Assembly (NCBI GenBank): GCA_019339365.1
Contig: CP079859.1
Location: 2,046,001 to 2,110,000, forward strand
Source: Vibrio neptunius
GTDB lineage: Bacteria > Pseudomonadota > Gammaproteobacteria > Enterobacterales > Vibrionaceae
DNA length: 64,000 nt
Reading direction: 5' to 3'
A model generated the notes under the pieces. The model had not been told where the DNA came from. It ran no database searches and saw nothing but the letters and a program-made list of their open reading frames with translations. Position 1 is the stretch's first letter. Every line of letters starts with the position of its first letter. Below, one piece after another: positions 1-64,000 of this stretch. A program made the translations under genes and the position numbers.

Positions 1-1
1 G

Positions 2-3000
2 CAAAGTGTTACGTTCAAACACCTGGAAGAAAAATCGAACCAGTTGGCGAACCAGTTGATAGAGCAGGGTGTCGTTCGCGATCACGCTGTGGGTGTTCTT
101 TTTGAGCGCGGCAACGATATGATCATAGCGATGATCGCCATCATGAAGGCAGGTGGGGCGTTTCTACCGCTTGATCCTGATTATCCGACTGACCGACTGG
201 CTTACATGATCGAGGATTCTGCTGCGAGTCTAGTAATCAGTGATCAATCATTGCGCTCACGTTGGGAAGAGATTGATTCACACGTCCTCTCACATTCGGA
301 TCAGGCGGCTTCAGTTTCACCGCTTTATATGGATGCGCTAGATTGGCAAGGGCTTTCAAAAGCCAAGCCAAAAGTAAAACTCTTGCCAGAGCAGTTGGCT
401 TACATCATCTACACATCAGGGTCGACGGGTAAACCTAAAGGTGTCGCGATTGCCCACGATGGCCTGAGTATGCATGTCCAGACGATTGGAGCTCAGTATG
501 GGATGACACAAGATGACGTTGAACTCCACTTTGCGTCAATCAGTTTTGATGGGGCGGTAGAACGCTGGACAGTGCCTTTGGCGTTTGGTTCTCGCTTGGT
601 GATTCGCGATCAGCAACTGTGGAGTGCGGAGAAGACCTGTGAAGTGCTCAAGCAGGAAGGGATTACGATAGCCTGTTTCCCTCCAAGTTATGTCGGGCCT
701 TTATTGGACTGGATTGAGACGACTCAGCCTAAGTTGAATGTACGTTCTTGGACTTTGGGTGGTGAAGCCTTTACTCGTGAAACCTATGATCGCCTGCAAT
801 CTGTTGTAAACCCACCACGTATTATCAACGGCTATGGGCCGACGGAAACCGTGGTGACACCAATGATATGGCGTGCTTACCCACACGATAAGCTGACCAG
901 TGCCTATGCACCTATCGGTCAGCCTGTTGGGGCTCGTAGACTTTATGTGTTAGATGGTTTGCTTAACCAAGTTGCCGAAGGCGCAGTCGGGGAGTTGTAC
1001 ATTGGTGAAGAAGTCGGCCTCGCACGTGGGTATCTGGGTAAGCCGGATATGACCTCAGAACGATTTATGCCAGATCCATTTACCAATAATGGCGAGCGTA
1101 TGTATCGCACTGGTGATTTAGTTCGTTGGCGAGAAGATGGTGTCATGGAGTATTTTGGCCGTGTTGATCAACAGATAAAAATCCGTGGATTCAGAATCGA
1201 GCTGGGTGAGATCGAATCAAGGCTTCAGCAAATATCCGGTGTCGAGACTTGTGTGGTTGCGGCGCATCGTCACGGTTCTATGACCCACCTTGTGGGGTAT
1301 CTGCATGGCGCTGATGCAAACAAGGCTGATAGCGTTTCGATATTATCTGAGCTCGCTGAGCACCTGCCTGAGTATATGGTGCCAGCGCATCTTGTGGTGC
1401 TAGATGAATTGCCGTTAACTCCAGCAGGTAAGGTAGATAGAAAAGCGCTGCCGGAACCAGAATTCAAATCTGAGCTGTCGCAAGGTTTGCCACCGGAGGG
1501 TGAGAAAGAAACTCTCCTTGCGGAGATTTGGCAAGAGCTACTGGGTATTAATTCTGTCAGCCGAGAAGATAGCTTCTTTGCGTTAGGTGGGGATTCTATA
1601 TTAAGCCTCCAGCTGGTGAGTAAATTAAAACTGGCAGGTCTCAACGTATCTCCAAAACAAGTATTCCAAGCGCCAGTATTGAGCGAGTTAGCACAAGTAC
1701 TTGAAGCAGCAGTTGAGCAAGAGCAAAGAGAGTTACCAAAACAACCATTTGGTCTGATGCCAATTCAGGCTCATTTCATGGCGCAAAACTTTGCTCAGCC
1801 AAATCACTGGAACCAGCACGTGTGCGTTGAGTTGAAGCAGGATATGGATATTCAGGCACTGGATATTGCGCTCAAAGTGTTAATTGAGCACCATCCCGCG
1901 TTGAGATTGTCGTTTTCTCAAACTGAAGGTAAATGGCAGCAGCAATACGTTGAACATGTTTTCCATGATCTTCTATGGAAGACTCAGCTAAATAGCTTAG
2001 AAGCTTTCGAAGTGTTTGCTCATGAGTTGCAAACAAGCCTTGATATCGAAGCAGGCCGACTGATTCAGGCAGGCTACGCTCGAATTGAGGGGCAGAAATC
2101 TCGCTTGATGATTGTCATTCATCATCTGGCTGTAGATGGCGTTTCGTGGCGAGTCCTGATGGATGACTTATGGCGTGCTTATCAGCAAACGCTTTCTAGT
2201 GACGAAAATTCAACGAAAACAGTTGAGCTACCGCCTGTTTATACCTCTTTGGATATGGCAGTGGATAGCCTCAACAAATGGTCATTAACAGAACAAGGCA
2301 ACGCGAGGAGAGCCGTTTGGGATGAACAAGCTTTCCACGCAGAAAATACACAGGCTAAAGCAATCTATGGCAACAAGCGCTCGCAAAAGGTTGAGCTAAG
2401 CCGAGAGGTGACGTCGGCTTTATTGAGTTCTAAAAATATCACCGTTGAACTTGTCTCTGCTTTGACAGCAATTATGGGAAGCAACGAAGATGGTCAAAGC
2501 GTGTATCTAGAAAGTCATGGTCGTGACGACTCTGTCTTTGAAGGGTTAGATCTCAGCCGTATGGTGGGCTGGATGACGAGCCTCTATCCGATGACTTTGA
2601 ATGCCTCAGATTCTCGAGACGATATCGCTAAGCGTATGGCACTATTGAGCCAAGACTCGGGTATTGGCTATGGACTGCGCTACTTAGACGCTGAGCCTGA
2701 AGAACAAACTGCGCAACTAACCTTCAATTACCTAGGGCAGTATCAAGGCAATAGTTTTGCTCATTGGTGTCAACCAGTGTCGTCAAACTCGCGTGATCAA
2801 GCCGATGACAACGCCATGTTGACGCCTTTGGTCGTCAATGCCCAAGTTGTCGATGGCGTATTGAGCGCTGATTTTGAATATGCAACCAGTCATTATTCGC
2901 AATCAGATATCGAGACCAAAGCCAATGCATGGAAAGAGAGGCTTGAAGCGATACATTCGGCACCCGAATCTCAAAAAGGCGAGGCGATAGCAGCCAAAGC

Positions 3001-3829
3001 TAACCTCAGACTGATCGAGAAGCTTAATGCTAATGTTGAAGGGATTGCACCTGTATTCTGCATTCACCCAGTGACAGGTCGAACAGTTGGTTATCAAAAA
3101 TTAGCTCAAGCATTGGCGGGCAAACGCACCGTTTATGGTGTTCAGTCTCAGAGCTTCGTTTATCCAAATCGCTTTGACACTTCGTTTAGCGCAATGGCTG
3201 ATACTTATTGTGCGACTATTCGTCAAATACAGCCATCTGGGCCTTATACATTGATTGGCTGGTCGCTCGGCGGCGCGCTCTGTCAAGAAGTTGCAGCGCG
3301 TCTCGAGGCGGCAGGTGAAAGTGTTGCTTTCCTCGGGCTGTTGGACTGCTATGTTCCAGGTACTGAAATCGCAGAAGATCAATGGCAATCACCGACAGCA
3401 AAAGCCAAGCTGATCGAGCACTTAGAATTGCTCTTGGGTAAGTTATCGGAAGGGCAGAAGCAAACCTGTCTTGCAGGATTTGACCAATCAACTCCTGACA
3501 ATTGGCCAAGCGTATTTTCATCTTGGTTGGCGTCACAAAACTTTGATCACTATCTGTCTGAAAGTGCACAGCAAATGCTGTACAGCTGGGCGGTAGAGCA
3601 GCACATGAGATCGCTGTGTCACGAGTATCAGTTACCTAAAATTAATACCCAGCCAACCGCATATTGGGCTGGACAACCTCAAGGCCGATACAAACTGTTG
3701 AGTTCGGAGTTTTCCAAAGTTAACGCTCAGTTAAGCAGTGAAGTGCTAGATACGGATCATTTAGGGATAGTGCAAGACAGCGTACTGATCGAGAAATTAC
3801 GGCATTTATTAATAATTAATACATTATAG
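2..3829 (+). CDS. Siderophore NRPS, terminal A-T-E-TE module (5' end outside window)
   Basis: Non-ribosomal peptide synthetase. The frame is open from base 2 with adenylation-domain sequence, so the gene begins upstream and 1275 residues are visible; TTG at 44 is not a real start. Domains in order: adenylation (TSGSTGKPKG at about nt 413-442, NGYGPTE, YRTGDLVRW, GKVDRKALP), carrier protein (LGGDSI, phosphopantetheine Ser at about nt 1594), epimerization rather than condensation (HHLAVDGVSW, SHGRDD, FNYLGQY), and thioesterase (GWSLGG, Ser at about nt 3262). This is a chain-terminating module releasing a D-configured last residue. My reading of the specificity pocket is D-G-E-C-T-G-G-V-T-K; the acidic E239 suggests a basic residue such as (hydroxy)ornithine, which is inference. 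A Fur-controlled receptor and two hydroxamate tailoring genes follow, so a hydroxamate siderophore product is likely. Confidence 0.93.
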   Translation, partial: QSVTFKHLEEKSNQLANQLIEQGVVRDHAVGVLFERGNDMIIAMIAIMKAGGAFLPLDPDYPTDRLAYMIEDSAASLVISDQSLRSRWEEIDSHVLSHSDQAASVSPLYMDALDWQGLSKAKPKVKLLPEQLAYIIYTSGSTGKPKGVAIAHDGLSMHVQTIGAQYGMTQDDVELHFASISFDGAVERWTVPLAFGSRLVIRDQQLWSAEKTCEVLKQEGITIACFPPSYVGPLLDWIETTQPKLNVRSWTLGGEAFTRETYDRLQSVVNPPRIINGYGPTETVVTPMIWRAYPHDKLTSAYAPIGQPVGARRLYVLDGLLNQVAEGAVGELYIGEEVGLARGYLGKPDMTSERFMPDPFTNNGERMYRTGDLVRWREDGVMEYFGRVDQQIKIRGFRIELGEIESRLQQISGVETCVVAAHRHGSMTHLVGYLHGADANKADSVSILSELAEHLPEYMVPAHLVVLDELPLTPAGKVDRKALPEPEFKSELSQGLPPEGEKETLLAEIWQELLGINSVSREDSFFALGGDSILSLQLVSKLKLAGLNVSPKQVFQAPVLSELAQVLEAAVEQEQRELPKQPFGLMPIQAHFMAQNFAQPNHWNQHVCVELKQDMDIQALDIALKVLIEHHPALRLSFSQTEGKWQQQYVEHVFHDLLWKTQLNSLEAFEVFAHELQTSLDIEAGRLIQAGYARIEGQKSRLMIVIHHLAVDGVSWRVLMDDLWRAYQQTLSSDENSTKTVELPPVYTSLDMAVDSLNKWSLTEQGNARRAVWDEQAFHAENTQAKAIYGNKRSQKVELSREVTSALLSSKNITVELVSALTAIMGSNEDGQSVYLESHGRDDSVFEGLDLSRMVGWMTSLYPMTLNASDSRDDIAKRMALLSQDSGIGYGLRYLDAEPEEQTAQLTFNYLGQYQGNSFAHWCQPVSSNSRDQADDNAMLTPLVVNAQVVDGVLSADFEYATSHYSQSDIETKANAWKERLEAIHSAPESQKGEAIAAKANLRLIEKLNANVEGIAPVFCIHPVTGRTVGYQKLAQALAGKRTVYGVQSQSFVYPNRFDTSFSAMADTYCATIRQIQPSGPYTLIGWSLGGALCQEVAARLEAAGESVAFLGLLDCYVPGTEIAEDQWQSPTAKAKLIEHLELLLGKLSEGQKQTCLAGFDQSTPDNWPSVFSSWLASQNFDHYLSESAQQMLYSWAVEQHMRSLCHEYQLPKINTQPTAYWAGQPQGRYKLLSSEFSKVNAQLSSEVLDTDHLGIVQDSVLIEKLRHLLIINTL

Positions 3830-3901
3830 AACCATAACGACTAATTTATAGATTCCATTTTTCTATAAAAGTCGTTAAGATTCTCTCGTGTTCGTAATGC
3901 T

Positions 3902-3920
3902 AATGATAATGGTTATCATA
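3902..3920. promoter_or_regulatory. Fur box upstream of the TonB-dependent receptor
   Basis: The sequence AATGATAATGGTTATCATA has near-palindromic arms (ATGATAAT/GTTATCAT) and matches the ferric-uptake-regulator 19-mer GATAATGATAATCATTATC closely. It lies 46 bases before the receptor start in an AT-rich promoter region, as expected for iron-repressed transcription of the receptor and the two overlapping or following siderophore genes. Confidence 0.85.
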
Positions 3921-3966
3921 ATTATTAATATAATATTCGGTAAAACCGAAAGTTAAGGAGAAAGAC

Positions 3967-6192
3967 ATGAATCGGCAGTTTATGCTGAGCCCAGCTTGTT
4001 TGGCAGTAGCGTTCGCTCTGTCTGCTGGCGTAGTTAACGCAGCGGAAGACGAAACAGTAGTGGTAGTCGGTCAGGAGCACGATAGCGCCGTTGGCCCAGA
4101 TTTCAGTTATTTAGGACAAAAAAGTCGTACAGCCACCAAAACAGATTTAGCCATCCATGAAACGCCACGAGCGGTTTCGGTCGTTACTCGCGAACAAATG
4201 GATGATCGCGCGTCAATCAGCATCTCAGACGCGCTTCAATATACCCCTGGCATTCAGACCAATTTCTACGGCGATGACAACAAGCAAGATTGGTTTGTTA
4301 TACGTGGATTTCAGCAAGCGAATAACGGTCTTTACCAAGATGGTACGCGCCTATATTCAGCAGGTTTTTATAGCTGGCAGATTGATCCATTTGGTTTGGA
4401 GCGTGTAGAAATTCTTCGTGGTCCAGCCTCGGTTTTGTATGGACAAAACCCACCGGGTGGCGTTATCAACACAGTAAGTAAACGCCCTCAGTTTGATGGT
4501 GGTTCTGGTCAAGTGGCCGTTGAGTATGGCTCATATGACAGAACTCAGATTAGCTTGGACGTTAACCGTGAACTAAATGAAGATTTTGCTTTCCGTTTAG
4601 TCGCTATGGGGCGTAAGAATGGTACTAAAGTCGACAATGTAGATGCAGAGCGTATTCTAGTTGCACCATCATTAGCGTGGAATATCAACGATAGTAACAG
4701 TATTACCTTTTTGACCAGTTATCAGAAAGACGATTCCAACCCTTATCTGCAGTTTTTGCCTATTGAAGGCACATTGACCAGCAATCCTAATGGTCAGATA
4801 AGTGACAATCTAGCCGTGGGTAATCCAGACTGGGAAAAGTTTGAACGTGAACAACTTTCTTTTGGCTACGAGTTTGAACACCAGTTTAGTGACGCAATAA
4901 GTTTTGCTCAGTCTGCCCGTTATAGTCGCCTGGACATCGATCTGCGTCATATATATTTTGCGGGTTACGCGGCAGATAGTGCTCTAGGAGCTTTGCTGGA
5001 CCCAACAAGTTCAAGACAGACCATCTTGAGAGGGGTGACGACAGAGCAAGGTCACTCTGATGCATTTAACATAGACAACCGTTTGCTATTCAATTTTAAC
5101 ACTGGTGAAGTGAGTCATACTTTGCTTGCTGGAATCGATTACCAAGCGATCGAAATTGACAGTAAAGACTACGCTAGTGATCCTTTGGTTGCAGACGGCA
5201 ACGGTAGCGTCACCATTCCGCTTGTAGGCCCGAGAGCTGATCCATCGTTTAACGTTTTCAATCCTAGTTACAGTAACAATGTTGTTTTACTCGATTCTAA
5301 CTCAGGGACCTTGGGTCAACTAAGTGAAGCGGATATGCAAACGACTGTAACCGATAACAGTCAGTTTGGCCTTTATGTTCAAGATCAAATTCGTTACCAA
5401 GATTGGGTCGTTCAGATAGGTGCTCGCTATGATGATACTTCTAACGAGCAAACCAACCAATCAACAATGGCGACGTATAAAGCGGATTACGAAGAATGGA
5501 CAGCAAATGCGGGTATTGCTTATGTAATGTCTAATGGCTTTACACCATACGTTAGTTATGCGCAGTCATTTGAGCCTAAGCTTCAGACTGTAAATAACCA
5601 ACCAGCAAAACCTGAACGTGGTGAAGCGTACGAAGCCGGTGTTAAATACCAACCTCGTAGCTTTGATGGTTACTTCAATGTTGCTGTTTATGAAGCCACT
5701 AAGAAGGATGTTGTGCAAGTTGATGGTACTGACATCAAACAAGTTGGCGAAATCCGTAATCGCGGTTTGGAATTAGAAGCTGTTGCGAACGTCACTCAAG
5801 CTTTAACCCTAATAGGGAACTTGTCGTATGTTGATTCTGAAATCAAAGACGACAAGAATGCTGCACTCATTGGCAAGCAACCACAGCAAGTCGCAGACAA
5901 ATTGGCTTCTGCGTGGGCAAAATATCAGTTTTTTGGTGGTGCTCTTGATGGACTAAGTGTTGGTGGCGGCCTGCGTTATACCGGTGATACTTATTCGAGC
6001 AATAATGGCCAGAATACCGTACCTTCATACACACTGTACGATGCAACAGTGAGTTACCGATTTGATGACTATAAGTTCCAAGTTGCAGCAAAAAACATCT
6101 TTGACAAGGAATATATCGCCACCTGTACTAGCAGCAATTGCTTCTACGGTGACCGCCGCAATATTATCGCGAGCCTGAGCTATGACTGGTAA
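3967..6192 (+). CDS. TonB-dependent ferric-siderophore receptor
   Basis: Outer-membrane receptor of 741 residues for a ferric siderophore. It has a signal peptide ending near VVNA-AED, a TonB-box-like stretch (ETVVVVG) at about residues 30-36, a plug domain (about 50-180, with VLYGQNPPGGVINTVSKRP) and a long beta-barrel ending in an aromatic residue (SLSYDW). A Cys pair (CTSSNC) sits close to the C-terminus, as in FpvA/FoxA-type hydroxamate receptors. AAGGAG lies 6 bases before the ATG, and the Fur box is upstream. The position directly after the NRPS and the 11-base overlap with the acyltransferase gene argue that it imports the siderophore made here. The exact ligand cannot be read from sequence. 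Confidence 0.95.
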   Translation: MNRQFMLSPACLAVAFALSAGVVNAAEDETVVVVGQEHDSAVGPDFSYLGQKSRTATKTDLAIHETPRAVSVVTREQMDDRASISISDALQYTPGIQTNFYGDDNKQDWFVIRGFQQANNGLYQDGTRLYSAGFYSWQIDPFGLERVEILRGPASVLYGQNPPGGVINTVSKRPQFDGGSGQVAVEYGSYDRTQISLDVNRELNEDFAFRLVAMGRKNGTKVDNVDAERILVAPSLAWNINDSNSITFLTSYQKDDSNPYLQFLPIEGTLTSNPNGQISDNLAVGNPDWEKFEREQLSFGYEFEHQFSDAISFAQSARYSRLDIDLRHIYFAGYAADSALGALLDPTSSRQTILRGVTTEQGHSDAFNIDNRLLFNFNTGEVSHTLLAGIDYQAIEIDSKDYASDPLVADGNGSVTIPLVGPRADPSFNVFNPSYSNNVVLLDSNSGTLGQLSEADMQTTVTDNSQFGLYVQDQIRYQDWVVQIGARYDDTSNEQTNQSTMATYKADYEEWTANAGIAYVMSNGFTPYVSYAQSFEPKLQTVNNQPAKPERGEAYEAGVKYQPRSFDGYFNVAVYEATKKDVVQVDGTDIKQVGEIRNRGLELEAVANVTQALTLIGNLSYVDSEIKDDKNAALIGKQPQQVADKLASAWAKYQFFGGALDGLSVGGGLRYTGDTYSSNNGQNTVPSYTLYDATVSYRFDDYKFQVAAKNIFDKEYIATCTSSNCFYGDRRNIIASLSYDW

Positions 6193-7150
6193 CCGTTATA
6201 CCCTCAACACTCTGCCCTTTGGGCAGAGTGTTCAGCAGCAAGGGGATACATGTTGCGTTGAAATGCCAAGTGGTCCGTTAACACTGAGCAAGGAAAGTGG
6301 CGGTTATTGGCGCGTGACCAGCAGTGAGAACAACGATATGGAAGTGGTTCAAGCTTTTGTTGTTTTGCTTGAGCACCGTACGGATATTCGTTGTATTGAC
6401 CTTGGTGAATTTGTTTTCCCATCATTAAACGACATCACTCATGTCACCCGTGAAGGTATTCGCTTGGTTTGGCGAGAAGCGTTAATGCAGTTGCCAGAGC
6501 TTTGGCTAAAACAGCAGCGCCGCGCGATTCCACATAAGCAGATACTTGCTTCTAATGGCTATCATCCTCTTCGTCCAAGACCGCAAAAAGGCGAGTTGTA
6601 CAGCCGTTACATTCCTGAGCTAGAGCAAACATTGTCTCTTATTGGTCTTGATGTAGAGCAACATGCTGAGCTGTTTTCAAAATGGCAAAACAGTCAACGT
6701 GTGGCTGCGTTTTGGGAGCAGACAGGCACTTTAGAAGAGCATAAAGCGTATTTGGAAGAGCAGTTGGTCAATGATAAAAACCAGCTATTGATTGTATGCC
6801 TTAATAACGAACCCTTTGCCTACATTGAAGCCTACTGGACAAAAGAAGATCGCATCGCGCCATATTATGCAGCAGGCGATTACGATCGCGGTATCCACAT
6901 GCTCGTTGGTGAAGAGCATCACCGTGGCAACCATAAGGTAGCGGCTTGGCTTCCTTCAGTATGCCACTTCCTTTATCTGTCCGATCCACGGACAGAGAAA
7001 ATCGTCAGCGAGCCGAGAGCAGATAACGCTAAGATGATTGGCTATCTACAGAAATTCGGCTTCGCCAAATTAAAAGAATTCGACTTCCCTCATAAGAGGG
7101 CGGCTCTAATGTGTCAGTTGAGAGATACCTTCTTTGCCGATTGCTTTTAG
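6182..7150 (+). CDS. Siderophore N-acyltransferase (GNAT, AlcB/IucB-like)
   Basis: GNAT-family enzyme of 322 residues of the siderophore acetyltransferase type (IucB/AlcB/RhbD group). Family members transfer an acyl group to the N-hydroxylated side-chain amine of ornithine or lysine, forming the hydroxamate that binds iron. The C-terminal half holds the conserved GEEHHRGNHK, LYLSDPRTEKIVSEPRADN and GYLQKFGFAKLKEFDFPHKR segments. The first about 110 residues are less conserved, as usual in this group. The ATG overlaps the receptor stop by 11 bases, so translational coupling is likely. The acyl donor (acetyl, or another) is not evident. Confidence 0.88.
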   Translation: MTGNRYTLNTLPFGQSVQQQGDTCCVEMPSGPLTLSKESGGYWRVTSSENNDMEVVQAFVVLLEHRTDIRCIDLGEFVFPSLNDITHVTREGIRLVWREALMQLPELWLKQQRRAIPHKQILASNGYHPLRPRPQKGELYSRYIPELEQTLSLIGLDVEQHAELFSKWQNSQRVAAFWEQTGTLEEHKAYLEEQLVNDKNQLLIVCLNNEPFAYIEAYWTKEDRIAPYYAAGDYDRGIHMLVGEEHHRGNHKVAAWLPSVCHFLYLSDPRTEKIVSEPRADNAKMIGYLQKFGFAKLKEFDFPHKRAALMCQLRDTFFADCF

Positions 7151-7226
7151 TATCGCAACCCAGTTTTAGGGTATCTCGGGGATAGAGAGCCAAAGAGCTC
7201 AATGGAAAAACATGAGGTTACAGAAA

Positions 7227-8519
7227 ATGACAGACCAGATTAAGGAATATGATGTGCTTGGCGTGGGTTTTGGCCCTGCTAACCTGTCAATTGCGATTGC
7301 GTTGGAAGAAACGGCGCAGAACCAAAAATTAAGCTATTGCTTCTTAGAGCAAAAATCTCATTTCGAATGGCATGGTGGTATGTTGCTAGATGGCACTCGA
7401 ATGCAGATTTCTTGCCTTAAGGATCTGGTGACGTTACGCAATCCAACCAGCCCTTATACGTTTGTAAACTACCTACATTCACACGACCGCTTGAGTTCAT
7501 TTATCAACTTGGGTTCTCTTCATCCTTCACGTGTGGAATTTAATGACTATCTGACTTGGGTTGCAAACCAGTTTGATTCAGTCGTGACCTACGGTCAACG
7601 CGTTGTCGATATCGAACCGATTGAAGTCGATGGCGAAATTACTAAAGTTCGCGTTGTCTCAACGGATATTAGCGGTAAACGAACCGTAAGAGTGGCGAAA
7701 AACCTATTGATTGGTATGGGCGGGATGCCGAAACTCCCTGAGCTGTTTAATGGCTTGAACGACGAGAAGGTGATCCATTCCTCGAAATATAAGGTGTGGC
7801 GTGAACAGTTTAATGCGGGTACAGAGACACCTAAGATTGCGGTTGTGGGTGCTGGTCAAAGTGCTGCCGAGATTTTCGTTGATCTGACAAACCGTTATGA
7901 AGAAGGTGAAGTACACTTAGTCAACCGTAACTTTGCCCTACATCCAGCGGATGACAGTGCATTCGTAAACGAGATTTTTGACCCTGAGTTTACCGATCAC
8001 GTATACAAGAGCACGGATGAAGAGCGTAAAACCATCCTTTCTCGTTTCAATGGCACAAACTATTCAGTTGTCGATACAGAAGAGCTTAGCGCGATTTATG
8101 AGCGTCTATATCTTCAGCGCGTAACTGGCGAGGGCAAGCACCAACATCTACGCTGTCATGATATTCAAGAAATCGGGCAGAAAGAAGGTAAGATTGCACT
8201 CCGTTTTAATGATCGCATTCATAGCGAGCAAAAGTGGCACGATTACGATGCGGTTGTCCTTGCCACTGGCTATCGTTATGACCAGTTCAATCAAATGTTG
8301 AACAAGCTAGAACCACTAATGTCGGACAAGCAGGTTGAGCGCCATTATCGTCTACCTATGCAGGAATCATGTAAAGTGAATGTTTTCCTTCAAGGTTGTT
8401 GCGAGTCATCGCATGGTCTGAGCGATACTTTGCTTTCAGTACTTGCTGTTCGTTCTAAAGAGATAGTGGACTCACTATATGCGAACATCGAAACAGAGAA
8501 AGTCGTTGAAGAGGCGTAA
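7227..8519 (+). CDS. L-ornithine (lysine) N-monooxygenase, siderophore biosynthesis
   Basis: FAD- and NADPH-dependent N-hydroxylase of 430 residues, related to PvdA/IucD/AlcA. It hydroxylates the side-chain amine of ornithine or lysine before acylation. Visible features: FAD-binding GVGFGPANLS near the N-terminus, substrate/FAD region (LEQKSHFEWHGGML, LVTLRNPTSPYTFVNYL), NADPH-binding GAGQSAAEIF at about residues 212-221, and the C-terminal ATGY motif (VVLATGYRYD). An in-frame ATG exists at 7212, but 7227 is preceded by GAGGT at good spacing, so 7227 is preferred. Length and the NPTSPYTF segment fit the ornithine type better than lysine. It is the last gene of the siderophore cluster and is followed by a strong terminator. 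Confidence 0.93.
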   Translation: MTDQIKEYDVLGVGFGPANLSIAIALEETAQNQKLSYCFLEQKSHFEWHGGMLLDGTRMQISCLKDLVTLRNPTSPYTFVNYLHSHDRLSSFINLGSLHPSRVEFNDYLTWVANQFDSVVTYGQRVVDIEPIEVDGEITKVRVVSTDISGKRTVRVAKNLLIGMGGMPKLPELFNGLNDEKVIHSSKYKVWREQFNAGTETPKIAVVGAGQSAAEIFVDLTNRYEEGEVHLVNRNFALHPADDSAFVNEIFDPEFTDHVYKSTDEERKTILSRFNGTNYSVVDTEELSAIYERLYLQRVTGEGKHQHLRCHDIQEIGQKEGKIALRFNDRIHSEQKWHDYDAVVLATGYRYDQFNQMLNKLEPLMSDKQVERHYRLPMQESCKVNVFLQGCCESSHGLSDTLLSVLAVRSKEIVDSLYANIETEKVVEEA

Positions 8520-8536
8520 AGCGTCATACTGACGAT

Positions 8537-8568
8537 AAAGGCCGTAACATTGCGTGTTACGGCCTTTT
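8537..8568 (+). terminator. Rho-independent terminator of the siderophore operon
   Basis: The arms AAAGGCCGTAACA and TGTTACGGCCTTTT form a long GC-rich hairpin followed by T-rich sequence, 18 bases after the monooxygenase stop. Confidence 0.9.
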
Positions 8569-8739
8569 TGTTTATGGATCTGCTGACAGATAACAATCCA
8601 CCTTATGAACTAGAAGTTGTTGCACAAATATGAAGAATTAAAGAATTGAGAGAGAGCTCTGGCGATTAACTCTTATCATGCCTATGTTTGTTCTGGTTGC
8701 AAAAACACCACTTTACACGACGTTGCTCCAGAGGCTTAT

Positions 8740-9531
8740 ATGAAAAAAACCATAACAATCGCTTTATTCATTGCTGCTACTTCTCTTAATGCAGCGGAGT
8801 TACCGCGATTAGATGAAGCACTGCCCAGTTTAATGGATATATCGAGTCAGGTTCCTATTTTTGATTGGGATGGAGATGGCTGCTATCCCGCAGCGGGTAT
8901 CAGTCGTTATGGAGAAATGAACCCAGGGCTGAAACCATCTGGTGCACTCAATGGAAATTGCAGAGATGCCGGTTTTCTCGATATCTCAAATACTCTTCAC
9001 CGTTACGCGTGCATGAAAGGAAATGATGGGCAGGAGTATTGCGCTCATGCCTATGATACCTATTATGAAAAAGATCAGGCAATTCCGGGGATTGGGTTAG
9101 GTGGCCATCGCCATGATTGGGAGTCGGTGATCGTCTGGACAATGGATGGCGCTGTAGCGTATGGCTCAGTGAGTTGTCATGGCGATATGGACACTCGGCC
9201 AAGAGAGCAATTACCAATGGAGGCCCAGCATCTTAAAGTGGTTTACCACAAAGATGGTATTCTGACGCACTGTATTCGTTTCGCTAAAGACAACGAGATT
9301 GCAGAAAATCATTATGGACGGTTTGTTACCCCAACAATTACTTCTTGGTACGAACTTGCCGGCGATGGTCTTTCTAATGAAGCCATGCGCAATAAACTTA
9401 ATAGTTTTGACTATGGAAAAGCGTCAATCAAAGTGAAAGACAGCTCATTTTTGACTCACATTAATCAATGGCGACCCGCTGGATTCCCACCATTTACCCA
9501 GCAGAGTGTCGAAGCGTCCAATCCTTATTAA
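8740..9531 (+). CDS. Secreted necrosis-inducing-like protein (NLP/NPP1 family)
   Basis: 263 residues with a clear signal peptide (cleavage near SLNA-AEL), then one NPP1 domain. The NLP hallmark GHRHDWE is intact at residues 122-128, and PIFDWDGDGCYP near the N-terminus and HCIRF are further family features. Two Cys pairs (GCYP...NCRD and CMKG...YCAH) hint at the two-disulfide class. NLPs of oomycetes, fungi and some bacteria are secreted proteins that bind sphingolipids of eudicot membranes and cause leakage; many family members are non-cytolytic. What a marine Vibrio does with it is unknown. GAGG lies about 9 bases before the ATG, and a terminator follows, so it is monocistronic. Confidence 0.92.
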   Translation: MKKTITIALFIAATSLNAAELPRLDEALPSLMDISSQVPIFDWDGDGCYPAAGISRYGEMNPGLKPSGALNGNCRDAGFLDISNTLHRYACMKGNDGQEYCAHAYDTYYEKDQAIPGIGLGGHRHDWESVIVWTMDGAVAYGSVSCHGDMDTRPREQLPMEAQHLKVVYHKDGILTHCIRFAKDNEIAENHYGRFVTPTITSWYELAGDGLSNEAMRNKLNSFDYGKASIKVKDSSFLTHINQWRPAGFPPFTQQSVEASNPY

Positions 9532-9544
9532 AGGTAGTAAATCG

Positions 9545-9576
9545 AATGGCCTAATTCGTATTAGGCCATTTCTCTT
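9545..9576 (+). terminator. Rho-independent terminator after the NLP gene
   Basis: A perfect 11-base inverted repeat (AATGGCCTAAT/ATTAGGCCATT) with a 4-base loop and T-rich tail begins 14 bases after the NLP stop. Confidence 0.9.
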
Positions 9577-9705
9577 CTTCTATGCGTGATCCAGCATGTT
9601 CGGTCAAATTGAAAAATTGACACAATCTTCATGAAGCAATTTATCAACGTGTTACTTTTTGTTGGGTAATGTATGAGAGCGGATGAAGAGAGGACGTTGA
9701 GATAG

Positions 9706-10176
9706 ATGCAAATACAAGTGAAGCCTGGGTTAAAACTGATTGCGATTCTCGAAGCGCTGAAAGGGCTATTGTCTTTAGTGGTTGCATTGGGGTTACATCT
9801 TTTAGCCGGGAAAGATTTGCAGCAGTGGGCTGAATCTCTGGTATTGCATGCTCATTTAAACCCTGCCCATCATTTACCGGGTGTGTTTATAGAAGCGATG
9901 GGGCGGTTTCCGCAAGGCAATGTTCAATGGTTTATGCTGGGTGCATTGGCATACACGACTATTCGATGGGTTGAGGCTTATGGCTTATGGAAAGGGCTTC
10001 GTTGGACGGAATGGTTAGCATTGATCGGTTGCGTCATCTACGTGCCATTTGAAGTCTATGGTCTGATTTATCACCCGGGGATAGTTGGAGTGGCAGTACT
10101 GATCGTTAATCTCTTGATCATTGCCTATATTGCAAGAACGTTACAAGCCAAGCCTGAATTTGCAATCGAAAGTTAG
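9706..10176 (+). CDS. DUF2127-family membrane protein
   Basis: 156-residue hydrophobic protein resembling the DUF2127 family, whose function is unknown. It shows a start like PGLKLIAILEALKGLLSLVVALGL (hydrophobic segment about residues 8-33) and further membrane segments at about 80-97, 103-122 and 126-146, joined by the WVEAYGLWKGLRWTEWLAL stretch typical of the family. It is a probable four-helix inner-membrane protein. The start ATG has only a weak ribosome-binding site. It stands alone between the NLP gene and a small zinc-ribbon gene, with no operon partner to suggest a role. Confidence 0.8.
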   Translation: MQIQVKPGLKLIAILEALKGLLSLVVALGLHLLAGKDLQQWAESLVLHAHLNPAHHLPGVFIEAMGRFPQGNVQWFMLGALAYTTIRWVEAYGLWKGLRWTEWLALIGCVIYVPFEVYGLIYHPGIVGVAVLIVNLLIIAYIARTLQAKPEFAIES

Positions 10177-10188
10177 CTTGTGCTTTAA

Positions 10189-10213
10189 ATCATGTTTGTT
10201 ATGCAAACATGAT
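10189..10213. terminator. Perfect 10-bp inverted repeat after the DUF2127 gene
   Basis: ATCATGTTTG and CAAACATGAT flank a 5-base loop, beginning 13 bases after the DUF2127 stop. No T-tract follows, so this may be a weak terminator, an RNA-stabilising hairpin or a protein-binding palindrome. Confidence 0.4.
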
Positions 10214-10359
10214 GATGAGTACAGCAGATACTGTAATAGAGTATAAAAAGCTGTAAAACCGAGAGCGGTATCGCTGGTTTCGAATCTGAAAATAGCTAGA
10301 GTGACTAATGCAGGGTTATGAACCTGTATGTACAAGGCAGACAACGTCAGGAGGTTGCC

Positions 10360-10536
10360 ATGGATAGATATTGCCCGAACTGTGGAATAGAGATGATCGA
10401 TAAGAATCATGTTTCCATATGTCCGAGAAACGATATTGGAGAGTGTTCTTATGATGGATATCAGAACACGGTTGAGCGTTCTAGCCGTGAGTTTACATTA
10501 CTCGACAATGAAAAAAGGCTAGAAGAAGCGCATTAG
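10360..10536 (+). CDS. Small zinc-ribbon protein
   Basis: 58-residue protein. The ATG at 10360 is chosen because AGGAGGT lies 4-5 bases upstream; an earlier in-frame ATG at 10318 lacks such a site. The N-terminal half carries CPNCG (residues 5-9) and later SICPRND and GECSYDG, a CxxC...C...C pattern that could bind one zinc ion. The C-terminal half is charged and probably helical. No function is recognised. It lies just before a bidirectional terminator shared with the tRNA genes. Confidence 0.7.
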   Translation: MDRYCPNCGIEMIDKNHVSICPRNDIGECSYDGYQNTVERSSREFTLLDNEKRLEEAH

Positions 10537-10569
10537 ATTAACTCAATCTAATACGCTATCTCCAAAAAC

Positions 10570-10600
10570 AACAAAGCCCGCTATAAGCGGGCTTTGTTAT
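10570..10600. terminator. Bidirectional terminator (zinc-ribbon gene / tRNA-Val genes)
   Basis: A perfect 13-base stem (AACAAAGCCCGCT/AGCGGGCTTTGTT) with a 3-base loop and A/T flanks on both sides separates the plus-strand small gene from the minus-strand tRNA genes and can serve both. Confidence 0.88.
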
Positions 10601-10606
10601 AAAATT

Positions 10607-10683
10607 TGGTGGGTCCGGGCGAACTCGAATCGCCGACCCCTACCATGTCAAGGTAGTACTCTAACCAACTGAGCTACGGACCC
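10607..10683 (-). tRNA. tRNA-Val (anticodon GAC), copy 2
   Basis: 77 bases including an encoded CCA. The acceptor stem is GGGTCCG/CGGACCC, the D arm AGCTCAGTTGGTTAGAGT, the anticodon stem-loop CTACC-TTGACAT-GGTAG gives GAC (Val codons GUC/GUU), and the T arm contains TTCGAGTT. It is identical base for base to the copy at 10717-10793. Confidence 0.96.
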
Positions 10684-10716
10684 AAATTTTTGTTCTTATT
10701 GCATTTAAGCAGGGAG

Positions 10717-10793
10717 TGGTGGGTCCGGGCGAACTCGAATCGCCGACCCCTACCATGTCAAGGTAGTACTCTAACCAACTGAGCTACGGACCC
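10717..10793 (-). tRNA. tRNA-Val (anticodon GAC), copy 1
   Basis: Same 77-base sequence as the neighbouring copy, separated from it by 33 bases and transcribed first. The two probably form one transcript ending at the hairpin at 10570-10600. The tandem arrangement of tRNA-Val(GAC) resembles the valV/valW pair of enteric bacteria. Confidence 0.96.
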
Positions 10794-10917
10794 ATTCCTT
10801 AAGAACGAGATGGATATTACCGAGACTTTTTGAGTCGTGCAAGAGCAAATTATTGGTTTTTAAACTGTTTGCTTCACAACTAATCGAATTGGCGATTTTT
10901 TATACCAGAAAGAGAAA

Positions 10918-10939
10918 AGGAGAGCGGGAAAGCTCTCCT
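10918..10939 (-). terminator. Hairpin after sypR
   Basis: AGGAGAGC and GCTCTCCT form a perfect 8-bp stem 13 bases beyond the sypR stop. Read on the minus strand it is followed by a T-rich stretch, so it likely ends the sypPQR transcript. Confidence 0.75.
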
Positions 10940-10952
10940 GTGAGTGGTTAAT

Positions 10953-11591
10953 TTATCGTCCCCGTCCGTCAACCATGACGATGAGTGTTTTGGTAATGAT
11001 GCTGATATCCATCAGAATCCAAGATTTTAGCGAACGCAGTGATAAGGCATAACTATGGTCAAAACCGACTTTTCTGCGAACGTCATCGATACAGGTGTCA
11101 TAACCTTGATTAACTTGCGCCAACCCAGTAATGCCTGGCATTACTCCATAGGTACGGTCAGCAAAGTAAGGGATGGCCGTTTCTAGCTTGTTATAAAAGC
11201 TAGGGCGTTCAGGGCGTGGGCCAATTAATGACATATCGCCGCGGATGACATTAAACAACTGCGGGATCTCATCTAGGCGTGTCTTTCTCAGGAAACGACC
11301 GACTGGAGTAATTCTTGGATCGTTCTGTGTCGCCCAGACTGCACCTGTACGCGTTTCTGCATCGACATACATGGTACGAAACTTAATGATTTCAAAGAAC
11401 ATCATTTGTTCTGGTGTTGATTTACCCACACGCAGCTGCTTATAGAAAATGGGTCCTTTGGAGTCGATTTTTATGGCTAAGGCAATTGCGGGCAAGATAG
11501 GTGACAGCATCAAAAGCCCGATTACAGCGCATAGAAAATCGAAGATACGTTTTGCTAACCAGATTGAATATAAAGAAGATACGTTGCTCAT
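10953..11591 (-). CDS. sypR: Undecaprenyl-phosphate sugar phosphotransferase, SypR
   Basis: 212-residue bacterial sugar transferase (initiating polyprenyl-phosphate glycosylphosphotransferase, WcaJ C-terminal type). It places the first sugar-phosphate on the lipid carrier at the inner membrane to start repeat-unit synthesis. Visible: KRIFDF with a hydrophobic helix (about residues 14-43), KIDSKGPIFYKQLRVGK, FEIIKFRTM, RLDEIPQLFNVIRGDMSLIGPRPERP and PGITGLAQV. ATG 11591 has GGAGC upstream; a longer in-frame extension reaches into sypQ and is rejected. It is the last gene of the sypP-Q-R operon, 13 bases after sypQ. Strong family call; the syp name rests on locus order. Confidence 0.9.
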   Translation of the reverse strand: MSNVSSLYSIWLAKRIFDFLCAVIGLLMLSPILPAIALAIKIDSKGPIFYKQLRVGKSTPEQMMFFEIIKFRTMYVDAETRTGAVWATQNDPRITPVGRFLRKTRLDEIPQLFNVIRGDMSLIGPRPERPSFYNKLETAIPYFADRTYGVMPGITGLAQVNQGYDTCIDDVRRKVGFDHSYALSLRSLKSWILMDISIITKTLIVMVDGRGR

Positions 11592-11604
11592 AAGATGCTC
11601 CTTA

Positions 11605-12789
11605 TCATTGAATTCTTGTCCAACGAGTGGCTTCGAAACCGAACAAATAGCGTAAGCCACCAATTAGGTTGGCAAAGTGTCCTGCTACTATGTATGCGAT
11701 TAACTGACAGTATTTATGGCTAAATATGTGTGGGAACACATGCCCCATAATCGCAATTGAGTAAACAGCGAGTTGTGCAATGGTTCCGATGAAAAATATT
11801 GGGTGGTGAATAAGTACGGCAGAAAGCACCAGACACACAATCATGAGGTACGGTGTTATCAGCCTTAAACCTTTGCCTGAAAAGAAGGCAAAAGCGACGC
11901 CTTTGTATCGTGGCAAAAACAATTCCGCCAAATGCAGTGCTTGTTGCATGTTGCCAGCAGAAATTCTGAGTCGACGTTTAAAATCGTTGTCGGTATTGGT
12001 TGCTTCAAGCTCTAATGCAATCATGTCCTTGTCGTAATCGACTCGGTATCCTTTACGAATAATCTCCATCGGAATAATGAAATCGTCGTTGATAACGTTT
12101 TGCTTGAGCGGTTCAAACAAGTGAGTTCTGAACAAATAGAAAGCACCATGAGCGCCAAGTGTGCTACCTAAACTCGCCTCATGCAGTTTCATTCTGCTTT
12201 GGTATTGCCAGTATTTGCTTTCACCTTCACTGCCATTAGAGAGTAACTGGTAATGTCCGTTTACAGCACCAACAGTTTTATCTTTGAAGTGCTGGTTGGC
12301 GACCAGCAGGGCATCGACAGAAATCAGAGCTGACACATCGCTCAATGCAGTAATGTCACTTGATATTGTTAACATCTGTTCATTCACTAGTGCGACCTTG
12401 CCGCGGTTCTGTTCGAAGACTCGAATTTCGAAATGTGTATCACAGCAAAAGGCTTCTTGAATCGTGTCCTGAGCCACTTGAGCAGTATTATCTGTGCACC
12501 CATCGCAAGCGATAATGACGTTGTAGTGCTCTTTTGGGTAATCCAGACAAGCTAAGTTGCGGATTTTGTCTGCGATCCACTGTTCCTCGTTATATGCAGG
12601 AACAAGAATAGTAATGTCAGCACATTGTCTATCTGAACGAGCGCTCTTGTAGCCTCGTTCAATTTGTTTTACTTCTTCCACAGGGTGACGTTTAGAGTAC
12701 CAAGCAAGCACAAGCGGGTAGCCGACATGGTGATAGACAATGAGCCCTGCACATATTGTGAAGAAAATTCCAATAGTCAGATCAATCAT
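11605..12789 (-). CDS. sypQ: Membrane glycosyltransferase family 2, SypQ
   Basis: 394-residue processive-type GT2 enzyme. N-terminal membrane helix (about 5-27), cytosolic catalytic domain beginning ITILVPAYNEEQWI with CDGCTDNT, a later acidic motif (INDDFIIP), then three or four C-terminal membrane helices (from about 310). The usual QxxRW is represented by KRRLRIS, a divergence seen in some GT2 members. Expected to extend the Syp repeat unit from a nucleotide sugar at the inner-membrane face. Its ATG overlaps the sypP stop by 4 bases (ATGA), so the two are translationally coupled. Confidence 0.88.
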   Translation of the reverse strand: MIDLTIGIFFTICAGLIVYHHVGYPLVLAWYSKRHPVEEVKQIERGYKSARSDRQCADITILVPAYNEEQWIADKIRNLACLDYPKEHYNVIIACDGCTDNTAQVAQDTIQEAFCCDTHFEIRVFEQNRGKVALVNEQMLTISSDITALSDVSALISVDALLVANQHFKDKTVGAVNGHYQLLSNGSEGESKYWQYQSRMKLHEASLGSTLGAHGAFYLFRTHLFEPLKQNVINDDFIIPMEIIRKGYRVDYDKDMIALELEATNTDNDFKRRLRISAGNMQQALHLAELFLPRYKGVAFAFFSGKGLRLITPYLMIVCLVLSAVLIHHPIFFIGTIAQLAVYSIAIMGHVFPHIFSHKYCQLIAYIVAGHFANLIGGLRYLFGFEATRWTRIQ

Positions 12790-13877
12790 GCGTATTCCTC
12801 CTGTGTTATTGCTCTATAGGCATCCACCATTTTCCGAATGTCATTATTGTTGACAACAAACTGGCGTGGTGAGGATTGAGGGGACTCAAGCAGCATTTGG
12901 GATAGCTTCAAAGCAAGCTCACTACTATTTTCTGCTCGGGCAAGCTGACTTGTTATAGGGCATAACGTTTCATTGGTACCACCAACGTTTGTCGCGACGG
13001 TAGGAACGCCACACGCTTGTGCTTCCAGTGGTGCGAGGGGGAAACCCTCACATCTTGATGGCATACAAAACACATCGAGAGCCCGATAAAAGGTTGGCAT
13101 GTCGTCCACCAAATCGAGAAATTGCACTTGATGAGATATAGATAAGTCTTCAGCCAGTCGTGTTAATGCGTCTTTTTGGCTTCCTATGCCAGCAATAGCG
13201 AGAGTCACATTGCTATTAATGAGAGGGAGTGCCTTGAGAAGAATATCATGGCCTTTTACTTTTTCGAGGCGCCCAGCGGAACCTATGATTTTTCCATGCG
13301 CAGGTAGTCCAAGCTCACAGCGTGCCTGTGCCTGAGATCCCGGCTTGAATCTTTCACAGTCTATGCCGTTTTTTATTAAAGTGATATTGGCATAGTTAAG
13401 CTTCTCATCTAATTGCTCTTTAACTAGCCCTGCATCTGCTACCAGATTGGGTCGGGATAGTTTTAAGGCAAGTCTCTGCAAAATAAGATGTTTTGGGTTG
13501 TTAAGATGCCAAGCGTCGTGTTCTGTGTGGACTATGTGCTGAACACCTGCAAGTTTAGCTGCAGTCGCTCCATAAATTAGAGGTCCAATGTGGTGAGTGT
13601 GAACGACTCTCGGTTTCATCTGTTTGAAAAGTTTACGCAGTTTAGATATCGCCTCGAAATCAAAACCAGGCCTCTTAGTTAGAAAGATAAGTTTATCTTC
13701 AACTTGCTTTAAGCTGGGCCAGTTTGCCAATGTTTCTCTGCGATTTCCTTCGAGACTTATCAGGAAAACGTCTTCGTCTGATTGAGCGAACTTGAGCATG
13801 TTGATAGCCAATGTTTCTAATCCGCCTGGTGCCAAATGCTGAACAACATGAATGGTTGTTTTCGGTTGACTGATCAT
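12786..13877 (-). CDS. sypP: Glycosyltransferase (GT4-like), SypP
   Basis: 363-residue GT-B glycosyltransferase. The N-terminus IHVVQHLAPGGLETLAINML and the C-terminal donor-site region PSRCEGFPLAPLEAQACGVPTVATNVGG (EGFPLAPLE with EX7E spacing) are typical of group-1/family-4 retaining enzymes of exopolysaccharide pathways. It is cytosolic, acting on the lipid-linked Syp repeat unit. It is the first gene of a unit with sypQ and sypR; a sigma-54 -24/-12 element lies 39-53 bases upstream of its ATG, matching the SypG-dependent sypP promoter known from Vibrio fischeri. Confidence 0.88.
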   Translation of the reverse strand: MISQPKTTIHVVQHLAPGGLETLAINMLKFAQSDEDVFLISLEGNRRETLANWPSLKQVEDKLIFLTKRPGFDFEAISKLRKLFKQMKPRVVHTHHIGPLIYGATAAKLAGVQHIVHTEHDAWHLNNPKHLILQRLALKLSRPNLVADAGLVKEQLDEKLNYANITLIKNGIDCERFKPGSQAQARCELGLPAHGKIIGSAGRLEKVKGHDILLKALPLINSNVTLAIAGIGSQKDALTRLAEDLSISHQVQFLDLVDDMPTFYRALDVFCMPSRCEGFPLAPLEAQACGVPTVATNVGGTNETLCPITSQLARAENSSELALKLSQMLLESPQSSPRQFVVNNNDIRKMVDAYRAITQEEYA

Positions 13878-13915
13878 GCGATTTCCTTGGTGTGCGATGG
13901 TTTAAATTAGAATCT

Positions 13916-13930
13916 GCATAACCTGTGCCA
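13916..13930 (-). promoter_or_regulatory. Sigma-54 promoter of sypPQR
   Basis: Minus-strand TGGCACAGGTTATGC matches TGGCAC-N5-TTGC with correct GG-to-GC spacing. It lies 39 bases before the sypP ATG and has a SypG-like half-conserved box 47 bases further upstream. Confidence 0.8.
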
Positions 13931-13977
13931 AAAAAATGTTCTTATATAACAGCGTGTTAAGTTTTTATGTGTGAGGT

Positions 13978-13992
13978 GTTTTAATTTGAGAT
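13978..13992. promoter_or_regulatory. Putative SypG enhancer box (degenerate) for sypP
   Basis: GTTTTAATTTGAGAT matches 11 of 15 bases of the box TTCTCAATTTGAGAA found before sypA; the TTTGAGA half is intact. Its spacing to the -24/-12 element resembles the other syp promoters. It is the weakest of the set. Confidence 0.5.
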
Positions 13993-13995
13993 TCG

Positions 13996-15432
13996 TTATG
14001 ATTGAAATGGTTTTATTTTGGGAATTGCTGTGATCACTTGCTTGCCTGTTAGCGACTGCAACTCACTCGCGCTTCGAACGGAGGTGTCAAAAAGCTCAAT
14101 AATTGTCGCGATACCGCAGCCAAGGCCAATACCAGCGACGAACCCAGCGATGATAAATATGATGATGGGAAGGTTGGCAGGTGAGCTTGGTGTATAAGGT
14201 AAATCAATGATCTTGACTCGCTTGTTTTGCTCAAAGATGCCCAGTGAGCCAGTAAGCTGAGCCATTTCATACCTTTGAACCAGCTCATCATAGAGTTGTC
14301 TCTTGATTTGAACATCTCTTTGCAACTGGAACATATCTTTTGCTTTATCGCCGAAGTAATTGGCTTGCTGCTCAAGCTCTTCAATCATTTTGCGTAAGCT
14401 TTTGGTTTCTTCACTCAAGGATTCAAATCTACCTCGCACTAACTGAAGACTATGTAGCTGGGTAACGAGTAAAGGCTGAATATCACCAATGTCAGACAAA
14501 GTATTGCTACTTGCAATATCCCATAGTTGTTCGCTACTGATGTTTGGTTGCTCAACTTTGAGCAGTTCTGAACGTTCGTTCTCGAGTCGGCGAAGCTCCC
14601 TCTGTTTACCGAGTACAGCGCTGTGGCTATCCGTGTATTTTGCCCTTAGCAAAGTCAGTTCACTGCGAATCTCAATGATTTGGTCTTCAATTTTGCCAAC
14701 CACAGGGTTGGTTTTAGAGAGTTGTTGATCGAGCGAGCCCAGACTACGCTCGACGCCAGAAAGTTCTGCCTCTTTCTCGGCTAGGTTTTGCTTGAGGCTG
14801 GCTAGTCTTGCCAGACTTTGGCCCTGCATTTCAGGTGTTGCGGAAGCATTTCTGTTCTTAAAATCAGCAAGTGCTGTTTCTGCTAAATCGAGCTCCTCCC
14901 TTCGCTTATCAATATGCATGGTAAGAAACTCGCTTGAATCTTTGATAGATGAGCGTTCTGGAGCCAACATTTGCTCTATAAAGTGTTCGCTGACCGATTC
15001 TAATAGCTCTTTCATACCTAGAGGTTGTTTAGACGATAGTTGAATTTTAAGAAAGTCTTTGCCTGGCTGGGTTACCGTTAAACTCGCTGCAAGTTCGGCG
15101 ATGACTTGATCGACTTGAAAAGGGGACATTGAGTCGTTAATCATCCCGCGCTCTTTGGCGACGGATTTTAAAATGTGCCTACTTTTGAGTAAGGTACTCA
15201 GGGCGGCTAAACGCTCTTTTAGCATGGTGGAAACCGCGATATCCTCCAGAAAAGGATTCATTTTTGCCGTTTCCTGAATCAGCATACTGGTGTGAGATAC
15301 GTATTTCTCTGGCGCCATTTTACCGACGAAATACCCAGCAAAAGGCATGAGCAACATCGGTAAAACAATCACGTACCTTTGTCTCCAAGCGGCATTAAGT
15401 ATAATGATAAAGCGCAGTTTCAGTTCATTCAT
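13996..15432 (-). CDS. sypO: Chain-length determinant / polysaccharide co-polymerase, SypO
   Basis: 478-residue Wzz/GumC-type inner-membrane protein controlling polymer length. Membrane helix at about 20-38, a long periplasmic part rich in coiled coil (about 170-390), and a second helix near the C-terminus (about 425-448, LPIIIFIIAGFVAGIGLGCG) preceded by the proline-rich PYTPSSPANLP typical of the family. No C-terminal kinase domain is fused; the separate SypD would supply that role. The gene overlaps the sypN stop by 4 bases. It is the last gene of the M-N-O unit, and the sypP promoter follows immediately. Confidence 0.88.
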   Translation of the reverse strand: MNELKLRFIIILNAAWRQRYVIVLPMLLMPFAGYFVGKMAPEKYVSHTSMLIQETAKMNPFLEDIAVSTMLKERLAALSTLLKSRHILKSVAKERGMINDSMSPFQVDQVIAELAASLTVTQPGKDFLKIQLSSKQPLGMKELLESVSEHFIEQMLAPERSSIKDSSEFLTMHIDKRREELDLAETALADFKNRNASATPEMQGQSLARLASLKQNLAEKEAELSGVERSLGSLDQQLSKTNPVVGKIEDQIIEIRSELTLLRAKYTDSHSAVLGKQRELRRLENERSELLKVEQPNISSEQLWDIASSNTLSDIGDIQPLLVTQLHSLQLVRGRFESLSEETKSLRKMIEELEQQANYFGDKAKDMFQLQRDVQIKRQLYDELVQRYEMAQLTGSLGIFEQNKRVKIIDLPYTPSSPANLPIIIFIIAGFVAGIGLGCGIATIIELFDTSVRSASELQSLTGKQVITAIPKIKPFQS

Positions 15433-16543
15433 AGTGACTCCAGAAGCTGGTTAACAACTTGACTTCGAGCATCCCAGCTGTCGCGACGAACAATCTCGGT
15501 ATCAGTATTACCTTGACTGAGAACCTTATTGAGTGATTGACTAAATTCCGTTGCGTTGTTGGCAATTCTGACGTGTGAACGATAAGGTTCAAGCGCTGGA
15601 AACGGTGTCGTGACAACCGGTGTTCCAGTTGCAAGATACTCCATCAATTTTAATGGACTACAAGCTTGAATCTGATCATTGAACAAGAAAGGCAGCATGC
15701 TAGCATCCCAGTGTTGGCTATAGCTAGGTAACTCACAGTGTGGTTTTGGGCCTAAATAAAATACATTTGGGAAATTCGGCAGAGGATTGTGGTTTAGCTC
15801 CAACGGTCCGATAAAAACGAAGTTCCAGTGTGGGTTATCCAAACAGACTTGAGCGATCAATGTATAGTCCAGCCATTGGGATATACTGCCGTAAAAACCA
15901 GCGATAGGCTTGCCATCTAAGGGGAGGTCTCGGGCACGGCTTATTGAGGTGTTAAACAATTCGTAGTCTACGCCATGAGGGATGTAAGCGGTCTTTGTCG
16001 CGTCGAACTTTTTGCAGATTTCCTTGCTTGCACCCAAGATAAGATGCGCTTTCTCAGCCAGTTTTCTCTCATGACTACTCACTGTCTCATGATCAACACC
16101 AGCAAGAGAGTTGAAATCATCGCCACAATAATACACAACTGCAGCTTCATCTAGGTTGCCACATAAATCTGCTGCAGTCGGAAGAGAAGTCCACAAGATT
16201 GGTTTGGTTAGCCTCAGCTTTTCGATAATAGGTTTGAGTTGAGTGAGTAGCATGGACTTTGCTATTTCCCTTGCCCACGAAGATTTTGGAGCAGGGATGG
16301 TTTTTAAGTTCACGACCGTAATATTAGTACTTAGTCGCTCGTTGCTAGACGAGTAGCCTTGCTTGCCTTGGCCGAGGAGCTTTGTGAAAGCACGAACTAA
16401 GTCTTTTTTATTAAACTTAGGCTGACGCAGGCCGATTGAGTTAACCCACAGCACTTTCCGATCAGTGGCGAGTCGAGAAACAATATGCTGTGTACTTGAA
16501 GGCAAGCCCCGAAGTCTTCGCCAAATACGATTAAGTCACGCAT
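15429..16543 (-). CDS. sypN: Glycosyltransferase, SypN (one-base deletion as read)
   Basis: GT-B glycosyltransferase of 371 residues when repaired. The true ATG is at 16543 with AGGAG upstream and encodes MRDLIVFGEDFG; the frame then breaks at a run of four G (plus-strand C4 at 16507-16510). One additional G restores GLPSSTQHIVSRLA and the rest of the protein, which includes WINS-type N-terminal elements, YYCGDDFNSLAG, a PHGVDYELF donor-site loop and PLKLMEYLATGTPVVTTPFPA. The ATG overlaps the sypM stop by one base. The indel is most likely a sequencing error. Role: transfer of one sugar of the Syp repeat unit. Confidence 0.82.
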
Positions 16544-17269
16544 TATGCCATCTCCTTACGCGAGAGTTTACGCACCACTTTGGCGGGGTTGCCAGCAGCA
16601 ACAACGAAGGGAGGAAGGCTTTTCGTTACGACACTACCAGCCGCCACAATGGTACCTTGGCCGATTGTAACGTTTGGGCAAACAGTGACATTTGTACCTA
16701 GCCAAACATCTCTATGTAAAGTGATGTTGCCCACGTCCTTTTCGCTGTCGCCTGCACCCAATGCCCTTTTTTTCGGCGTGTAGCGAATGGCCTGAGTACC
16801 CAAAAAGAAACGCTCTTCCGGCCATTCTCACATTATCGCCGATGACGATGCGCCGACCCACCGCAATGGTGGTTTGCCAACCGATATCGACGTTACTGCC
16901 GATGATAAGTTCTGTCTCTAATGATTGAGTGCGGCCGCTAAAGGTGCTGTGGCCTGAAATCCTACAATCGTTACCTAAATAAATCTTCAGGGGGCCAGTG
17001 ACGAGTGGTACACCACCAAACAGATAAAGTCGCTTGCCAAATTGAGTCAGACGCCCTTTAAAGGCAGGAGTATGAATTAATACTCGCATCACATTGGCAA
17101 AAAGGGATTGAGCGCCTGTGTATAGAAAACGGATAGTCTTGTTGAAGAGAGTTGGGGTTGGGAGATCGCAGGCGCGAATGTTTTTCAAAATGACAAACAA
17201 TTTGCGATAAATGGGGTTTGGATTCTCTTTGAGCCAAATTTTGACTTCGTTAATGTGTGTCGCCAGCAT
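16543..17269 (-). CDS. sypM: Hexapeptide-repeat acyltransferase, SypM (one-base insertion as read)
   Basis: Left-handed beta-helix acyltransferase (WbbJ/LbH type), 241 residues when repaired; it would O-acetylate a sugar of the Syp polymer. Hexapeptide-like repeats run through the second half (IGSNVDIGWQTTIAVGRRIVIGDNVRM, then VWLGTNVTVCPNVTIGQGTIVAAGSVV). The frame breaks in a run of seven A (plus-strand T7 at 16767-16773); six A would join HAEK to RALGAGDSEKDVGN and restore the fold. ATG 17269 is chosen because GGAGG lies 6-7 bases upstream. A sigma-54-like element precedes the gene. Confidence 0.82.
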
Positions 17270-17307
17270 AACGGCCTCCAACTTTGAATGTTTACCTTGG
17301 AGGTGTT

Positions 17308-17322
17308 ACACGGAACGTGCCA
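17308..17322 (-). promoter_or_regulatory. Sigma-54-like promoter of sypMNO
   Basis: Minus-strand TGGCACGTTCCGTGT has a perfect -24 part, while the -12 part reads GT instead of GC. It lies 39 bases before the sypM ATG, and a perfect SypG box sits 58 bases upstream of it. Confidence 0.65.
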
Positions 17323-17361
17323 AAAATTAACTTATTGTAAAACAGAAGCTTAGATATTAAT

Positions 17362-18741
17362 TTATTCAGTTTTTGGCGTATTCTCATTTTGAGAATGGTT
17401 TTGAACAATACGATTCAGGGCGATACATAGAGCGGCAAGGATGTAAATTGGCCAGGTAAAGCCTTGAGTGAGGAATGTGCCTGATACTATGGTTCCCATG
17501 ATGCCAGCATATACGGCTGCTGCCGTCGCATGAAGGTAAGGGGAGTATTTATCTGGCACAGCATCTAAAAGTGATAGCGTTTGTTTGCTTGTCTTTACCA
17601 GTGAATAGATACACCCAATAAATACAATCAGGCCAAGGAAGCCTGTTTCTGCAAGTACACCAAACCAGGTAGAATGCACGGCATGATTTAGTCCGTCCCA
17701 ATGAGGGCTATAGAAAAAGTAATTGGCGTAAAAGTTGTTCAGTCCAACGCCTGTTAACGGGTTGGCGACAGCCATACCGAAAGCGGCTTCCCAAGCATAG
17801 AGTCTGCCCATGGCGGAAGCATCAATGCCTTCTTCAGCAGCACCGCCTGATTGTCTGTCCGAAATCCCCGCAGCTGCAAACAGAATAAGTAAGCCGACAG
17901 TTCCAATCAAAGCGAGCAGAAACTTGGAACGTATAATACGTAAGCCGAATATTCCAAATACCGCGATTGAACCGAGCAATCCACCTCGGCTTTGGGTGGC
18001 GATAACAGCACTCAATGCCAAGATCGTCGCGACTAAACCGAGAATTCGAACGCTGCCAAGATTTTTTGTGGTCATTAAACTGATGGCAAAGGCTAGGGGA
18101 AACATAAGTACTAGTGACAAGTCATTTGGGTCACCTAAAACTGAGCCAAGCTGGCGACCAATGGTGACACGTGTTCCTTCGACTAGGCCTATACCGTTGA
18201 TCGAATTCGATAGCGCAACAAGGGCGATTAGGCTTCCTGCTAACACAATGAGGATACTGATGCGTTTGACATTTAGAACGCTATTCACGAGCCATGCGAT
18301 GGCCAGAGTCATGACGATAATTTTCCAATAGATTGATTTGAAGTAGGTAATGGCCAATCCGGGGTTGGAGGACAAGATTGCACCGACGAGGACCAATAGC
18401 CAAAACACTGCAAACCAAGTTAAGCTCTGATGCCAGAACATCTGAAGACTTTTGCTGATTAAGCTGTGCCACAACAGAGCACTCAATGCGCCAACTGAAA
18501 GTAGTAAAGGGATCTTGAGTGAGTAAAGGGCTGGAATGGCTTCGTGAATTCTGAAAAATGAAAATAGGACGAACAAACTGACCAACCAAAAAGTCTGGTT
18601 GAGAACGAACAGTATTCCAAGAGGCATCATGCAGAGCACAATGGCTAAGGCAGGGTGAGGGATGAGCTTCCAGATAAGTGCGACAAATAGACACACCCCT
18701 GAGGTGATAACGGCTGGAAAGAGCTTATCTGCTTGTATCAT
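17362..18741 (-). CDS. sypL: O-antigen ligase/polymerase family protein, SypL
   Basis: 459-residue polytopic membrane protein of the Wzy/WaaL superfamily with about ten to twelve hydrophobic helices. A large periplasmic loop carries ...GLNNFYANYFFYSPHWDGLNHAVHSTWFGVLAETG, the H-S-x(2)-G-x-LAE-x-G signature of O-antigen ligases. It probably polymerises Syp repeat units. ATG 18741 (MIQADKLFPAV) follows TTGGAG and overlaps the sypK stop by 4 bases; an upstream in-frame extension is cysteine-rich and inside sypK, so it is rejected. The 3' end contains the SypG box for sypM. Confidence 0.86.
   Translation of the reverse strand: MIQADKLFPAVITSGVCLFVALIWKLIPHPALAIVLCMMPLGILFVLNQTFWLVSLFVLFSFFRIHEAIPALYSLKIPLLLSVGALSALLWHSLISKSLQMFWHQSLTWFAVFWLLVLVGAILSSNPGLAITYFKSIYWKIIVMTLAIAWLVNSVLNVKRISILIVLAGSLIALVALSNSINGIGLVEGTRVTIGRQLGSVLGDPNDLSLVLMFPLAFAISLMTTKNLGSVRILGLVATILALSAVIATQSRGGLLGSIAVFGIFGLRIIRSKFLLALIGTVGLLILFAAAGISDRQSGGAAEEGIDASAMGRLYAWEAAFGMAVANPLTGVGLNNFYANYFFYSPHWDGLNHAVHSTWFGVLAETGFLGLIVFIGCIYSLVKTSKQTLSLLDAVPDKYSPYLHATAAAVYAGIMGTIVSGTFLTQGFTWPIYILAALCIALNRIVQNHSQNENTPKTE
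17381..17395. promoter_or_regulatory. SypG enhancer box for sypM
   Basis: TTCTCATTTTGAGAA is a perfect inverted repeat TTCTCA-N3-TGAGAA. It sits inside the last codons of sypL, upstream of the sypM sigma-54 element. Confidence 0.8.
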
Positions 18742-20189
18742 AACGGTCGCTCCAACTGATTGTGGCGACGAACCTTTTGTGCAACGTTTGCAGTCAAAGC
18801 AATGAATTTTAGCTTGTGGAGTAGTGCGATAAGCGCTACAGGTTGAAGCACAAGCATGAGTCCTGCTGTTTCCAAAGAATGATTGAACCACCCGCTGATC
18901 GTGAATAGAGCACTAATTAGAACAAAACTTAACAATGCGCCATGTCGATAGGGAACATGGCACAGTGACTGGCTTAGGCGGTAGATGAGAGCAAGGCGAA
19001 TAAGCTGGCCCATACACAAACTGAGTAAGATAGCGGCAACACCCGCCTCTCTACTCAGCCAAGCGATGATCAGTGCTACTGTTGTCGCAGCTGCGTTGAT
19101 GGCAAAAAGTTTACTTGTCTGCTTAGCATACAAGATACCGATATTGAGCATTTCTACCATTTCTTTGAGCAACATAATCACAATACACAGAACAACAAGT
19201 TGACCCGCTGATTGATAACTCGTTGGCACAGTGAGAACGATAAAACATTGACTGACCCACATAACAATGACACTCAACATGCACAAACCGATGATACCAA
19301 GTTGGGTGTTTTTGGCGGCGGTTTCTTTGCCATGAGTCTCTAGGACTTCAAAGCGCTTTGGCATCCACCACATGTGGAATGGCTGAATCAGTATCCCTAA
19401 AGCAAGGGAAAACTTAGCAGCAACCGCATAGATACCTAAGCTCTCCAAAGAGTGTGCTTCAGCGATGATCCATCGTTCGGCACCAGAAAGCCCAAATGCG
19501 ACCGCTGCTGATAGCATCAATGGCAACGAGTATCGGATATAGCCTTTGTACTGGGTCAGGGTTGGCAGCTTAAAAGAAAACTTGTTGTGACAATGGAGGT
19601 ACGTTATCTGAATTAAGGCACATAGAACGCCAACACTAAAGAGTAAGGTGACATCTGGCTTGCTGGTGAGTATCAAAATGACCAGTGAGACTTGGATCAA
19701 CAAAGTGACACAGCTTATCTTAAAAAAGGTGACGGCTTTGTTGTTTAGTCTTAACCACGCTAAGCAAATTGCGAGGGGAGCCTCGATGGTTATCACTACC
19801 GCAAGCAGCACCATTTGTTCGGTATTGATGGTCCAAGCCGTTGGGGATATTGCCAAATAACCAGCTGCCAATAACCCGACTATTACAAAGGATGTGAACA
19901 GAGAGCTTGAGTACAATTCGCGCGCTCTAGAGAAACGAAGTGCTTCATTCTTTTCGGTACCGATGAATCGATACAGATTTTCGTGCATTGCTAAACCAAC
20001 CATCAGACTAAAAAAAACCGTAGTAATAGACAGTAGTTCAAGGTGGCCAAATTGCGATGGTGTTAAGTAACTGGTCATCAGGGGCAGCATGAAGAGTGAT
20101 GCGCCTTTCATCATAAGTAGGCTTACAGCATAAAGCATGATGCTGGTGACCTTGTCTTGTTTCAACCACTGCAAAATTTTATGTCGCAT
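18738..20189 (-). CDS. sypK: Polysaccharide flippase, Wzx/MOP type, SypK
   Basis: 483-residue membrane protein with about 14 hydrophobic segments of the oligosaccharide flippase (MOP/Wzx) family. N-terminal signature MLYAVSLLMMKGASLFMLPLMTSYL plus SQFGHLELLSI, and AERWIIAEAHSLESLGIYAVAAKFS in the second half, are typical. It should flip lipid-linked Syp repeat units across the inner membrane. ATG 20189 is preferred because AAGGAAG precedes it; the longer frame would overlap sypJ. It lies 10 bases after sypJ in the I-J-K-L unit. Confidence 0.88.
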   Translation of the reverse strand: MRHKILQWLKQDKVTSIMLYAVSLLMMKGASLFMLPLMTSYLTPSQFGHLELLSITTVFFSLMVGLAMHENLYRFIGTEKNEALRFSRARELYSSSLFTSFVIVGLLAAGYLAISPTAWTINTEQMVLLAVVITIEAPLAICLAWLRLNNKAVTFFKISCVTLLIQVSLVILILTSKPDVTLLFSVGVLCALIQITYLHCHNKFSFKLPTLTQYKGYIRYSLPLMLSAAVAFGLSGAERWIIAEAHSLESLGIYAVAAKFSLALGILIQPFHMWWMPKRFEVLETHGKETAAKNTQLGIIGLCMLSVIVMWVSQCFIVLTVPTSYQSAGQLVVLCIVIMLLKEMVEMLNIGILYAKQTSKLFAINAAATTVALIIAWLSREAGVAAILLSLCMGQLIRLALIYRLSQSLCHVPYRHGALLSFVLISALFTISGWFNHSLETAGLMLVLQPVALIALLHKLKFIALTANVAQKVRRHNQLERPL

Positions 20190-20199
20190 AACAACTTCC

Positions 20200-21396
20200 T
20201 TAGTGGCTCTGAGGGTTAGGGTCACGAGATAGTTTGAGATAGGGATTAGGATCGATGATCTTGACGAAGTCGAAGTAGTGTTGTTCGGCTCTGTACTCTT
20301 GGGCTATCTTTAATCCATTCTCTATACAGCGTTTGAAAATGTCGCGATTTTTTACGGCATATATCAGGGCGTCAGATAACGAAGCAGCGTCACCAGCTAC
20401 ATACTTGATACAGTTGAGATTGTGTGTCAACTGTTCGTCCCAGTACGAACCATCTTGAGGAATTACCACGCACATTCCTGCAGCCAACGCTTCTAGAATG
20501 GACAAACCAAACGGCTCTTGATGGCTGGTGGAAACAAAAATGTTGGATTGGCTTCGAATCGTATCAAGCTCTTGAGGATCTTGGTACCAGTTGGTGTGTT
20601 TGAGCACAACCGGTGCGGTACTTGTCGGAATCGCAGTATCAACGGGTCTGATGTAGCAGATGTTAGATGCGATTGGCTTTATGGTTGCAGCGTGTTTAAG
20701 TGCCTCAACAAACAAATCCAGTCCTTTCCATTTGAGCAGAGATGCTGCCCAAAAGCAGACGGGAAAATCTATTTGGCAGCGTGTTGGCCATCTGTCTACG
20801 GGTAGACCGTTAACGAAGGTATGGTATTTGGGGGACATCAGGTACATTTCCACAACAGAACCAGAGTCTTTTATGGACGTTTTATTTTCCAAGTAAGTGC
20901 TCAGCGCTGAAGAAATACTCGGTCTGCAGGACGGTAAGTAAAACACGTTGTCAGCTACGGTTAAGCAATAGCCAATAGATCTTGAATTGCCAATATGGCC
21001 ATGGATAAATTGAACTATTTCAATGTTTTTTAAACACTTTACAATGTAAAGTGCCATGTCCATACCAGGGCCAGATGCACCGATGGCTCTTTCAATGCCC
21101 TTATACTTGACTAAGATAAAGAGAAGGCAAAGGGCAATATAACACTGGTTTAGCCAATATAAGAGCCCATAATGCTGCTTAGCCAAAGGTTTTATCAGCG
21201 GTAATGCAACGATATCAACTGAGTGCGATGCTACAAGTTTCGTGCTATTCCAGTAATCGGCATCTGCTGTGACGATAACGAATTGGTTGATATCTGCTCT
21301 GCACAAACTTAACGCCTCTACAGTGGCAATTTTTGAACCGCCCTTGAATGTTATTGGGTCGAAGACAAGTGTTTTAGTCACGTTTGAATTAGCCAT
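20200..21396 (-). CDS. sypJ: Glycosyltransferase (GT4-like), SypJ
   Basis: 398-residue predicted GT-B glycosyltransferase. The N-terminus KTLVFDPITFKGGSKIATVEALSL resembles acceptor-site loops of family-4 enzymes, and the C-terminal segment NIFVSTSHQEPFGLSILEALAAGMCVVIPQDG (EPFGLSILE) is the nucleotide-sugar donor motif. A hydrophobic stretch (about residues 78-95) may attach it to the membrane. ATG 21396 follows GGGAGGT and overlaps the end of sypI by 8 bases. It acts on the Syp repeat unit; donor and acceptor are unknown. Confidence 0.85.
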   Translation of the reverse strand: MANSNVTKTLVFDPITFKGGSKIATVEALSLCRADINQFVIVTADADYWNSTKLVASHSVDIVALPLIKPLAKQHYGLLYWLNQCYIALCLLFILVKYKGIERAIGASGPGMDMALYIVKCLKNIEIVQFIHGHIGNSRSIGYCLTVADNVFYLPSCRPSISSALSTYLENKTSIKDSGSVVEMYLMSPKYHTFVNGLPVDRWPTRCQIDFPVCFWAASLLKWKGLDLFVEALKHAATIKPIASNICYIRPVDTAIPTSTAPVVLKHTNWYQDPQELDTIRSQSNIFVSTSHQEPFGLSILEALAAGMCVVIPQDGSYWDEQLTHNLNCIKYVAGDAASLSDALIYAVKNRDIFKRCIENGLKIAQEYRAEQHYFDFVKIIDPNPYLKLSRDPNPQSH

Positions 21397-22593
21397 GCTG
21401 ACCTCCCATCGCAATGCGCTTGGCCAAATAGGTTTTTAGCGGGATAAATGTGCGCCAGAAAGAGAATGAGGGTTGGTGGGATAGCATAATTTTCTTGTAA
21501 ACACCGATGATGCGACGGCTTGAGAGCGAAACATTAAATTTGGTTGCAATGTGTTGACTGGCATGACTGGCGAGCTGTTGTCCAAAGTCAGGGTTGTCCA
21601 CTAATACTCGCATGGCCTTACTCAACGGACCCACCCCGCTGTTTGGGTAGAGAATTCCAGTCTTGCCGTGTTGAACAAACTCTGGGATACCACCTTCAAA
21701 AGGTGCGACAACAGGAATTTGAGCAATAGCTGCTTCGGCAATAACAAGTCCAAAAGCTTCACTTCTCGCTCCACTGACGAAGGCATCACAACCTTTCAAC
21801 CAACCCACAACATTGCGTTGTTCACCGACAAAATGCACTCTGTTTTCTAGGTATAAATGTTTGGCGTGCTTCTCAAGTTCGTTTCTTAATGGGCCGTCTC
21901 CAATCACTACAAGATGGGTGTTAGGATATTCGAAGTTCAGATGTTTCAAAGCGACAAGAATCCGGTCGATGCCTTTACGATGAATGAGAGAACCAACGGT
22001 CGCGTACAAGAAATCATTGTCACTGATCCCCAGCACTTTTTTTTGTTTCAATCATCGGTTGTTGGCCAAGCTTGTCAACGTGCAGTCCATTGTGAACCAC
22101 TGACAAATGTGCATTTGGGTACCCTTCTGATTTGAGTTGACTGGCGACATACGCACTCACTGAGATGATATGTGGTGACAAGTGCAACCCTAATGTCATT
22201 CGATCTCTCGCCGGGTAGGGGCTGTGGAGCTGGGTCACCATAGGTACTTGTTTGATTCGAGCCGCTAGGACCATCCATTGACAAGGGGCCCCGCTATTGA
22301 CATGAACGATGTCGATACGTTCTCTTGTAAGGATTTTGCAGGCTTTACGAACTAAGTAGCCCCAACCAAGAAAGTCGAATCTGGGGGCAAGCCACCCGAG
22401 TAGAATAGGGAATGTGTCGGTTTCGGATGCGATGCTATTGCGTAAAGCGTAATGGTGTAATGAAGAATTATTGGTCCAAAGGTGTACCGCAAACCCTAGG
22501 TTGGAACATTGTTCCATAAGGTCAATGAGGCATTGTTCACTGCCACGAATCCAGTCATTACCGTAGTGAACAAACAGTATTTTTTTTCTTCAT
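21389..22593 (-). CDS. sypI: Glycosyltransferase (GT4), SypI (two one-base insertions as read)
   Basis: GT4 enzyme of 400 residues when repaired. ATG 22593 opens MKKK, then a run of eight A (plus-strand T8 at 22580-22587) breaks the frame; seven A gives MKKKILFVHYGNDWIRGSEQ, a textbook GT4 N-terminus. A second run of eight A (T8 at 22037-22044) breaks the middle; seven A joins IETKK to VLGISDNDFLYATVGSLIHRKG. The donor site SGARSEAFGLVIAEAAIAQIPVVAPFEGG is intact. It is the first gene of the I-J-K-L unit, with a sigma-54 element 36 bases upstream. The short A-tract beside the start codon could in principle be phase-variable, but error is likelier. Confidence 0.82.
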
Positions 22594-22628
22594 TGCTCTT
22601 CCCCTATGCCATTTTAATAAGGGATAAC

Positions 22629-22643
22629 GCAATTGAGATGCCA
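22629..22643 (-). promoter_or_regulatory. Sigma-54 promoter of sypIJKL
   Basis: Minus-strand TGGCATCTCAATTGC matches TGGCAC-N5-TTGC with one mismatch and exact spacing, 36 bases before the repaired sypI ATG. A perfect SypG box is 68 bases upstream. Confidence 0.82.
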
Positions 22644-22698
22644 AGATCTAAGGTAATCTAACTATATGAATAAGCGAGAAAAATAAAGAGTACTATTT

Positions 22699-23760
22699 TT
22701 AAAAGGGACTTTTCTCAATATGAGAAGCAGATTGACGACCAGATTCCTTATAGAGTTTTAGCAATGTAGGAATGATGGCAGAGGAGGAGTATCGGTTTCG
22801 AACAGTGTAAATGGCTTGTTCGGACATTTTCAGTTTTTCTTCGTTGGTTAGCTGCTCTAAATCGTGTAGTACATGAGTGATTTGCTCGGTTTTCTCGACT
22901 AAAAAACCATTTTTTCCGTTGATAATAAGCTTTGGTAGGTCGCCAACGTCTAACGCTATGACAATACACCCTCTTGACATAGCTTCAAGAGCTGCCATGG
23001 GTAAGCCTTCAAATCGAGAACAAATAATGAGCACATGTATTTGTTCCCATACGACGTCCATATCATCTTGATGGCCGTGCAGTTGAACATTTTGTGGCGC
23101 TAATTGGGATATTTCTGATTCTAAAGGGCCAGAGCCGTAGATATGAAAGGATAACTCTGGGTGACTTTTCGCACACTGAAGGAACCTATCTGGTCCTTTT
23201 TCATGACTCAATCGACCGACAAAAGCGATTTGTTCTCCGTTGCTGAGACTGGATTTTGAATCGTCCATGAAATTGTTGACCATAAGGGTAGTTGTGGGAA
23301 TTTTGTGACTTACTTTCTCACTCACGGCAAGTGATAGTGTAGAAACAAAAGCGGTGTATCGGTCGACAAAATCATAGAACCATACTTTACCTGTAGGTGT
23401 TTCACCTGCGTGGTAAGTGGTGACTTGTTTCACGCCTGTAAAAACACGTGCACATTTAGACAGTAAGCTCGCTTTATACCCATGCGCATGAATAAGCGTC
23501 GGTGGCGATCGCCTGATTTTTTGGATAAGAGCGAGCAAAGGCAGAAAAGATAGGTCAGATAAGTAACGGAAGGGAATGGCTTCTTTATCCAACTTTTCGA
23601 CAAGGGCAGAATGTCGATGATAACGTTTTACTAGGAGTACCTCGACGTTCACTTCGTGTTGCTTGAGCCCCTTAGCAAGCTCAAGCACATAGGTTTCGAT
23701 CCCTCCAAACGTTAGACTATCAATGACAAGCCATACGTTAATCGGCGTATTGCTGCTCAT
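22699..23760 (-). CDS. sypH: Glycosyltransferase (GT4), SypH
   Basis: 353-residue GT4-type enzyme: N-terminal VWLVIDSLTFGGIETYVLELAKGL, central IAFVGRLSHEKGPDRFL, and donor motif CSRFEGLPMAALEAMSRGCIVIALDVGDLP with the EX7E arrangement. It is cytosolic or membrane-associated and builds the Syp repeat unit. The gene overlaps the 3' end of sypG by 23 bases, so it belongs to the promoter-A transcript with the regulators. Its last codons contain the SypG box that serves sypI, so coding and regulatory constraints coincide there. Confidence 0.87.
   Translation of the reverse strand: MSSNTPINVWLVIDSLTFGGIETYVLELAKGLKQHEVNVEVLLVKRYHRHSALVEKLDKEAIPFRYLSDLSFLPLLALIQKIRRSPPTLIHAHGYKASLLSKCARVFTGVKQVTTYHAGETPTGKVWFYDFVDRYTAFVSTLSLAVSEKVSHKIPTTTLMVNNFMDDSKSSLSNGEQIAFVGRLSHEKGPDRFLQCAKSHPELSFHIYGSGPLESEISQLAPQNVQLHGHQDDMDVVWEQIHVLIICSRFEGLPMAALEAMSRGCIVIALDVGDLPKLIINGKNGFLVEKTEQITHVLHDLEQLTNEEKLKMSEQAIYTVRNRYSSSAIIPTLLKLYKESGRQSASHIEKSPF
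22712..22726. promoter_or_regulatory. SypG enhancer box for sypI
   Basis: TTCTCAATATGAGAA is a perfect TTCTCA-N3-TGAGAA inverted repeat embedded in the final codons of sypH, upstream of the sypI sigma-54 element. Confidence 0.82.
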
Positions 23761-25222
23761 CTTCTTCTGCTTCCCATGCTTGCTTTTTACGATATACAGT
23801 TGATGGACTTAACTCGAGTAACACCGCGGCATTGAGGACGTTACCATCGCAAAAATCAATTGCCTGCTGAATGGTTTCTCTTTCGATCTGCCACATCGGG
23901 CGTATCGTTACTGGCGTGGCACTTTGTGTGTCGAGATTTTCAGGCTGTGCATTGGAAACAGGTATAGGCGTGTCTATCGCTGTAACTGGTTCAGTTGGCG
24001 CAGGGGTTTTGTAGCTGTTTGAGGCTTGCACTTTGGGCTTAGTGGTTTTATTACTCTTGGATATCTGTTCAGGTAGATGAGCCACAGAGAGCTTTGTTTC
24101 GTCATTGAGAACGACGATGTTACGAATGACGTTCTGCAGTTGTCTCACATTACCTGGCCAGGAATAGTGCTTAAGCAAAGACTCTGCATCGCGGTTGATA
24201 CCATTAAACTTCTTACCATCTTCTTTGGCGAACAACTTAAGGAAATGCGTTGCAAGCGTGGCGACATCAGTTCCACGCTCTCTTAATGGTGGCATCTCAA
24301 TCGGCACGACATGAACACGGTAGTACAAGTCTTCGCGGAATCGTCCTTCTTCGACTTCTAACAGTGGGTCACGGTTGGTCGCACAAATGATACGCACGTC
24401 GACCTTCATTTCTTTTGAACCACCAAGTGGAGTAAAAGTACCCGTTTGCAAGAATCGCAGCAGTTTTTTCTGCATTTCGAGTTCCATCTCGCATAGTTCA
24501 TCAAGAAAAAGTGTGCCACCATGCGCTAACGATGCCGCTCCCTTTCTGTCGGTAGTCGCACCTGTGAATGCCCCTTTGACATGGCCAAAAATTTCGCTTT
24601 CCATCAGATCTTTAGGGATGGCACCACAATTGATGGCAATAAAAGGCTTATCGTTTCGTTTACTTTCTTTGTGGATCGCTTCCGCGCACACTTCTTTACC
24701 GGTACCGCTTTCTCCTATGATAAAGACGCTCGCTGATGTTGGAGCAACAGAGTCGATGATTTTGTAAACCCCCTGCATGGGCAGGCAGGAACCAATGAAT
24801 CCATGGAAACGATTTCTATCGAATTTCGCTTCGATATCTTCGACTAGGTGCTCGAGTTTGGCTTGTTGTAAGTGAAGGTTTATCGACGTTTTGAGTCGGT
24901 CAGCCTGAATTGGCTTTTCGAGAAAGTCTTTCGCCCCCTTCTGGAGCAAGCTTACCGCGATATCTACTGAGCCGTGTGCGGTTGCAACGACGACAGAGGT
25001 CGGCACTTGGTGCTCGTTGATCCAGTCCAAGATATCTTCGCCATTCATGTCCGGAAGCTTGAGGTCCAAAATCACAAGCTGGGGTACGTTTCGTTCTATG
25101 AATGCTTTAGCATCACGACCCGTTTCAACATGAAACAGGTCAAACGCTTCATCTTTAACGTACTGTTTGTAAAGGACTGCCAGAGAAGTGGAGTCTTCAA
25201 TAAGTAGTACTTTTGCTCTCAT
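23738..25222 (-). CDS. sypG: Sigma-54-dependent response regulator, SypG
   Basis: 494-residue NtrC-type activator. Receiver domain (about 1-120; phospho-acceptor D53 in LVILDLKLPDMNG, K at EKP), AAA+ sigma-54 interaction domain (about 140-380; Walker A GESGTGKE, GAFTGA loop, FLDELCEM, GRFREDLYYR), a Ser/Pro/Thr-rich linker (about 395-440), then a Fis-type helix-turn-helix (NVLNAAVLLELSPSTVYRKK). In V. fischeri SypG is phosphorylated through SypF and activates four syp promoters. The same four sigma-54 elements and boxes are present here. It lies 20 bases after sypF. Confidence 0.94.
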   Translation of the reverse strand: MRAKVLLIEDSTSLAVLYKQYVKDEAFDLFHVETGRDAKAFIERNVPQLVILDLKLPDMNGEDILDWINEHQVPTSVVVATAHGSVDIAVSLLQKGAKDFLEKPIQADRLKTSINLHLQQAKLEHLVEDIEAKFDRNRFHGFIGSCLPMQGVYKIIDSVAPTSASVFIIGESGTGKEVCAEAIHKESKRNDKPFIAINCGAIPKDLMESEIFGHVKGAFTGATTDRKGAASLAHGGTLFLDELCEMELEMQKKLLRFLQTGTFTPLGGSKEMKVDVRIICATNRDPLLEVEEGRFREDLYYRVHVVPIEMPPLRERGTDVATLATHFLKLFAKEDGKKFNGINRDAESLLKHYSWPGNVRQLQNVIRNIVVLNDETKLSVAHLPEQISKSNKTTKPKVQASNSYKTPAPTEPVTAIDTPIPVSNAQPENLDTQSATPVTIRPMWQIERETIQQAIDFCDGNVLNAAVLLELSPSTVYRKKQAWEAEEDEQQYAD

Positions 25223-25242
25223 GTGACGTTACCTTGTTGTAT

Positions 25243-27543
25243 CTAGCCAGCTGGTTCGATGAAGCCCAGCGTTTTTCTGTATTCAAGAGCCGTCAGTGAT
25301 TTTTCAGCCAGCTCTTTGAGTTCTTCAGAGAGTTCAAATGCTTGTTGTTCATGATTCTCTAAACACATGCACTCAATCTTTCGTGCAAGATTAGACAATA
25401 CTCGATTCCCCAGTGCCAGAGAAGAACTGCCCAATGTATGGCTTTCAAACTCGAGGGTTTCTTTATCTCGCTCTTCCATTGCTTGATATATCTTAACCAA
25501 GCGTGCGTTAGACTCCTGTATGTAATGATCGATCAGCATTGGGAGAACATCAGCACTGGTGTCTTCTATCATTTGCTCTAAAACTTGTTCGTCGACGAGT
25601 TCTAAATCCACTTGTGTGTCCTGATTCATAGGATGATTGCTAACGGTTTGTTCGAGAATTTGCGATTCCTGCTCTAAATTATCAGATTTTTCATCAGAGT
25701 TGTTCGCACCATCACTTAAGAATAGATTAATTTTTTCAATTAGTTGTGACAAACGAATCGGTTTTGACAAATAGTCGTCCATCCCTGCATTGAGGAACTG
25801 CTCTTTGTCTCCAGATAGAGAATGGGCTGTCAATGCAATGATGGGTATGTGACGAACTTTTTCGTCATCCATTGAGCGTATGGTTCTGCAGGTTTCCATG
25901 CCGTCCATTTCTGGCATCGATATATCCATAAAAATAAGGTCGTAATGGTACTGTTCGACCATCTCTAAAGCGCGCAGGCCATTTTCAGCGATGTCCATCG
26001 AGAGACCCATGCGCTTAAACATTTCGCTTATCACCAATTGATTCGCTTTGTTGTCTTCTGCCACTAGAATACTGACATCTGATACCTGTAATTCGTTGTG
26101 CCTTTGATTGTGGTGAGTGGAACAAATAAGCTGGTCTGCGAGTTCAAGTTTGATTGAAAAGGAGAAAGTGCTGCCCATTAATGGTGTGCTCTCGGCCTCA
26201 ATGCTCCCGTCCATGAGCTCACACAGACGCTTGCATATCGCGAGACCCAATCCTGAGCCTTCTTGGCTCCTTGAATAGGTTTGATCGACCATAGTGAATT
26301 CGTCAAATAGATAATCCATTGCGCTACGGTTTATTCCAACGCCTGTATCAATGACTTTGCACACGATCTTGACTTGATTCCCTTCGACGATCTCAGTGCT
26401 GACTTGAATTGTAACGCTACCTTCCTTGGTAAACTTCAGTGCGTTGCCAATCAAGTTGTGAAGGATTTGTTTAACGCGGTTTTCATCGCCTTGAACATTC
26501 GCGGGCACAGAGCCATCAAGAATACAGTTCAAATCAAGAGAACGAATTTTTGCAGAGGGTTGAAAGGTTTCAACAACATTTTCGACGCATTGACGAAAAT
26601 TGAATGGCTTGTGCTCTAACCGCAGTGTGTTGGACTCCATTCTTGTGAAATCCAAAATGTCATTGATGATACTGAGGAGAAACTGACCTGACTCTGTGGC
26701 TGTGTTGACCAGTTTCTTTTGCTCTCGAGTGAGTCGAGACTCTTCAAGAATGTTCAAAATGCCTAAAACGCCGTTCATCGGTGTGCGGATTTCATGTGAC
26801 ATCGACGCTAAGAAACGGCTTTTCGAGACGTTTGCCTGTTCGGCTTCGAATCGAGCGTTTTTAAGATCATGATAGCTTCTTTCGAGTTTTACAGACATAT
26901 CGTCAAAGGCTCGTGCGACGTCCCCTAGCTCGTCTTTTGATTGATCGTTAAGTCGGAATCCTGGCCCTTGTTCACTGACCGTATTGGCTGCCTCAATGAG
27001 TTTCACTAAGCTTCTGGTCAGATAGGTCCCCAGGAAGAACGAGAAGATGGCGACCAATACGACTTCGATAGAGGCAATGCCTATTATTGCCTTTTGAGCG
27101 CTGGTCAACATGGAGTTGATTGCGGAAATTTCAAAACCAATGTCTATCGTGCCGTAGCTTGTCCCTCCGTTTATAACCTGAACCTGAGTGTCGAAGATGC
27201 CATCATTGACGGAATCTAGAGTGTAATCAACGGACATCATTCTTTGTAGCAGGGCTTTATCACCGTCACATGAGAGCTCTTTATCATCACGCATCACCCT
27301 TATATACGCGATGTCCTCTATGGTCATAAACTCTTTTACCAAGTCATCCAAGGTCGCAAGGTCGGTGGCGATCATTGCATCCTTTGCTGCATGGGCAAAC
27401 ATGGAAGCAGTCGAACTTGCTCGTTGGATGAGTTGTTTTTCATTAGAGTTGGAGAGAAAGCTCATCGCACTGACCGTGAGTACTACGAGCATAACGATCT
27501 CAATAAAGGCGATCCCAAGTATGGTTTTCATTCTAAATGACAT
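25243..27543 (-). CDS. sypF: Hybrid sensor histidine kinase, SypF
   Basis: 766-residue hybrid kinase. Membrane helix (about 7-30), periplasmic sensor region (about 31-150), second helix (about 151-173), HAMP (about 175-225), HisKA with phospho-acceptor H250 (MSHEIRTPMNG), HATPase (DTGVGI, SGLGLAICKRL), receiver with D540 (FMDISMPEMDG), and HPt with H702 (ESHTLGSSSLALG). This is the standard SypF architecture: in V. fischeri the HPt passes phosphate to SypG and the kinase also takes input from RscS. The gene begins 17 bases after a PhnD-like binding-protein gene, which raises the possibility of a ligand-binding partner for the periplasmic domain. Confidence 0.92.
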   Translation of the reverse strand: MSFRMKTILGIAFIEIVMLVVLTVSAMSFLSNSNEKQLIQRASSTASMFAHAAKDAMIATDLATLDDLVKEFMTIEDIAYIRVMRDDKELSCDGDKALLQRMMSVDYTLDSVNDGIFDTQVQVINGGTSYGTIDIGFEISAINSMLTSAQKAIIGIASIEVVLVAIFSFFLGTYLTRSLVKLIEAANTVSEQGPGFRLNDQSKDELGDVARAFDDMSVKLERSYHDLKNARFEAEQANVSKSRFLASMSHEIRTPMNGVLGILNILEESRLTREQKKLVNTATESGQFLLSIINDILDFTRMESNTLRLEHKPFNFRQCVENVVETFQPSAKIRSLDLNCILDGSVPANVQGDENRVKQILHNLIGNALKFTKEGSVTIQVSTEIVEGNQVKIVCKVIDTGVGINRSAMDYLFDEFTMVDQTYSRSQEGSGLGLAICKRLCELMDGSIEAESTPLMGSTFSFSIKLELADQLICSTHHNQRHNELQVSDVSILVAEDNKANQLVISEMFKRMGLSMDIAENGLRALEMVEQYHYDLIFMDISMPEMDGMETCRTIRSMDDEKVRHIPIIALTAHSLSGDKEQFLNAGMDDYLSKPIRLSQLIEKINLFLSDGANNSDEKSDNLEQESQILEQTVSNHPMNQDTQVDLELVDEQVLEQMIEDTSADVLPMLIDHYIQESNARLVKIYQAMEERDKETLEFESHTLGSSSLALGNRVLSNLARKIECMCLENHEQQAFELSEELKELAEKSLTALEYRKTLGFIEPAG

Positions 27544-27560
27544 AGCGGGTACTCCCGTGA

Positions 27561-28360
27561 CTAATCTAATAATCTAATGTTGAGCGCTCTAACGTCGTTC
27601 CAATCGCTATCTTGTGCGGGTACAAAACCTTTGAGTTTAAGTGTCTCTAGATGTGCTAACCGTTCCGGGGATGCGCCAAATTCCATAAGCGCTTGCTGAA
27701 GTTTGTCTTTTACCTTGTTATTGAGATTGGGATGAACGGCGATGGCATGAGGGGTATAGCCTTTGGTGGTCCAAATTGGAGTCAGTTTTTGCCGAGTTTC
27801 CTCGGGTAACGCCATGTAGGTTCTTAATATTCCTCCCCCGCAGGGAAGAAGCCTTTGGCAACAGCCAAGTAAACTGAATCATGAGATGATACGTAAGATG
27901 GTTCAAACGTTATGTTGTTCTGTTGTAGATAAGCTTGAGTCAATACAGTCGCTGCAAAAGCTGCCGGTGAGGGGAAGGCCAGTTGAGCATTATTCAGGTG
28001 TTCAGGTTGGGAAATATCGCTGTCTGTGCGGACAACAATGATGCCTTTGAGTTGTTTGTCTTTGGCTTTTGCAATCGCGCTATACCCTGTCGTTTCGCTG
28101 AATACGGTGTAATGGTAGGGGTTCATATAAGCGATATCATACTCACCATTTTTCAAACGTTTTTCGAACGTTGGAATGTCCGATGCTGTGCTAAATAGAA
28201 TCTTTTTTCCTGTTGTCTCGGAGAGGTATTCGATGATGGGCGCCCATTGTTTAGCAAGCTTGCTCGCAGAGTGCTGGGGAACAACACCGAAAGTAATGGG
28301 CTCAGCATGCAAGGGCACACAAAGGAATGTTAATAGAGCAAAGTAAGAAAAGTTTTTCAT
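27561..28360 (-). CDS. PhnD-type periplasmic binding protein in the sypE position (one-base deletion as read)
   Basis: Phosphate/phosphonate-family (PhnD-like) solute-binding protein, about 266 residues when repaired. It has a signal peptide ending near PLHA-EPI, then ITFGVVPQHSASKLAKQWAPII, the family's YDIAYMNPYHYTVF motif and LAFPSPAAFAATVL. The frame breaks in a run of five G (plus-strand C5 at 27835-27839); six G restores PAGGGILRTYMALPEE. ATG 28360 follows AAGGA. No permease or ATPase gene is nearby, so transport is unlikely. It lies between sypD (9 bases) and sypF (17 bases), where V. fischeri has sypE; a sensing role with SypF is inferred. Confidence 0.85.
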
Positions 28361-28369
28361 AATCAATCC

Positions 28370-29065
28370 TTAGCCAGAGTGTGCGAGAAACTCGTTAGTA
28401 ACCAGTTTTTGTGCCCACTTTTCTCTCCATGATTGGGGGATAAACCTTAATCTTCGGACTTCTCTCGCCATTTCCTGCCCCAATGTCGCTTGGTTCTTTA
28501 AGTTCAAAATGGAACCTAACAGTGAGATCTTTGGGCTTTGGAGCAGTTGTTGCGATTTCTGAATTTGACCAGTCGATGTTTTCCCACCCATGACGACCAA
28601 TACGGTTTGGTCACACGCACTTGCAACGACCTGAGCGGGAATGTTTCCACGGTTTACATGAAGTAAAGGTGAGGTGTCACAAATGACTCTATCGTAGTGC
28701 TGTAGCCATTTATCAACGGAGCCACTCAACACACTCGGATCTTTGTAAGCGAGGAGAGTCGACGTTTGCTCCGGTACGGGTAAACCTGTGAAAAGCTGGT
28801 GGGAAGATTTGTGTTCCAGCAACACACCTATATCATCGCCTTGAGCGGTAACGTCGAGTGCGGGCTCAAACGCTGGATGAAACAAGTTCAGATCCACCAG
28901 GAGGGTTTTATGTCCGCCGAGTAAGTAGCGCTCAGCCAACGCAGAAGCAATGGACGTGACGCCGTCACCTGAGTTGCAACCCGTGAGACACACAGAACGT
29001 GCCTCGGCCAACTCAGCCGCGAGGTAGATCTGCTCTACCTCGGTCAATGTAGCAGGAATAATCAT
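28370..29065 (-). CDS. sypD: CpsD/Wzc-like ATPase domain protein, SypD
   Basis: 231-residue cytosolic P-loop protein of the capsular exopolysaccharide (BY-kinase/MinD) family, expected to work with the chain-length protein SypO. LLVDLNLFHPAFEP (Walker A') and DRVICDTSPLL (Walker B-like) are clear. The Walker A loop reads GCNSGDGVTS, with Val where the catalytic Lys normally stands, and no C-terminal tyrosine cluster is present (it ends EFLAHSG). It may therefore be a regulatory non-kinase ATPase-fold protein. The start ATG overlaps the sypC stop (TAATG). Confidence 0.82.
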   Translation of the reverse strand: MIIPATLTEVEQIYLAAELAEARSVCLTGCNSGDGVTSIASALAERYLLGGHKTLLVDLNLFHPAFEPALDVTAQGDDIGVLLEHKSSHQLFTGLPVPEQTSTLLAYKDPSVLSGSVDKWLQHYDRVICDTSPLLHVNRGNIPAQVVASACDQTVLVVMGGKTSTGQIQKSQQLLQSPKISLLGSILNLKNQATLGQEMAREVRRLRFIPQSWREKWAQKLVTNEFLAHSG

Positions 29066-31156
29066 TACAACGCTCCTATCAATACAATGGTGGTTGTCAA
29101 TCGTAGGATGTCTTCAAGGCCTACTCGCGCTCTTTCAAGGATGCTCTCGCTACGGTCTGGAATGTAAATTGTGTCACCTGCACGTAGCACGGGAAGTTGG
29201 TAAATGTTGGCTGTTTTGCTGAAGTCTACGAGGTCAAAAGTGCGAGCTTGACCTTGGCAACAGGACATATTGACGATTGAAATTTTTTCTAAATAGGCTC
29301 GTTCCGACGGCCCTCCAGCTTCTGCAAGAATGTCAAGAATGGTCATGTTGTCATCAAACACATAGCGCCCAGGGCTGTTCACTGCGCCAAGCACGCGAAC
29401 TGTTGACTCTTTACTGGTATCCAGCCAAATTTTGTCTTTCTCTGGGATGTAGATTGTGTCACCCATAGTCACTTTGGGTAGTAGGCTCTCATCTCCAGTT
29501 TCGAAATAAAGGGACAGATTAAGTTTGCTGACCTTTGAGTAGGTTTTGTCTCTGTGAGTGATTTTGATGTTATGAATGTCGGCATCTTTGGTTGGGCCAT
29601 CGGCTGCAGATAGAATATCTAGAAAATGCATGTCTTTTGTAAAACGATAGCGACCCGGAGCGTTGACTTGACCGAAGACATATATGGAGGCATCAGAGCT
29701 TTGGCGTACCCATTGTGATTTGTTGTCAGAAGGATCTTGTGGTAAATCGTGGATGCGAATGATGGTGCCGGCGCTGATAGTAGGCAGTTCCGACATCGGT
29801 GCTCCGTTGATGATAAACTCATCTAGGTTGAATGTCTCCATTTTGCCGTTGGGTGTCACCACCTCTATTTTTGATGTGTCGGCCCGCAGAGTTGGCCCAC
29901 CTACATGTGCCAGAAGGTGCATCATGTCCATTTCATCAGACCACTCTATACGTCCTGGCCGAACGACTTCACCGATGACATTGACAGCGCGATCTGGTGA
30001 GATCTTTAACCACGATTTCTCGTTCATGTCGGTTTTTTTCAGGCACAAATATCGCGTCACCTGGGTTGATTTGAGGTGGCGCTTTGGTGGTTAAACCTTC
30101 TGTGTAAGCCGTTAAATCAAACTTGATGACTTGCCCGTTCGCCTTGATGAGGCGAATTTGACGGGATTCTGCGTAACGGGTTGGGCCGCCCGCGTTGGCC
30201 AGAATATCCATAAACGAAGCGCCTTTTTTACCTTCGTAAGCGCCTGGGCTCTTTACTTCACCCATGATGTAGATAACGTTTGAACCCGCACGGATTTCTT
30301 CTTCCTGTTTAGGGACGAAAATAGTAGTACCCGGTTGAAGGACAGGAAGAAGTGACGTGTCACCACTGTCGAGATACTCTTTCAGGTTAAAAATTTGAGG
30401 CTTGTTATTGCTGATGACACGGATCTGCTCAACGGAAGCGTATCGGGTTACGCCACCAGCACGCATGAGAATATCGACTAAATCTGCCGTATTTTTGAAG
30501 GTGAAGGAACCCGGTGCGTTGACTTCACCGAATACCTTAATCGCGGTTCTGTTGTCTCCGCTATCACCAGAATTGGCTAGCTTACTGGCATCAAATTGCT
30601 GCTCAATGTTGCCCACCAGAGGTGAAGCTGGGACAAATATGGTGTCCAAAGATTTAAGCTTAGGCAGCAGAGTCTCATCGCCTGTGTCCAAAAAGCTTTT
30701 GTAATTGAAAGGAAATTTTTCCTTTCCACGCTTAAGAAGCAAGTTGTTTAACTGTGCACCCGAGCGTAAACCACCAGCGGCATGGATAGCCATTTGAACA
30801 TCAGCACTTTTTGATAAAGTGTATTCACCGGGAGAGTTTACGTATCCCTGAATAGAGATAAGCACTTGCTGTTCTGAAATGTAAACCGATGCAGTAGACA
30901 GATCTCGATATACTTTACTAAGGGCGTTTAGTACTGACTGTTGAAGTTGGTTTTCTGTGTATCCTGCCACGTACAGAGCGCCAACTTCAGGTAAGTTGAT
31001 TCTACCGCGTTTATCGACTTGGAAGCCCTTGTTTAACGTTTCTTCGCCCGGCAGATTAACCTGAATCATGTCGCCGATTTGAACGCGTTCTAACTCAGCG
31101 TTAGCAGAAACAGAAAATAAGCAGGCTAGGGTAATTAATATGAGTTTAATCCACAT
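29065..31156 (-). CDS. sypC: Outer-membrane polysaccharide export protein with multiple SLBB repeats, SypC (one-base insertion as read)
   Basis: Wza-like export protein, 696 residues when repaired. Signal peptide (MWIKLILITLACLFSVSANA), poly-export domain (VQIGDMIQVNLPG...VGALYVAGYTENQ), then a series of about six SLBB domains, each shaped like IKVFGEVNAPGSFTF...DILMRAGG and ended by an IFVP or IYIP strand. The frame breaks in a run of seven A (plus-strand T7 at 30033-30039); six A joins VPEK to TDMNEKSWLKISP. ATG 31156 is preceded by GGAGG and overlaps the sypB end by 11 bases. The repeat-rich form is longer than Wza (about 380 residues). Confidence 0.87.
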
Positions 31157-31985
31157 GATAATAACCTCCATTTAGCTTGTTCTCTGCTAGCTCGTTGGTT
31201 TCCACAACTTCAATGCTGACCCTTCGATTGGTGAGTCGAACTCCGTCGGATTCCCCTTCAAAAAGAGGTAAAGATTCGCCAAGAGATTTAGCCTCGATCC
31301 TTCTTGGTTCCAAACCAAAAATAGTTAGGTAGCGTTTCACTTGTTTTGCTCTACCCATTGCTAACTTTTGGTTCTGAAGCTCATCTCCGACCGAGTCTGC
31401 ATGGCCAGTAACGGTAAGGTTTAGTGACTTATGCTCTCGCAAAATGTTGGCTGCTTGGGCAAGGTTCCCCATGTATTTTGGGTTCACTTCTGTTGAGTTG
31501 AATGCAAATTGGTTATCTACATTCAGCAGGTTGTAGAGCTTGTCAATGACTGCCAATTGTTGTTGGAAAGAAAATTCATCATGTGGCGGGACACACTTAG
31601 CTTGTGACGTTACATAATCAAGTTGTCTCTCGAGTTCGTCTAGACGTTTGCGTTGGATGACGATGTCGTTGGCTGCATCCAACAACAATCCCCCTTCAAG
31701 CTCTCTGGCGATTCGGCTCTGTTTTTCAAGTGCCTGAACGACAGCTGCTGGGAAGCACCAGCGAGCACCTTCACGGATGAGTGCATCAAGATGGAGTTTT
31801 GCCAATTGCCAATCGAAGCGCAGTCCGTGTTCAGGGCCTAACGGTTCGTCGGGCATGACAGGGGTGAAGCTAGACTGAATGTACTGTTCTGCAAGTCCCC
31901 CGCGTCCCTCTTCGGGGTAACTGCTACAGCCAATTACGCTAACTATAGGCACTATCAGGGCTATGTGTTTGATGTAATTTACCAT
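31146..31985 (-). CDS. sypB: OmpA-family lipoprotein, SypB
   Basis: 279 residues. An N-terminal lipobox-like signal (IVSVIGC-SSYPEEG) suggests an outer-membrane lipoprotein; the middle is helical, and the C-terminal third is a peptidoglycan-associating OmpA domain (LTVTGHADSVGDELQNQKL, RAKQVKRYL, SLGESLPLFEG, NRRVSIEVVE). In the Syp pathway it probably anchors or organises the export machinery. It is the second gene of the locus, 41 bases after sypA, and its end overlaps the start of sypC. Confidence 0.88.
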   Translation of the reverse strand: MVNYIKHIALIVPIVSVIGCSSYPEEGRGGLAEQYIQSSFTPVMPDEPLGPEHGLRFDWQLAKLHLDALIREGARWCFPAAVVQALEKQSRIARELEGGLLLDAANDIVIQRKRLDELERQLDYVTSQAKCVPPHDEFSFQQQLAVIDKLYNLLNVDNQFAFNSTEVNPKYMGNLAQAANILREHKSLNLTVTGHADSVGDELQNQKLAMGRAKQVKRYLTIFGLEPRRIEAKSLGESLPLFEGESDGVRLTNRRVSIEVVETNELAENKLNGGYYHVD

Positions 31986-32026
31986 GCCAACTTCCTTTGT
32001 TAGTAAGTGAAATCTCGTTTATTGTT

Positions 32027-32344
32027 TTAGTGAGTGCGAGAGTTCACAGGGATTGCTTTGTTGATACGTAGTAGGTTGATTATCTCCAGTGGTTGACCAG
32101 TGACATTCTCGATGCGCATTAGACGCTCTCGTTCTACTAAGCGTTTGTAGAGGTACACTAGGGCGCCAACACCTGACGAATCCAGAAAGCGGACATTGCG
32201 GAAATCGATTTCGACTTCTCCGTGTTGGTCAGCGATAATTTCATCAATATGTTTTTGAGCGTGTCGACTGCCGTCAGCATCTAAGTTGCCATCAATTTGA
32301 AGGGTAAGGATTTCATTAGTTAGTTCAATTTTACGTAGTTCCAT
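32027..32344 (-). CDS. sypA: STAS-domain protein, SypA
   Basis: 105-residue single STAS domain of the anti-sigma-factor-antagonist type. The phosphorylatable serine sits in VRFLDSSGVGALVYLY (about residues 51-66). In V. fischeri SypA promotes biofilm formation and is controlled by phosphorylation/dephosphorylation by SypE. No sypE is present in this locus, so its regulator here must lie elsewhere or SypA may be constitutively active. It is the first gene of the locus, with a sigma-54 element 35-49 bases and two enhancer boxes about 100-133 bases upstream; GGAGATATC precedes the ATG. Confidence 0.92.
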   Translation of the reverse strand: MELRKIELTNEILTLQIDGNLDADGSRHAQKHIDEIIADQHGEVEIDFRNVRFLDSSGVGALVYLYKRLVERERLMRIENVTGQPLEIINLLRINKAIPVNSRTH

Positions 32345-32378
32345 GACGATATCTCCTCAGATAGTTTCCTTAGATAAG

Positions 32379-32393
32379 GCACTTTACGTGCCA
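32379..32393 (-). promoter_or_regulatory. Sigma-54 promoter of sypA
   Basis: Minus-strand TGGCACGTAAAGTGC matches TGGCAC-N5-TTGC with one mismatch and correct spacing, 35 bases before the sypA ATG. Confidence 0.88.
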
Positions 32394-32440
32394 AGAAAAA
32401 CTGAATAAAAATCATGACCTTATGTTTTTACTCCCTATAT

Positions 32441-32455
32441 TTCTCAATTTGAGAA
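32441..32455. promoter_or_regulatory. SypG enhancer box 1 for sypA
   Basis: TTCTCAATTTGAGAA is a perfect inverted repeat TTCTCA-N3-TGAGAA, 48 bases upstream of the sypA -24 element. Confidence 0.85.
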
Positions 32456-32462
32456 ACGACTT

Positions 32463-32477
32463 TTCTCAGACTGAGAA
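32463..32477. promoter_or_regulatory. SypG enhancer box 2 for sypA
   Basis: TTCTCAGACTGAGAA is a second perfect copy, 22 bases (about two helical turns) from box 1. sypA is the only one of the four syp promoters with two boxes, which would allow cooperative binding. Confidence 0.85.
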
Positions 32478-32635
32478 TCATGCCTATAACTAAAAAGTAG
32501 TTGAGGTTCACTGTAACTGATACATCTCTAGGAGTAAGAAACGTTTGAGGTTACTCGAATTGTCACTGGCTATTGATTGAACTTAAGCCAAGAGGGCTGA
32601 AAATCACTTCGCTAGGAAACAGCTGGAGTTCGGGG

Positions 32636-33500
32636 ATGCAAATTAAGTTAACCAGTATCGCTATTGCTATTGTGGTCGCTACATCTTTTACTGCTTGGTC
32701 AGACAGTCAATCATTGAGTGCCATGCCTTTGGTACAGGCCAACCCTTATAATAGCGACATGAATATTGAGGATTACTGGAAAAGTGAAAAGCTCGATGGT
32801 ATCCGTGCTATTTGGAATGGCGGTCAATTAACGACACGCACTGGTAAAGTCATACATGCGCCTGATTGGTTCATTAAACCTCTACCGAGTTATGCCGTTG
32901 AAGGGGAGTTATGGGCGGGGAGAGGAAAGTTCCATATTGTCCAACAAACAGTTTTAGATAAAGAACTCGTTGAGTCATCTTGGAAGCAGATTGATTTCAT
33001 GCTGTTTGATATGCCACAAGCCATCGGTGACTATCGAAAGCGGTATGACAATCTTCGTGATTTGGTGGAAGACATAGCCGCACCACATATTAAGTTTATT
33101 GAGCATTCGCCGATTCGCTCTGAACAGGAACTGTTTCATGATCCCAGACAATGTCAGCGAGAAAAAAGGCGAAGGGTTGATGTTAAGGAAGATCACCAGT
33201 CGTTATCAGGCTGGTCGTAGTAGTGATCTACTGAAGATGAAGAAGCACCAAGATGCAGAAGGCTTGGTGGTTGGTTACAAAGTCGGTAAAGGAAAGTACA
33301 GCGGTCAGATGGGAGCGCTACTTGTCCAGTTGGATTCGGGTATAGAATTTTATATAGGTACAGGCTTTACTGATGAACAGCGCCGAAACCCGCCTAAACT
33401 CGGTTCAATCATCACATTTAGATACAATGGCTACACACAAAACGGTGTGCCTAAATTCGCGCGTTATATGAGAGAAAGGCCGGAGTATATTAGCGAGTAG
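32636..33500 (+). CDS. Periplasmic ATP-dependent DNA ligase (LigE-like; one-base insertion as read)
   Basis: Minimal ATP-dependent DNA ligase, 287 residues when repaired, with an N-terminal export signal (IKLTSIAIAIVVATSFTAWS). Motif I is EKLDGIRA with nucleotidyl Lys; EGELWAGRGKFH, DFMLFDMP and EGLMLRK are later motifs, followed by a small OB domain (AEGLVVGYKVGKGKYSGQMGAL). An extra C in CCC at 33143-33145 breaks the frame; two C restores HDPDNVSEKK. ATG 32636 follows GGAG. Such leader-bearing ligases occur in Vibrio, Neisseria and Haemophilus and are thought to act on DNA outside the cytoplasm. It is divergent from sypA and its end overlaps the DUF3080 gene by 11 bases. Confidence 0.87.
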
Positions 33501-34485
33501 GAGAGGCTCCGCAACGTTTGAACAAGTTTTGCCAATACTCGATATGTTCTTTTGTCGCTGCTCTGAAAGCTTGGTGGTATTGTTTGATCGGGTATTGATA
33601 GTTTTCGTGGCTTTTATCGACAAAGTCTATTAAAGGGTTGAGTTCATTGTAAATGCTATCGACTTTGGCGAGGTATGGCTGTATTTCGCCAATGAAAAAC
33701 TCATTAAACACGTTTCTGAGGTAGCGAAATTTAGTCGTATTTCTTCCTTGACCGCATAGGATGGTCTCATCATGACCTTTCAGTTGTTGAGTTATGACGT
33801 TTAGCTTATTTGCGGCATTTAGCATTGAATAGCTAAGTGGGCCTAAAACGGCATTTTTTTCTAGTACTTCCTGATAGGGCGTAAGTGCTTTTAAAGTGCT
33901 TGTGTAATCCAGCGTTTCACTGCCTGAAAATCCAGAATCGATATGATTGAATGCTTGAATGACCGGAGTGCTGCCTCTACCTTGCTCAACAGATAACCAT
34001 TCCGTCGCTTCCAGTTGGTGGCGCATCGCATCACTTGAAAACACTAGGTTGGTAAAATGCGCTGGTAATTGTTTGAGCTTCTGTTGTTGGATTGAAGCTA
34101 ATTGTGTTTTAAGCGCAGAGGAAATGTTAGGGCTCATTAAGCAACGCTCGATACCGTAACTCACTTGGACTTGGTAATCGAAATTTCGAAACTGGTCCTG
34201 AACTTTGCCTAATACTGAATTTTTTTCTGCAACAAGATTGAATAAACCGCATTTTCTAAGCTCATAACTGTCGAGAAGACCTATGCTAATGCTGGGGATG
34301 GTAATATGCAGCTCTCTTTTCGTCGGCAGGAACACATTGACGTTATCCGGCATTGTCAATGCTGGTCTATCTTGGACATTGGCGATGCGGCTTAAATAAG
34401 TGTCTAAACTGGCGTCCATCGGACTCTTGATAAAATCACAAGCAGAAAGGAAACACAGTGATGCTAAAACAACAAAGATACGCAT
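33490..34485 (-). CDS. DUF3080-family lipoprotein
   Basis: 331-residue protein of the DUF3080 family (gammaproteobacterial, function unknown). The N-terminus MRIFVVLASLCFLSAC-DF carries a lipobox, so an envelope lipoprotein is likely. The rest is mostly alpha-helical, with RPALTMPDNVNVFLPTKRELH near the start and KSHENYQYPIKQYHQAFRAATKEHIEYWQ near the end. ATG 34485 is chosen over an upstream TTG because it begins the signal sequence directly. It lies downstream of norM but behind a terminator, so it is probably expressed separately. Confidence 0.8.
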   Translation of the reverse strand: MRIFVVLASLCFLSACDFIKSPMDASLDTYLSRIANVQDRPALTMPDNVNVFLPTKRELHITIPSISIGLLDSYELRKCGLFNLVAEKNSVLGKVQDQFRNFDYQVQVSYGIERCLMSPNISSALKTQLASIQQQKLKQLPAHFTNLVFSSDAMRHQLEATEWLSVEQGRGSTPVIQAFNHIDSGFSGSETLDYTSTLKALTPYQEVLEKNAVLGPLSYSMLNAANKLNVITQQLKGHDETILCGQGRNTTKFRYLRNVFNEFFIGEIQPYLAKVDSIYNELNPLIDFVDKSHENYQYPIKQYHQAFRAATKEHIEYWQNLFKRCGASPTR

Positions 34486-34542
34486 AGGAGTGATAAATAG
34501 TGAAACAGTCAAGGGTTGTTATTAGTTTACGAAATAAATGCA

Positions 34543-34569
34543 AAAAAGGTCAGCATAGCTGACCTTTTT
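34543..34569. terminator. Terminator between norM and the DUF3080 gene
   Basis: A perfect 12-bp stem (AAAAAGGTCAGC/GCTGACCTTTTT) with a 3-base loop starts 3 bases after the norM stop. Confidence 0.9.
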
Positions 34570-34571
34570 GG

Positions 34572-35942
34572 TTATTTTGAGGAAAATTCTAATTGGATAT
34601 CATCAGGCTGTCTGTGCATCCAACGCAGTCTTAGACCAAGCATTATTGCCGCTGATGAAAGACCGATAATGAAACCTATCCAGAAGCCATGAGCACCCAT
34701 AGGTTCAACAATCCAATCCGTCATTCCTAAAATGTAGCCAATCGGGAGGCCTAGAATCCAATAGGCGACAAAAGTACGGTTGAATATTGCAGCCATGTCT
34801 TTGTATCCCCTCAAGGCACCGGCCGCGACGACTTGTACCGCATCTGTGACTTGATAGATGGCAGCAAATAGCAGCAACTGCAAAGCAATCTCTATAACGG
34901 CACGATTGTCAGTGTAAAGTAATGCTACTTGCTCTCTGAGCATAACCGTCAATAGTGCCGTTGATAAGGCGAGTAACACCGCGACAATGACACCTACGCG
35001 AGAGGCGATTGCCGCACCTTCTACATTGTTCTCTCCAAGGCTGTGGCCAACACGAATGCTGGTCGCTGCACCAATGCTCATCGGCAGCATAAAGACTAAC
35101 GATGAAAAGTTAATCGCAACCTGGTGCGCTGCGACGATCAGCGATCCAAGTGGCGCAACCAAGAGTGCAACGACAGCAAATAGGGTCACTTCAAAGAATA
35201 ACGCGGCTGCAACTGGAAAACCTAGCTTGAATAAACGAACAAGGGGTTTTAGTTGAGGCTTGTGGAATTGGCCGAACAGGTTGATATGGGCAACACGTTT
35301 GGATGTCACGACATAAAACAGCAACATAAACAACATGAGCCAATACACGATGGCTGTTGCGACACCACAACCCACGCCGCCCAGTGCAGGAGCACCAAAT
35401 TTACCGTAAACAAAAATCCAGTTCAGCGGGATATTGAACAGTAGCCCAATGAAGCCAATGACCATTGCGGGCTTGGTGAGTGACATACCATCAGTAAAGC
35501 TGCGCAAGGTTTGGAAAAGCAAAAAGGCGGGCACAGCGTATATTACAGCATGCATGTATCCGTTGGTTTTTTCAGCCATTAATTGCTCTACATTCATCAA
35601 ACCCATTATATTTTGAGTCTGAAAAAGCACGCCAACAATGGGTATAGAGATGAGCAATGCCATTGCGGCACCTTGTTGGATCTCAAATGGAATCTTAACC
35701 TGTCGGCCTGAGCCATTGAGTTGAGCGACTACTGGGACCAAGGCCATGAGTAGGCCAACACCAAATAGTATTGAAGGAAGCCAGATACTTGATGCAATGG
35801 AAACTGCAGCCATATCGGTCGCACTGACTCCACCTGCCATGACGGTATCGACGAAGCTCATGCCTGTCTGCGCGACGGAAGCAATCAGCACTGGCGTAGC
35901 CAATTTGATCAGCTTATTCGCTTCTTGTTTATAACGATGCAC
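34572..35942 (-). CDS. norM: MATE-family multidrug/Na+ antiporter NorM
   Basis: 456-residue MATE transporter with 12 hydrophobic helices; NorM exports cationic drugs, dyes and fluoroquinolones in exchange for Na+/H+. Diagnostic stretches include KLATPVLIASVAQTGMSFVDTVMAG, the helix-1 acidic residue, GADGMSLTKP-type segment TDGMSLTKPAMVIGF, and MPMSIGAATSIRVGHSLGE. GTG at 35942 is preferred: TTGGAG lies 7 bases upstream and the protein then has the length of other Vibrio NorM proteins. It is divergent from ribE, as in many vibrios. Confidence 0.94.
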   Translation of the reverse strand: MHRYKQEANKLIKLATPVLIASVAQTGMSFVDTVMAGGVSATDMAAVSIASSIWLPSILFGVGLLMALVPVVAQLNGSGRQVKIPFEIQQGAAMALLISIPIVGVLFQTQNIMGLMNVEQLMAEKTNGYMHAVIYAVPAFLLFQTLRSFTDGMSLTKPAMVIGFIGLLFNIPLNWIFVYGKFGAPALGGVGCGVATAIVYWLMLFMLLFYVVTSKRVAHINLFGQFHKPQLKPLVRLFKLGFPVAAALFFEVTLFAVVALLVAPLGSLIVAAHQVAINFSSLVFMLPMSIGAATSIRVGHSLGENNVEGAAIASRVGVIVAVLLALSTALLTVMLREQVALLYTDNRAVIEIALQLLLFAAIYQVTDAVQVVAAGALRGYKDMAAIFNRTFVAYWILGLPIGYILGMTDWIVEPMGAHGFWIGFIIGLSSAAIMLGLRLRWMHRQPDDIQLEFSSK

Positions 35943-36118
35943 GTAAAAACTCCAATGAAAGCAAAGATGCTTTGACTTCTGCAGAATCAAATAATGGAAT
36001 CGACACGAAAATCAAAGGGGTGAACACCATTGTTATCGATAATTTATACATGGTGGTGTTGTGCTAAATGATAATTAAATGTCACACTAACCTCCACGAA
36101 AAACTGTTGGAATTTGCA

Positions 36119-36739
36119 ATGTTTACTGGAATTGTTCAGGGAATGGCGGAAGTCATCGCTATTGAGAAGAAAGAGTCGTTTCAAACTCATGTCATTCGAT
36201 TGAATTCATCAATGGGCCATGGGTTATCTATAGGGGCTTCAGTGGCGCACAACGGTTGTTGTCTGACCGTAACAAAAATCGATGGAGAACTCGTATCATT
36301 CGATCTGATACAGTCTACTTTGAAGCTAACCAATCTGGGTGAGTTGGAGGTTGGTCATTCGGTTAACATTGAGCGCGCTGCCAAATTTGGTGACGAGATT
36401 GGCGGTCATACTATGTCTGGCCATATTTCCATGGTGAGTGAAATCGTTGAAGTAATCGACACACCGAACAACAGGACGGTGTGGCTTGAGTTACCTGAGG
36501 ACATGATGAGGTACGTATTGGTGAAAGGCTTTATTGGTCTAGATGGTTGTTCGCTCACGATTGGTGACGTTGAAGGAAATCGCTTCTCCGTTCATTTGAT
36601 CCCGGAAACTTTACAAAGAACATTGTTTGGTCAGCGTAAGCAAGGTGACAAGGTAAACGTTGAAATCGATCCCCAGACTCAGGCTATAGTCAATTCAGTT
36701 GAACGTGTGCTAGCGGCCAAAGATCAACGTGAGCATTAA
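36119..36739 (+). CDS. ribE: Riboflavin synthase, alpha subunit
   Basis: 206-residue riboflavin synthase catalysing dismutation of two 6,7-dimethyl-8-ribityllumazine molecules to riboflavin. The start MFTGIVQG is the near-invariant N-terminus of the family, so ATG 36119 is chosen over the longer frame. Two lumazine-binding domains are visible, each with a signature: GASVAHNGCCLTVT / IGGHTMSGH in the first and IGLDGCSLTIG in the second. This is a stand-alone rib gene away from the main operon; the neighbour norM is divergent. No FMN riboswitch was seen upstream. Confidence 0.93.
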   Translation: MFTGIVQGMAEVIAIEKKESFQTHVIRLNSSMGHGLSIGASVAHNGCCLTVTKIDGELVSFDLIQSTLKLTNLGELEVGHSVNIERAAKFGDEIGGHTMSGHISMVSEIVEVIDTPNNRTVWLELPEDMMRYVLVKGFIGLDGCSLTIGDVEGNRFSVHLIPETLQRTLFGQRKQGDKVNVEIDPQTQAIVNSVERVLAAKDQREH

Positions 36740-36747
36740 TAAACAGA

Positions 36748-36767
36748 AAAGCGCCTTGTGGCGCTTT
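36748..36767. terminator. Bidirectional terminator between ribE and the CPXCG gene
   Basis: AAAGCGCC/GGCGCTTT with a TTGT loop sits between the convergent ribE and minus-strand cysteine-rich gene; A/T-rich flanks on both sides. Confidence 0.82.
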
Positions 36768-36971
36768 CTAAAAAATTTGTTCATCGTCGGCATCAATTGA
36801 GAGTTCGATTTCGTCCAATTGCTCGTTAACCATCATACTCAGATGAATAGCGTTGCAACAAGCAGGGCAGTCGTCGTAAAAATTCTGGCTACCATTGGTT
36901 GCATCTAACGTGATACCAATGGCGTGACCACAATGGGGGCAGGTCACTCTTTTCTCTGTGTATTTTCGCAT
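36768..36971 (-). CDS. CPXCG-motif cysteine-rich small protein
   Basis: 67-residue zinc-binding protein of the CPXCG family (function unknown, common in gammaproteobacteria). Two knuckles are visible: VTCPHCGH near residue 10 and DDCPACCN near residue 35, then an acidic C-terminus (LDEIELSIDADDEQIF). ATG 36971 follows GAAGAGAG; an in-frame extension to 37019 is not needed. Confidence 0.85.
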   Translation of the reverse strand: MRKYTEKRVTCPHCGHAIGITLDATNGSQNFYDDCPACCNAIHLSMMVNEQLDEIELSIDADDEQIF

Positions 36972-37237
36972 AGCTCTCTTCCTTACGCCTTTGATGAGAT
37001 CAATGCCAAAGCCTTGCATACCTGAGCGTCATTTAGGTACATTCCAAAGTCCTGCTTTGAGTGTGTTCAAACTGCTACTGTTAGCTTCGACAATTTAAGC
37101 TTAAGTCGCTAAGTTAGTTATAGGCGTAAATTAAGTGAAAAGTTTGAGATGGCTAATAAAACACCGAGCTAGGTGCTTGTATGTGGATTGATGATTTGCT
37201 GGTGATTTGCACTTGACCCATTGTTTAACATGCTAAT

Positions 37238-38103
37238 TTAGTAGGTAAGTATTTTGTTAATTAAGCGCTCGCATTGGTCTAAATAATGCCCACCAAACTG
37301 ATTGTAGTGATTGAGTAGGTGATAAAGGTTATAGATGTCTTTACGTTCGCTATAAGCCAAGTCTAAGGGAAAAATGCTCTCATAGCCTTGATAGAACTCT
37401 GGTTGAAAACCACCGAAAAGTTCGGTCATGGCAATGTCGCACTCTCTATCTCCCCAATAACAGGCTGGATCGTAGCAAATAGGGCCAAACACGGACTTGG
37501 CCACGTTACCATGCCAGAGGTCTCCGTGCAGTAAAGATGGGCGAGGGTTGTGGTTACCTAATCTGTCCTTCACTAAATGACTAAAGTCATTGATATCGAC
37601 AAGTGTGATCCCTTTTTCTTTCATTAGCTGAAGTTGCCATCCAATGCGTTGCTCGGCAAAAAAACGTCCCCACTTGCGTCCCCATTTGTTGGGCTGGATA
37701 GTTGAACCAATAAAGTTATCTTGGTCAAACCCATATTCTTTCTGCTCCCCCACTGATGGAGCATTGCAAGCTGCTGGCCAAATTTATAACTGTCACGGCT
37801 GTCGTCGAGTGGTTTGGTTGGGAGGTAATTCAGAATCAGGAAGGCGTGTTCTTTACTCTTGCCGGTATGAATATGTTCTGGGACGAAAATGGTAGAGCTT
37901 TCTCGTAAGATTCGGATGTTTTCTGCTTCTATTTCAAATTGAGAGTAAAAGCCTCGTAGATTGACTTTCACAAAATAGCGTTGCTCTCCATCGCTTATCA
38001 TGTAGCAATCACTGATGTCACCGCCAGTTAAGCGATTTTTCTCGACAATATCGAACGAGAACATTAATGCTTCAGACAATTGCTCGGCTATGGCGTGCCA
38101 CAT
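37238..38103 (-). CDS. Fructosamine-3-kinase family protein (one-base deletion as read)
   Basis: Fructosamine-kinase/ketosamine-kinase-family phosphotransferase, 288 residues when repaired; family members phosphorylate protein-bound fructosamines for deglycation. Glycine-loop-like GGDISDCYMIS, ATP-binding Lys in RYFVKVN, catalytic LLHGDLWHGN and metal-binding YDPACYWGDRECDIA are all present. The frame breaks in five G (plus-strand C5 at 37747-37751); six G restores HQWGEQKEYGFDQDNFIGSTIQ. It is monocistronic, with about 350 bases of upstream non-coding DNA. Confidence 0.87.
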
Positions 38104-38455
38104 ATCCAGATCCGTTTTTGCCGCTGAGTACTGACATTGTAGAATAAGAAATGAGGTATTTCTGAATCAGACTACAAAAATTCAATCATTTAGCAGGAGA
38201 CAGGATTGAGCTTGTTAATTTGTGAGCTTTGTCATGTCCAACGAGAACCTGTAAACTAGTAAAATAGTTTAGTACTGATAAAAGTTGATCCTAGTTCAAA
38301 GCAATCAGTTGGAAATTAAACCAAACTCTTCAACTAAGGTATAAACAACTTTTGAATTTTAATGAGCATCGAGTCGACTTGAGTTGTGAAAACTCATTGA
38401 TATGGCTTAGTATTAGATAGTGACTCGAAAATAGAATAATTAATGGAGAACGACA
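38104..38455. other. 352-base intergenic region between divergent genes
   Basis: AT-rich divergent promoter region between the fructosamine-kinase and DUF3802 genes. No open frame with a credible start, no long inverted repeat and no RNA gene were seen. The only clear element is GGAGAACGAC before the GTG start at 38456. Confidence 0.6.
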
Positions 38456-38800
38456 GTGGTTGTTGAAACCGATGGCTACCTAGCACTCATTGAGCATCTG
38501 GCTTTTAATCTTGATGTCTTTTCATCTGACGATGGGGACACAGGTGCTGAAAGTGTCGAAGATGTTGTTACCGATATGGTAGCGAGTAACATCATGGCCA
38601 TTTTTGAGCAGAATCCAGAACTGCACTCTAGTGTTCGCTTCCAATTGTTGAAGGAAGCCGACTCAGTAGTAGAAGATTTAGGGGAAGTGTTAGCGGGTGT
38701 TTGGGCTAAACCCGCAACTAATGATCAGATTACATTCCTTGATGAGTACATCGCACTGGTTAAAAATCTATTTGATTCCGCAGTCGCTAAATACGACTGA
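38456..38800 (+). CDS. DUF3802-family protein
   Basis: 114-residue acidic, helical protein of the DUF3802 family, which is found mainly in Vibrio and relatives and has no known function. GTG start with GGAGA 6-10 bases upstream. Conserved features: GYLALIEHLAFNLDVF at the N-terminus, VEDVVTDMVASNIMAIFEQNP and EDLGEVLAGVW. It is convergent with the NlpC/P60 gene, two bases apart. Confidence 0.82.
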   Translation: MVVETDGYLALIEHLAFNLDVFSSDDGDTGAESVEDVVTDMVASNIMAIFEQNPELHSSVRFQLLKEADSVVEDLGEVLAGVWAKPATNDQITFLDEYIALVKNLFDSAVAKYD

Positions 38801-38802
38801 TT

Positions 38803-39315
38803 TCAATTCACCACAGGCGGCGTGGCAACCCGTCTGAAATGCCAGAATTTAGAAGCCCAATAAGGATTGTCCAGCCTGGAAATTATCACACCTTGTGATG
38901 TTGAAGCATGTATAAATTGCTTGTTACCTATATACACGCCCACATGACGAACCTTTCTTGATGTTTTGAAAAAGGCTAGATCTCCCACTTGAACTTGCTC
39001 ATAACTCATCTCGTTTCCGATACTTACCTGTGCCAAGGTGGTGCGGGGTAAATCAATGTTCAGTACTTCTCTGTAAGCTACTTGAACGAAAGCAGAACAA
39101 TCAATACCGTTGTAATTGTTGCCCCCTAGACGATAGGGGACGCCCTTCCAATCCCTATAGACCTCAAGAAGCCCTTGTTGCACACCTTTTTCATACGATG
39201 AGATATGCTTAGCACTATCTAAGGTATTGAAGTCTGTTGAGGAAGGGGAACTGGAGCATCCAGCTAAGAGGAGAACGAACAAAGCGATTGAAAATTGCGG
39301 CGTAACTCTATTCAT
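38803..39315 (-). CDS. NlpC/P60-family lipoprotein (peptidoglycan endopeptidase)
   Basis: 170-residue lipoprotein (LLLAGC-SSSPSS) with an NlpC/P60 domain like Spr/NlpC: GVPYRLGGNNYNGIDCSAFVQVAY with catalytic Cys, RHVGVYIGNKQFIHAS with catalytic His, and a third polar residue nearby (SRLDNPYW region). Family members cleave the D-Glu-mDAP bond of stem peptides. It likely sits in the outer membrane facing the periplasm. Monocistronic and divergent from the MCP gene. Confidence 0.92.
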   Translation of the reverse strand: MNRVTPQFSIALFVLLLAGCSSSPSSTDFNTLDSAKHISSYEKGVQQGLLEVYRDWKGVPYRLGGNNYNGIDCSAFVQVAYREVLNIDLPRTTLAQVSIGNEMSYEQVQVGDLAFFKTSRKVRHVGVYIGNKQFIHASTSQGVIISRLDNPYWASKFWHFRRVATPPVVN

Positions 39316-39410
39316 GGTGTCTATTTAACCCCTTGGTGACATTTATCTGTAATATTTTCTAAATAAAATCGCACGCTGATTAAACTTTTGTATGATGTTG
39401 GTTCAAAATT

Positions 39411-41444
39411 ATGTCCAAGCAAAAGACGCGTTTCTCACTCTCGCTCATTCAAACGATCAGTGCAGTATTCTTAACGATAACCATACTGGTCATTGGTTTA
39501 TCTGTCACCAGTATTAAAGGAATTGAGAGAGTTGGTGCTCAATTTGATACGCTTTCAGATCAAGCCCTTCCTCTTGCAATGACCAATGCAAAGCTCACAC
39601 AAGCCATTCTGGAACAAGTTAAACAACTCGGCTACGGCTCTCAAGTTAGTGATATTGAGAGCCTGAATAGAATCAAGCAACAAACCGTTAACAGTGCGGA
39701 TGAAACGTTGATGTTAGTCGAACAGGTTTTTGTGATTTCTTCGCAATTCAATCAGGCCATATCGCAACAGCAAGAACTTGCACTTAGAGGGAATATTGAA
39801 GCGTTATCGGATTTAACCAATAGAATACTTTCAACCCAGCAGTCGCTGCTGACAATGCAGGGCAGTATAGATTCACAAATGACAGAATTTCGTTATGGCT
39901 TGAGCTCGATCGGGCCTGAAATGAATCGAATCAGTTCCTTTCTTGCCGTTGATAACCCAGAATCTTCAGATGCTGCGAATCGATTTATTGCCAGCGCTAG
40001 CTCTATGGAGAGCACATTTCTAGTTTTGATGATGCAAACGGATCAAGATAAAGCCATGCAAGAGTACAAGGAAATGCGTAATCGTATTGCTGGGATCAAT
40101 TTAGCGTTCGATGACTTTTCAGAATGGCACCCTGAGGTTAAAGAATTTGCGAGTTTAATTGCCCCATACGATATGGTCCAAGATGGGTTTTCTGAGTCAG
40201 GGGTGCTCAAGCAAATTTTGAAAAAATTAGAGCTGGCACAAAATCAGAGCGTACAGCTTTCCCAAGCGGCGATTTTGGCCAATGATACCATTCAATTGCT
40301 TAACAATATTTCCCAGACAGCAGAAGCGCTAATTGATGAGAGTAAACGTGTCGTGAGTAACACAATATATTCTATCAATACGCTACTGATTATTAGTAGT
40401 CTGGTGTTGGTCGCGATTATTGTTGTCTCTTGGTTTTCTCTAAAAACTTGGATTAATCGAGGTTTAACAAACATCACTGGTAGTCTTAATAGGCTAACTG
40501 AGCATGACTTTACCAACACGGTTACGTTGCTCGGACCATTTGAAATGAAAGAAGTGGCGCGTAAACTCAATCAGGTTATCGAGTCAACCCGTGGTTCTAT
40601 CTCGACGGTGACGAGAAACTGCGAGACGTTATATCAAACAGCGGAAATTAGTCATGATGCAGCAGAGCAATCCAATCTGAGCTTGGCACGTCAGAATGAA
40701 TCCCTCACAAACATGGTTGAGACGGTCACGCAACTTGAAGCGTCGATAAAAGAAATCGCGACCGTGACCAATGAATCATACACTGAATCCCAACAAGCGG
40801 CAGAGTATTCTGGAAATGGGGTGAAAGTTATCGAGCAGAATCAAGCCAGGCTTCAATCGTTAGAAGACACACTTAACATGAATGAACACTCCATGGTTGA
40901 GTTGGACAATCGAGTGAAACAGATTCGTGAAATGGTCGATATGATTTCCGGCATTGCAGAGAATACCAATTTATTGGCGCTCAATGCTGCTATTGAAGCT
41001 GCACGAGCAGGAGAGCAAGGAAGAGGGTTTGCCGTGGTTGCTGATGAAGTACGTAAACTGGCCAGCGATACATCGCAACAGACGTCAAACATCCGCGACC
41101 GCATGAGTGAATTGGTTGCTGCTGCCGAGAAATCGCGCAGTGCAGTTTCAGCTAGCCGTGGGGAAATGACGTTCGCTCTTGAATCCAGTGAACAAGTAAA
41201 AAGTACCTTTGAAAACATTGAGAAAGCGGTTAATCAGATACGTCTTCGAGTGGAGCAAATTACTGTAGCGACAGAAGAACAGGAGAGGGCAACAGCGGAT
41301 GTAAGCCAGTCCATCGCTCATGTATCGGATCAAGGAGAGCAAACCAAACTTCAACTTGAGTCAATGGTTGAAAATTCAGAACAAGTTGCAGAAATTGCAG
41401 GTCATCAACAAGCTATGCTTCATAAGTACGACTTGCCACAATAG
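39411..41444 (+). CDS. Methyl-accepting chemotaxis protein
   Basis: 677-residue transmembrane chemoreceptor. First membrane helix at about 12-34, a large helical periplasmic region (about 35-318), second helix at about 322-344, HAMP, then the cytoplasmic signalling bundle with the conserved hairpin tip [40 protein letters not shown]. No C-terminal CheR-docking pentapeptide (ends HKYDLPQ). The periplasmic domain is all-helical, suggesting a small-molecule sensor of unknown specificity. It is a stand-alone gene. Confidence 0.94.
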
Positions 41445-41460
41445 TCATTGAATCAGTAAC

Positions 41461-42249
41461 TTATTTCTCTCGAAAGGGCTGGGTTAACATCTTATCCAGC
41501 CTTTGTTCGTTTGGCGTCTGGAAAAGTGGAATGCCAATCTTTACCTCATTGTGTCCACGCTCAGGTTGATCGATGTAAGTACCGAACCAGCGATCCCAGA
41601 TAGAGAGAAAAAAACCAAAGTTAGAATGGGTTTCTCGCGGTATTACTGAGTGGTGCACGCGATGCATGTCTGGTGTGACAATGACTTTGCGTAGAAAATC
41701 ATCCACCTTGAATGGCAACTTGGCGTTACTGTGATTAAACATCGCACTTGCATTGAGAATGATTTCAAACACGATGATTGCGAGAGGAGAAACACCCAGT
41801 GCGACCACAAGTCCAATTTTAATCCACATTGATAACACGATCTCAAAGGGATGGAAGCGGCTGCCTGTCGTGACATCGATATCCTGATCCGCATGATGCA
41901 TTCTGTGCAATCGCCATAGCCAAGAGACTTTATGAAAGACTAGATGTTGGAGGTAAATCGCCAGATCGAGAAAGATGACACACATGATGACTTGCGCGAA
42001 TAAGGGGAAATCGAGGTGATTGAGTAAGCCCCATTGCTGTTTGAGCGCAACGTTTGCTGCCTCAAAGGCGAGTACTGGCATAAAGATGCCGAGAAAGACC
42101 GAGTTAAACGCGACTAAGCCAAGGTTGTTCAACCAGCGATAAAGTTTATTCTGAGTCAGCTTCTTGCGTGGAGTTAACCATTCCCACAATCCACACAGTA
42201 TGAGCACTGACAGAAAAAAGCTTAAGCGAATAAGATCTGGATTCTGCAT
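41461..42249 (-). CDS. Sterol desaturase/fatty-acid hydroxylase family protein
   Basis: 262-residue membrane-bound di-iron enzyme. His motifs are clear: HLVFHKVSWLWRLHRMHHAD (HxxxH, HRxHH), FHPFE, and DMHRVHHS. Four or five membrane helices flank them. Family members hydroxylate or desaturate lipids; the bacterial substrate is usually unknown. Start ATG 42249 (MQNPDLIRLSFFL) is chosen because the membrane segment begins there; the longer frame overlaps the divergent gene. It converges with the MCP gene. Confidence 0.87.
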   Translation of the reverse strand: MQNPDLIRLSFFLSVLILCGLWEWLTPRKKLTQNKLYRWLNNLGLVAFNSVFLGIFMPVLAFEAANVALKQQWGLLNHLDFPLFAQVIMCVIFLDLAIYLQHLVFHKVSWLWRLHRMHHADQDIDVTTGSRFHPFEIVLSMWIKIGLVVALGVSPLAIIVFEIILNASAMFNHSNAKLPFKVDDFLRKVIVTPDMHRVHHSVIPRETHSNFGFFLSIWDRWFGTYIDQPERGHNEVKIGIPLFQTPNEQRLDKMLTQPFREK

Positions 42250-42333
42250 ACGACGTTTTTCTCCCACATGGCACTTGCAACGGATTTGTCTCAAGGTAAA
42301 CTCTGCACCCTTTATCATTATCCATCAACAGAC

Positions 42334-43068
42334 ATGAGAATCCACGCTTTTCACCGTCTTTATCAACATCGCCTAAAGCGCTCGACTAAACCGTTCAATG
42401 CAAGGGGCTGTAAAGTTCAGCGTTGTCAGTACTGTCAGGTCGCTGAACACTTTTGTATCTGTGCATATCAGCCAGATGTCTCCAGCTCAGTGGCGGTGAT
42501 GCTGCTCGTGTCTGAAAACGAAGTCTTCAAGCCAAGCAACACTGGGCGGCTTATCCTTGATACGGTAAAAGAAGGTTATGTCTATCAATGGAGTCGCACA
42601 GAGCCGGATCAGGCGATGCTGTCGTTGCTCAATCATGAAGATTATCAGCCCATCGTGGTGTTTCCTGATGAGTACGTTGAAGATAAGTCTCGCTTGCTTG
42701 GAGAACATCCTCGTCAGCAGTGTGGTGGTAAAAAACCATTACTCATCTTTCTAGATGGGAGCTGGAGGGAAGCTAGGCGCATTTTTCGAAAGTCACCATA
42801 TCTGAATGCGCTTCCTGTTTTGTCAGTGTCGCCACAATCCATTTCTCAGTACGTCATGAGACGTTCCGACAATGAACAACACCTAGCTACGGCGGAAGTC
42901 GCCACATTGGTACTTGAACAGTTAGGTGAAGAACAGACGGGGCAAACGCTTAAACTGTGGTTTGACGTATTTAAAGAAAGCTACCTGTTAAGTAAGACCA
43001 GAATTAAGCCAAATTTCGACCGACCACTGCTGCAACATTATCTTCAGAAGGTGAAAAACGAGAATTAA
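42334..43068 (+). CDS. tapT: DTW-domain tRNA-uridine aminocarboxypropyltransferase (TapT-like)
   Basis: 244-residue DTW-domain protein related to TapT (YfiP), which adds the 3-amino-3-carboxypropyl group to U47 of certain tRNAs using SAM. N-terminal Cys cluster (RGCKVQRCQYCQVAEHFCIC) may bind zinc; the signature appears as LIFLDGSWREARRIFRKSPYL (DGSW in place of DTW), followed by the acidic/histidine region EQHLATAEVATLV. ATG 42334 is preferred over an upstream frame inside the divergent promoter. Confidence 0.85.
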   Translation: MRIHAFHRLYQHRLKRSTKPFNARGCKVQRCQYCQVAEHFCICAYQPDVSSSVAVMLLVSENEVFKPSNTGRLILDTVKEGYVYQWSRTEPDQAMLSLLNHEDYQPIVVFPDEYVEDKSRLLGEHPRQQCGGKKPLLIFLDGSWREARRIFRKSPYLNALPVLSVSPQSISQYVMRRSDNEQHLATAEVATLVLEQLGEEQTGQTLKLWFDVFKESYLLSKTRIKPNFDRPLLQHYLQKVKNEN

Positions 43069-43216
43069 GTCTGAAAATAATCGGTTTGTTGGCGATAGTC
43101 TGCACAGTTAAGTCTAGGTAGTGGTTAAATTCGTTCCACGTCACGGATTGTAGGCGTACCAATGTGGATAATGAACCGATTTTGACTTTTTTATATTTGT
43201 TTCTGGGAGAGATACG

Positions 43217-44124
43217 ATGTACTACGGCTTTGACGTTGGAGGCACTAAGATTGAATTTGGTGCGTTTAATGAACAATTAGAGCGTGTTGCCACAGAGCGC
43301 GTACCAACGCCAACGGAAGACTATTCTTTATTAGTGAGCACGATTGCTGAACTGGTGAATAAGTATGACAAACAGTTTGGTTGCGAAGGAAAGATCGGTC
43401 TAGGTCTACCTGGAATGGAAGATGCCGATGATGCTACCGTTCTCACGGTCAATGTGCCTGCGGCCAAAGGTAAGCCACTTCGCGCCGATCTTGAAGCCAA
43501 AATAGGCCGTAGCGTTAAAATTGAGAACGATGCCAACTGCTTTGCTCTTTCTGAAGCGTGGGATGAAGCGCTTAAAGATGAGCCTTCAGTGATGGGGCTG
43601 ATTCTTGGCACTGGCTTTGGTGGTGGATTGATTTACGACGGCAAAGTATTTTCCGGTCGTAACCACGTGGCGGGTGAGCTTGGACATATGCGTTTACCGA
43701 TTGATGCTTGGTTCCACCTAGGAGATAACGCGCCACTACTAGGTTGTGGCTGTGGTAAAAAGGCTGCTTGGACAGCTACTTATCGGGCCGTGGTTTCGAG
43801 TTAATATACGAGCACTATTACGGCGAAGCGAAGCAAGCAATAGATATCATCAATGCATATAAGGAAGGCGAAACTAAAGCAGCAGAGCATGTTGAGCGCT
43901 TTATGGAGCTCTTGGCAATTTGCTTTGCTAATATCTTCACCGCTAATGACCCACATGTTGTTGCACTAGGTGGTGGGTTGTCTAATTTCGAACTCATTTA
44001 CGAAGAGATGCCAAAGCGTGTGCCTAAGTATCTGCTATCTGTTGCTAAGTGTCCGAAGATTATCAAAGCAAAACATGGCGATTCTGGTGGTGTGCGTGGG
44101 GCTGCCTTCCTCAACATCAAATAA
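43217..44124 (+). CDS. nagK: N-acetyl-D-glucosamine kinase (ROK family; one-base deletion as read)
   Basis: ROK-family sugar kinase, 302 residues when repaired, matching NagK: ATP-binding [65 protein letters not shown], and the Cys cluster that binds zinc. The frame breaks in AAAAAGG at about 43757-43763; one more G (or A) restores [20 protein letters not shown], the invariant NagK zinc site. It phosphorylates GlcNAc released by cell-wall or chitin turnover. GGGAGAGATACG precedes the ATG. A terminator follows. Confidence 0.93.
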
Positions 44125-44148
44125 TCTTGATTTGATTGCATAAATTTG

Positions 44149-44175
44149 AGAGCTTGCTTAGGCAGGCTCTTTTTT
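44149..44175 (+). terminator. Rho-independent terminator of nagK
   Basis: AGAGCTTGC/GCAGGCTCT (one G-T wobble) with a 4-base loop and five T residues, 24 bases after the nagK stop. Confidence 0.88.
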
Positions 44176-44187
44176 ATGGTAATCACA

Positions 44188-44670
44188 ATGACTTTGCTCG
44201 CCTTTCAACAACAACACTATAAGCAACTAATCGACTGGATCGATTCCGCTGAGCTTAACTATCTGTGGGGTGGGCCTGCGTATCAGTATCCATTAACGGT
44301 TGAAAGCATCGACGCCCATTGCTCACAAGCTGAGGTCAAGCCATTTCTGTACGCTCATCAGGGCCAAGTGGCTGGCTTCGTCGAGCTGTATCGTCATTCG
44401 AATGATGTTGCTCGAATCTGCCGGGTCTTCGTTGCTCCGCAATTTAGAGGGCAGGGCGTAGCGAAAACCATGTTGCGAGCGTTGATTGGAGAAGCTAGAA
44501 ACCAAGGGTATAGCGAAATTACATTGTGCGTATTTAGCCACAATCATTCTGCTATTCGCTGTTATCACTCACTAGGTTTTGTTGAAGTGAAGAGAGAGCA
44601 TGGTGTTCGAGAGTTTGATGGAGAGAGTTGGGAACTTATCCAGATGGTTCAAAAATTACAAATCAATTAA
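44188..44670 (+). CDS. GNAT-family N-acetyltransferase
   Basis: 160-residue GNAT enzyme. Acetyl-CoA loop VAPQFRGQGVAKTMLRAL and the following ITLCVFSHNHSAIRCYHSLGFVEV (beta-bulge and C-terminal motif) are clear. The N-terminus resembles RimI/YjgM-type enzymes acting on small molecules or proteins; substrate unknown. ATG 44188 is downstream of the nagK terminator; ATG 44176 is an alternative. A bidirectional terminator follows. Confidence 0.85.
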   Translation: MTLLAFQQQHYKQLIDWIDSAELNYLWGGPAYQYPLTVESIDAHCSQAEVKPFLYAHQGQVAGFVELYRHSNDVARICRVFVAPQFRGQGVAKTMLRALIGEARNQGYSEITLCVFSHNHSAIRCYHSLGFVEVKREHGVREFDGESWELIQMVQKLQIN

Positions 44671-44674
44671 AGCA

Positions 44675-44699
44675 AAACAGGAGCGCTAGGCTCCTGTTT
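44675..44699. terminator. Bidirectional terminator (GNAT / DUF2960)
   Basis: A perfect 10-bp stem (AAACAGGAGC/GCTCCTGTTT) with a 5-base loop lies between the convergent genes. Confidence 0.88.
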
Positions 44700-44703
44700 A
44701 CAA

Positions 44704-44970
44704 CTAGTTGTTCTTTTTACCGACACCACGGTTTTCTTTTTGCTTGAGAGTGATTTTTTCAAATCCTAACTTTCTAAAGTGGTTGTCGCGGTAATTGCGC
44801 ATTGCCTTAGTATCTGACACCGCTTCAATCTGCTGTTCCATCTTAAGGAACTCGGAAATATCGATACCTTCTGCTTCAGCCACTGCTTCATGAATATTAC
44901 GATGTTGCTGATACGAAAAAGTCAGCGTTTTGTCTTCACCCTTATAGGTATACAGGATTGTGCGAGCCAT
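44704..44970 (-). CDS. DUF2960-family protein
   Basis: 88-residue small basic protein of the DUF2960 family, known mainly from Vibrionaceae and relatives; function unknown. MARTILYTYKGEDKTLTFSY at the N-terminus and NYRDNHFRKLGFEKITLKQKE at the C-terminus are characteristic. The protein has no signal peptide and is expected in the cytoplasm. It stands 51 bases downstream of the MobB-MoeA gene and could be read through from it. Confidence 0.82.
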   Translation of the reverse strand: MARTILYTYKGEDKTLTFSYQQHRNIHEAVAEAEGIDISEFLKMEQQIEAVSDTKAMRNYRDNHFRKLGFEKITLKQKENRGVGKKNN

Positions 44971-45021
44971 ATGTATTTCTCTTAAGATAAATGAGGCCGA
45001 CTGAGCTGGCCTTTGATTGCG

Positions 45022-46470
45022 CTAGATTCTGCCTTGAAGAGGAATGATTGTCACGCTTTCTCCGACTTTTACTGTATCGATCGCTGGCGAAACTTCAATT
45101 AAACAATTGGCCTCACTCATTGAGCGCAAAATGTCAGATCCTTGTTTCCCTGTGCTTCTGACGATCAATTGACCTTGTGGATCGATGTCATAAACGCCAA
45201 GGCTGAATTCGGTACGGCCTTGGCAAGAATGTAGGTCTTCAAGTGCGACAGCTTTGAATTTCAATGGTTGCCAACCTTGCTCTCCTTGCATTTTACGTAG
45301 TGCTGGCTCAATAAAGTTGATGAACGACACCATCACAGCTAAGGGATGACTCGGTAAGCCGAAGAAGGGTTTATTGTTTACCTGACCAAAGGTAAGCGGT
45401 CGACTTGGCCTTATATTGATGCGCCAAAATTCAATACTGCCCAATTTATCTAAAGCGAGTTTGATGAAGTCGGCATCACCGACAGAAACACCACCTGACG
45501 TGATAATGGCATCTGCTTGAACCGAGGTGGCTTGCAGGGCTTCTGTTATGCTCTGTTGATTGTTTTCGAGAATACCAAGATCAAGGATCTCACAGCCCAA
45601 TTTTTCTAACAGGCCAAGTAGGGTAAAGCGGTTGGAGTCATAAATAGAATTCGGAGCTTGCTTGGTATCCAGCGTCTGCACTTCATCACCTATAGAGAAC
45701 ACCGCGACCTTCAGGCGGCGAAAAACAGGACACTCTGCAACACCCAAAGAGGCGAACATCCCCATTTGAGGTGACTCTAGTCTTTTGCCTTGACCGAACA
45801 ACACGCGTCCGTAGCTATGCTCAATAGCGCATGTTTCCACGTCTTTCAGGGATTGAACTGCAGAGAGGATTTTGTCTTGCCCTTCGCTAACGGAAAGAAA
45901 TGCAGGAGACAACGTATCGCAACAACCTGAAGTTTTGGTGGCTTGCTCTAATTTATTGGGCTTGACGTAGTCGCAAACAAAACGTGCGATAGCATCAAGA
46001 TCGTTAATATTCATCTGAGGCAGGGACACATCTTCAACATGCATGTCAGCAACGATAGCGATGATGTTACTGTCGTTAGGGTGCAGCCAAGGTTTGCCCA
46101 CTTCTTCTCTGTGCAGCTCGATTTTTGGAAAAGCGATGTTCTTGCACCCTTCAACCAAGATGACGTCTAACTTATCCGCATCGAAGCGGCTGAGTAGGTA
46201 ATCAAATTCAGATTCAGCTTCGGGTGTTTCCGTCATTAAAGCGTGCCGATGACGAGACGAAACGAGCATCTGAGACGCGCCAGCTTTACGTAACCGGAAG
46301 CTGTCTTTACCTTCTTTATCTACATCAAAATTGTGGTGTGCGTGCTTTAGCATACCAATGCGTAATCCTGCCTGAGTTAATCTTGGCAACAACGCTTCCA
46401 ACAGCGTGGTTTTACCCGTTCCAGAATATGCAGCAAACCCCAGAATTGGGATAGGGAGCGAGTGTTTCAT
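45022..46470 (-). CDS. MobB-MoeA fusion lacking MoeA domain II
   Basis: 482-residue fusion for molybdenum cofactor maturation. N-terminal MobB GTP-binding domain (about 1-170; Walker [53 protein letters not shown]). The MoeA part begins EHSYGRVLF and passes directly to [24 protein letters not shown]. In MoeA about 105 residues separate these points, including the DNSAMDGYA motif and all of domain II. Later MoeA motifs also deviate: RPSRPLTFG for KPGKPxxFG and GLPSHPLAV for GLPGNPVA. No frameshift is involved. Insertase activity is doubtful, so it may be a structural paralogue. Overlaps the mobA stop by 4 bases. Confidence 0.88.
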
Positions 46471-47054
46471 GAATGTATGGTTCCAAATTGTGCCAGTTCT
46501 TCAGGGGTGTTTAGGTTAACGAAACAATCCGTCGCATCGCTAAAGTCCACATAGTGTGTGTTGCATTCTTTATAAAGAAGGCTGATTTTTCTATCGCCAC
46601 GCGCAAGAAACGCGGTCAGTTTTGCAAAGACACGTTTATGGTAGAGCGTGAAGACGGGCTGCTGGTAGTGACCATCATGGGCGACCAAAATGTCAGAATC
46701 TTCTTTTACGGCAGAGCAAAAACGAGCGACTAAGTCCATGCTGATTTGTGGGCTGTCGCAGGGAACAAACCCAACCCAGTCTTGAGCTGCCGAAGCTAGT
46801 CCAGCATGAATACCGCCCATAGGACCGGGGAAATCTTTGATTTTATCGCCAACGACGACACCATACGCCGAATAGGTATCCTGATTGCGGTTTGCGTTGA
46901 TCATGATGTCAGAAACTTGTGCGGACAGTCGTTCATAGACATGTTGAATCAGAGGCTTATTGTCGAGTGCAATAAGGCCTTTGTCTTTTCCGCCCATACG
47001 TCTGGCCTGACCGCCAGCTAATATTACCCAACTTGTTTGCGTTGGAAGAAGCAT
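46467..47054 (-). CDS. mobA: Molybdenum cofactor guanylyltransferase MobA
   Basis: 195-residue nucleotidyltransferase joining GMP to molybdopterin to make the guanine dinucleotide cofactor. The N-terminal [21 protein letters not shown] is the GTP-binding signature; [18 protein letters not shown] and [10 protein letters not shown] (metal-binding D) follow. It is coupled to the MobB-MoeA gene by a 4-base overlap, forming a two-gene operon for the last steps of cofactor assembly. Confidence 0.95.
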
Positions 47055-47410
47055 AAGTGTTCTCTTGCCTTGTATCTTTTATAACGTGTAAATGATGGAT
47101 AGATTATCTGGCTCCTAGCGCTCGCAACGCGCTGCGTCTCATTGCAAGAAAGTACAGAAACATATTCATCCGCTAGTGTGTCTGTAAAGCCTACCATGTG
47201 TCGCGTAACAATAACTTGAGCTCGCTTAATTTTAGCTGATTCTAAGTAGGGCCTATTGCCATAGGCAACATGTTGATAAACCGTGTTGTAAAATGTATCG
47301 AAACAGCTTGCTTCATTATCAGGCTTTGAAAATATTTTGTTTTTTGCTGCATCCAAATTGCACCTCTGTGCGTCTCTTGTCTGAAACTGTCATTTATTTA
47401 AGGAGAAGAC
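47055..47410. other. 356-base region upstream of mobA and the acfC-like gene
   Basis: Divergent promoter region. A minus-strand frame of 110 codons (47356-47024, TTG start preceded by AGAGGTG) spans most of it, but it overlaps the mobA start by 31 bases and resembles no family I know. Moco-type riboswitch features were looked for before mobA and not recognised. AAGGAGAAGAC precedes the acfC-like ATG. Confidence 0.35.
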
Positions 47411-48209
47411 ATGAAGCGTCACTTGACTTTGACCAGCTTGGCTATGCTGATCGCAACAACATCAGCATTAGCTTCGCCCAAACTTGACCCAAGCATCATT
47501 CATCAACCTCAAGATGGTGTGATCCATGTTTATGGGCCAGGTGGCCCGGACACTGCATTACGCCAAGCGGCGGAGGCGTACACTAAGAAAAGTGGTGTAC
47601 AGGTCAATGTGATTGCTGGCCCTGAGTCAAAGTGGACTCTGGATGCACAAAAGAATGCAGATTTAATTTTTGGTTCCTCCGAACAGTCGATGAGTGCCTT
47701 TGTTGAAACCTATCCATTCATTACTCACCAAGATGTTGAGCCTGTGTATCTTCGACGTGCCGTTATTGCTGTTCCAAAAGGAAATCCCAAAAATATTACT
47801 GGGATTAAAGATTTGCTAGACAAGCCTGCTCGGATTGTCGTCACTGAGGGGTTAGGTGTGTACAACACCTCTGGCACGGGGGTCTGGGAAGATGTTGTCG
47901 GTAGAACAGGGTCGCTCGCTGATGTGAAAAATTTTCGTAGCAAGATTATTGCTTATGCCAAAGGCAGTGGCGCGAGTTTTAAAGCGTTTCAACAGCAAAA
48001 TGCAGACGCTTGGATTACATGGATTCATTGGCCACTGAATCACAGCGATAAGGTTGACTACGTTGAAATTGAGCCTGAGCGACGTATCTATCGTGATCTC
48101 ACGTTGGCTAAAGCGAAAGGGGCTGACTCGAAAACCCAAGACTTCATCAATTTTGTTAACAGCAGTGAAGGGAGTGATTTTTTTTTCCCGTGAAGGCTGG
48201 ACTCGATAA
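47411..48209 (+). CDS. AcfC-like periplasmic binding protein (one-base insertion as read)
   Basis: Extracellular solute-binding protein, 265 residues when repaired, resembling V. cholerae accessory colonization factor AcfC. Signal peptide (ATTSALA-SPK), then GVIHVYGPGGPDTALRQAAEAY, KNADLIFGSSEQSMSAF, VEPVYLRRAVIAVPKGNPKNI and WITWIHWPL. The frame runs off in nine T at 48178-48186; eight T gives SDFFSREGWTR and a stop at 48207. It is followed at 14 bases by a secreted-repeat gene, then an ECF sigma factor and anti-sigma, so the four form one operon. No transporter genes are adjacent, so it may act as a sensor or adhesin-like factor rather than in uptake. Confidence 0.85.
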
Positions 48210-48223
48210 TAAGGACAACCAAA

Positions 48224-48940
48224 ATGAAAGCACTATTCGTTACAACACTAATGTTCATTCCAACCAGTTACGCCATGGCGTCCGTACCGACAGTCGATAC
48301 TGGCTTCGGCGAGGTATACGTGGATGACACAGGTAAATCTCTTTACACTTTTGCTAAGGACCCAATCGGGGAATCGGTATGTAAAGGAGATTGCGAGGCG
48401 TTATGGCCACCACTGTTGGCTGAAGGGCGCAATAGTATGCAGTTTGCAGGGCAAACAGGTTTTAGCCAGATAGTTCGTGCAGATGGCGCCAAACAATGGG
48501 CTTTAGAGGGAAAACCATTGTATCGGTGGGCTAATGATAACCAGCCGGGTGATATCACTGGCGCTGGCGTGAAAGGGGTATGGCCACTTGCTCGTGCCGA
48601 TGATGTGACCATTAAGTTGTTTAATGATGGCACACGTCGTTTCTTGGTCGATGGTGGCAATCAAACACTCTATACCTTCGATAAAGACAGGACCAATCAA
48701 TCTGTTTGTTATGGGGATTGTGAAGTGAAATGGCCGCCCGCCTACGTGGATTCCGAGCTGACCGAAAAAGGTATCGAAAGCCTTAAGTTGACCGGAGGAT
48801 TCGGGGTTACGCAGCGAAGTGATAACTCATATCAATGGACATTTGAGGGTAAACCGCTTTATCGTTGGTTTAAGGACCAGAATCCGGGTGACACCAGTGG
48901 CGATGGTGTGAAAAACGTTTGGCATCTTGTTACCCAATGA
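48224..48940 (+). CDS. Secreted-repeat protein (COG4315, YxFxxD repeats)
   Basis: 238-residue exported protein with a signal peptide (MKALFVTTLMFIPTSYAMA) and four Yx[FW]xxD repeats: SLYTFAKD, PLYRWAND, TLYTFDKD and PLYRWFKD. The first and third carry a Cys pair with WPP (SVCKGDCEALWPPL, SVCYGDCEVKWPPA), the second and fourth PGDxTGxGVKxVW; so it is an internal duplication of a two-repeat unit. The family (PF03640) has no firmly established role. It sits in the ECF operon between the binding protein and the sigma gene. Confidence 0.9.
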   Translation: MKALFVTTLMFIPTSYAMASVPTVDTGFGEVYVDDTGKSLYTFAKDPIGESVCKGDCEALWPPLLAEGRNSMQFAGQTGFSQIVRADGAKQWALEGKPLYRWANDNQPGDITGAGVKGVWPLARADDVTIKLFNDGTRRFLVDGGNQTLYTFDKDRTNQSVCYGDCEVKWPPAYVDSELTEKGIESLKLTGGFGVTQRSDNSYQWTFEGKPLYRWFKDQNPGDTSGDGVKNVWHLVTQ

Positions 48941-48947
48941 GGAAAGT

Positions 48948-49469
48948 GTGAGTACAGATAAACATCAAATAGGTTTACTGCTTGCCAAAGTAGCGCTTCG
49001 AGACCGGGAGGCTTTCGAAGCGCTCTATCAGTTAACCAGCACAAAGCTTTTCAGCCTGATTTGTAGTGTCGTTAAAGACGAACAAGTCGCGGCGGAATTG
49101 CTTCAGGAAGGCTTCGTTAAACTCTGGTATAGCGACAACCGATACCCACTAGATTATCCATGGGCTTGGCTGTGTCAAAGTATGAGGAACCTTGCTATTG
49201 ATGAAGTCAGGAAACGCAACAGGCGGAGAGAAGAGCCACTGGAAAAATCATTGGAGCAAGCTGAACGGCAAGTCTTATCGACTGCAGAAACTGGACTTGA
49301 ACGTTGTTTACAATCTCTCAGCGAAGAGAAAAGGAATGCGATAGTACTGGCCTATAAACACGGGATGAGCCATCAGGAGATCGTCCAACACATTAAAACG
49401 CCACTTGGCACAGTAAAGTCTTGGATTCGCCGTGGGCTACAGGAGCTGAAACGATGTCTGACCGATTAA
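48948..49469 (+). CDS. ECF-family RNA polymerase sigma factor
   Basis: 173-residue extracytoplasmic-function sigma factor. Region 2: FEALYQLTSTKLFSLICSVVKDEQVAAELLQEGFVKLW...YPWAWLCQSMRNLAIDEVRKRNRR; region 4: LSEEKRNAIVLAYKHGMSHQEIVQHIKTPLGTVKSWIRRGL. GTG 48948 is chosen because GAGGA precedes it; a TTG at 48927 inside the previous gene is less likely. The gene is coupled to the membrane anti-sigma by a 16-base overlap. The type resembles SigK/RskA pairs that respond to envelope or oxidative signals. Confidence 0.93.
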   Translation: MSTDKHQIGLLLAKVALRDREAFEALYQLTSTKLFSLICSVVKDEQVAAELLQEGFVKLWYSDNRYPLDYPWAWLCQSMRNLAIDEVRKRNRRREEPLEKSLEQAERQVLSTAETGLERCLQSLSEEKRNAIVLAYKHGMSHQEIVQHIKTPLGTVKSWIRRGLQELKRCLTD

Positions 49470-50206
49470 CGACCCGCCGTTACCAGAACTCTGAACTAAG
49501 AGATAGGCTAGCCAGTGAATATGTGTTAGGTACGCAAACGCCGCGGGTAAGACGCAGGTTGGAGGCCCTGATGAAAGCAGACACGACGTGGTGGGAGTAT
49601 GTAGAGCTGTGGCAACAGCATTTATCTGGTCTGAATCCTTGCACAGAGTTTGAATCTTCTGAACATGACTTAAAACGTCCACCAAAAAGAGTGTGGAAAA
49701 ATATATCTGGCCGAACATTTCATTCTCGTCGAGGTGCAAGGCGTATACGTTGGTGGTGGCTACCGACAGGTATGGCGCTTTCACTGTTAGCGGGTATTGG
49801 GCTGCGACCGATTTTATTACAACCCTCTTTACCCATTGAAATTGCTCAGGTTCGTCCGGTGAGTTATTTAGCCATGATGTCTTCAGAGACCCAGAGAAAC
49901 CACTTTGCGCTGGTGGCATATCAGGGCGACAAACCCGGCCAATCGAGTCTACGTATGCAGCGTAATCTAAGTATGGATGACGTTCCGATGGATAGGGCTA
50001 TGGTGTGGATGAGAGACTCCGAGAGTGGTGAGCTTCAACTGATCGATAGTTTGCAGAACGTGAATGATATTCGTTATATGTCGCCTACAGAATGGCAGGC
50101 ACTGAAAAACAGTTCTGAGTTATTGGTGACTAAAAATCGTGATCCAGAAAGTGAAGTCTTGTATCGCGGACGCTGTGTCGAGCTCAGCAGCTGGCAAGCA
50201 ATTTAA
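49454..50206 (+). CDS. Membrane anti-sigma factor (RskA-like)
   Basis: 250-residue anti-sigma factor. N-terminal anti-sigma region (LASEYVLGTQTPRVRRRLEALMKAD), one membrane helix (about 102-120, WWWLPTGMALSLLAGIGL), then a periplasmic RskA-type domain (AMVWMRDSESGELQLIDSLQNV). ATG 49454 overlaps the sigma stop by 16 bases, so synthesis is coupled. It should hold the ECF sigma at the membrane until a periplasmic signal, perhaps relayed by the two exported proteins of the operon, releases it. Confidence 0.88.
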   Translation: MSDRLTTRRYQNSELRDRLASEYVLGTQTPRVRRRLEALMKADTTWWEYVELWQQHLSGLNPCTEFESSEHDLKRPPKRVWKNISGRTFHSRRGARRIRWWWLPTGMALSLLAGIGLRPILLQPSLPIEIAQVRPVSYLAMMSSETQRNHFALVAYQGDKPGQSSLRMQRNLSMDDVPMDRAMVWMRDSESGELQLIDSLQNVNDIRYMSPTEWQALKNSSELLVTKNRDPESEVLYRGRCVELSSWQAI

Positions 50207-50217
50207 ACGACATACGA

Positions 50218-50245
50218 AAGCGCTCTCGAAAGGGCGCTTGTATTT
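50218..50245 (+). terminator. Terminator of the ECF operon
   Basis: AAGCGC...GCGCTT hairpin followed by a T-rich stretch, 12 bases after the anti-sigma stop. Confidence 0.75.
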
Positions 50246-50415
50246 TTGAAACACCATCAACGGTGGCAAAAAGTGTCTTGAAAAGGAAATGGATTTGAAC
50301 AATTGATGTAGTTCACAGTTCCAAACTGCTATACTTTGCGCAAATTCTTATCTGTTTCAATAATAATTTCTCTATCTCAATGAAATATATAGAGAAATTG
50401 TAGGGGGATACTCTC

Positions 50416-52008
50416 ATCATAAGTACAAATAACATCACGCAGCAATTTGGTGCGAAACCACTGTTCGAAAATATTTCAGTGAAATTTGGCGAAGGAAATC
50501 GTTACGGCCTGATTGGTGCTAACGGTTGTGGTAAGTCGACTTTCATGAAGATTCTGAGCGGTGAGTTAGACCCGACTGGAGGTAACGTGAGTTACGATCC
50601 AAACGAGCGTGTTGCTAAGCTGAATCAGGATCAGTTCGCTTATGAAGAGTTTACGGTTATCGATACCGTTATCATGGGCTACAAAGAACTGTGGAAGGTA
50701 AAGCAAGAGCGTGACCGTATCTATTCTCTACCAGAGATGAGCGAAGAAGACGGAATCAAAGTTGCTGAGCTTGAAGTTGAATTTGCTGAGATGGACGGTT
50801 ACATGGCCGACGCCAAAGCAGGTGAACTTCTTTTGGCCGTTGGTATTCCAGAAGAACAGCACTACGGTTTGATGAGCGAAGTGGCACCAGGCTGGAAACT
50901 GCGTGTGCTTCTTGCGCAGGTGCTGTTTGCAGACCCGCATATTATGCTTCTTGACGAACCCACCAACAACTTGGATATGGATACTATCCGTTGGTTGGAA
51001 GAAACGCTGAACCAGCGTAACTGCACCATGATTATCATCTCGCACGACCGTCACTTCTTAAACTCAGTATGTACTCATATGGCTGACCTAGACTACGGTG
51101 AATTGCGTGTTTATCCAGGTAACTATGACGAGTACATGACCGCTGCCTCTCAGGTGCGTGAGCGTCTGTTGTCTGACAATGCGAAGAAGAAAGCGCAAAT
51201 TGCTGAGCTACAAACTTTCGTTGCACGCTTCTCTGCAAATGCCTCTAAAGCCAAACAGGCGACTTCTCGTGCTAAGCAGATCGACAAGATTCAGTTAGAA
51301 GAAGTGAAAGCATCAAGCCGCCAAAACCCGTTTATTCGTTTCGAGCAATCAAAAGAGCTATTCCGGAATGCTCTAATTGTAGAAAACCTCTCGCAAGGTT
51401 TTGAAGACGATCTATTTTCAGATTTCAACGCAATTTTCGAAGTTGGTGAGCGTGTTGCAATTATCGGTGAGAACGGCGTAGGTAAAACGACGCTTCTCAA
51501 TACACTAGTGGGTGCTCTTCAACCACGTTGTGGTGAGTTCAAATGGTCTGAAAACTCCAACATCGGTTATTACGCTCAGGATCATGCAGAAGATTTTGCC
51601 GAAGATATGAATCTGATGGATTGGATGGGACAGTGGCGGCAAGAAGGTGAAGACGAGCAGGTTGTTCGTAGTTTCCTAGGGCGCATGCTGTTCTCTCAAG
51701 ACGACATCAAAAAGTCTGTTCAGGTGCTGTCTGGTGGCGAACAGGGCCGAATGCTTCTTGGAAAAATTATGATGCATAAACCCAATATGCTGTTAATGGA
51801 TGAACCAACTAACCACATGGATATGGAATCCATTGAGTCGTTGAACTCAGCGCTTGAGCAATACAAGGGTACCTTGTTTTTCGTTTCGCATGATCGAGTG
51901 TTTGTTGATTCTTTGGCAACGCGAATTTTGGAAATCAAAGATGGCAAGATTAACGATTTTCGTGGTACTTACTCGGAATTCCTAAAGTCGAAAGGCATTG
52001 ATGGTTAA
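50416..52008 (+). CDS. ybiT: ABC-F translation factor YbiT-like, apparent non-canonical start
   Basis: ABC-F ATPase with two ABC domains: [14 protein letters not shown] and [14 protein letters not shown] in the first, [13 protein letters not shown] and [14 protein letters not shown] in the second, plus a linker ([37 protein letters not shown]). Very close to E. coli YbiT, which acts on ribosomes. The conserved N-terminus ([20 protein letters not shown]) is encoded from about 50419, but the frame between the stop at 50401 and GTG 50479 has no ATG, GTG or TTG. GGGGG at 50403-50407 is well placed for an ATC start at 50416, which would give MISTNN. Starting at GTG 50479 would remove a conserved strand. 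Confidence 0.9.
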
Positions 52009-52117
52009 CGCTTGGAGATGAATCAAAGCCTCATTGATGTGGGGCTATAAGGTATTCATAGCCAAAATTGGCCGTCATATCATCTATGATGTCGTCAATT
52101 TCTGGATGCATAAAAGC

Positions 52118-52150
52118 AAAAAGCTCCAAAACAGACTGTGGAGCTTTTTT
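52118..52150. terminator. Terminator downstream of ybiT
   Basis: Perfect 11-bp stem AAAAAGCTCCA/TGGAGCTTTTT with a 10-base loop and T-rich tail; the arms are symmetrical, so it may also serve the minus-strand small gene that follows. Confidence 0.85.
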
Positions 52151-52186
52151 ATTGCCTAGTCTTAGCGCGACAAAACTATTCTCTGG

Positions 52187-52354
52187 TTAAGCGGCTATTT
52201 TCTCAGCGATGAGCTGAGCGGTTTGCGCTAGCACTCGGCAGCTTTGCGCCAAGGCAGCTCGCTCATCAGCGGTTAACTCTTCGCCTTGAGCGGGGATTGC
52301 TGACCTTTGAACAATCTCAACCCAGCGTTTTAGCTCGTCAATGTCATTCATCAT
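52187..52354 (-). CDS. Small hypothetical protein (55 aa)
   Basis: 55-residue ORF reading MMNDIDELKRWVEIVQRS and ending IAEKIAA. It starts at 52354 (two ATG codons in tandem) after GAGAGGAAG, a convincing ribosome-binding site, and ends 38 bases before a terminator on its strand. The sequence is helical, amphipathic, without signal peptide or cysteine pairs except one Cys. It is not a member of any family I recognise. The strong ribosome-binding site and clean termination are the reasons for calling it. Confidence 0.6.
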   Translation of the reverse strand: MMNDIDELKRWVEIVQRSAIPAQGEELTADERAALAQSCRVLAQTAQLIAEKIAA

Positions 52355-52529
52355 AACTTCCTCTCGGTAAGTAAGCGTCAGATCAACAGAGTAGGCAGTA
52401 GCCGGAGGAGCCTATCGATTGATCATAATTGCATGGATGCTTTAGTTATGTTGTCGGTATGAGGACAATTATCAGTCTCAAATTTTTAACTACTGTGAAT
52501 CTCCTTACTATATCAGGTGACCGTTATCA

Positions 52530-53282
52530 TTATTTTTTAAATTTGTTCGACTTTTCTGAATATTTGGTGTCAAAACTAAAAATATTAAAGTTTGTATCAA
52601 TATCATAAATGTCTGAGCCTTCAATATCTTTAAGCCTTCTAGTAAATGAAGTGGATAAAGGTGTTATGATTAGCTCAATGAATACTTTGACAAAACAAAG
52701 TGTGACATTAAAGATAAATAGTTCGTAAAGAGGCATTTTTCCATAAAATGCGACAGTTCCCATAATGTTACTATCGATAAACGACGCAACAGTAGTAGAT
52801 AAAATAAAGCGAACACCCATATATTTACCATTGAACCAGACTTTTGTCTTAGCCATGATATAAGAGTTAACGGGTTCGGCTATGAGGTAAGCTAGTATTG
52901 ATGCAATGACAATTCTTCCACTGGTTTGCAAAACAGAGTCAAACATTTCATTGCTTTGTATCGCATAGTCCGGACTGGGCAGAAGGATAACGATCTGTCC
53001 CAATACTAAAAAGATAGTGTTAAAGAGAAAACCACACCAAACTGCAACCCTAGCCCATTTGTAACCGTAAACCTCGGTAATGATATCTGACAAAAGAAAG
53101 GCGAGTGGGAAGATCAGCGCACCAGCACCGGTAGAGAAATCACCTGACAGACTGATCAATCGCCCTGCGAACCAATTCGAAAGGATGATGACAATCGAGT
53201 AACTCATTACAAGAAACCAGAGATAATTTGAAACAATTGGTTTGTTAATAATGCTTCTATTAATATTTAAAGTGTCACTCAT
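52530..53282 (-). CDS. VUT/YhhQ-family transporter (queuosine-precursor type)
   Basis: 250-residue membrane protein of the vitamin-uptake-transporter family (YhhQ/QPTR), whose characterised members import queuosine precursors preQ0/preQ1 or related bases. Signatures: LSNWFAGRLISL, FPLAFLLSDIITEVYGYKWAR, AEPVNSYIMAKTKVWFNGKYMGVRFILSTTVASFIDSNI. Six or seven membrane helices; the C-terminal tail is long and polar. The gene is AT-rich compared with its surroundings and overlaps the preceding small ORF by 8 bases. It forms a three-gene unit with an HTH regulator. Which base or nucleoside it carries is unknown. Confidence 0.85.
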   Translation of the reverse strand: MSDTLNINRSIINKPIVSNYLWFLVMSYSIVIILSNWFAGRLISLSGDFSTGAGALIFPLAFLLSDIITEVYGYKWARVAVWCGFLFNTIFLVLGQIVILLPSPDYAIQSNEMFDSVLQTSGRIVIASILAYLIAEPVNSYIMAKTKVWFNGKYMGVRFILSTTVASFIDSNIMGTVAFYGKMPLYELFIFNVTLCFVKVFIELIITPLSTSFTRRLKDIEGSDIYDIDTNFNIFSFDTKYSEKSNKFKK

Positions 53283-53577
53283 TGTGATATTCCATTTTTA
53301 CTACGTCGTCGTGTTTTTTACAATGTAAGCCTGCAAACATAAGATTACTTACAGCAGAAATGATTTTTCTTTGGTCTTCCAAGGAATAGTTTTCTTCTAT
53401 AATGACGTCCTTAATATTTTCTTTGATAATATGCCTTTTGTTTTTTATTCTACTGTATAGAAATACTTCATCATCGATAATTTCAGTATACAGTGGGACA
53501 TAAATTGGTTTACTCAAACCAAGATAGCTATTAATTTTTCCATCGATAGAGGATAGAAAATTTGTGAGTATTGACAT
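53275..53577 (-). CDS. Hypothetical protein (100 aa) between regulator and VUT transporter
   Basis: 100-residue acidic/basic mixed protein with no signal peptide or membrane helix. Not recognised. The start MSILTNFLSSIDGKINSYLG and a central charged region (IKNKRHIIKENIKDVIIEENY) are visible; one pair of Cys/His near the C-terminus (LHCKKHDD). It sits 13 bases after the regulator gene and overlaps the transporter start by 8 bases, so the three are co-transcribed and translationally coupled. AT-rich codon use suggests it came with the transporter. Confidence 0.7.
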   Translation of the reverse strand: MSILTNFLSSIDGKINSYLGLSKPIYVPLYTEIIDDEVFLYSRIKNKRHIIKENIKDVIIEENYSLEDQRKIISAVSNLMFAGLHCKKHDDVVKMEYHNE

Positions 53578-53590
53578 GCAGATGTACTTA

Positions 53591-54253
53591 TTAGATTTTT
53601 GCGTTGACTTGATGAACTACTCCGATAAAAGATGCCACTGAGAATTCGTATTTGAGATGAGGGTTTCGTACATCGATAAGATAGATTTTCATATTGGCTT
53701 CATCTTGGGCAACTTTTCTTAACTGGAAGCAACCAGATGACCCTGACTTTACTACAACAAGATTATCGACTTCAGGCAGAGATTCTCTGTTAGCGACGAA
53801 AACCGTCCCCTTTTTAAAGAAAGGAGGAATGAATTCATCGGATTTGAAACCGACCAATACGCTGTCATTCACCTCAACATCAGTGGTAATTTTGCCAATC
53901 CTGTTCAGGTCACTATAAAGCTTAAAGAGTGGTATCGTTATTTCGTTAGTAGGGAGCTGGCGATGAGTGTTTTCGGAGAAGACAACCCTTTGCGTTTCCT
54001 GCTGAATGAGGTCATTTAAAGTAATATCAAACCCATCGAGTTGAAAAAATTCGACAATCTTCTGCAGCGTGTGTAGCTGGGGGTTAGTTTGCCTTTTCAT
54101 TGGGTCGGCGTGAGCAATCCGAGTTAATATTGAGGGATTAACGCCAATAGCATTAGCGAGGTCTTGTCTTGTAAATTTGCCATCTCTATTTTTTTTCTGT
54201 TCGATCAGGTCATAAAGCGCTAAGTCAATTCGAGAGTCTCGAGCTTGTTCCAT
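53591..54253 (-). CDS. HTH transcriptional regulator with S24/LexA-like C-terminal domain
   Basis: 220-residue repressor-like protein. N-terminal XRE-type helix-turn-helix (KFTRQDLANAIGVNPSILTRIAHADPMKR, about residues 27-55). The C-terminal half resembles the S24 fold of CI/LexA repressors: DEFIPPFFKKGTVFVANRESLPEVDNLVVVKSGSSGCFQLRKV. The catalytic Ser expected in DSMxP is not visible (DEFIPP instead), so self-cleavage is doubtful; it may sense a ligand or act constitutively. It is the first gene of a three-gene unit and divergent from the deaminase gene, whose 182-base promoter region it probably controls. Confidence 0.82.
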   Translation of the reverse strand: MEQARDSRIDLALYDLIEQKKNRDGKFTRQDLANAIGVNPSILTRIAHADPMKRQTNPQLHTLQKIVEFFQLDGFDITLNDLIQQETQRVVFSENTHRQLPTNEITIPLFKLYSDLNRIGKITTDVEVNDSVLVGFKSDEFIPPFFKKGTVFVANRESLPEVDNLVVVKSGSSGCFQLRKVAQDEANMKIYLIDVRNPHLKYEFSVASFIGVVHQVNAKI

Positions 54254-54338
54254 GTTTCTAAAACCTAAACCTATCTATCTTTCAGTAGCGCAATTATTTG
54301 CATAAAAACAGGTGCTTGAAAGCAAGTTGCCATTTATA

Positions 54339-54354
54339 TGTAACAGATGTCACA
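54339..54354. promoter_or_regulatory. CRP-like site in the regulator/deaminase intergenic region
   Basis: TGTAACAGATGTCACA matches TGTGA-N6-TCACA with one mismatch. It lies 81 bases before the deaminase ATG between two divergent genes, so catabolite control of either is possible. Confidence 0.55.
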
Positions 54355-54434
54355 TAATGATGCTGATTTATGCCCTAATGCTAAGTTCGTTCTGATACAG
54401 TCACATAATTAAAACAACGGTAAGAGTATAAACA

Positions 54435-54986
54435 ATGCTGGCTGAAAATCTGGATAGGTTATTATTAGAAACAATAGGTTACCTGATTGACAGATGGTAC
54501 GAAAGGGATGTGGGTATTGTTGCAAGCTGTTTAGTCGATGGTGACAACAAAGTGTTTGCGACAAGCACAAGAGATGGACAAAATTGGAAGCACGCAGAGC
54601 GTAATGCTTATGAAGCGTTCAGGAAGGTTTATGGCGAACCTTCATCGGATGCGGTGTTTGTTGTTACCTTGTCACCTTGTTTGAAAACGCTTAAATATCG
54701 CGGTGAATCCTCTTGTACACAGTTGATGAAGGAACTAGGAGTCAAACGCACTCATTTTGGAGTCTTGGATGACATGCACGTCAATTGCCCAGAAGATTAC
54801 GCTGAGGATGGTTTGATTGCGACGTTGACAGAAGATCTCCGTTTGGCAAATATGTGTAAAAAACTAATGAGCATGTTTGCCACATACGATTCGAGAATCA
54901 ATAGCGATTTATTGGGGATAAAACGCGAACTAGGCGATCAGTTTTTTGATGAGGTTTTGTCACTCAGGCTTTCCGAGTCTGTTTAA
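54435..54986 (+). CDS. Cytidine-deaminase-superfamily protein, RibD-like
   Basis: 183-residue zinc deaminase-fold protein. Zinc motifs: HAERNAYEAF (HAE, about residues 54-56) and VTLSPCLKTLKYRGESSC (PC...C, second Cys 10 residues after the first instead of the usual two or nine), closest to the deaminase domain of RibD. The C-terminal 70 residues are an unfamiliar helical extension (TLTEDLRLANMCKKLMSMF...). No reductase domain is fused and no rib genes are near. It is divergent from the HTH-unknown-VUT unit. A role in a modified-base or nucleoside pathway is inferred. Confidence 0.78.
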   Translation: MLAENLDRLLLETIGYLIDRWYERDVGIVASCLVDGDNKVFATSTRDGQNWKHAERNAYEAFRKVYGEPSSDAVFVVTLSPCLKTLKYRGESSCTQLMKELGVKRTHFGVLDDMHVNCPEDYAEDGLIATLTEDLRLANMCKKLMSMFATYDSRINSDLLGIKRELGDQFFDEVLSLRLSESV

Positions 54987-55001
54987 TCCATTTCAGATAA
55001 T

Positions 55002-55031
55002 AAAGGGGGAGCTTCAATTGGCTCCCTTTTT
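55002..55031. terminator. Bidirectional terminator (deaminase / isochorismatase)
   Basis: AAAGGGGGAGC/GCTCCCTTTTT (two G-T wobbles) with an 8-base loop and T-rich end separates two convergent genes. Confidence 0.82.
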
Positions 55032-55050
55032 GTGCAGTTTGAACAAGTCA

Positions 55051-55629
55051 TTACTTTTCTTCGCGGCTTAAGTCGTCGACTTTTGCTAGCGTCGCTATGC
55101 GGCTAAGCATCGTCAAGGAAGCTAGGTGAGCCTGATGTGAAGAGGCGGCACAACAGTCTTCCAAGATAGTGATTTTATAGTCACGGTCATGACCCTCTCT
55201 GGCTGTGGACTGAATCGCCCATTCAGTACTTACACCTGTAAGATAAAGCTGTGTAACTTGGTTGGCGCGCAGAGTGGCCTCTAATGATGTGTTGTAAAAT
55301 GCACTAATCCTTGGTTTTACGACGATCAATTCATTTTCTCGAAAGTCGACATCGCGGTGAAATTCGGTACCAAAACTGCCTAGTTGTAATGCTTGATACT
55401 GTTCCGCTTTACCGAAAACTGGAGAAGACTTGGGCAGCGCTGCATAGTTCACATCAAAGCCTACCTTAATGTGAACTACTAACCAGTTGTTTTCCCGAGC
55501 AATGTTCAATGCATGATTGGTATTAGCAATCACATTCATTTGGCTCGCGTGTTGCGCACAGCTTGGTATCTTTCCCTCGGGATGAACAATATCGTTGATT
55601 AAATCGATGATTAAGATCGCTTTAGACAT
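55051..55629 (-). CDS. Isochorismatase-family hydrolase, catalytic Cys absent
   Basis: 192-residue isochorismatase-like (cysteine hydrolase superfamily) protein. The catalytic Asp is in ILIIDLINDIVH and the Lys in IVVKPRISAFYNTSLEATLR. The nucleophile loop reads TGVSTEWAIQSTAREG, with Ala where nicotinamidase-type enzymes have Cys. True isochorismatases also lack the Cys, so vinyl-ether hydrolysis is possible, while amidase activity is unlikely. No 2,3-dihydroxybenzoate genes are near. Two inverted repeats stand upstream (55725-55769), hinting at a dedicated repressor. Confidence 0.85.
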   Translation of the reverse strand: MSKAILIIDLINDIVHPEGKIPSCAQHASQMNVIANTNHALNIARENNWLVVHIKVGFDVNYAALPKSSPVFGKAEQYQALQLGSFGTEFHRDVDFRENELIVVKPRISAFYNTSLEATLRANQVTQLYLTGVSTEWAIQSTAREGHDRDYKITILEDCCAASSHQAHLASLTMLSRIATLAKVDDLSREEK

Positions 55630-55724
55630 AGTATTCTCCTAGACATGAACTGGCTTGGGTGTAGGCGTGTATTTAATCGCGATAGTATTGAATTGAGCGA
55701 TGAAATAATGGGGGTAAAGTTTAA

Positions 55725-55769
55725 TTTTCAAAAATGGAAAAAAACTAAATTATGATTTCAAAATTGAAA
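55725..55769. promoter_or_regulatory. Two inverted repeats upstream of the isochorismatase-like gene
   Basis: TTTTC-N7-GAAAA (55725-55741) and TTTCAA-N2-TTGAAA (55756-55769), spaced about three helical turns apart, lie 96-140 bases before the isochorismatase-like ATG and next to the SDR terminator. They look like operator sites; the regulator is unknown. Confidence 0.4.
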
Positions 55770-55795
55770 AGGAGCCTCATCAACGGCTCCTTTTA
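55767..55795 (-). terminator. Rho-independent terminator of the SDR gene
   Basis: AAAAGGAGCC/GGCTCCTTTT, perfect 10-bp stem with an 8-base loop, 16 bases after the SDR stop on the minus strand. Confidence 0.85.
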
Positions 55796-55810
55796 AGTCG
55801 AGTCACTGGC

Positions 55811-56579
55811 TTACTGCTTATGACCCCAATCTTTTGGATCATTGATGTAGGTGACGCCTCCGTCCATCATCAGATCGCTGGTTGTCATAAAAGCAGAGTC
55901 ATCACTGGCGAGAAAAAGCGCAGCGCTTGCGACTTCTTCGACGGAGCCTTTTCTTCCGAGAGGAATTCCGTCTTTGGCAACTTGGTTAACCTGCTCTCGG
56001 TAATCAACTTTGTCCCAAATTTCAGTTTCAGTGACACCTGGCGAAATGGTATTGGCACGGATCTTTTTATGAGCAAGTCCACATGCGAAACTTTTGGTCA
56101 ATGATGAGATAGCGGCTTTTGAAGCGTTGTAAGGCGCTTGATTCCAATTGGCATGGAGCGCGCCAACAGAAGAAATTGAAATAACCGATGCACCTTCTCT
56201 CAATAACGGTGCTGAATATTGCATAGTAAAGAAAGCGCCTTTAACGTTGAGTGCAAACATGTTGTCGAAGTCTTGTTCCGTGGTTTCAGTAAAAGGCTTG
56301 AGTTGATAGGCTCCTGCGTTAACGACTACTATATCCAGTTGAGAAAATTCTCTTTCAAGCAATGTGCACGCTGATGCGATCTCTTCCACTTTGGAAATGT
56401 CTGCGACGACTTCGAGGGCTTTGTTCGCAAAGTACTCCCTATTAATGGTTTCCAGCTTTTCCGCATTTCGTCCGTTAATAGCAATTGTCGCGCCTTCATC
56501 AAAGAAACGACGCGCAATAGCTAAGCCGATGCCTGATGTTGCTCCGGTAATGAACGCTTTTTTTTCCTGTTAGTTTCAT
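55811..56579 (-). CDS. Short-chain dehydrogenase/reductase (one-base insertion as read)
   Basis: Classical SDR of 255 residues when repaired. ATG 56579 opens MKLTGKK; a run of eight A (plus-strand T8 at 56558-56565) breaks the frame, and seven A gives the cofactor motif TGATSGIG (TGxxxGxG). Then NAG (VVNAGAYQL), catalytic S in ISISSVGAL, YxxxK (YNASKAA) and the C-terminal ALFLASDDSAFMTTSDLMMDGG. It reduces or oxidises an unidentified alcohol/carbonyl substrate using NAD(P)H. GGATTACT precedes the ATG. A minute possible upstream ORF ends 9 bases before it. Confidence 0.88.
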
Positions 56580-57003
56580 AGTAATCCTTTAATAGGTGAG
56601 TATCTGAAGATGGTAAACATCTGGTTTGATACGATCATCTAGTGACCATTGCTCGTTTGACATATGACGTATTCGTTTCAGTTTAGAGTCGGCGGTGACC
56701 TTGTTAAGGCTGATAAACATTGACGACATATAAAACACTGCGATGGACTTAGCTCGTAAAAACAATACGTTAACTGAGCTTACATTTTAATTGTAAAGGG
56801 GACGTCAATTAGGTAGAAAGTTTGATGTGGGTTAAGGGGTTGGACGAGGGCGTTTATACAATGGTCAGTTTGTTGTTTGAAAGCTTGTTGACGATGCAAT
56901 ACGTTCTTATTGATTGAAAAAATTAAAATGGCTCCAGATCGTCAACTATATTGATGAAGACGGTCTATACAAATAGAAAATACAAAGACTAATGGAGCAT
57001 AAA
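56580..57003. other. 424-base intergenic region between divergent SDR and FMN genes
   Basis: AT-rich promoter region. A 46-codon minus-strand frame (56729-56589; begins MSSMFISLNKV, ends YHLQILTY) stops 9 bases before the SDR start but has no good ribosome-binding site; it may be a leader ORF or a gene remnant. A TTACA-N7-TGTAA-type repeat is at about 56783-56799. ATGGAGCATAAA precedes the FMN gene ATG. Confidence 0.4.
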
Positions 57004-58486
57004 ATGGGTGAATTTTTTTGTCATAGGGATCGATCTATTTTCAGGGCTTTTCATTATCGCGATTGGTTTTGGTGTTATCAGTGTTCTGTACATGTACGTT
57101 GCAGACAAACGCCAACACAAGCATGCCATTCGACATAATTATCCTGTCATCGGACGCTTTCGCTACCTGTTTGAGAAACAGGGAGAGTTCTTCAGGCAAT
57201 ATTTCTTTGCGATGGATAGAGAGGAGATGCCTTTCAATCGTGCAGAGCGGAGCTGGGTATACAAAGCAGCGAAAAATGTTGATCGCACGATAGCGTTCGG
57301 TTCGACTCGTAATCTGGATGCTACGGGCACCATCATGTTTATGAATTGTGCGTTTCCCACTTTGGAGGAAGACGCGGTATCCCCAGCCGCGGTCACTATC
57401 GGTAAAGGTTGTCGAACGCCTTATACCACGTCATCGATCTTCAATATTTCTGGAATGAGTTTCGGTGCCTTATCAAAACCCGCAGTTCGAGCCTTGTCTA
57501 AAGGCGCAAAGATCGCCGGATGCTGGATGAATACGGGCGAGGGCGGGTTAAGCTCGTATCACCTGGAAGGCGACTGCGACATTGTGTTCCAAATCGGGAC
57601 AGCTAAGTACGGTGTTCGAGACGAAGAAGGCCATCTTTCTGATGACAAACTGCGAGAGCTGGCCGCACATGAAAACGTCAGAATGTTTGAGATAAAAATC
57701 AGCCAGGGAGCGAAACCAGGCAAAGGCGGCATGCTGCCAGGGCGCAAAGTTACTGCTGAAATTGCTCAAATTCGCGGTATCCCTCAGGGGCACGACTCTA
57801 TCAGCCCGAATGGGCATAAAGATATCCGTAATGTGGGCGATTTACTGGATATGATCCATCGTATTCGAGAAGTGACGGGGAAGCCCGTTGGCTTTAAGAG
57901 TGTCATTGGCTCACTAGTATGGTTCAACGAGCTTCTTGATGAAATTGATCAGAGAGGCCATGACAGTGCGCCCGATTTCATTACAATTGATAGCGCCGAC
58001 GGCGGCACCGGAGCCGCGCCTCAACCGTTGATGGATTACGTCGGGCTGCCGTTGAAAGAAAGCCTTCCTCTAGTAGTCAATTTACTTAATGAGCGTGGTC
58101 TAATTCCGAGAATTAAAGTGGTGGCTTCTGGCAAGCTCATCACGCCTTCGAAGGTGGCGTGGGCAATAGCACTAGGTGCCGACTTTGTTGTTTCTGCACG
58201 GGGCCACATGCTGGCACTGGGTTGTATTCAAGCCTTGCAATGCAATAAAGACACGTGTCCGACAGGTATCACCACTCATGACGTTCGTCTCCAGCAAGGG
58301 TTGAACGTAGAAGACAAAATGGAGCGTGTATCGAATTACAACAAATACATCCACTACGGTATTGGCCTGATCGCTCACTCATGTGGCGTCACCAATGCAC
58401 GTGATTTGGCTCGTGAACATATACGTATTGTTAAAGAAGACGGATTATCTGTCGCATTGGATGAGTTGTACCAGCATCACCGATAG
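57004..58486 (+). CDS. FMN-binding glutamate-synthase-family protein (one-base insertion as read)
   Basis: GltS central/FMN-domain protein, 493 residues when repaired. ATG 57004 (after GGAGC) opens MGEFF; a run of seven T at 57013-57019 breaks the frame, and six T leads into VIGIDLFSGLFIIAIGFGVISVLYMYV, a membrane helix. The rest is a TIM-barrel resembling the FMN domain of glutamate synthase: GMSFGALSKPAVRALSKGA, NTGEGGLSSYHLEGDCDIVFQIGTAKYG, KISQGAKPGKGG, ITIDSADGGTGAAPQPLMD, and a Cys region (GCIQALQCNKDTCPTGITTH) that ligates an iron-sulfur cluster. No glutaminase domain. Membrane-anchored stand-alone homologues are widespread, and their physiological substrate is not established. Confidence 0.88.
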
Positions 58487-58490
58487 CCTC

Positions 58491-58524
58491 AATGTGCTCA
58501 TTGAATATATGAGCACATTCTTTT
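58491..58524 (+). terminator. Rho-independent terminator of the FMN gene
   Basis: Perfect 11-bp stem AATGTGCTCAT/ATGAGCACATT, 7-base loop, then CTTTT, starting 4 bases after the stop. Confidence 0.85.
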
Positions 58525-58759
58525 CCCCCTCATGAATTCCCATTTCATAAATTGTCTGTACTTTCGTGTTTTTATGTATTTACTTGGTCAATGTTAATGT
58601 TGTTATCTACTTGTTTTTGCTGAATGCATTCACCCCGCAGATATGTGTATTGTTTGATATTTGAGCTGCTGAGATAATCCTGCCCCTAATTGAAACAGCA
58701 GACAAAGCTATCAAGTAACGCCTTGATAGCCGTATTATTCACCAGTAAAGGAGCTACAC

Positions 58760-60342
58760 GTGTCATCTGTTGTGGAACAGGTTGATTTGCATCAGCCAAT
58801 CGAATTGCGCAGTGGCCTTGGCCATCATTCGCGCATCGTCCCGCAAATTCTTCAGCCTCAAAATGGCATGGAGTTGCAGCAAGTTATTGAACAGGCGTAC
58901 TTAAAAAAACGGCCTGTTTATCCCGTTGGTAAAGGCAACAACTGGGGCTATGGTTACAAAACGCCTGCCAGTGATGGTTGTACTTTGCTTGATCTTAGTG
59001 GAATGAATCGAATACTGAGCTTTGATGAAGAGCTTGGAGTGATTGAGGTCGAGCCGGGGGCAACACAAGGCCAAGTGTCCGCATATCTTAAACATACGCC
59101 ATGGATGCTGGATTGCACGGGAGCAGGGCCAGATACCAGCCTGATGGGGAATATATTGGAGAGAGGGTTTGGTCACGGCCCTGTTGGCAACCGAAGCCAG
59201 CACTTCATGATCAGCGAATTAATCTTAGCCAATGGCAAGGTGATGAAGCTAAACCAGAGCGCGCGATATTGTGGTCGAGCTGGCCTTGCTGCCAATCTTC
59301 ACGAGTTGTTCACTCAGAACAATATTGCCGTGATCAGCAAAATGAAGTTCGAACTGATGCTAAGGCCAGAAGCGAGCTTGCGTTGTTTAGTGCGCCTGAA
59401 AAGCGCAAGTGACTTACCTGCGTATATCGATATCATGCGCCGCCTGAAATCAGAAGGCAGCATTGATGGTTTGCCTCACTTAGGTAACACCTACCGAATG
59501 CTCACTATGATGGAACGATTCGATTTTACCAAATGGAGCACGAATGATGGTGCGAACCAAGAAGATATTGAATCGCTGTGTAATCAATACAATTTATCTT
59601 CTTGGTCGGGTGCTTTTGTTATACCAGGCACCACGGCAGTAGCAAAAGCAAAAGCCGCGCGGGTAAAAGCACTACTTAAACCCATTGCTAAAGTCAATGT
59701 AGTTAGCTTGGCAAAGCTGAAACAAATCAACCAAATAGCAATCAGTGCCAGTCGCTTGCTTGGACGCTTGCCCGTGTACCAGCGCTTGCAGAATAGTCTC
59801 AATGAGTTTACTGAGATGATGGATATGCTAGAGGGGAACCCTAAAGACTTGGCACTCAAGGGTTGCTATTGGCGCTATCGTAGTAACATTCCGACAAAAA
59901 TGAATCCTGTGGAAGATGGGGCCGGTTTTTTTGGGTTGCACCAACGTTGCCGATGGTTGGCGAAGAGGTTGAAAAATGTATGCGTTTGTCACAACAAGCT
60001 TTTGACAAAGCAGGGTTTGAATTTGGTGTCACGCTAACCGCAGTCAATGCTTACATGTGCCAGGCTATTATCAGTATTTACTACGACTCCGGTAATCCAG
60101 ATGAAGTGAGCAGAGCGACAGAGTTAGTACGTAAATTGCGCGCTTTATATCGACGCTACCAGTGGCCGTGTTATCGACGTGCCGTTGATGAAATGCCATT
60201 CAATAGTGAGTCAGAGCTGGAGCCAGACGCATTAGAACTGCGCAGTCGTATTAAAGCAGCGTTTGATCCGGATGACATTGTTTCTCCGGGCCGTTATCAG
60301 ATGGCGGCCTACTACAAATTTTCAGAGGACAGTAAAGCATGA
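58760..60342 (+). CDS. FAD-linked oxidase, VAO/4-cresol-dehydrogenase type (one-base deletion as read)
   Basis: Vanillyl-alcohol-oxidase-family flavoprotein, 527 residues when repaired. GTG start after AAGGAG. FAD-binding PCMH domain (about 40-220; PVYPVGKGNNWGYGYKTPASDGCTLLDLSGMNR, GAGPDTSLMGNILERGFGHGPVGNRSQH) and a C-terminal cap (FDPDDIVSPGRYQ). The frame breaks in seven T at 59926-59932; eight T restores DGAGFFWVAPTLPMVGEEVEKC. Family members oxidise phenolic or similar alcohols. Its stop overlaps the next gene's ATG by 4 bases, so the pair likely acts on the same substrate. Confidence 0.85.
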
Positions 60343-60914
60343 TCTTATCGAGCAAACGCCTTTCCAGAGATAGTGACTTTCTGGAGTTTGCCAAGCACTA
60401 CCAATCCATATCAGGCAATACGAGCAATATAGATCAACTTAAGAGCCGAACGTGTGTCAGAGCGTTTTACGACTCAAAAGGGCAGATGTGTGCAGGGTAT
60501 ACGGTCAACTGCGACCATCCTTTGGTTTATGTCGCAGATTTACCGAAACACATGGAAAAGCATTCCCTTCAATATGCCACGGACAATATTGTTGAAGGTG
60601 GGGGACTTTGGGTTGAGCGAGAGCTTTCTGATTTTGAGCGCGGTTTTGTCTTTATATATGCCAGCTGGGATGCGTACCGTATGAAGAAGCGTTATTTCAT
60701 GTCAGGTGCCCGTAATCCTAAAGTCGCTGAAAGGCAAAAGTACATTTATCCCAATATTTTGTTTGAAGGCCCAACTGAGAAGTTTGATTATGTCTGTATG
60801 CTTTACTGCCGGCGTGAGTATATTCTGTTTCAGATAGGGCTTTTCATTTCACGATACTGGATTGCTCAACCGATTAAAAAGTGGTTTAGAAACCTGAAAA
60901 CCGCGACAACTTAA
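60339..60914 (+). CDS. Hypothetical protein coupled to the FAD oxidase
   Basis: 191-residue protein of unknown function. No signal peptide; one hydrophobic stretch near the C-terminus (ILFQIGLFISRYWIAQPIKKW, about 157-178) may anchor it to the membrane. Conserved-looking parts are TCVRAFYDSKGQMCAGYTVNCDHPL, GGGLWVERELSDFERGFVFIYASWDAYRMKKRYFMSGARNPKVAERQKYIYPN. The layout (substrate strand, then W-x-x-RELS..R-G-x-x-F) vaguely recalls GNAT-like acyl-transferase folds, but this is only an impression. Coupled to the oxidase by ATGA; together they look like a two-gene pathway module. Confidence 0.75.
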   Translation: MILSSKRLSRDSDFLEFAKHYQSISGNTSNIDQLKSRTCVRAFYDSKGQMCAGYTVNCDHPLVYVADLPKHMEKHSLQYATDNIVEGGGLWVERELSDFERGFVFIYASWDAYRMKKRYFMSGARNPKVAERQKYIYPNILFEGPTEKFDYVCMLYCRREYILFQIGLFISRYWIAQPIKKWFRNLKTATT

Positions 60915-60924
60915 CTCGAATTTA

Positions 60925-60948
60925 AAAGAGCCTTAAATAAGGCTCTTT
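60925..60948. terminator. Bidirectional terminator (oxidase operon / azlCD)
   Basis: AAAGAGCCTT/AAGGCTCTTT with a 4-base loop and flanking A/T runs between convergent genes. Confidence 0.85.
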
Positions 60949-60963
60949 CTCTACCCATTCCCG

Positions 60964-61272
60964 TTAAAAAGATCTAGTCAAAGCTGCCAGCAAGATACCA
61001 AGAGTGATGGATGTAAGAGGTCGTTTAAAGGCCAATGTGCCAATAGCCGTCACTAGCAAGGAGACCTTAGCGCCCATGTCTCCGGTAATAAACAGTGGCG
61101 CTATAATCGCGACTAGCACTGAGCCTGACATAGCGGCGATAAACTGCTGAACGCGCTGGCTGATGGGAATGTAAGACATCACATAGATGCCACCCCAGCG
61201 AGTAATAATGGTGACGATAGTCATTACCGTTATGATCGCCAATGTGCCAAGATCCGTTGTCTCAATGTTCAT
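60964..61272 (-). CDS. azlD: AzlD-family branched-chain amino acid exporter subunit
   Basis: 102-residue membrane protein of the AzlD family, with three or four hydrophobic helices (TDLGTLAIITVMTIVTIITRWGGIY; AAMSGSVLVAIIAPLFIT; ITLGILLAAL). With AzlC it forms an exporter for branched-chain amino acids or analogues. Its start overlaps the azlC end by 11 bases, so the two are coupled. Confidence 0.9.
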   Translation of the reverse strand: MNIETTDLGTLAIITVMTIVTIITRWGGIYVMSYIPISQRVQQFIAAMSGSVLVAIIAPLFITGDMGAKVSLLVTAIGTLAFKRPLTSITLGILLAALTRSF

Positions 61273-61987
61273 TTTTCTTTTCTCCTACAAGCACACCAGC
61301 AATGCCACCGGTTAAGGCACCAACAATCACGTGAGCGTTCTCTGGCAAATACAAATACGCGGCGATAGAAGAGAAGGCAGCAGACGTCCAGATAATGTAA
61401 GTTCCCTTCTCTTTGGTACCTTCGAGCACCATGGTGAGCAGAAAACACCCCATCACCATATCAATGCCATAAGCGGATGGGTTTTGAATCGCGTTACCAA
61501 AATAAACACCGACCCAAGTGCCGATAATCCAGAATATCCATATTGCTAGACCGCCTCCAAACAAAATGCCTAGCCCTTTTGAGTGCTCGTTGCTGGCAAA
61601 CGCCTTCATCGACATCGCCCAGTTGGCATCTGAAGCCAGTAACATCACGCCGTAACGTGGTAAAGCCTTCATGGTTTTAATATGAGGATACAGTGTGGCG
61701 CCGATAAGAAGGTGACGGGCATTGATGGCAAATATCGTGATAGCTAAAGGAAAAATAGGGACATGCGTTCCCCACAGATCTAACGCGCCAAACTGAGATG
61801 CGCCAGCAAAAACCAGCGTGCTCATCCACAAAGCAGACGATTCGCTCAGCCCGACCTGAACGGCCGCAAGCCCAAATGCAGTGCCAAAGACCACAACGAA
61901 TATTGAGATCGGCAGTAAGCTGACAAAGCCTTGTTGTACTGATTGATACTCTAGTTTTAATTCTTTTTCGAGCATAGAGTTAGCCAT
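61262..61987 (-). CDS. azlC: AzlC-family branched-chain amino acid permease
   Basis: 241-residue membrane protein with the AzlC signature: GFVSLLPISIFVVVFGTAFGLAAVQVGLS, STLVFAGASQFGAL, ITIFAINARHLLIGATLYP and LASDANWAMSM. Five to six helices. ATG 61987 is preferred to an upstream TTG because the extension is unconserved; ATG 61975 is a further option. It is divergent from a LysR-type gene, which probably regulates azlCD. Confidence 0.9.
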   Translation of the reverse strand: MANSMLEKELKLEYQSVQQGFVSLLPISIFVVVFGTAFGLAAVQVGLSESSALWMSTLVFAGASQFGALDLWGTHVPIFPLAITIFAINARHLLIGATLYPHIKTMKALPRYGVMLLASDANWAMSMKAFASNEHSKGLGILFGGGLAIWIFWIIGTWVGVYFGNAIQNPSAYGIDMVMGCFLLTMVLEGTKEKGTYIIWTSAAFSSIAAYLYLPENAHVIVGALTGGIAGVLVGEKKNEH

Positions 61988-62081
61988 TTTTATGAGTGAT
62001 GCAAAGTGAATCAAACAGTAAACTGGAATGATGGAATCGAAAAGCGCATAATTCAGAAACTACCCATTCGAAAATCGAATA

Positions 62082-62951
62082 ATGAATAATCAAGATCTGC
62101 AAATTGACTGGTTAAAGAGTTTTGTAGCCATCGTAGACGCAGGCTCTTTATCGAATGCCACGGCAAGTGTCCACCGTTCACAATCGGCTGTTAGCATGCA
62201 TTTGAAAAAATTGGAAAATGCAACAGGCAGGAGGCTAATCGTCAGGGGCAGCCGTAACATAGATCTCACTGAAGAAGGTCAGGTTTTATTGGGCTATGCT
62301 AGGCGTATACTGGATTTGCACTCAGAAGCACAGGCTGCGTTTCATGGTAATGAGTTAGTCGGTCAGGTGAAATTAGGAGTACCCGAAGACTATGCCGCAG
62401 AGTATTTAACACCGATATTAAGAAACTTTGCTTCTCGCTTTGCGGGCGTTGAAATCGAACTCGATTGTGAGCAGTCCACTTCGCTGATCCCAAGAGTTGA
62501 GAGCAATGACCTAGACTTGACGTTAGTTTCAAGAGATAACGCCAGTAGAGGAACTCTGCTTTTTCAGGAGCCGATGGTTTGGGTTGGGGCACCACAATTT
62601 GAAATTTGGCGCAGAGAGACTTTGCCTATTGCCGTTTATGAAAGCTCAAGTCTAGCCAGGCGCAGCGCTATCAACTCGTTGGCTCAACATGGCAGGCCTT
62701 ATAAAGTGGTTTACAACAGTTCAAGTGTCGCTGGACAGATTGCAGCGGTTGAGAGTGGGCTGGCCGTAGCGGTGTTTACTCAGTGTAGTGTGCCAGAGCA
62801 CCTCGAGGTATTGGGGCTGGAACATGGATTGGGCCCATTGGAACCAATGGAAGTCGCAGTTTATCGTAGTAAAGCGTCCAAAGGCTCCAGAGCTGTAGAC
62901 TATTTACATGATTTACTAGTTAAGACATTGAAAACGGCGTCTGCTCGCTAA
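62082..62951 (+). CDS. LysR-type transcriptional regulator
   Basis: 289-residue LTTR: N-terminal winged helix-turn-helix (LKSFVAIVDAGSLSNATASVHRSQSAVSMHLKKLENATGRRLIVRGSRNIDLTEEGQVLLGYARRIL, positions 10-76) and a periplasmic-binding-protein-like effector domain (QVKLGVPEDYAAEYLTPILRNF onward). It is divergent from azlC with about 95 bases between, the classical LysR/target layout, so the likely target is azlCD and the ligand an amino acid. Confidence 0.92.
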   Translation: MNNQDLQIDWLKSFVAIVDAGSLSNATASVHRSQSAVSMHLKKLENATGRRLIVRGSRNIDLTEEGQVLLGYARRILDLHSEAQAAFHGNELVGQVKLGVPEDYAAEYLTPILRNFASRFAGVEIELDCEQSTSLIPRVESNDLDLTLVSRDNASRGTLLFQEPMVWVGAPQFEIWRRETLPIAVYESSSLARRSAINSLAQHGRPYKVVYNSSSVAGQIAAVESGLAVAVFTQCSVPEHLEVLGLEHGLGPLEPMEVAVYRSKASKGSRAVDYLHDLLVKTLKTASAR

Positions 62952-63054
62952 AGCGTAATCATATCGATAGAGTACGAGAGAGGTTGAAATATGGCTGAGT
63001 TTCAATTATCTCCGTTGATGTGGCGGTGCTGAAGCACCAACCACACATTCTTTC

Positions 63055-63927
63055 TTACCACTCCATTTCTCCCTTATGGACTTTCGCTCCAATACTCAGG
63101 GCAACAGGCAACGCTGCTTCACCATATTTAGTGCTCATTCTCTCAATCAGTTGCTCACTGTTTTTGGTTGTTCTCTTCGCCTGCTTAAAATCCTGCAGAT
63201 ATTGCTGAGAATATTGAATAGAACTCGCGTCAAGTTTTGTACCGGAGATCATATGCCCTGGGACAACGACTTCTGGTTTCAGTGACTGAATCTCTTTCAA
63301 TTGTTTGGACCAAAGCGCTTGGCTTTCATCGCTTTGAGCATCTGCCATCCACAAATGGAGATTCGTGCCATATATTGAAACGTTACCCAGCACGGCTTTT
63401 TGCGAAGGAATCCAAAGATAAGGTCGGTGGGCAATATCACCATCAGTACCATGAATTTCAATGGTATGGCCGTCAATGGTTAAACTGGAAGCGGTGTATG
63501 CTGTTGGAATATAGGGTGTTACTGGAGCGTTATCGCCCATGCGCGGTGCCCATACCTTAAGCTTGGTCGGCAGTTTTTCCTCGATAACTTTTCTTACAGC
63601 AGGCGTTGTAATGATTTGCGCTTCTGGGAACAAGCTATGCAGTACTTCTGCACCAAAATAGTAATCAGGATCTGCCTGACTAACAAAGATGGTTTTCAGT
63701 GTTTTACCTGTATCCAGCACTTTTGCTGCAATACGAAGTGCATCTGCTTTAGTGAATCCAGTGTCGATAACCATAACCTCATTCTCGCCGATAATGAGTG
63801 TTGAATTAACGTGGAAACTGTTTTGGTCAGCGTTGTAAACATCAAAAGTGAGGTTTGATTGTTCAGTTGCCAAAGTATTCGTCGCGATCAGCATCGAAGT
63901 AGCAAGTAGGGTAAGTCTTTTCATCAT
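63055..63927 (-). CDS. Exported metallo-beta-lactamase-fold protein lacking the HxHxDH motif
   Basis: 290-residue protein with a signal peptide (LLATSMLIATNTLA-TEQ) and a metallo-beta-lactamase fold: LIIGENEVMVIDTGFTKADALRIAAKVL and a late EVVVPGH. At the metal-binding position the sequence reads FVSQADPDYYFGAEVL (about residues 81-96), with Q-A-D-P-D-Y in place of H-x-H-x-D-H. Most metal ligands are lost, so it may be a pseudoenzyme or bind metal differently. ATG 63927 follows GGAGAGA. The genes further upstream are outside the window. Confidence 0.87.
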   Translation of the reverse strand: MMKRLTLLATSMLIATNTLATEQSNLTFDVYNADQNSFHVNSTLIIGENEVMVIDTGFTKADALRIAAKVLDTGKTLKTIFVSQADPDYYFGAEVLHSLFPEAQIITTPAVRKVIEEKLPTKLKVWAPRMGDNAPVTPYIPTAYTASSLTIDGHTIEIHGTDGDIAHRPYLWIPSQKAVLGNVSIYGTNLHLWMADAQSDESQALWSKQLKEIQSLKPEVVVPGHMISGTKLDASSIQYSQQYLQDFKQAKRTTKNSEQLIERMSTKYGEAALPVALSIGAKVHKGEMEW

Positions 63928-64000
63928 TCTCTCCATTAACTGGGCTGTGTGTTGGAACAAGAGGATGATAGGAAATTGACCTGACCGGAAAAATACCTCA

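Follow-up and report, generated by a model that had tools for sequence, protein, structure and literature searches.

The window, a 64,000-nucleotide stretch of Vibrio neptunius contig CP079859.1, contains a syp-type polysaccharide locus arranged as a single run of genes on the minus strand, from sypA (32027–32344) to sypR (10953–11663). The order is sypA, sypB, sypC, sypD, P and then sypF through sypR without a gap in the lettering, where P designates the PhnD-family (PF12974) gene between sypD and sypF. The order of the open reading frames and their domain families bear out the original prediction that sypA–D and sypF–R lie on one strand in the V. fischeri order, the gene letters being assigned from order and family. 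The components are those of syp/eps/rbd/scv polysaccharide loci: SypA is a STAS protein, which in V. fischeri is the target of SypE, and is followed by an OmpA-domain protein (sypB, 31146–31985), a Wza-like polysaccharide export protein with Poly_export/SLBB domains (sypC, 29065–31171), and a tyrosine-autokinase-like ATPase (sypD, 28370–29065; TIGR01007 below cut-off, no Pfam match), which is the upstream neighbour of P. Downstream of P are a hybrid kinase with an Hpt domain (sypF, 25243–27543) and a REC–sigma54 activator–HTH regulator (sypG, 23738–25222), the expected output of the relay. The remainder, sypH to sypR (10953–23760), was assigned by profile matches, some of them below cut-off, and comprises group-1 glycosyltransferases (sypH, sypI, sypJ, sypN, sypP), a flippase-family protein (sypK, below cut-off), a Wzy_C polymerase (sypL), a hexapeptide, acetyltransferase-like protein (sypM, below cut-off), a chain-length-family protein (sypO, below cut-off), a family-2 glycosyltransferase (sypQ), and the priming transferase (sypR). 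The genes sypC, sypD, sypF, sypG, and sypH were additionally matched among relatives by BLAST.

Frame changes split four genes in this assembly, P, sypC (into 29969–31171 and 29065–30060), sypI, and sypM, a feature absent from the original prediction. Barring a sequencing error as the cause of the split, the strain may therefore be without a working P protein; in V. neptunius S2394, of the same species, sypC (701 aa), P (268 aa), and sypI (417 aa) are unbroken. A sigma54-like −24/−12 site with one mismatch is found at 32379–32393 on the minus strand, 35 bp before sypA, and similar sites precede sypI (22629–22643) and sypP (13916–13930), while none was found before P. With the consensus used, there are nine matches against 5.2 expected, a weak excess, so that only the positions of these sites speak for them.

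The P gene runs from 28360 down to 27561, leaving 9 bases to sypD and 17 to sypF, as predicted. The frame change divides it into two open reading frames, 27824–28366 and 27561–27878, which cover PF12974 positions 1–160 and 165–242, and an unbroken copy from the same species (L005, 3002–3808; 268 aa) covers positions 1–242 of 242. Membership of PF12974 is supported by a profile score above the gathering threshold, and PDB relatives, together with the fold of a Neptuniibacter relative, point to a fold of the PtxB/ArrX kind. Judged by eye, the N-terminus resembles a signal peptide, and SypA has no such start. The YMNPYH, SHDS, AGGG, and FPSPAAFAA motifs are among the best-conserved parts of the protein, each present in about 300 of 315 P sequences (a set that includes duplicates and the five weaker sequences L329–L333), and presumably line the pocket, as in the family. 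In alignments with ArrX and PtxB, the Ser-x-Ser motif of those two proteins is replaced by Ala-x-Ala in P. The replacement is found in all 16 rows of the P alignment, and the pattern FP[SAT]PxAFA[AS] is matched by 298 of the 315 sequences. In AioX this oxyanion-binding motif is formed by Ser161 and Ser163 (PMC5908839); P lacks it, and phosphonate is for that reason not favoured as its ligand.

The two pieces of P are the only PF12974 matches above cut-off in the genome. None of its 43 permease-domain (PF00528) matches falls within the window, which agrees with the earlier statement that the protein has no transporter partners, and no permease plus ATPase is encoded alongside P either here or among the neighbours of its relatives. 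P might nevertheless be an orphan transport or scavenging protein that passes a nutrient or a polysaccharide substituent to a distant ABC importer, a reading favoured by the 43 permease-domain matches elsewhere in the genome. The family is described as made up of ABC-transporter components apart from the AioX orthologues, which are called its sole signalling members (PMC5908839), and side groups of phosphonate as well as sequestration by the slime have been discussed for the locus (PMC5801674). A transport role is quite unlikely given the window free of permease domains, the Ala-x-Ala in nearly all P sequences, and the genomic setting: in 227 Vibrio genomes there are 87 strong P loci, and in all 87 P directly precedes a sensor kinase gene, the arrangement typical of AioX.

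The interval between sypD and sypF contains no sypE, as predicted, and a search for a homologue elsewhere in the genome, scoring the best six candidates per genome, found none among the matches listed, the genome giving one 33% match to a receiver domain. The locus thus differs from the V. fischeri type, in which SypE (HATPase-REC-PP2C) is present; the sole SpoIIE protein of the genome reads in the order REC-PP2C-HATPase and shows no similarity to SypE. Among the matches listed for the 227 Vibrio genomes, full-length SypE occurs only in three (G115–G117). SypC is present in 155 Vibrio genomes, and the D–F interval was examined in 140 of them; the other 15 are the window's own genome and 14 more, mostly fragmented assemblies or weak matches, of which G002, G094, G195, and G225 were examined later and ten were left out. 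P was found at syp in 44 Vibrio genomes altogether. The 140 loci contain SypE in 3 cases, P in 39, and neither in 98. The identical position, and the fact that the two never share a locus in this set, would fit a replacement in which P took over the slot and has come to control SypA or its branch of the pathway. However, among the best 80 of 479 named relatives there are 6 whose syp locus contains both full-length SypE and P (two Psychromonas, two Photobacterium, Motilimonas, and a gammaproteobacterial MAG), and P is therefore no stand-in for SypE. Most Vibrio loci, moreover, have neither, and P looks secreted, whereas SypA, again by eye, does not. A replacement is accordingly rejected as extremely improbable, and the earlier description of P as lying in the place of sypE is misleading.

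SypF consists of a transmembrane segment, a periplasmic PAS/Cache-like sensor (approximately residues 28–152), a second transmembrane segment, HAMP, HisKA, HATPase, REC, and Hpt. An AF2 model of residues 1–172 has a pLDDT of 89.5; structure comparison places the sensor in the PAS/Cache-like class, with the LuxQ domain 3c30 and 1zhh_B among the matches. The state of this protein follows the presence of P: SypF is full-length in 39 of the 39 P-bearing loci, and the 101 loci without P have only the Hpt domain in 75 cases, no SypF in 14, and a full SypF in 12. SypF can persist without P, judging by these 12 of 51 full-length sequences, although in nine of the 12 genomes P is found elsewhere with its own kinase; in two loci of this class, L010 and L011, the sensor sequence is preserved to 69 and 76% relative to the reference. 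Full SypF and P were gained or lost jointly in seven to nine of ten independent pairs, with none against. P also co-diverges with the input half of SypF and far less with the kinase core, the correlation with P being as good for HAMP and the first transmembrane segment as for the sensor (147 pairs, left after 195 recruited through a sensor-profile match were thinned at 97% identity). Some co-divergence is expected of genes in one operon in any case.

The association extends beyond syp. Of the 87 Vibrio P loci, 43 lie outside syp, and in each of them P is immediately followed by a sensor kinase of its own; PhnD-like genes are thus scattered, which the original prediction had named as part of a refuting outcome, but each with a kinase next to it. 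With a profile built from SypF only, a SypF-type sensor is detectable in 86 of the 87 kinases, the exception being L204. Among the best 80 of the 479 named relatives, 30 of which are Vibrio and overlap the 87, a sensor kinase directly follows P in 78; in L282 none follows and one precedes it. The five weaker binding proteins (L329–L333) also lie beside kinases, whose sensors are matched by a wider profile only. The homologous proteins number 5370, of which 120 were listed. Leaving the window's own genome aside, 47 strong P loci fall outside the 140-locus syp set; 40 of them were taken first (one, L166, is a syp locus), and G069, G091, G213, G033, G225, G094, and G002 were added later with 12 weaker matches. 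As far as sequence comparison indicates, P and the kinase input half (TM-sensor-TM-HAMP) behave as a single exchangeable module that is found attached to other kinases as well. In a scan of three non-syp loci (L165, L170, and L200), some of these kinases were close to response regulators carrying an HD or EAL domain, which makes a link to c-di-GMP a lead. In the VC1086/VC1087 literature, including passages of PMC9426504, no link to P was found.

Adjoining genes for a binding protein and a kinase need not interact, since no binding was found for AgtB–AgtS or PA4985–AruS (PMC11113362), and P could owe its place beside kinases to ancient operons inherited as a whole, with no joint work. In a P tree of 79 rows, the syp P sequences form nearly one lineage (2 changes), as such hitchhiking would predict. 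It is very improbable in view of the repeated joint changes of P and full SypF, the co-divergence chiefly with the input half, and the recurrence of the neighbourhood with kinases of several architectures, also in Thermodesulfobacteriota.

Gene linkage, joint gain and loss, co-divergence, the predicted class of the sensor fold, and the absent Ser-x-Ser together make it likely that P is the periplasmic ligand-binding partner, or antenna, of SypF, as AioX is for AioS; the physical contact, the ligand, the sign of the effect, and SypG as output belong to the inferred part of this reading. Secreted P would close on a small ligand and dock on the PAS/Cache-like domain of SypF, setting its kinase/phosphatase balance; phosphate would then pass through REC and Hpt to SypG, the known output of SypF in V. 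fischeri, which would switch on syp transcription. Since the gene run that begins with sypA includes P further downstream, P would be produced along with the polysaccharide machinery, and an extracellular molecule would contribute to the timing of biofilm polysaccharide production. The predicted sensing for a SypF–SypG relay is thus well supported by linkage, joint gain and loss, and co-divergence with the input half, without its SypE-replacement part. Alternatively, P could regulate SypF constitutively and without any ligand, as an accessory brake like YfiR on YfiN, with the sensor, which has a PAS/Cache-like fold of its own, perhaps binding the ligand itself. We consider this unlikely, the presumed pocket motifs belonging to the best-conserved stretches of P, as expected with a bound ligand. 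When P, the natural spacer, and the sensor of one locus were modelled by AF2 as a single chain with 23 natural in-frame rows, the model (pTM 0.60) had two folded domains, a disordered linker, and no confident interface; it is uninformative, because the linker joins a periplasmic end to a cytoplasmic one.

The proposed antenna arrangement has parallels in known systems. LuxP is likewise a periplasmic binding protein and LuxQ a hybrid kinase whose periplasmic domain is PAS-like, the class predicted for the SypF sensor, although the LuxQ periplasmic chain (about 210–220 residues in solved structures) is longer. LuxP is structurally and phylogenetically distinct from AioX (PMC5908839). XAC2383 of Xanthomonas citri (structures 5ub3 and 5ub7) is a PhnD-like periplasmic protein with the fold of P, its sequence being too distant for the P profile and absent among the matches listed. 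It is paired with a membrane signalling enzyme, the diguanylate cyclase XAC2382, whereas the neighbour of P is a kinase. In the arsenic-oxyanion sensing systems AioX–AioS–AioR, ArrX, and ArxX, a binding protein of the same family and fold is clustered with a sensor kinase and no importer, and the binding site of AioR lies upstream of an RpoN promoter (PMC5908839). SypG is likewise a sigma54 activator.

A gene of the same kind and position, a periplasmic component alone with no transporter, was already published without a function by Lebellenger et al. (2018, PMC5801674), who call it “PABC” in the eps/syp cluster of Vibrionaceae, with SypE or ProXWV-like genes in this interval of other species. 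The accessible text of that report holds only phosphonate or scavenging ideas, with no partner and no link to the state of SypF. What is new here is that P tracks the input half of SypF; no earlier description of the pairing was found in the open-licence PubMed Central literature. The input of SypF is the missing piece of a symbiotic biofilm pathway that is otherwise the best studied of its kind, and P is a concrete candidate for the sensing part in the 44 Vibrio genomes; the results say to which kinase domain this candidate sensing part belongs, offer a possible explanation for the sensor half missing from most other Vibrio syp loci, and correct the idea of P standing in for SypE. On a wider view, which we hold to be evenly balanced between right and wrong, P would belong to a large unnamed PhnD-derived antenna family with a conserved non-oxyanion pocket and SypF-type input halves, through which one common extracellular molecule would gate syp and kinases beside HD/EAL-type regulators in many marine bacteria; vibrios losing the antenna would have cut SypF to its Hpt domain, control passing to other kinases. 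A single ligand screen on this homologue family would inform several pathways. The proposed members come from Vibrionaceae, from genera of the Oceanospirillales type, and from a few Thermodesulfobacteriota.

The syp-type locus lies on the minus strand of the window, from sypA (32027–32344) to sypR (10953–11663). Between sypD and sypF it contains the gene of a PhnD-like periplasmic binding protein (P; PF12974), which starts at 28360, ends at 27561 and is separated from its neighbors by 9 and 17 bases; the coordinates originally given are correct. In the window assembly, a frame change breaks P into two ORFs covering PF12974 positions 1–160 and 165–242, and sypC (29065–31171), sypI (21389–22517) and sypM (16543–17305) are likewise split, as is an ORF pair at 32573–33500 that resembles, by eye, one DNA-ligase-like gene. 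Since C, P and I are intact in the same species (Vibrio neptunius S2394, G100; NZ_JXXU01000001.1, L273), sequencing errors are likely behind the split genes. That several genes are broken by frame changes suggests indel errors in the assembly. Sigma54-like promoter sites are found before sypP (13916–13930), sypI (22629–22643) and sypA (32379–32393).

The 12 kb from sypC were taken in 140 of 155 SypC-bearing Vibrio genomes and the D–F interval was annotated. P is present in 39 of the 140 loci, always with a full-length SypF hybrid kinase (39/39), while the 101 P-less loci comprise 75 with a short SypF ORF holding only the Hpt end (the domain being confirmed on one example, L018), 14 without SypF and 12 with full-length SypF, three of which carry SypE. 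The SypC tree shows 16 changes of P and 15 of full-length SypF. Among 10 independent pairs on supported branches differing in full-length SypF, P differs in the same direction in 7–9 and in the opposite direction in none (median p 0.008). A further 13 pairs, chosen for a difference in P, show SypF differing in the same direction in 8.3 on average and not differing in 4.7, with none in the opposite direction. In L051, L061, L062 and L066, P and full-length SypF form one block, followed by three transporter-length genes and a separate Hpt-only SypF. As the P of these loci are 94–97% alike, they may descend from a single old block that sister lineages lost as a whole, not from four gains; in either case, P and full-length SypF move together. 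Judged by gene length, 34 of the 140 loci contain three glycine-betaine-transporter-length genes between sypD or full-length sypF and an Hpt-only sypF (L044 and the four block loci among others), the families OpuAC, BPD_transp_1 and ABC_tran with CBS being checked on L044 only.

The association with a kinase extends beyond syp. The 227 Vibrio genomes searched contain 87 strong P loci, 44 in syp (the 39, the window, G195, G225, G094 and G002) and 43 elsewhere, and in all 87 a sensor kinase is the next same-strand gene after P (kinase split into two ORFs in L201 and L335, P in L337). The non-syp kinases scanned are HAMP–HATPase with or without a HisKA match, HAMP–kinase–REC, PAS–kinase–REC or PAS–kinase–REC–Hpt, and regulators near three of them contain HD or GGDEF–EAL domains. 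With a SypF-only profile, the sensor is detected in all kinase partners of L165–L204 except that of L204 (39 of 40). Among 80 named loci, the best of 479 (30 Vibrio, the rest mostly Gammaproteobacteria, two Thermodesulfobacteriota), the kinase follows P in 76 by script and in L255 and L256 by inspection; L274 stops within the sensor ORF, and in L282 the kinase precedes P instead. The sensor profile used here was derived partly from Vibrio partners, and the SypF-only profile agrees for 78 of 78 runnable pairs (L274 included; L282 and L291 not). As a control, 12 weaker PF12974 proteins were inspected: five adjoin an ABC ATPase without a kinase, one has neither, five (28–30% identity, other genera) adjoin a sensor kinase whose sensor is matched by the wider profile only, and L323 has the same downstream genes as L324, but at a contig start. 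SypF of the non-Vibrio syp loci L238, L243, L245, L253, L258, L263 and L268 measures 1007–1044 aa, the extra length in L238 and L258 being two PAS domains between HAMP and HisKA.

The D–F interval protein of L133 (HATPase_c_2, REC, SpoIIE) served as SypE query in the 227 genomes, the best six candidates per genome being scored. Among the matches listed, full-length SypE occurs only in G115, G116 and G117, and for the window's genome there is a single match of 33%, to a receiver domain. Its only SpoIIE protein, which reads REC–PP2C–HATPase and sits after a 99-aa STAS protein, has no similarity to SypE. For these two reasons sypE is most likely absent from this genome, as in most Vibrio genomes searched. 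The further idea that P sits in place of sypE fails, because full-length SypE (33–43% to L133) and P share six named loci. The order D-E-P-F is seen in a MAG, Motilimonas, Photobacterium galatheae and two Psychromonas, a 127-aa receiver-domain gene separating E from P in both Psychromonas; P. lipolyticum has D-P-F-E. In the three Vibrio genomes that carry SypE, P is likewise present, at another locus and beside its own kinase. P is no stand-in for SypE. The STAS gene and the following REC–PP2C–HATPase gene, split in two frames (L342; G000:C2:853845-854404), may provide another regulator of STAS proteins, for instance of SypA; we take the second product to be HsbR/CrsR-like.

P is proposed, with fairly high confidence, to be the antenna of SypF, its ligand-binding partner, a confidence slightly lowered by L204, whose kinase shows no SypF-type sensor. 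Its nearest worked-out relative is AioX–AioS–AioR, in which a member of this family is regarded as the kinase's ligand and the AioR binding site lies upstream of an RpoN promoter (PMC5908839). SypG is similarly a sigma54 activator. A linked P–sensor co-fold, modeled as a single chain, gave a pTM of 0.60 and no confident contact between the two. A binding-protein gene and a kinase gene can also lie side by side without a functional link (PMC11113362). A V. fischeri sypF mutant that overproduces HahK regained full biofilm when given just the Hpt domain of SypF (PMC12369376), which the Hpt-only remnants fit: the relay end is kept, and the sensing end and P are lost. PMC5801674 (2018) already describes the D–F interval of Vibrionaceae eps clusters as SypE, a lone periplasmic phosphate/phosphonate component, left unexplained there, or three glycine-betaine transporter genes. 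Two other papers report V. vulnificus and V. parahaemolyticus without sypE (PMC4517449) and a V. parahaemolyticus cluster without E, F and M (PMC8941931). No earlier description tying the lone component to SypF was found in the accessible portions of the open-licence PubMed Central literature searched.

An alignment of sixteen diverse P has 51 invariant columns. P aligns with Ala-x-Ala where PtxB and ArrX have Ser-x-Ser, and the AioX pocket residues include Ser161 and Ser163 (PMC5908839). Given this replacement in the alignment, the ligand of P is probably no phosphonate or other oxyanion. The motifs FP[SAT]PxAFA[AS], SHDS and YMNPYH are found in 298, 301 and 300 of 315 sequences, duplicates included. 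The branch L329–L333 (28–30% identity, other Vibrionaceae genera) has NSTIGRY at the Ala-x-Ala site and a hybrid kinase as the next gene, its sensor matched by the wider profile only.
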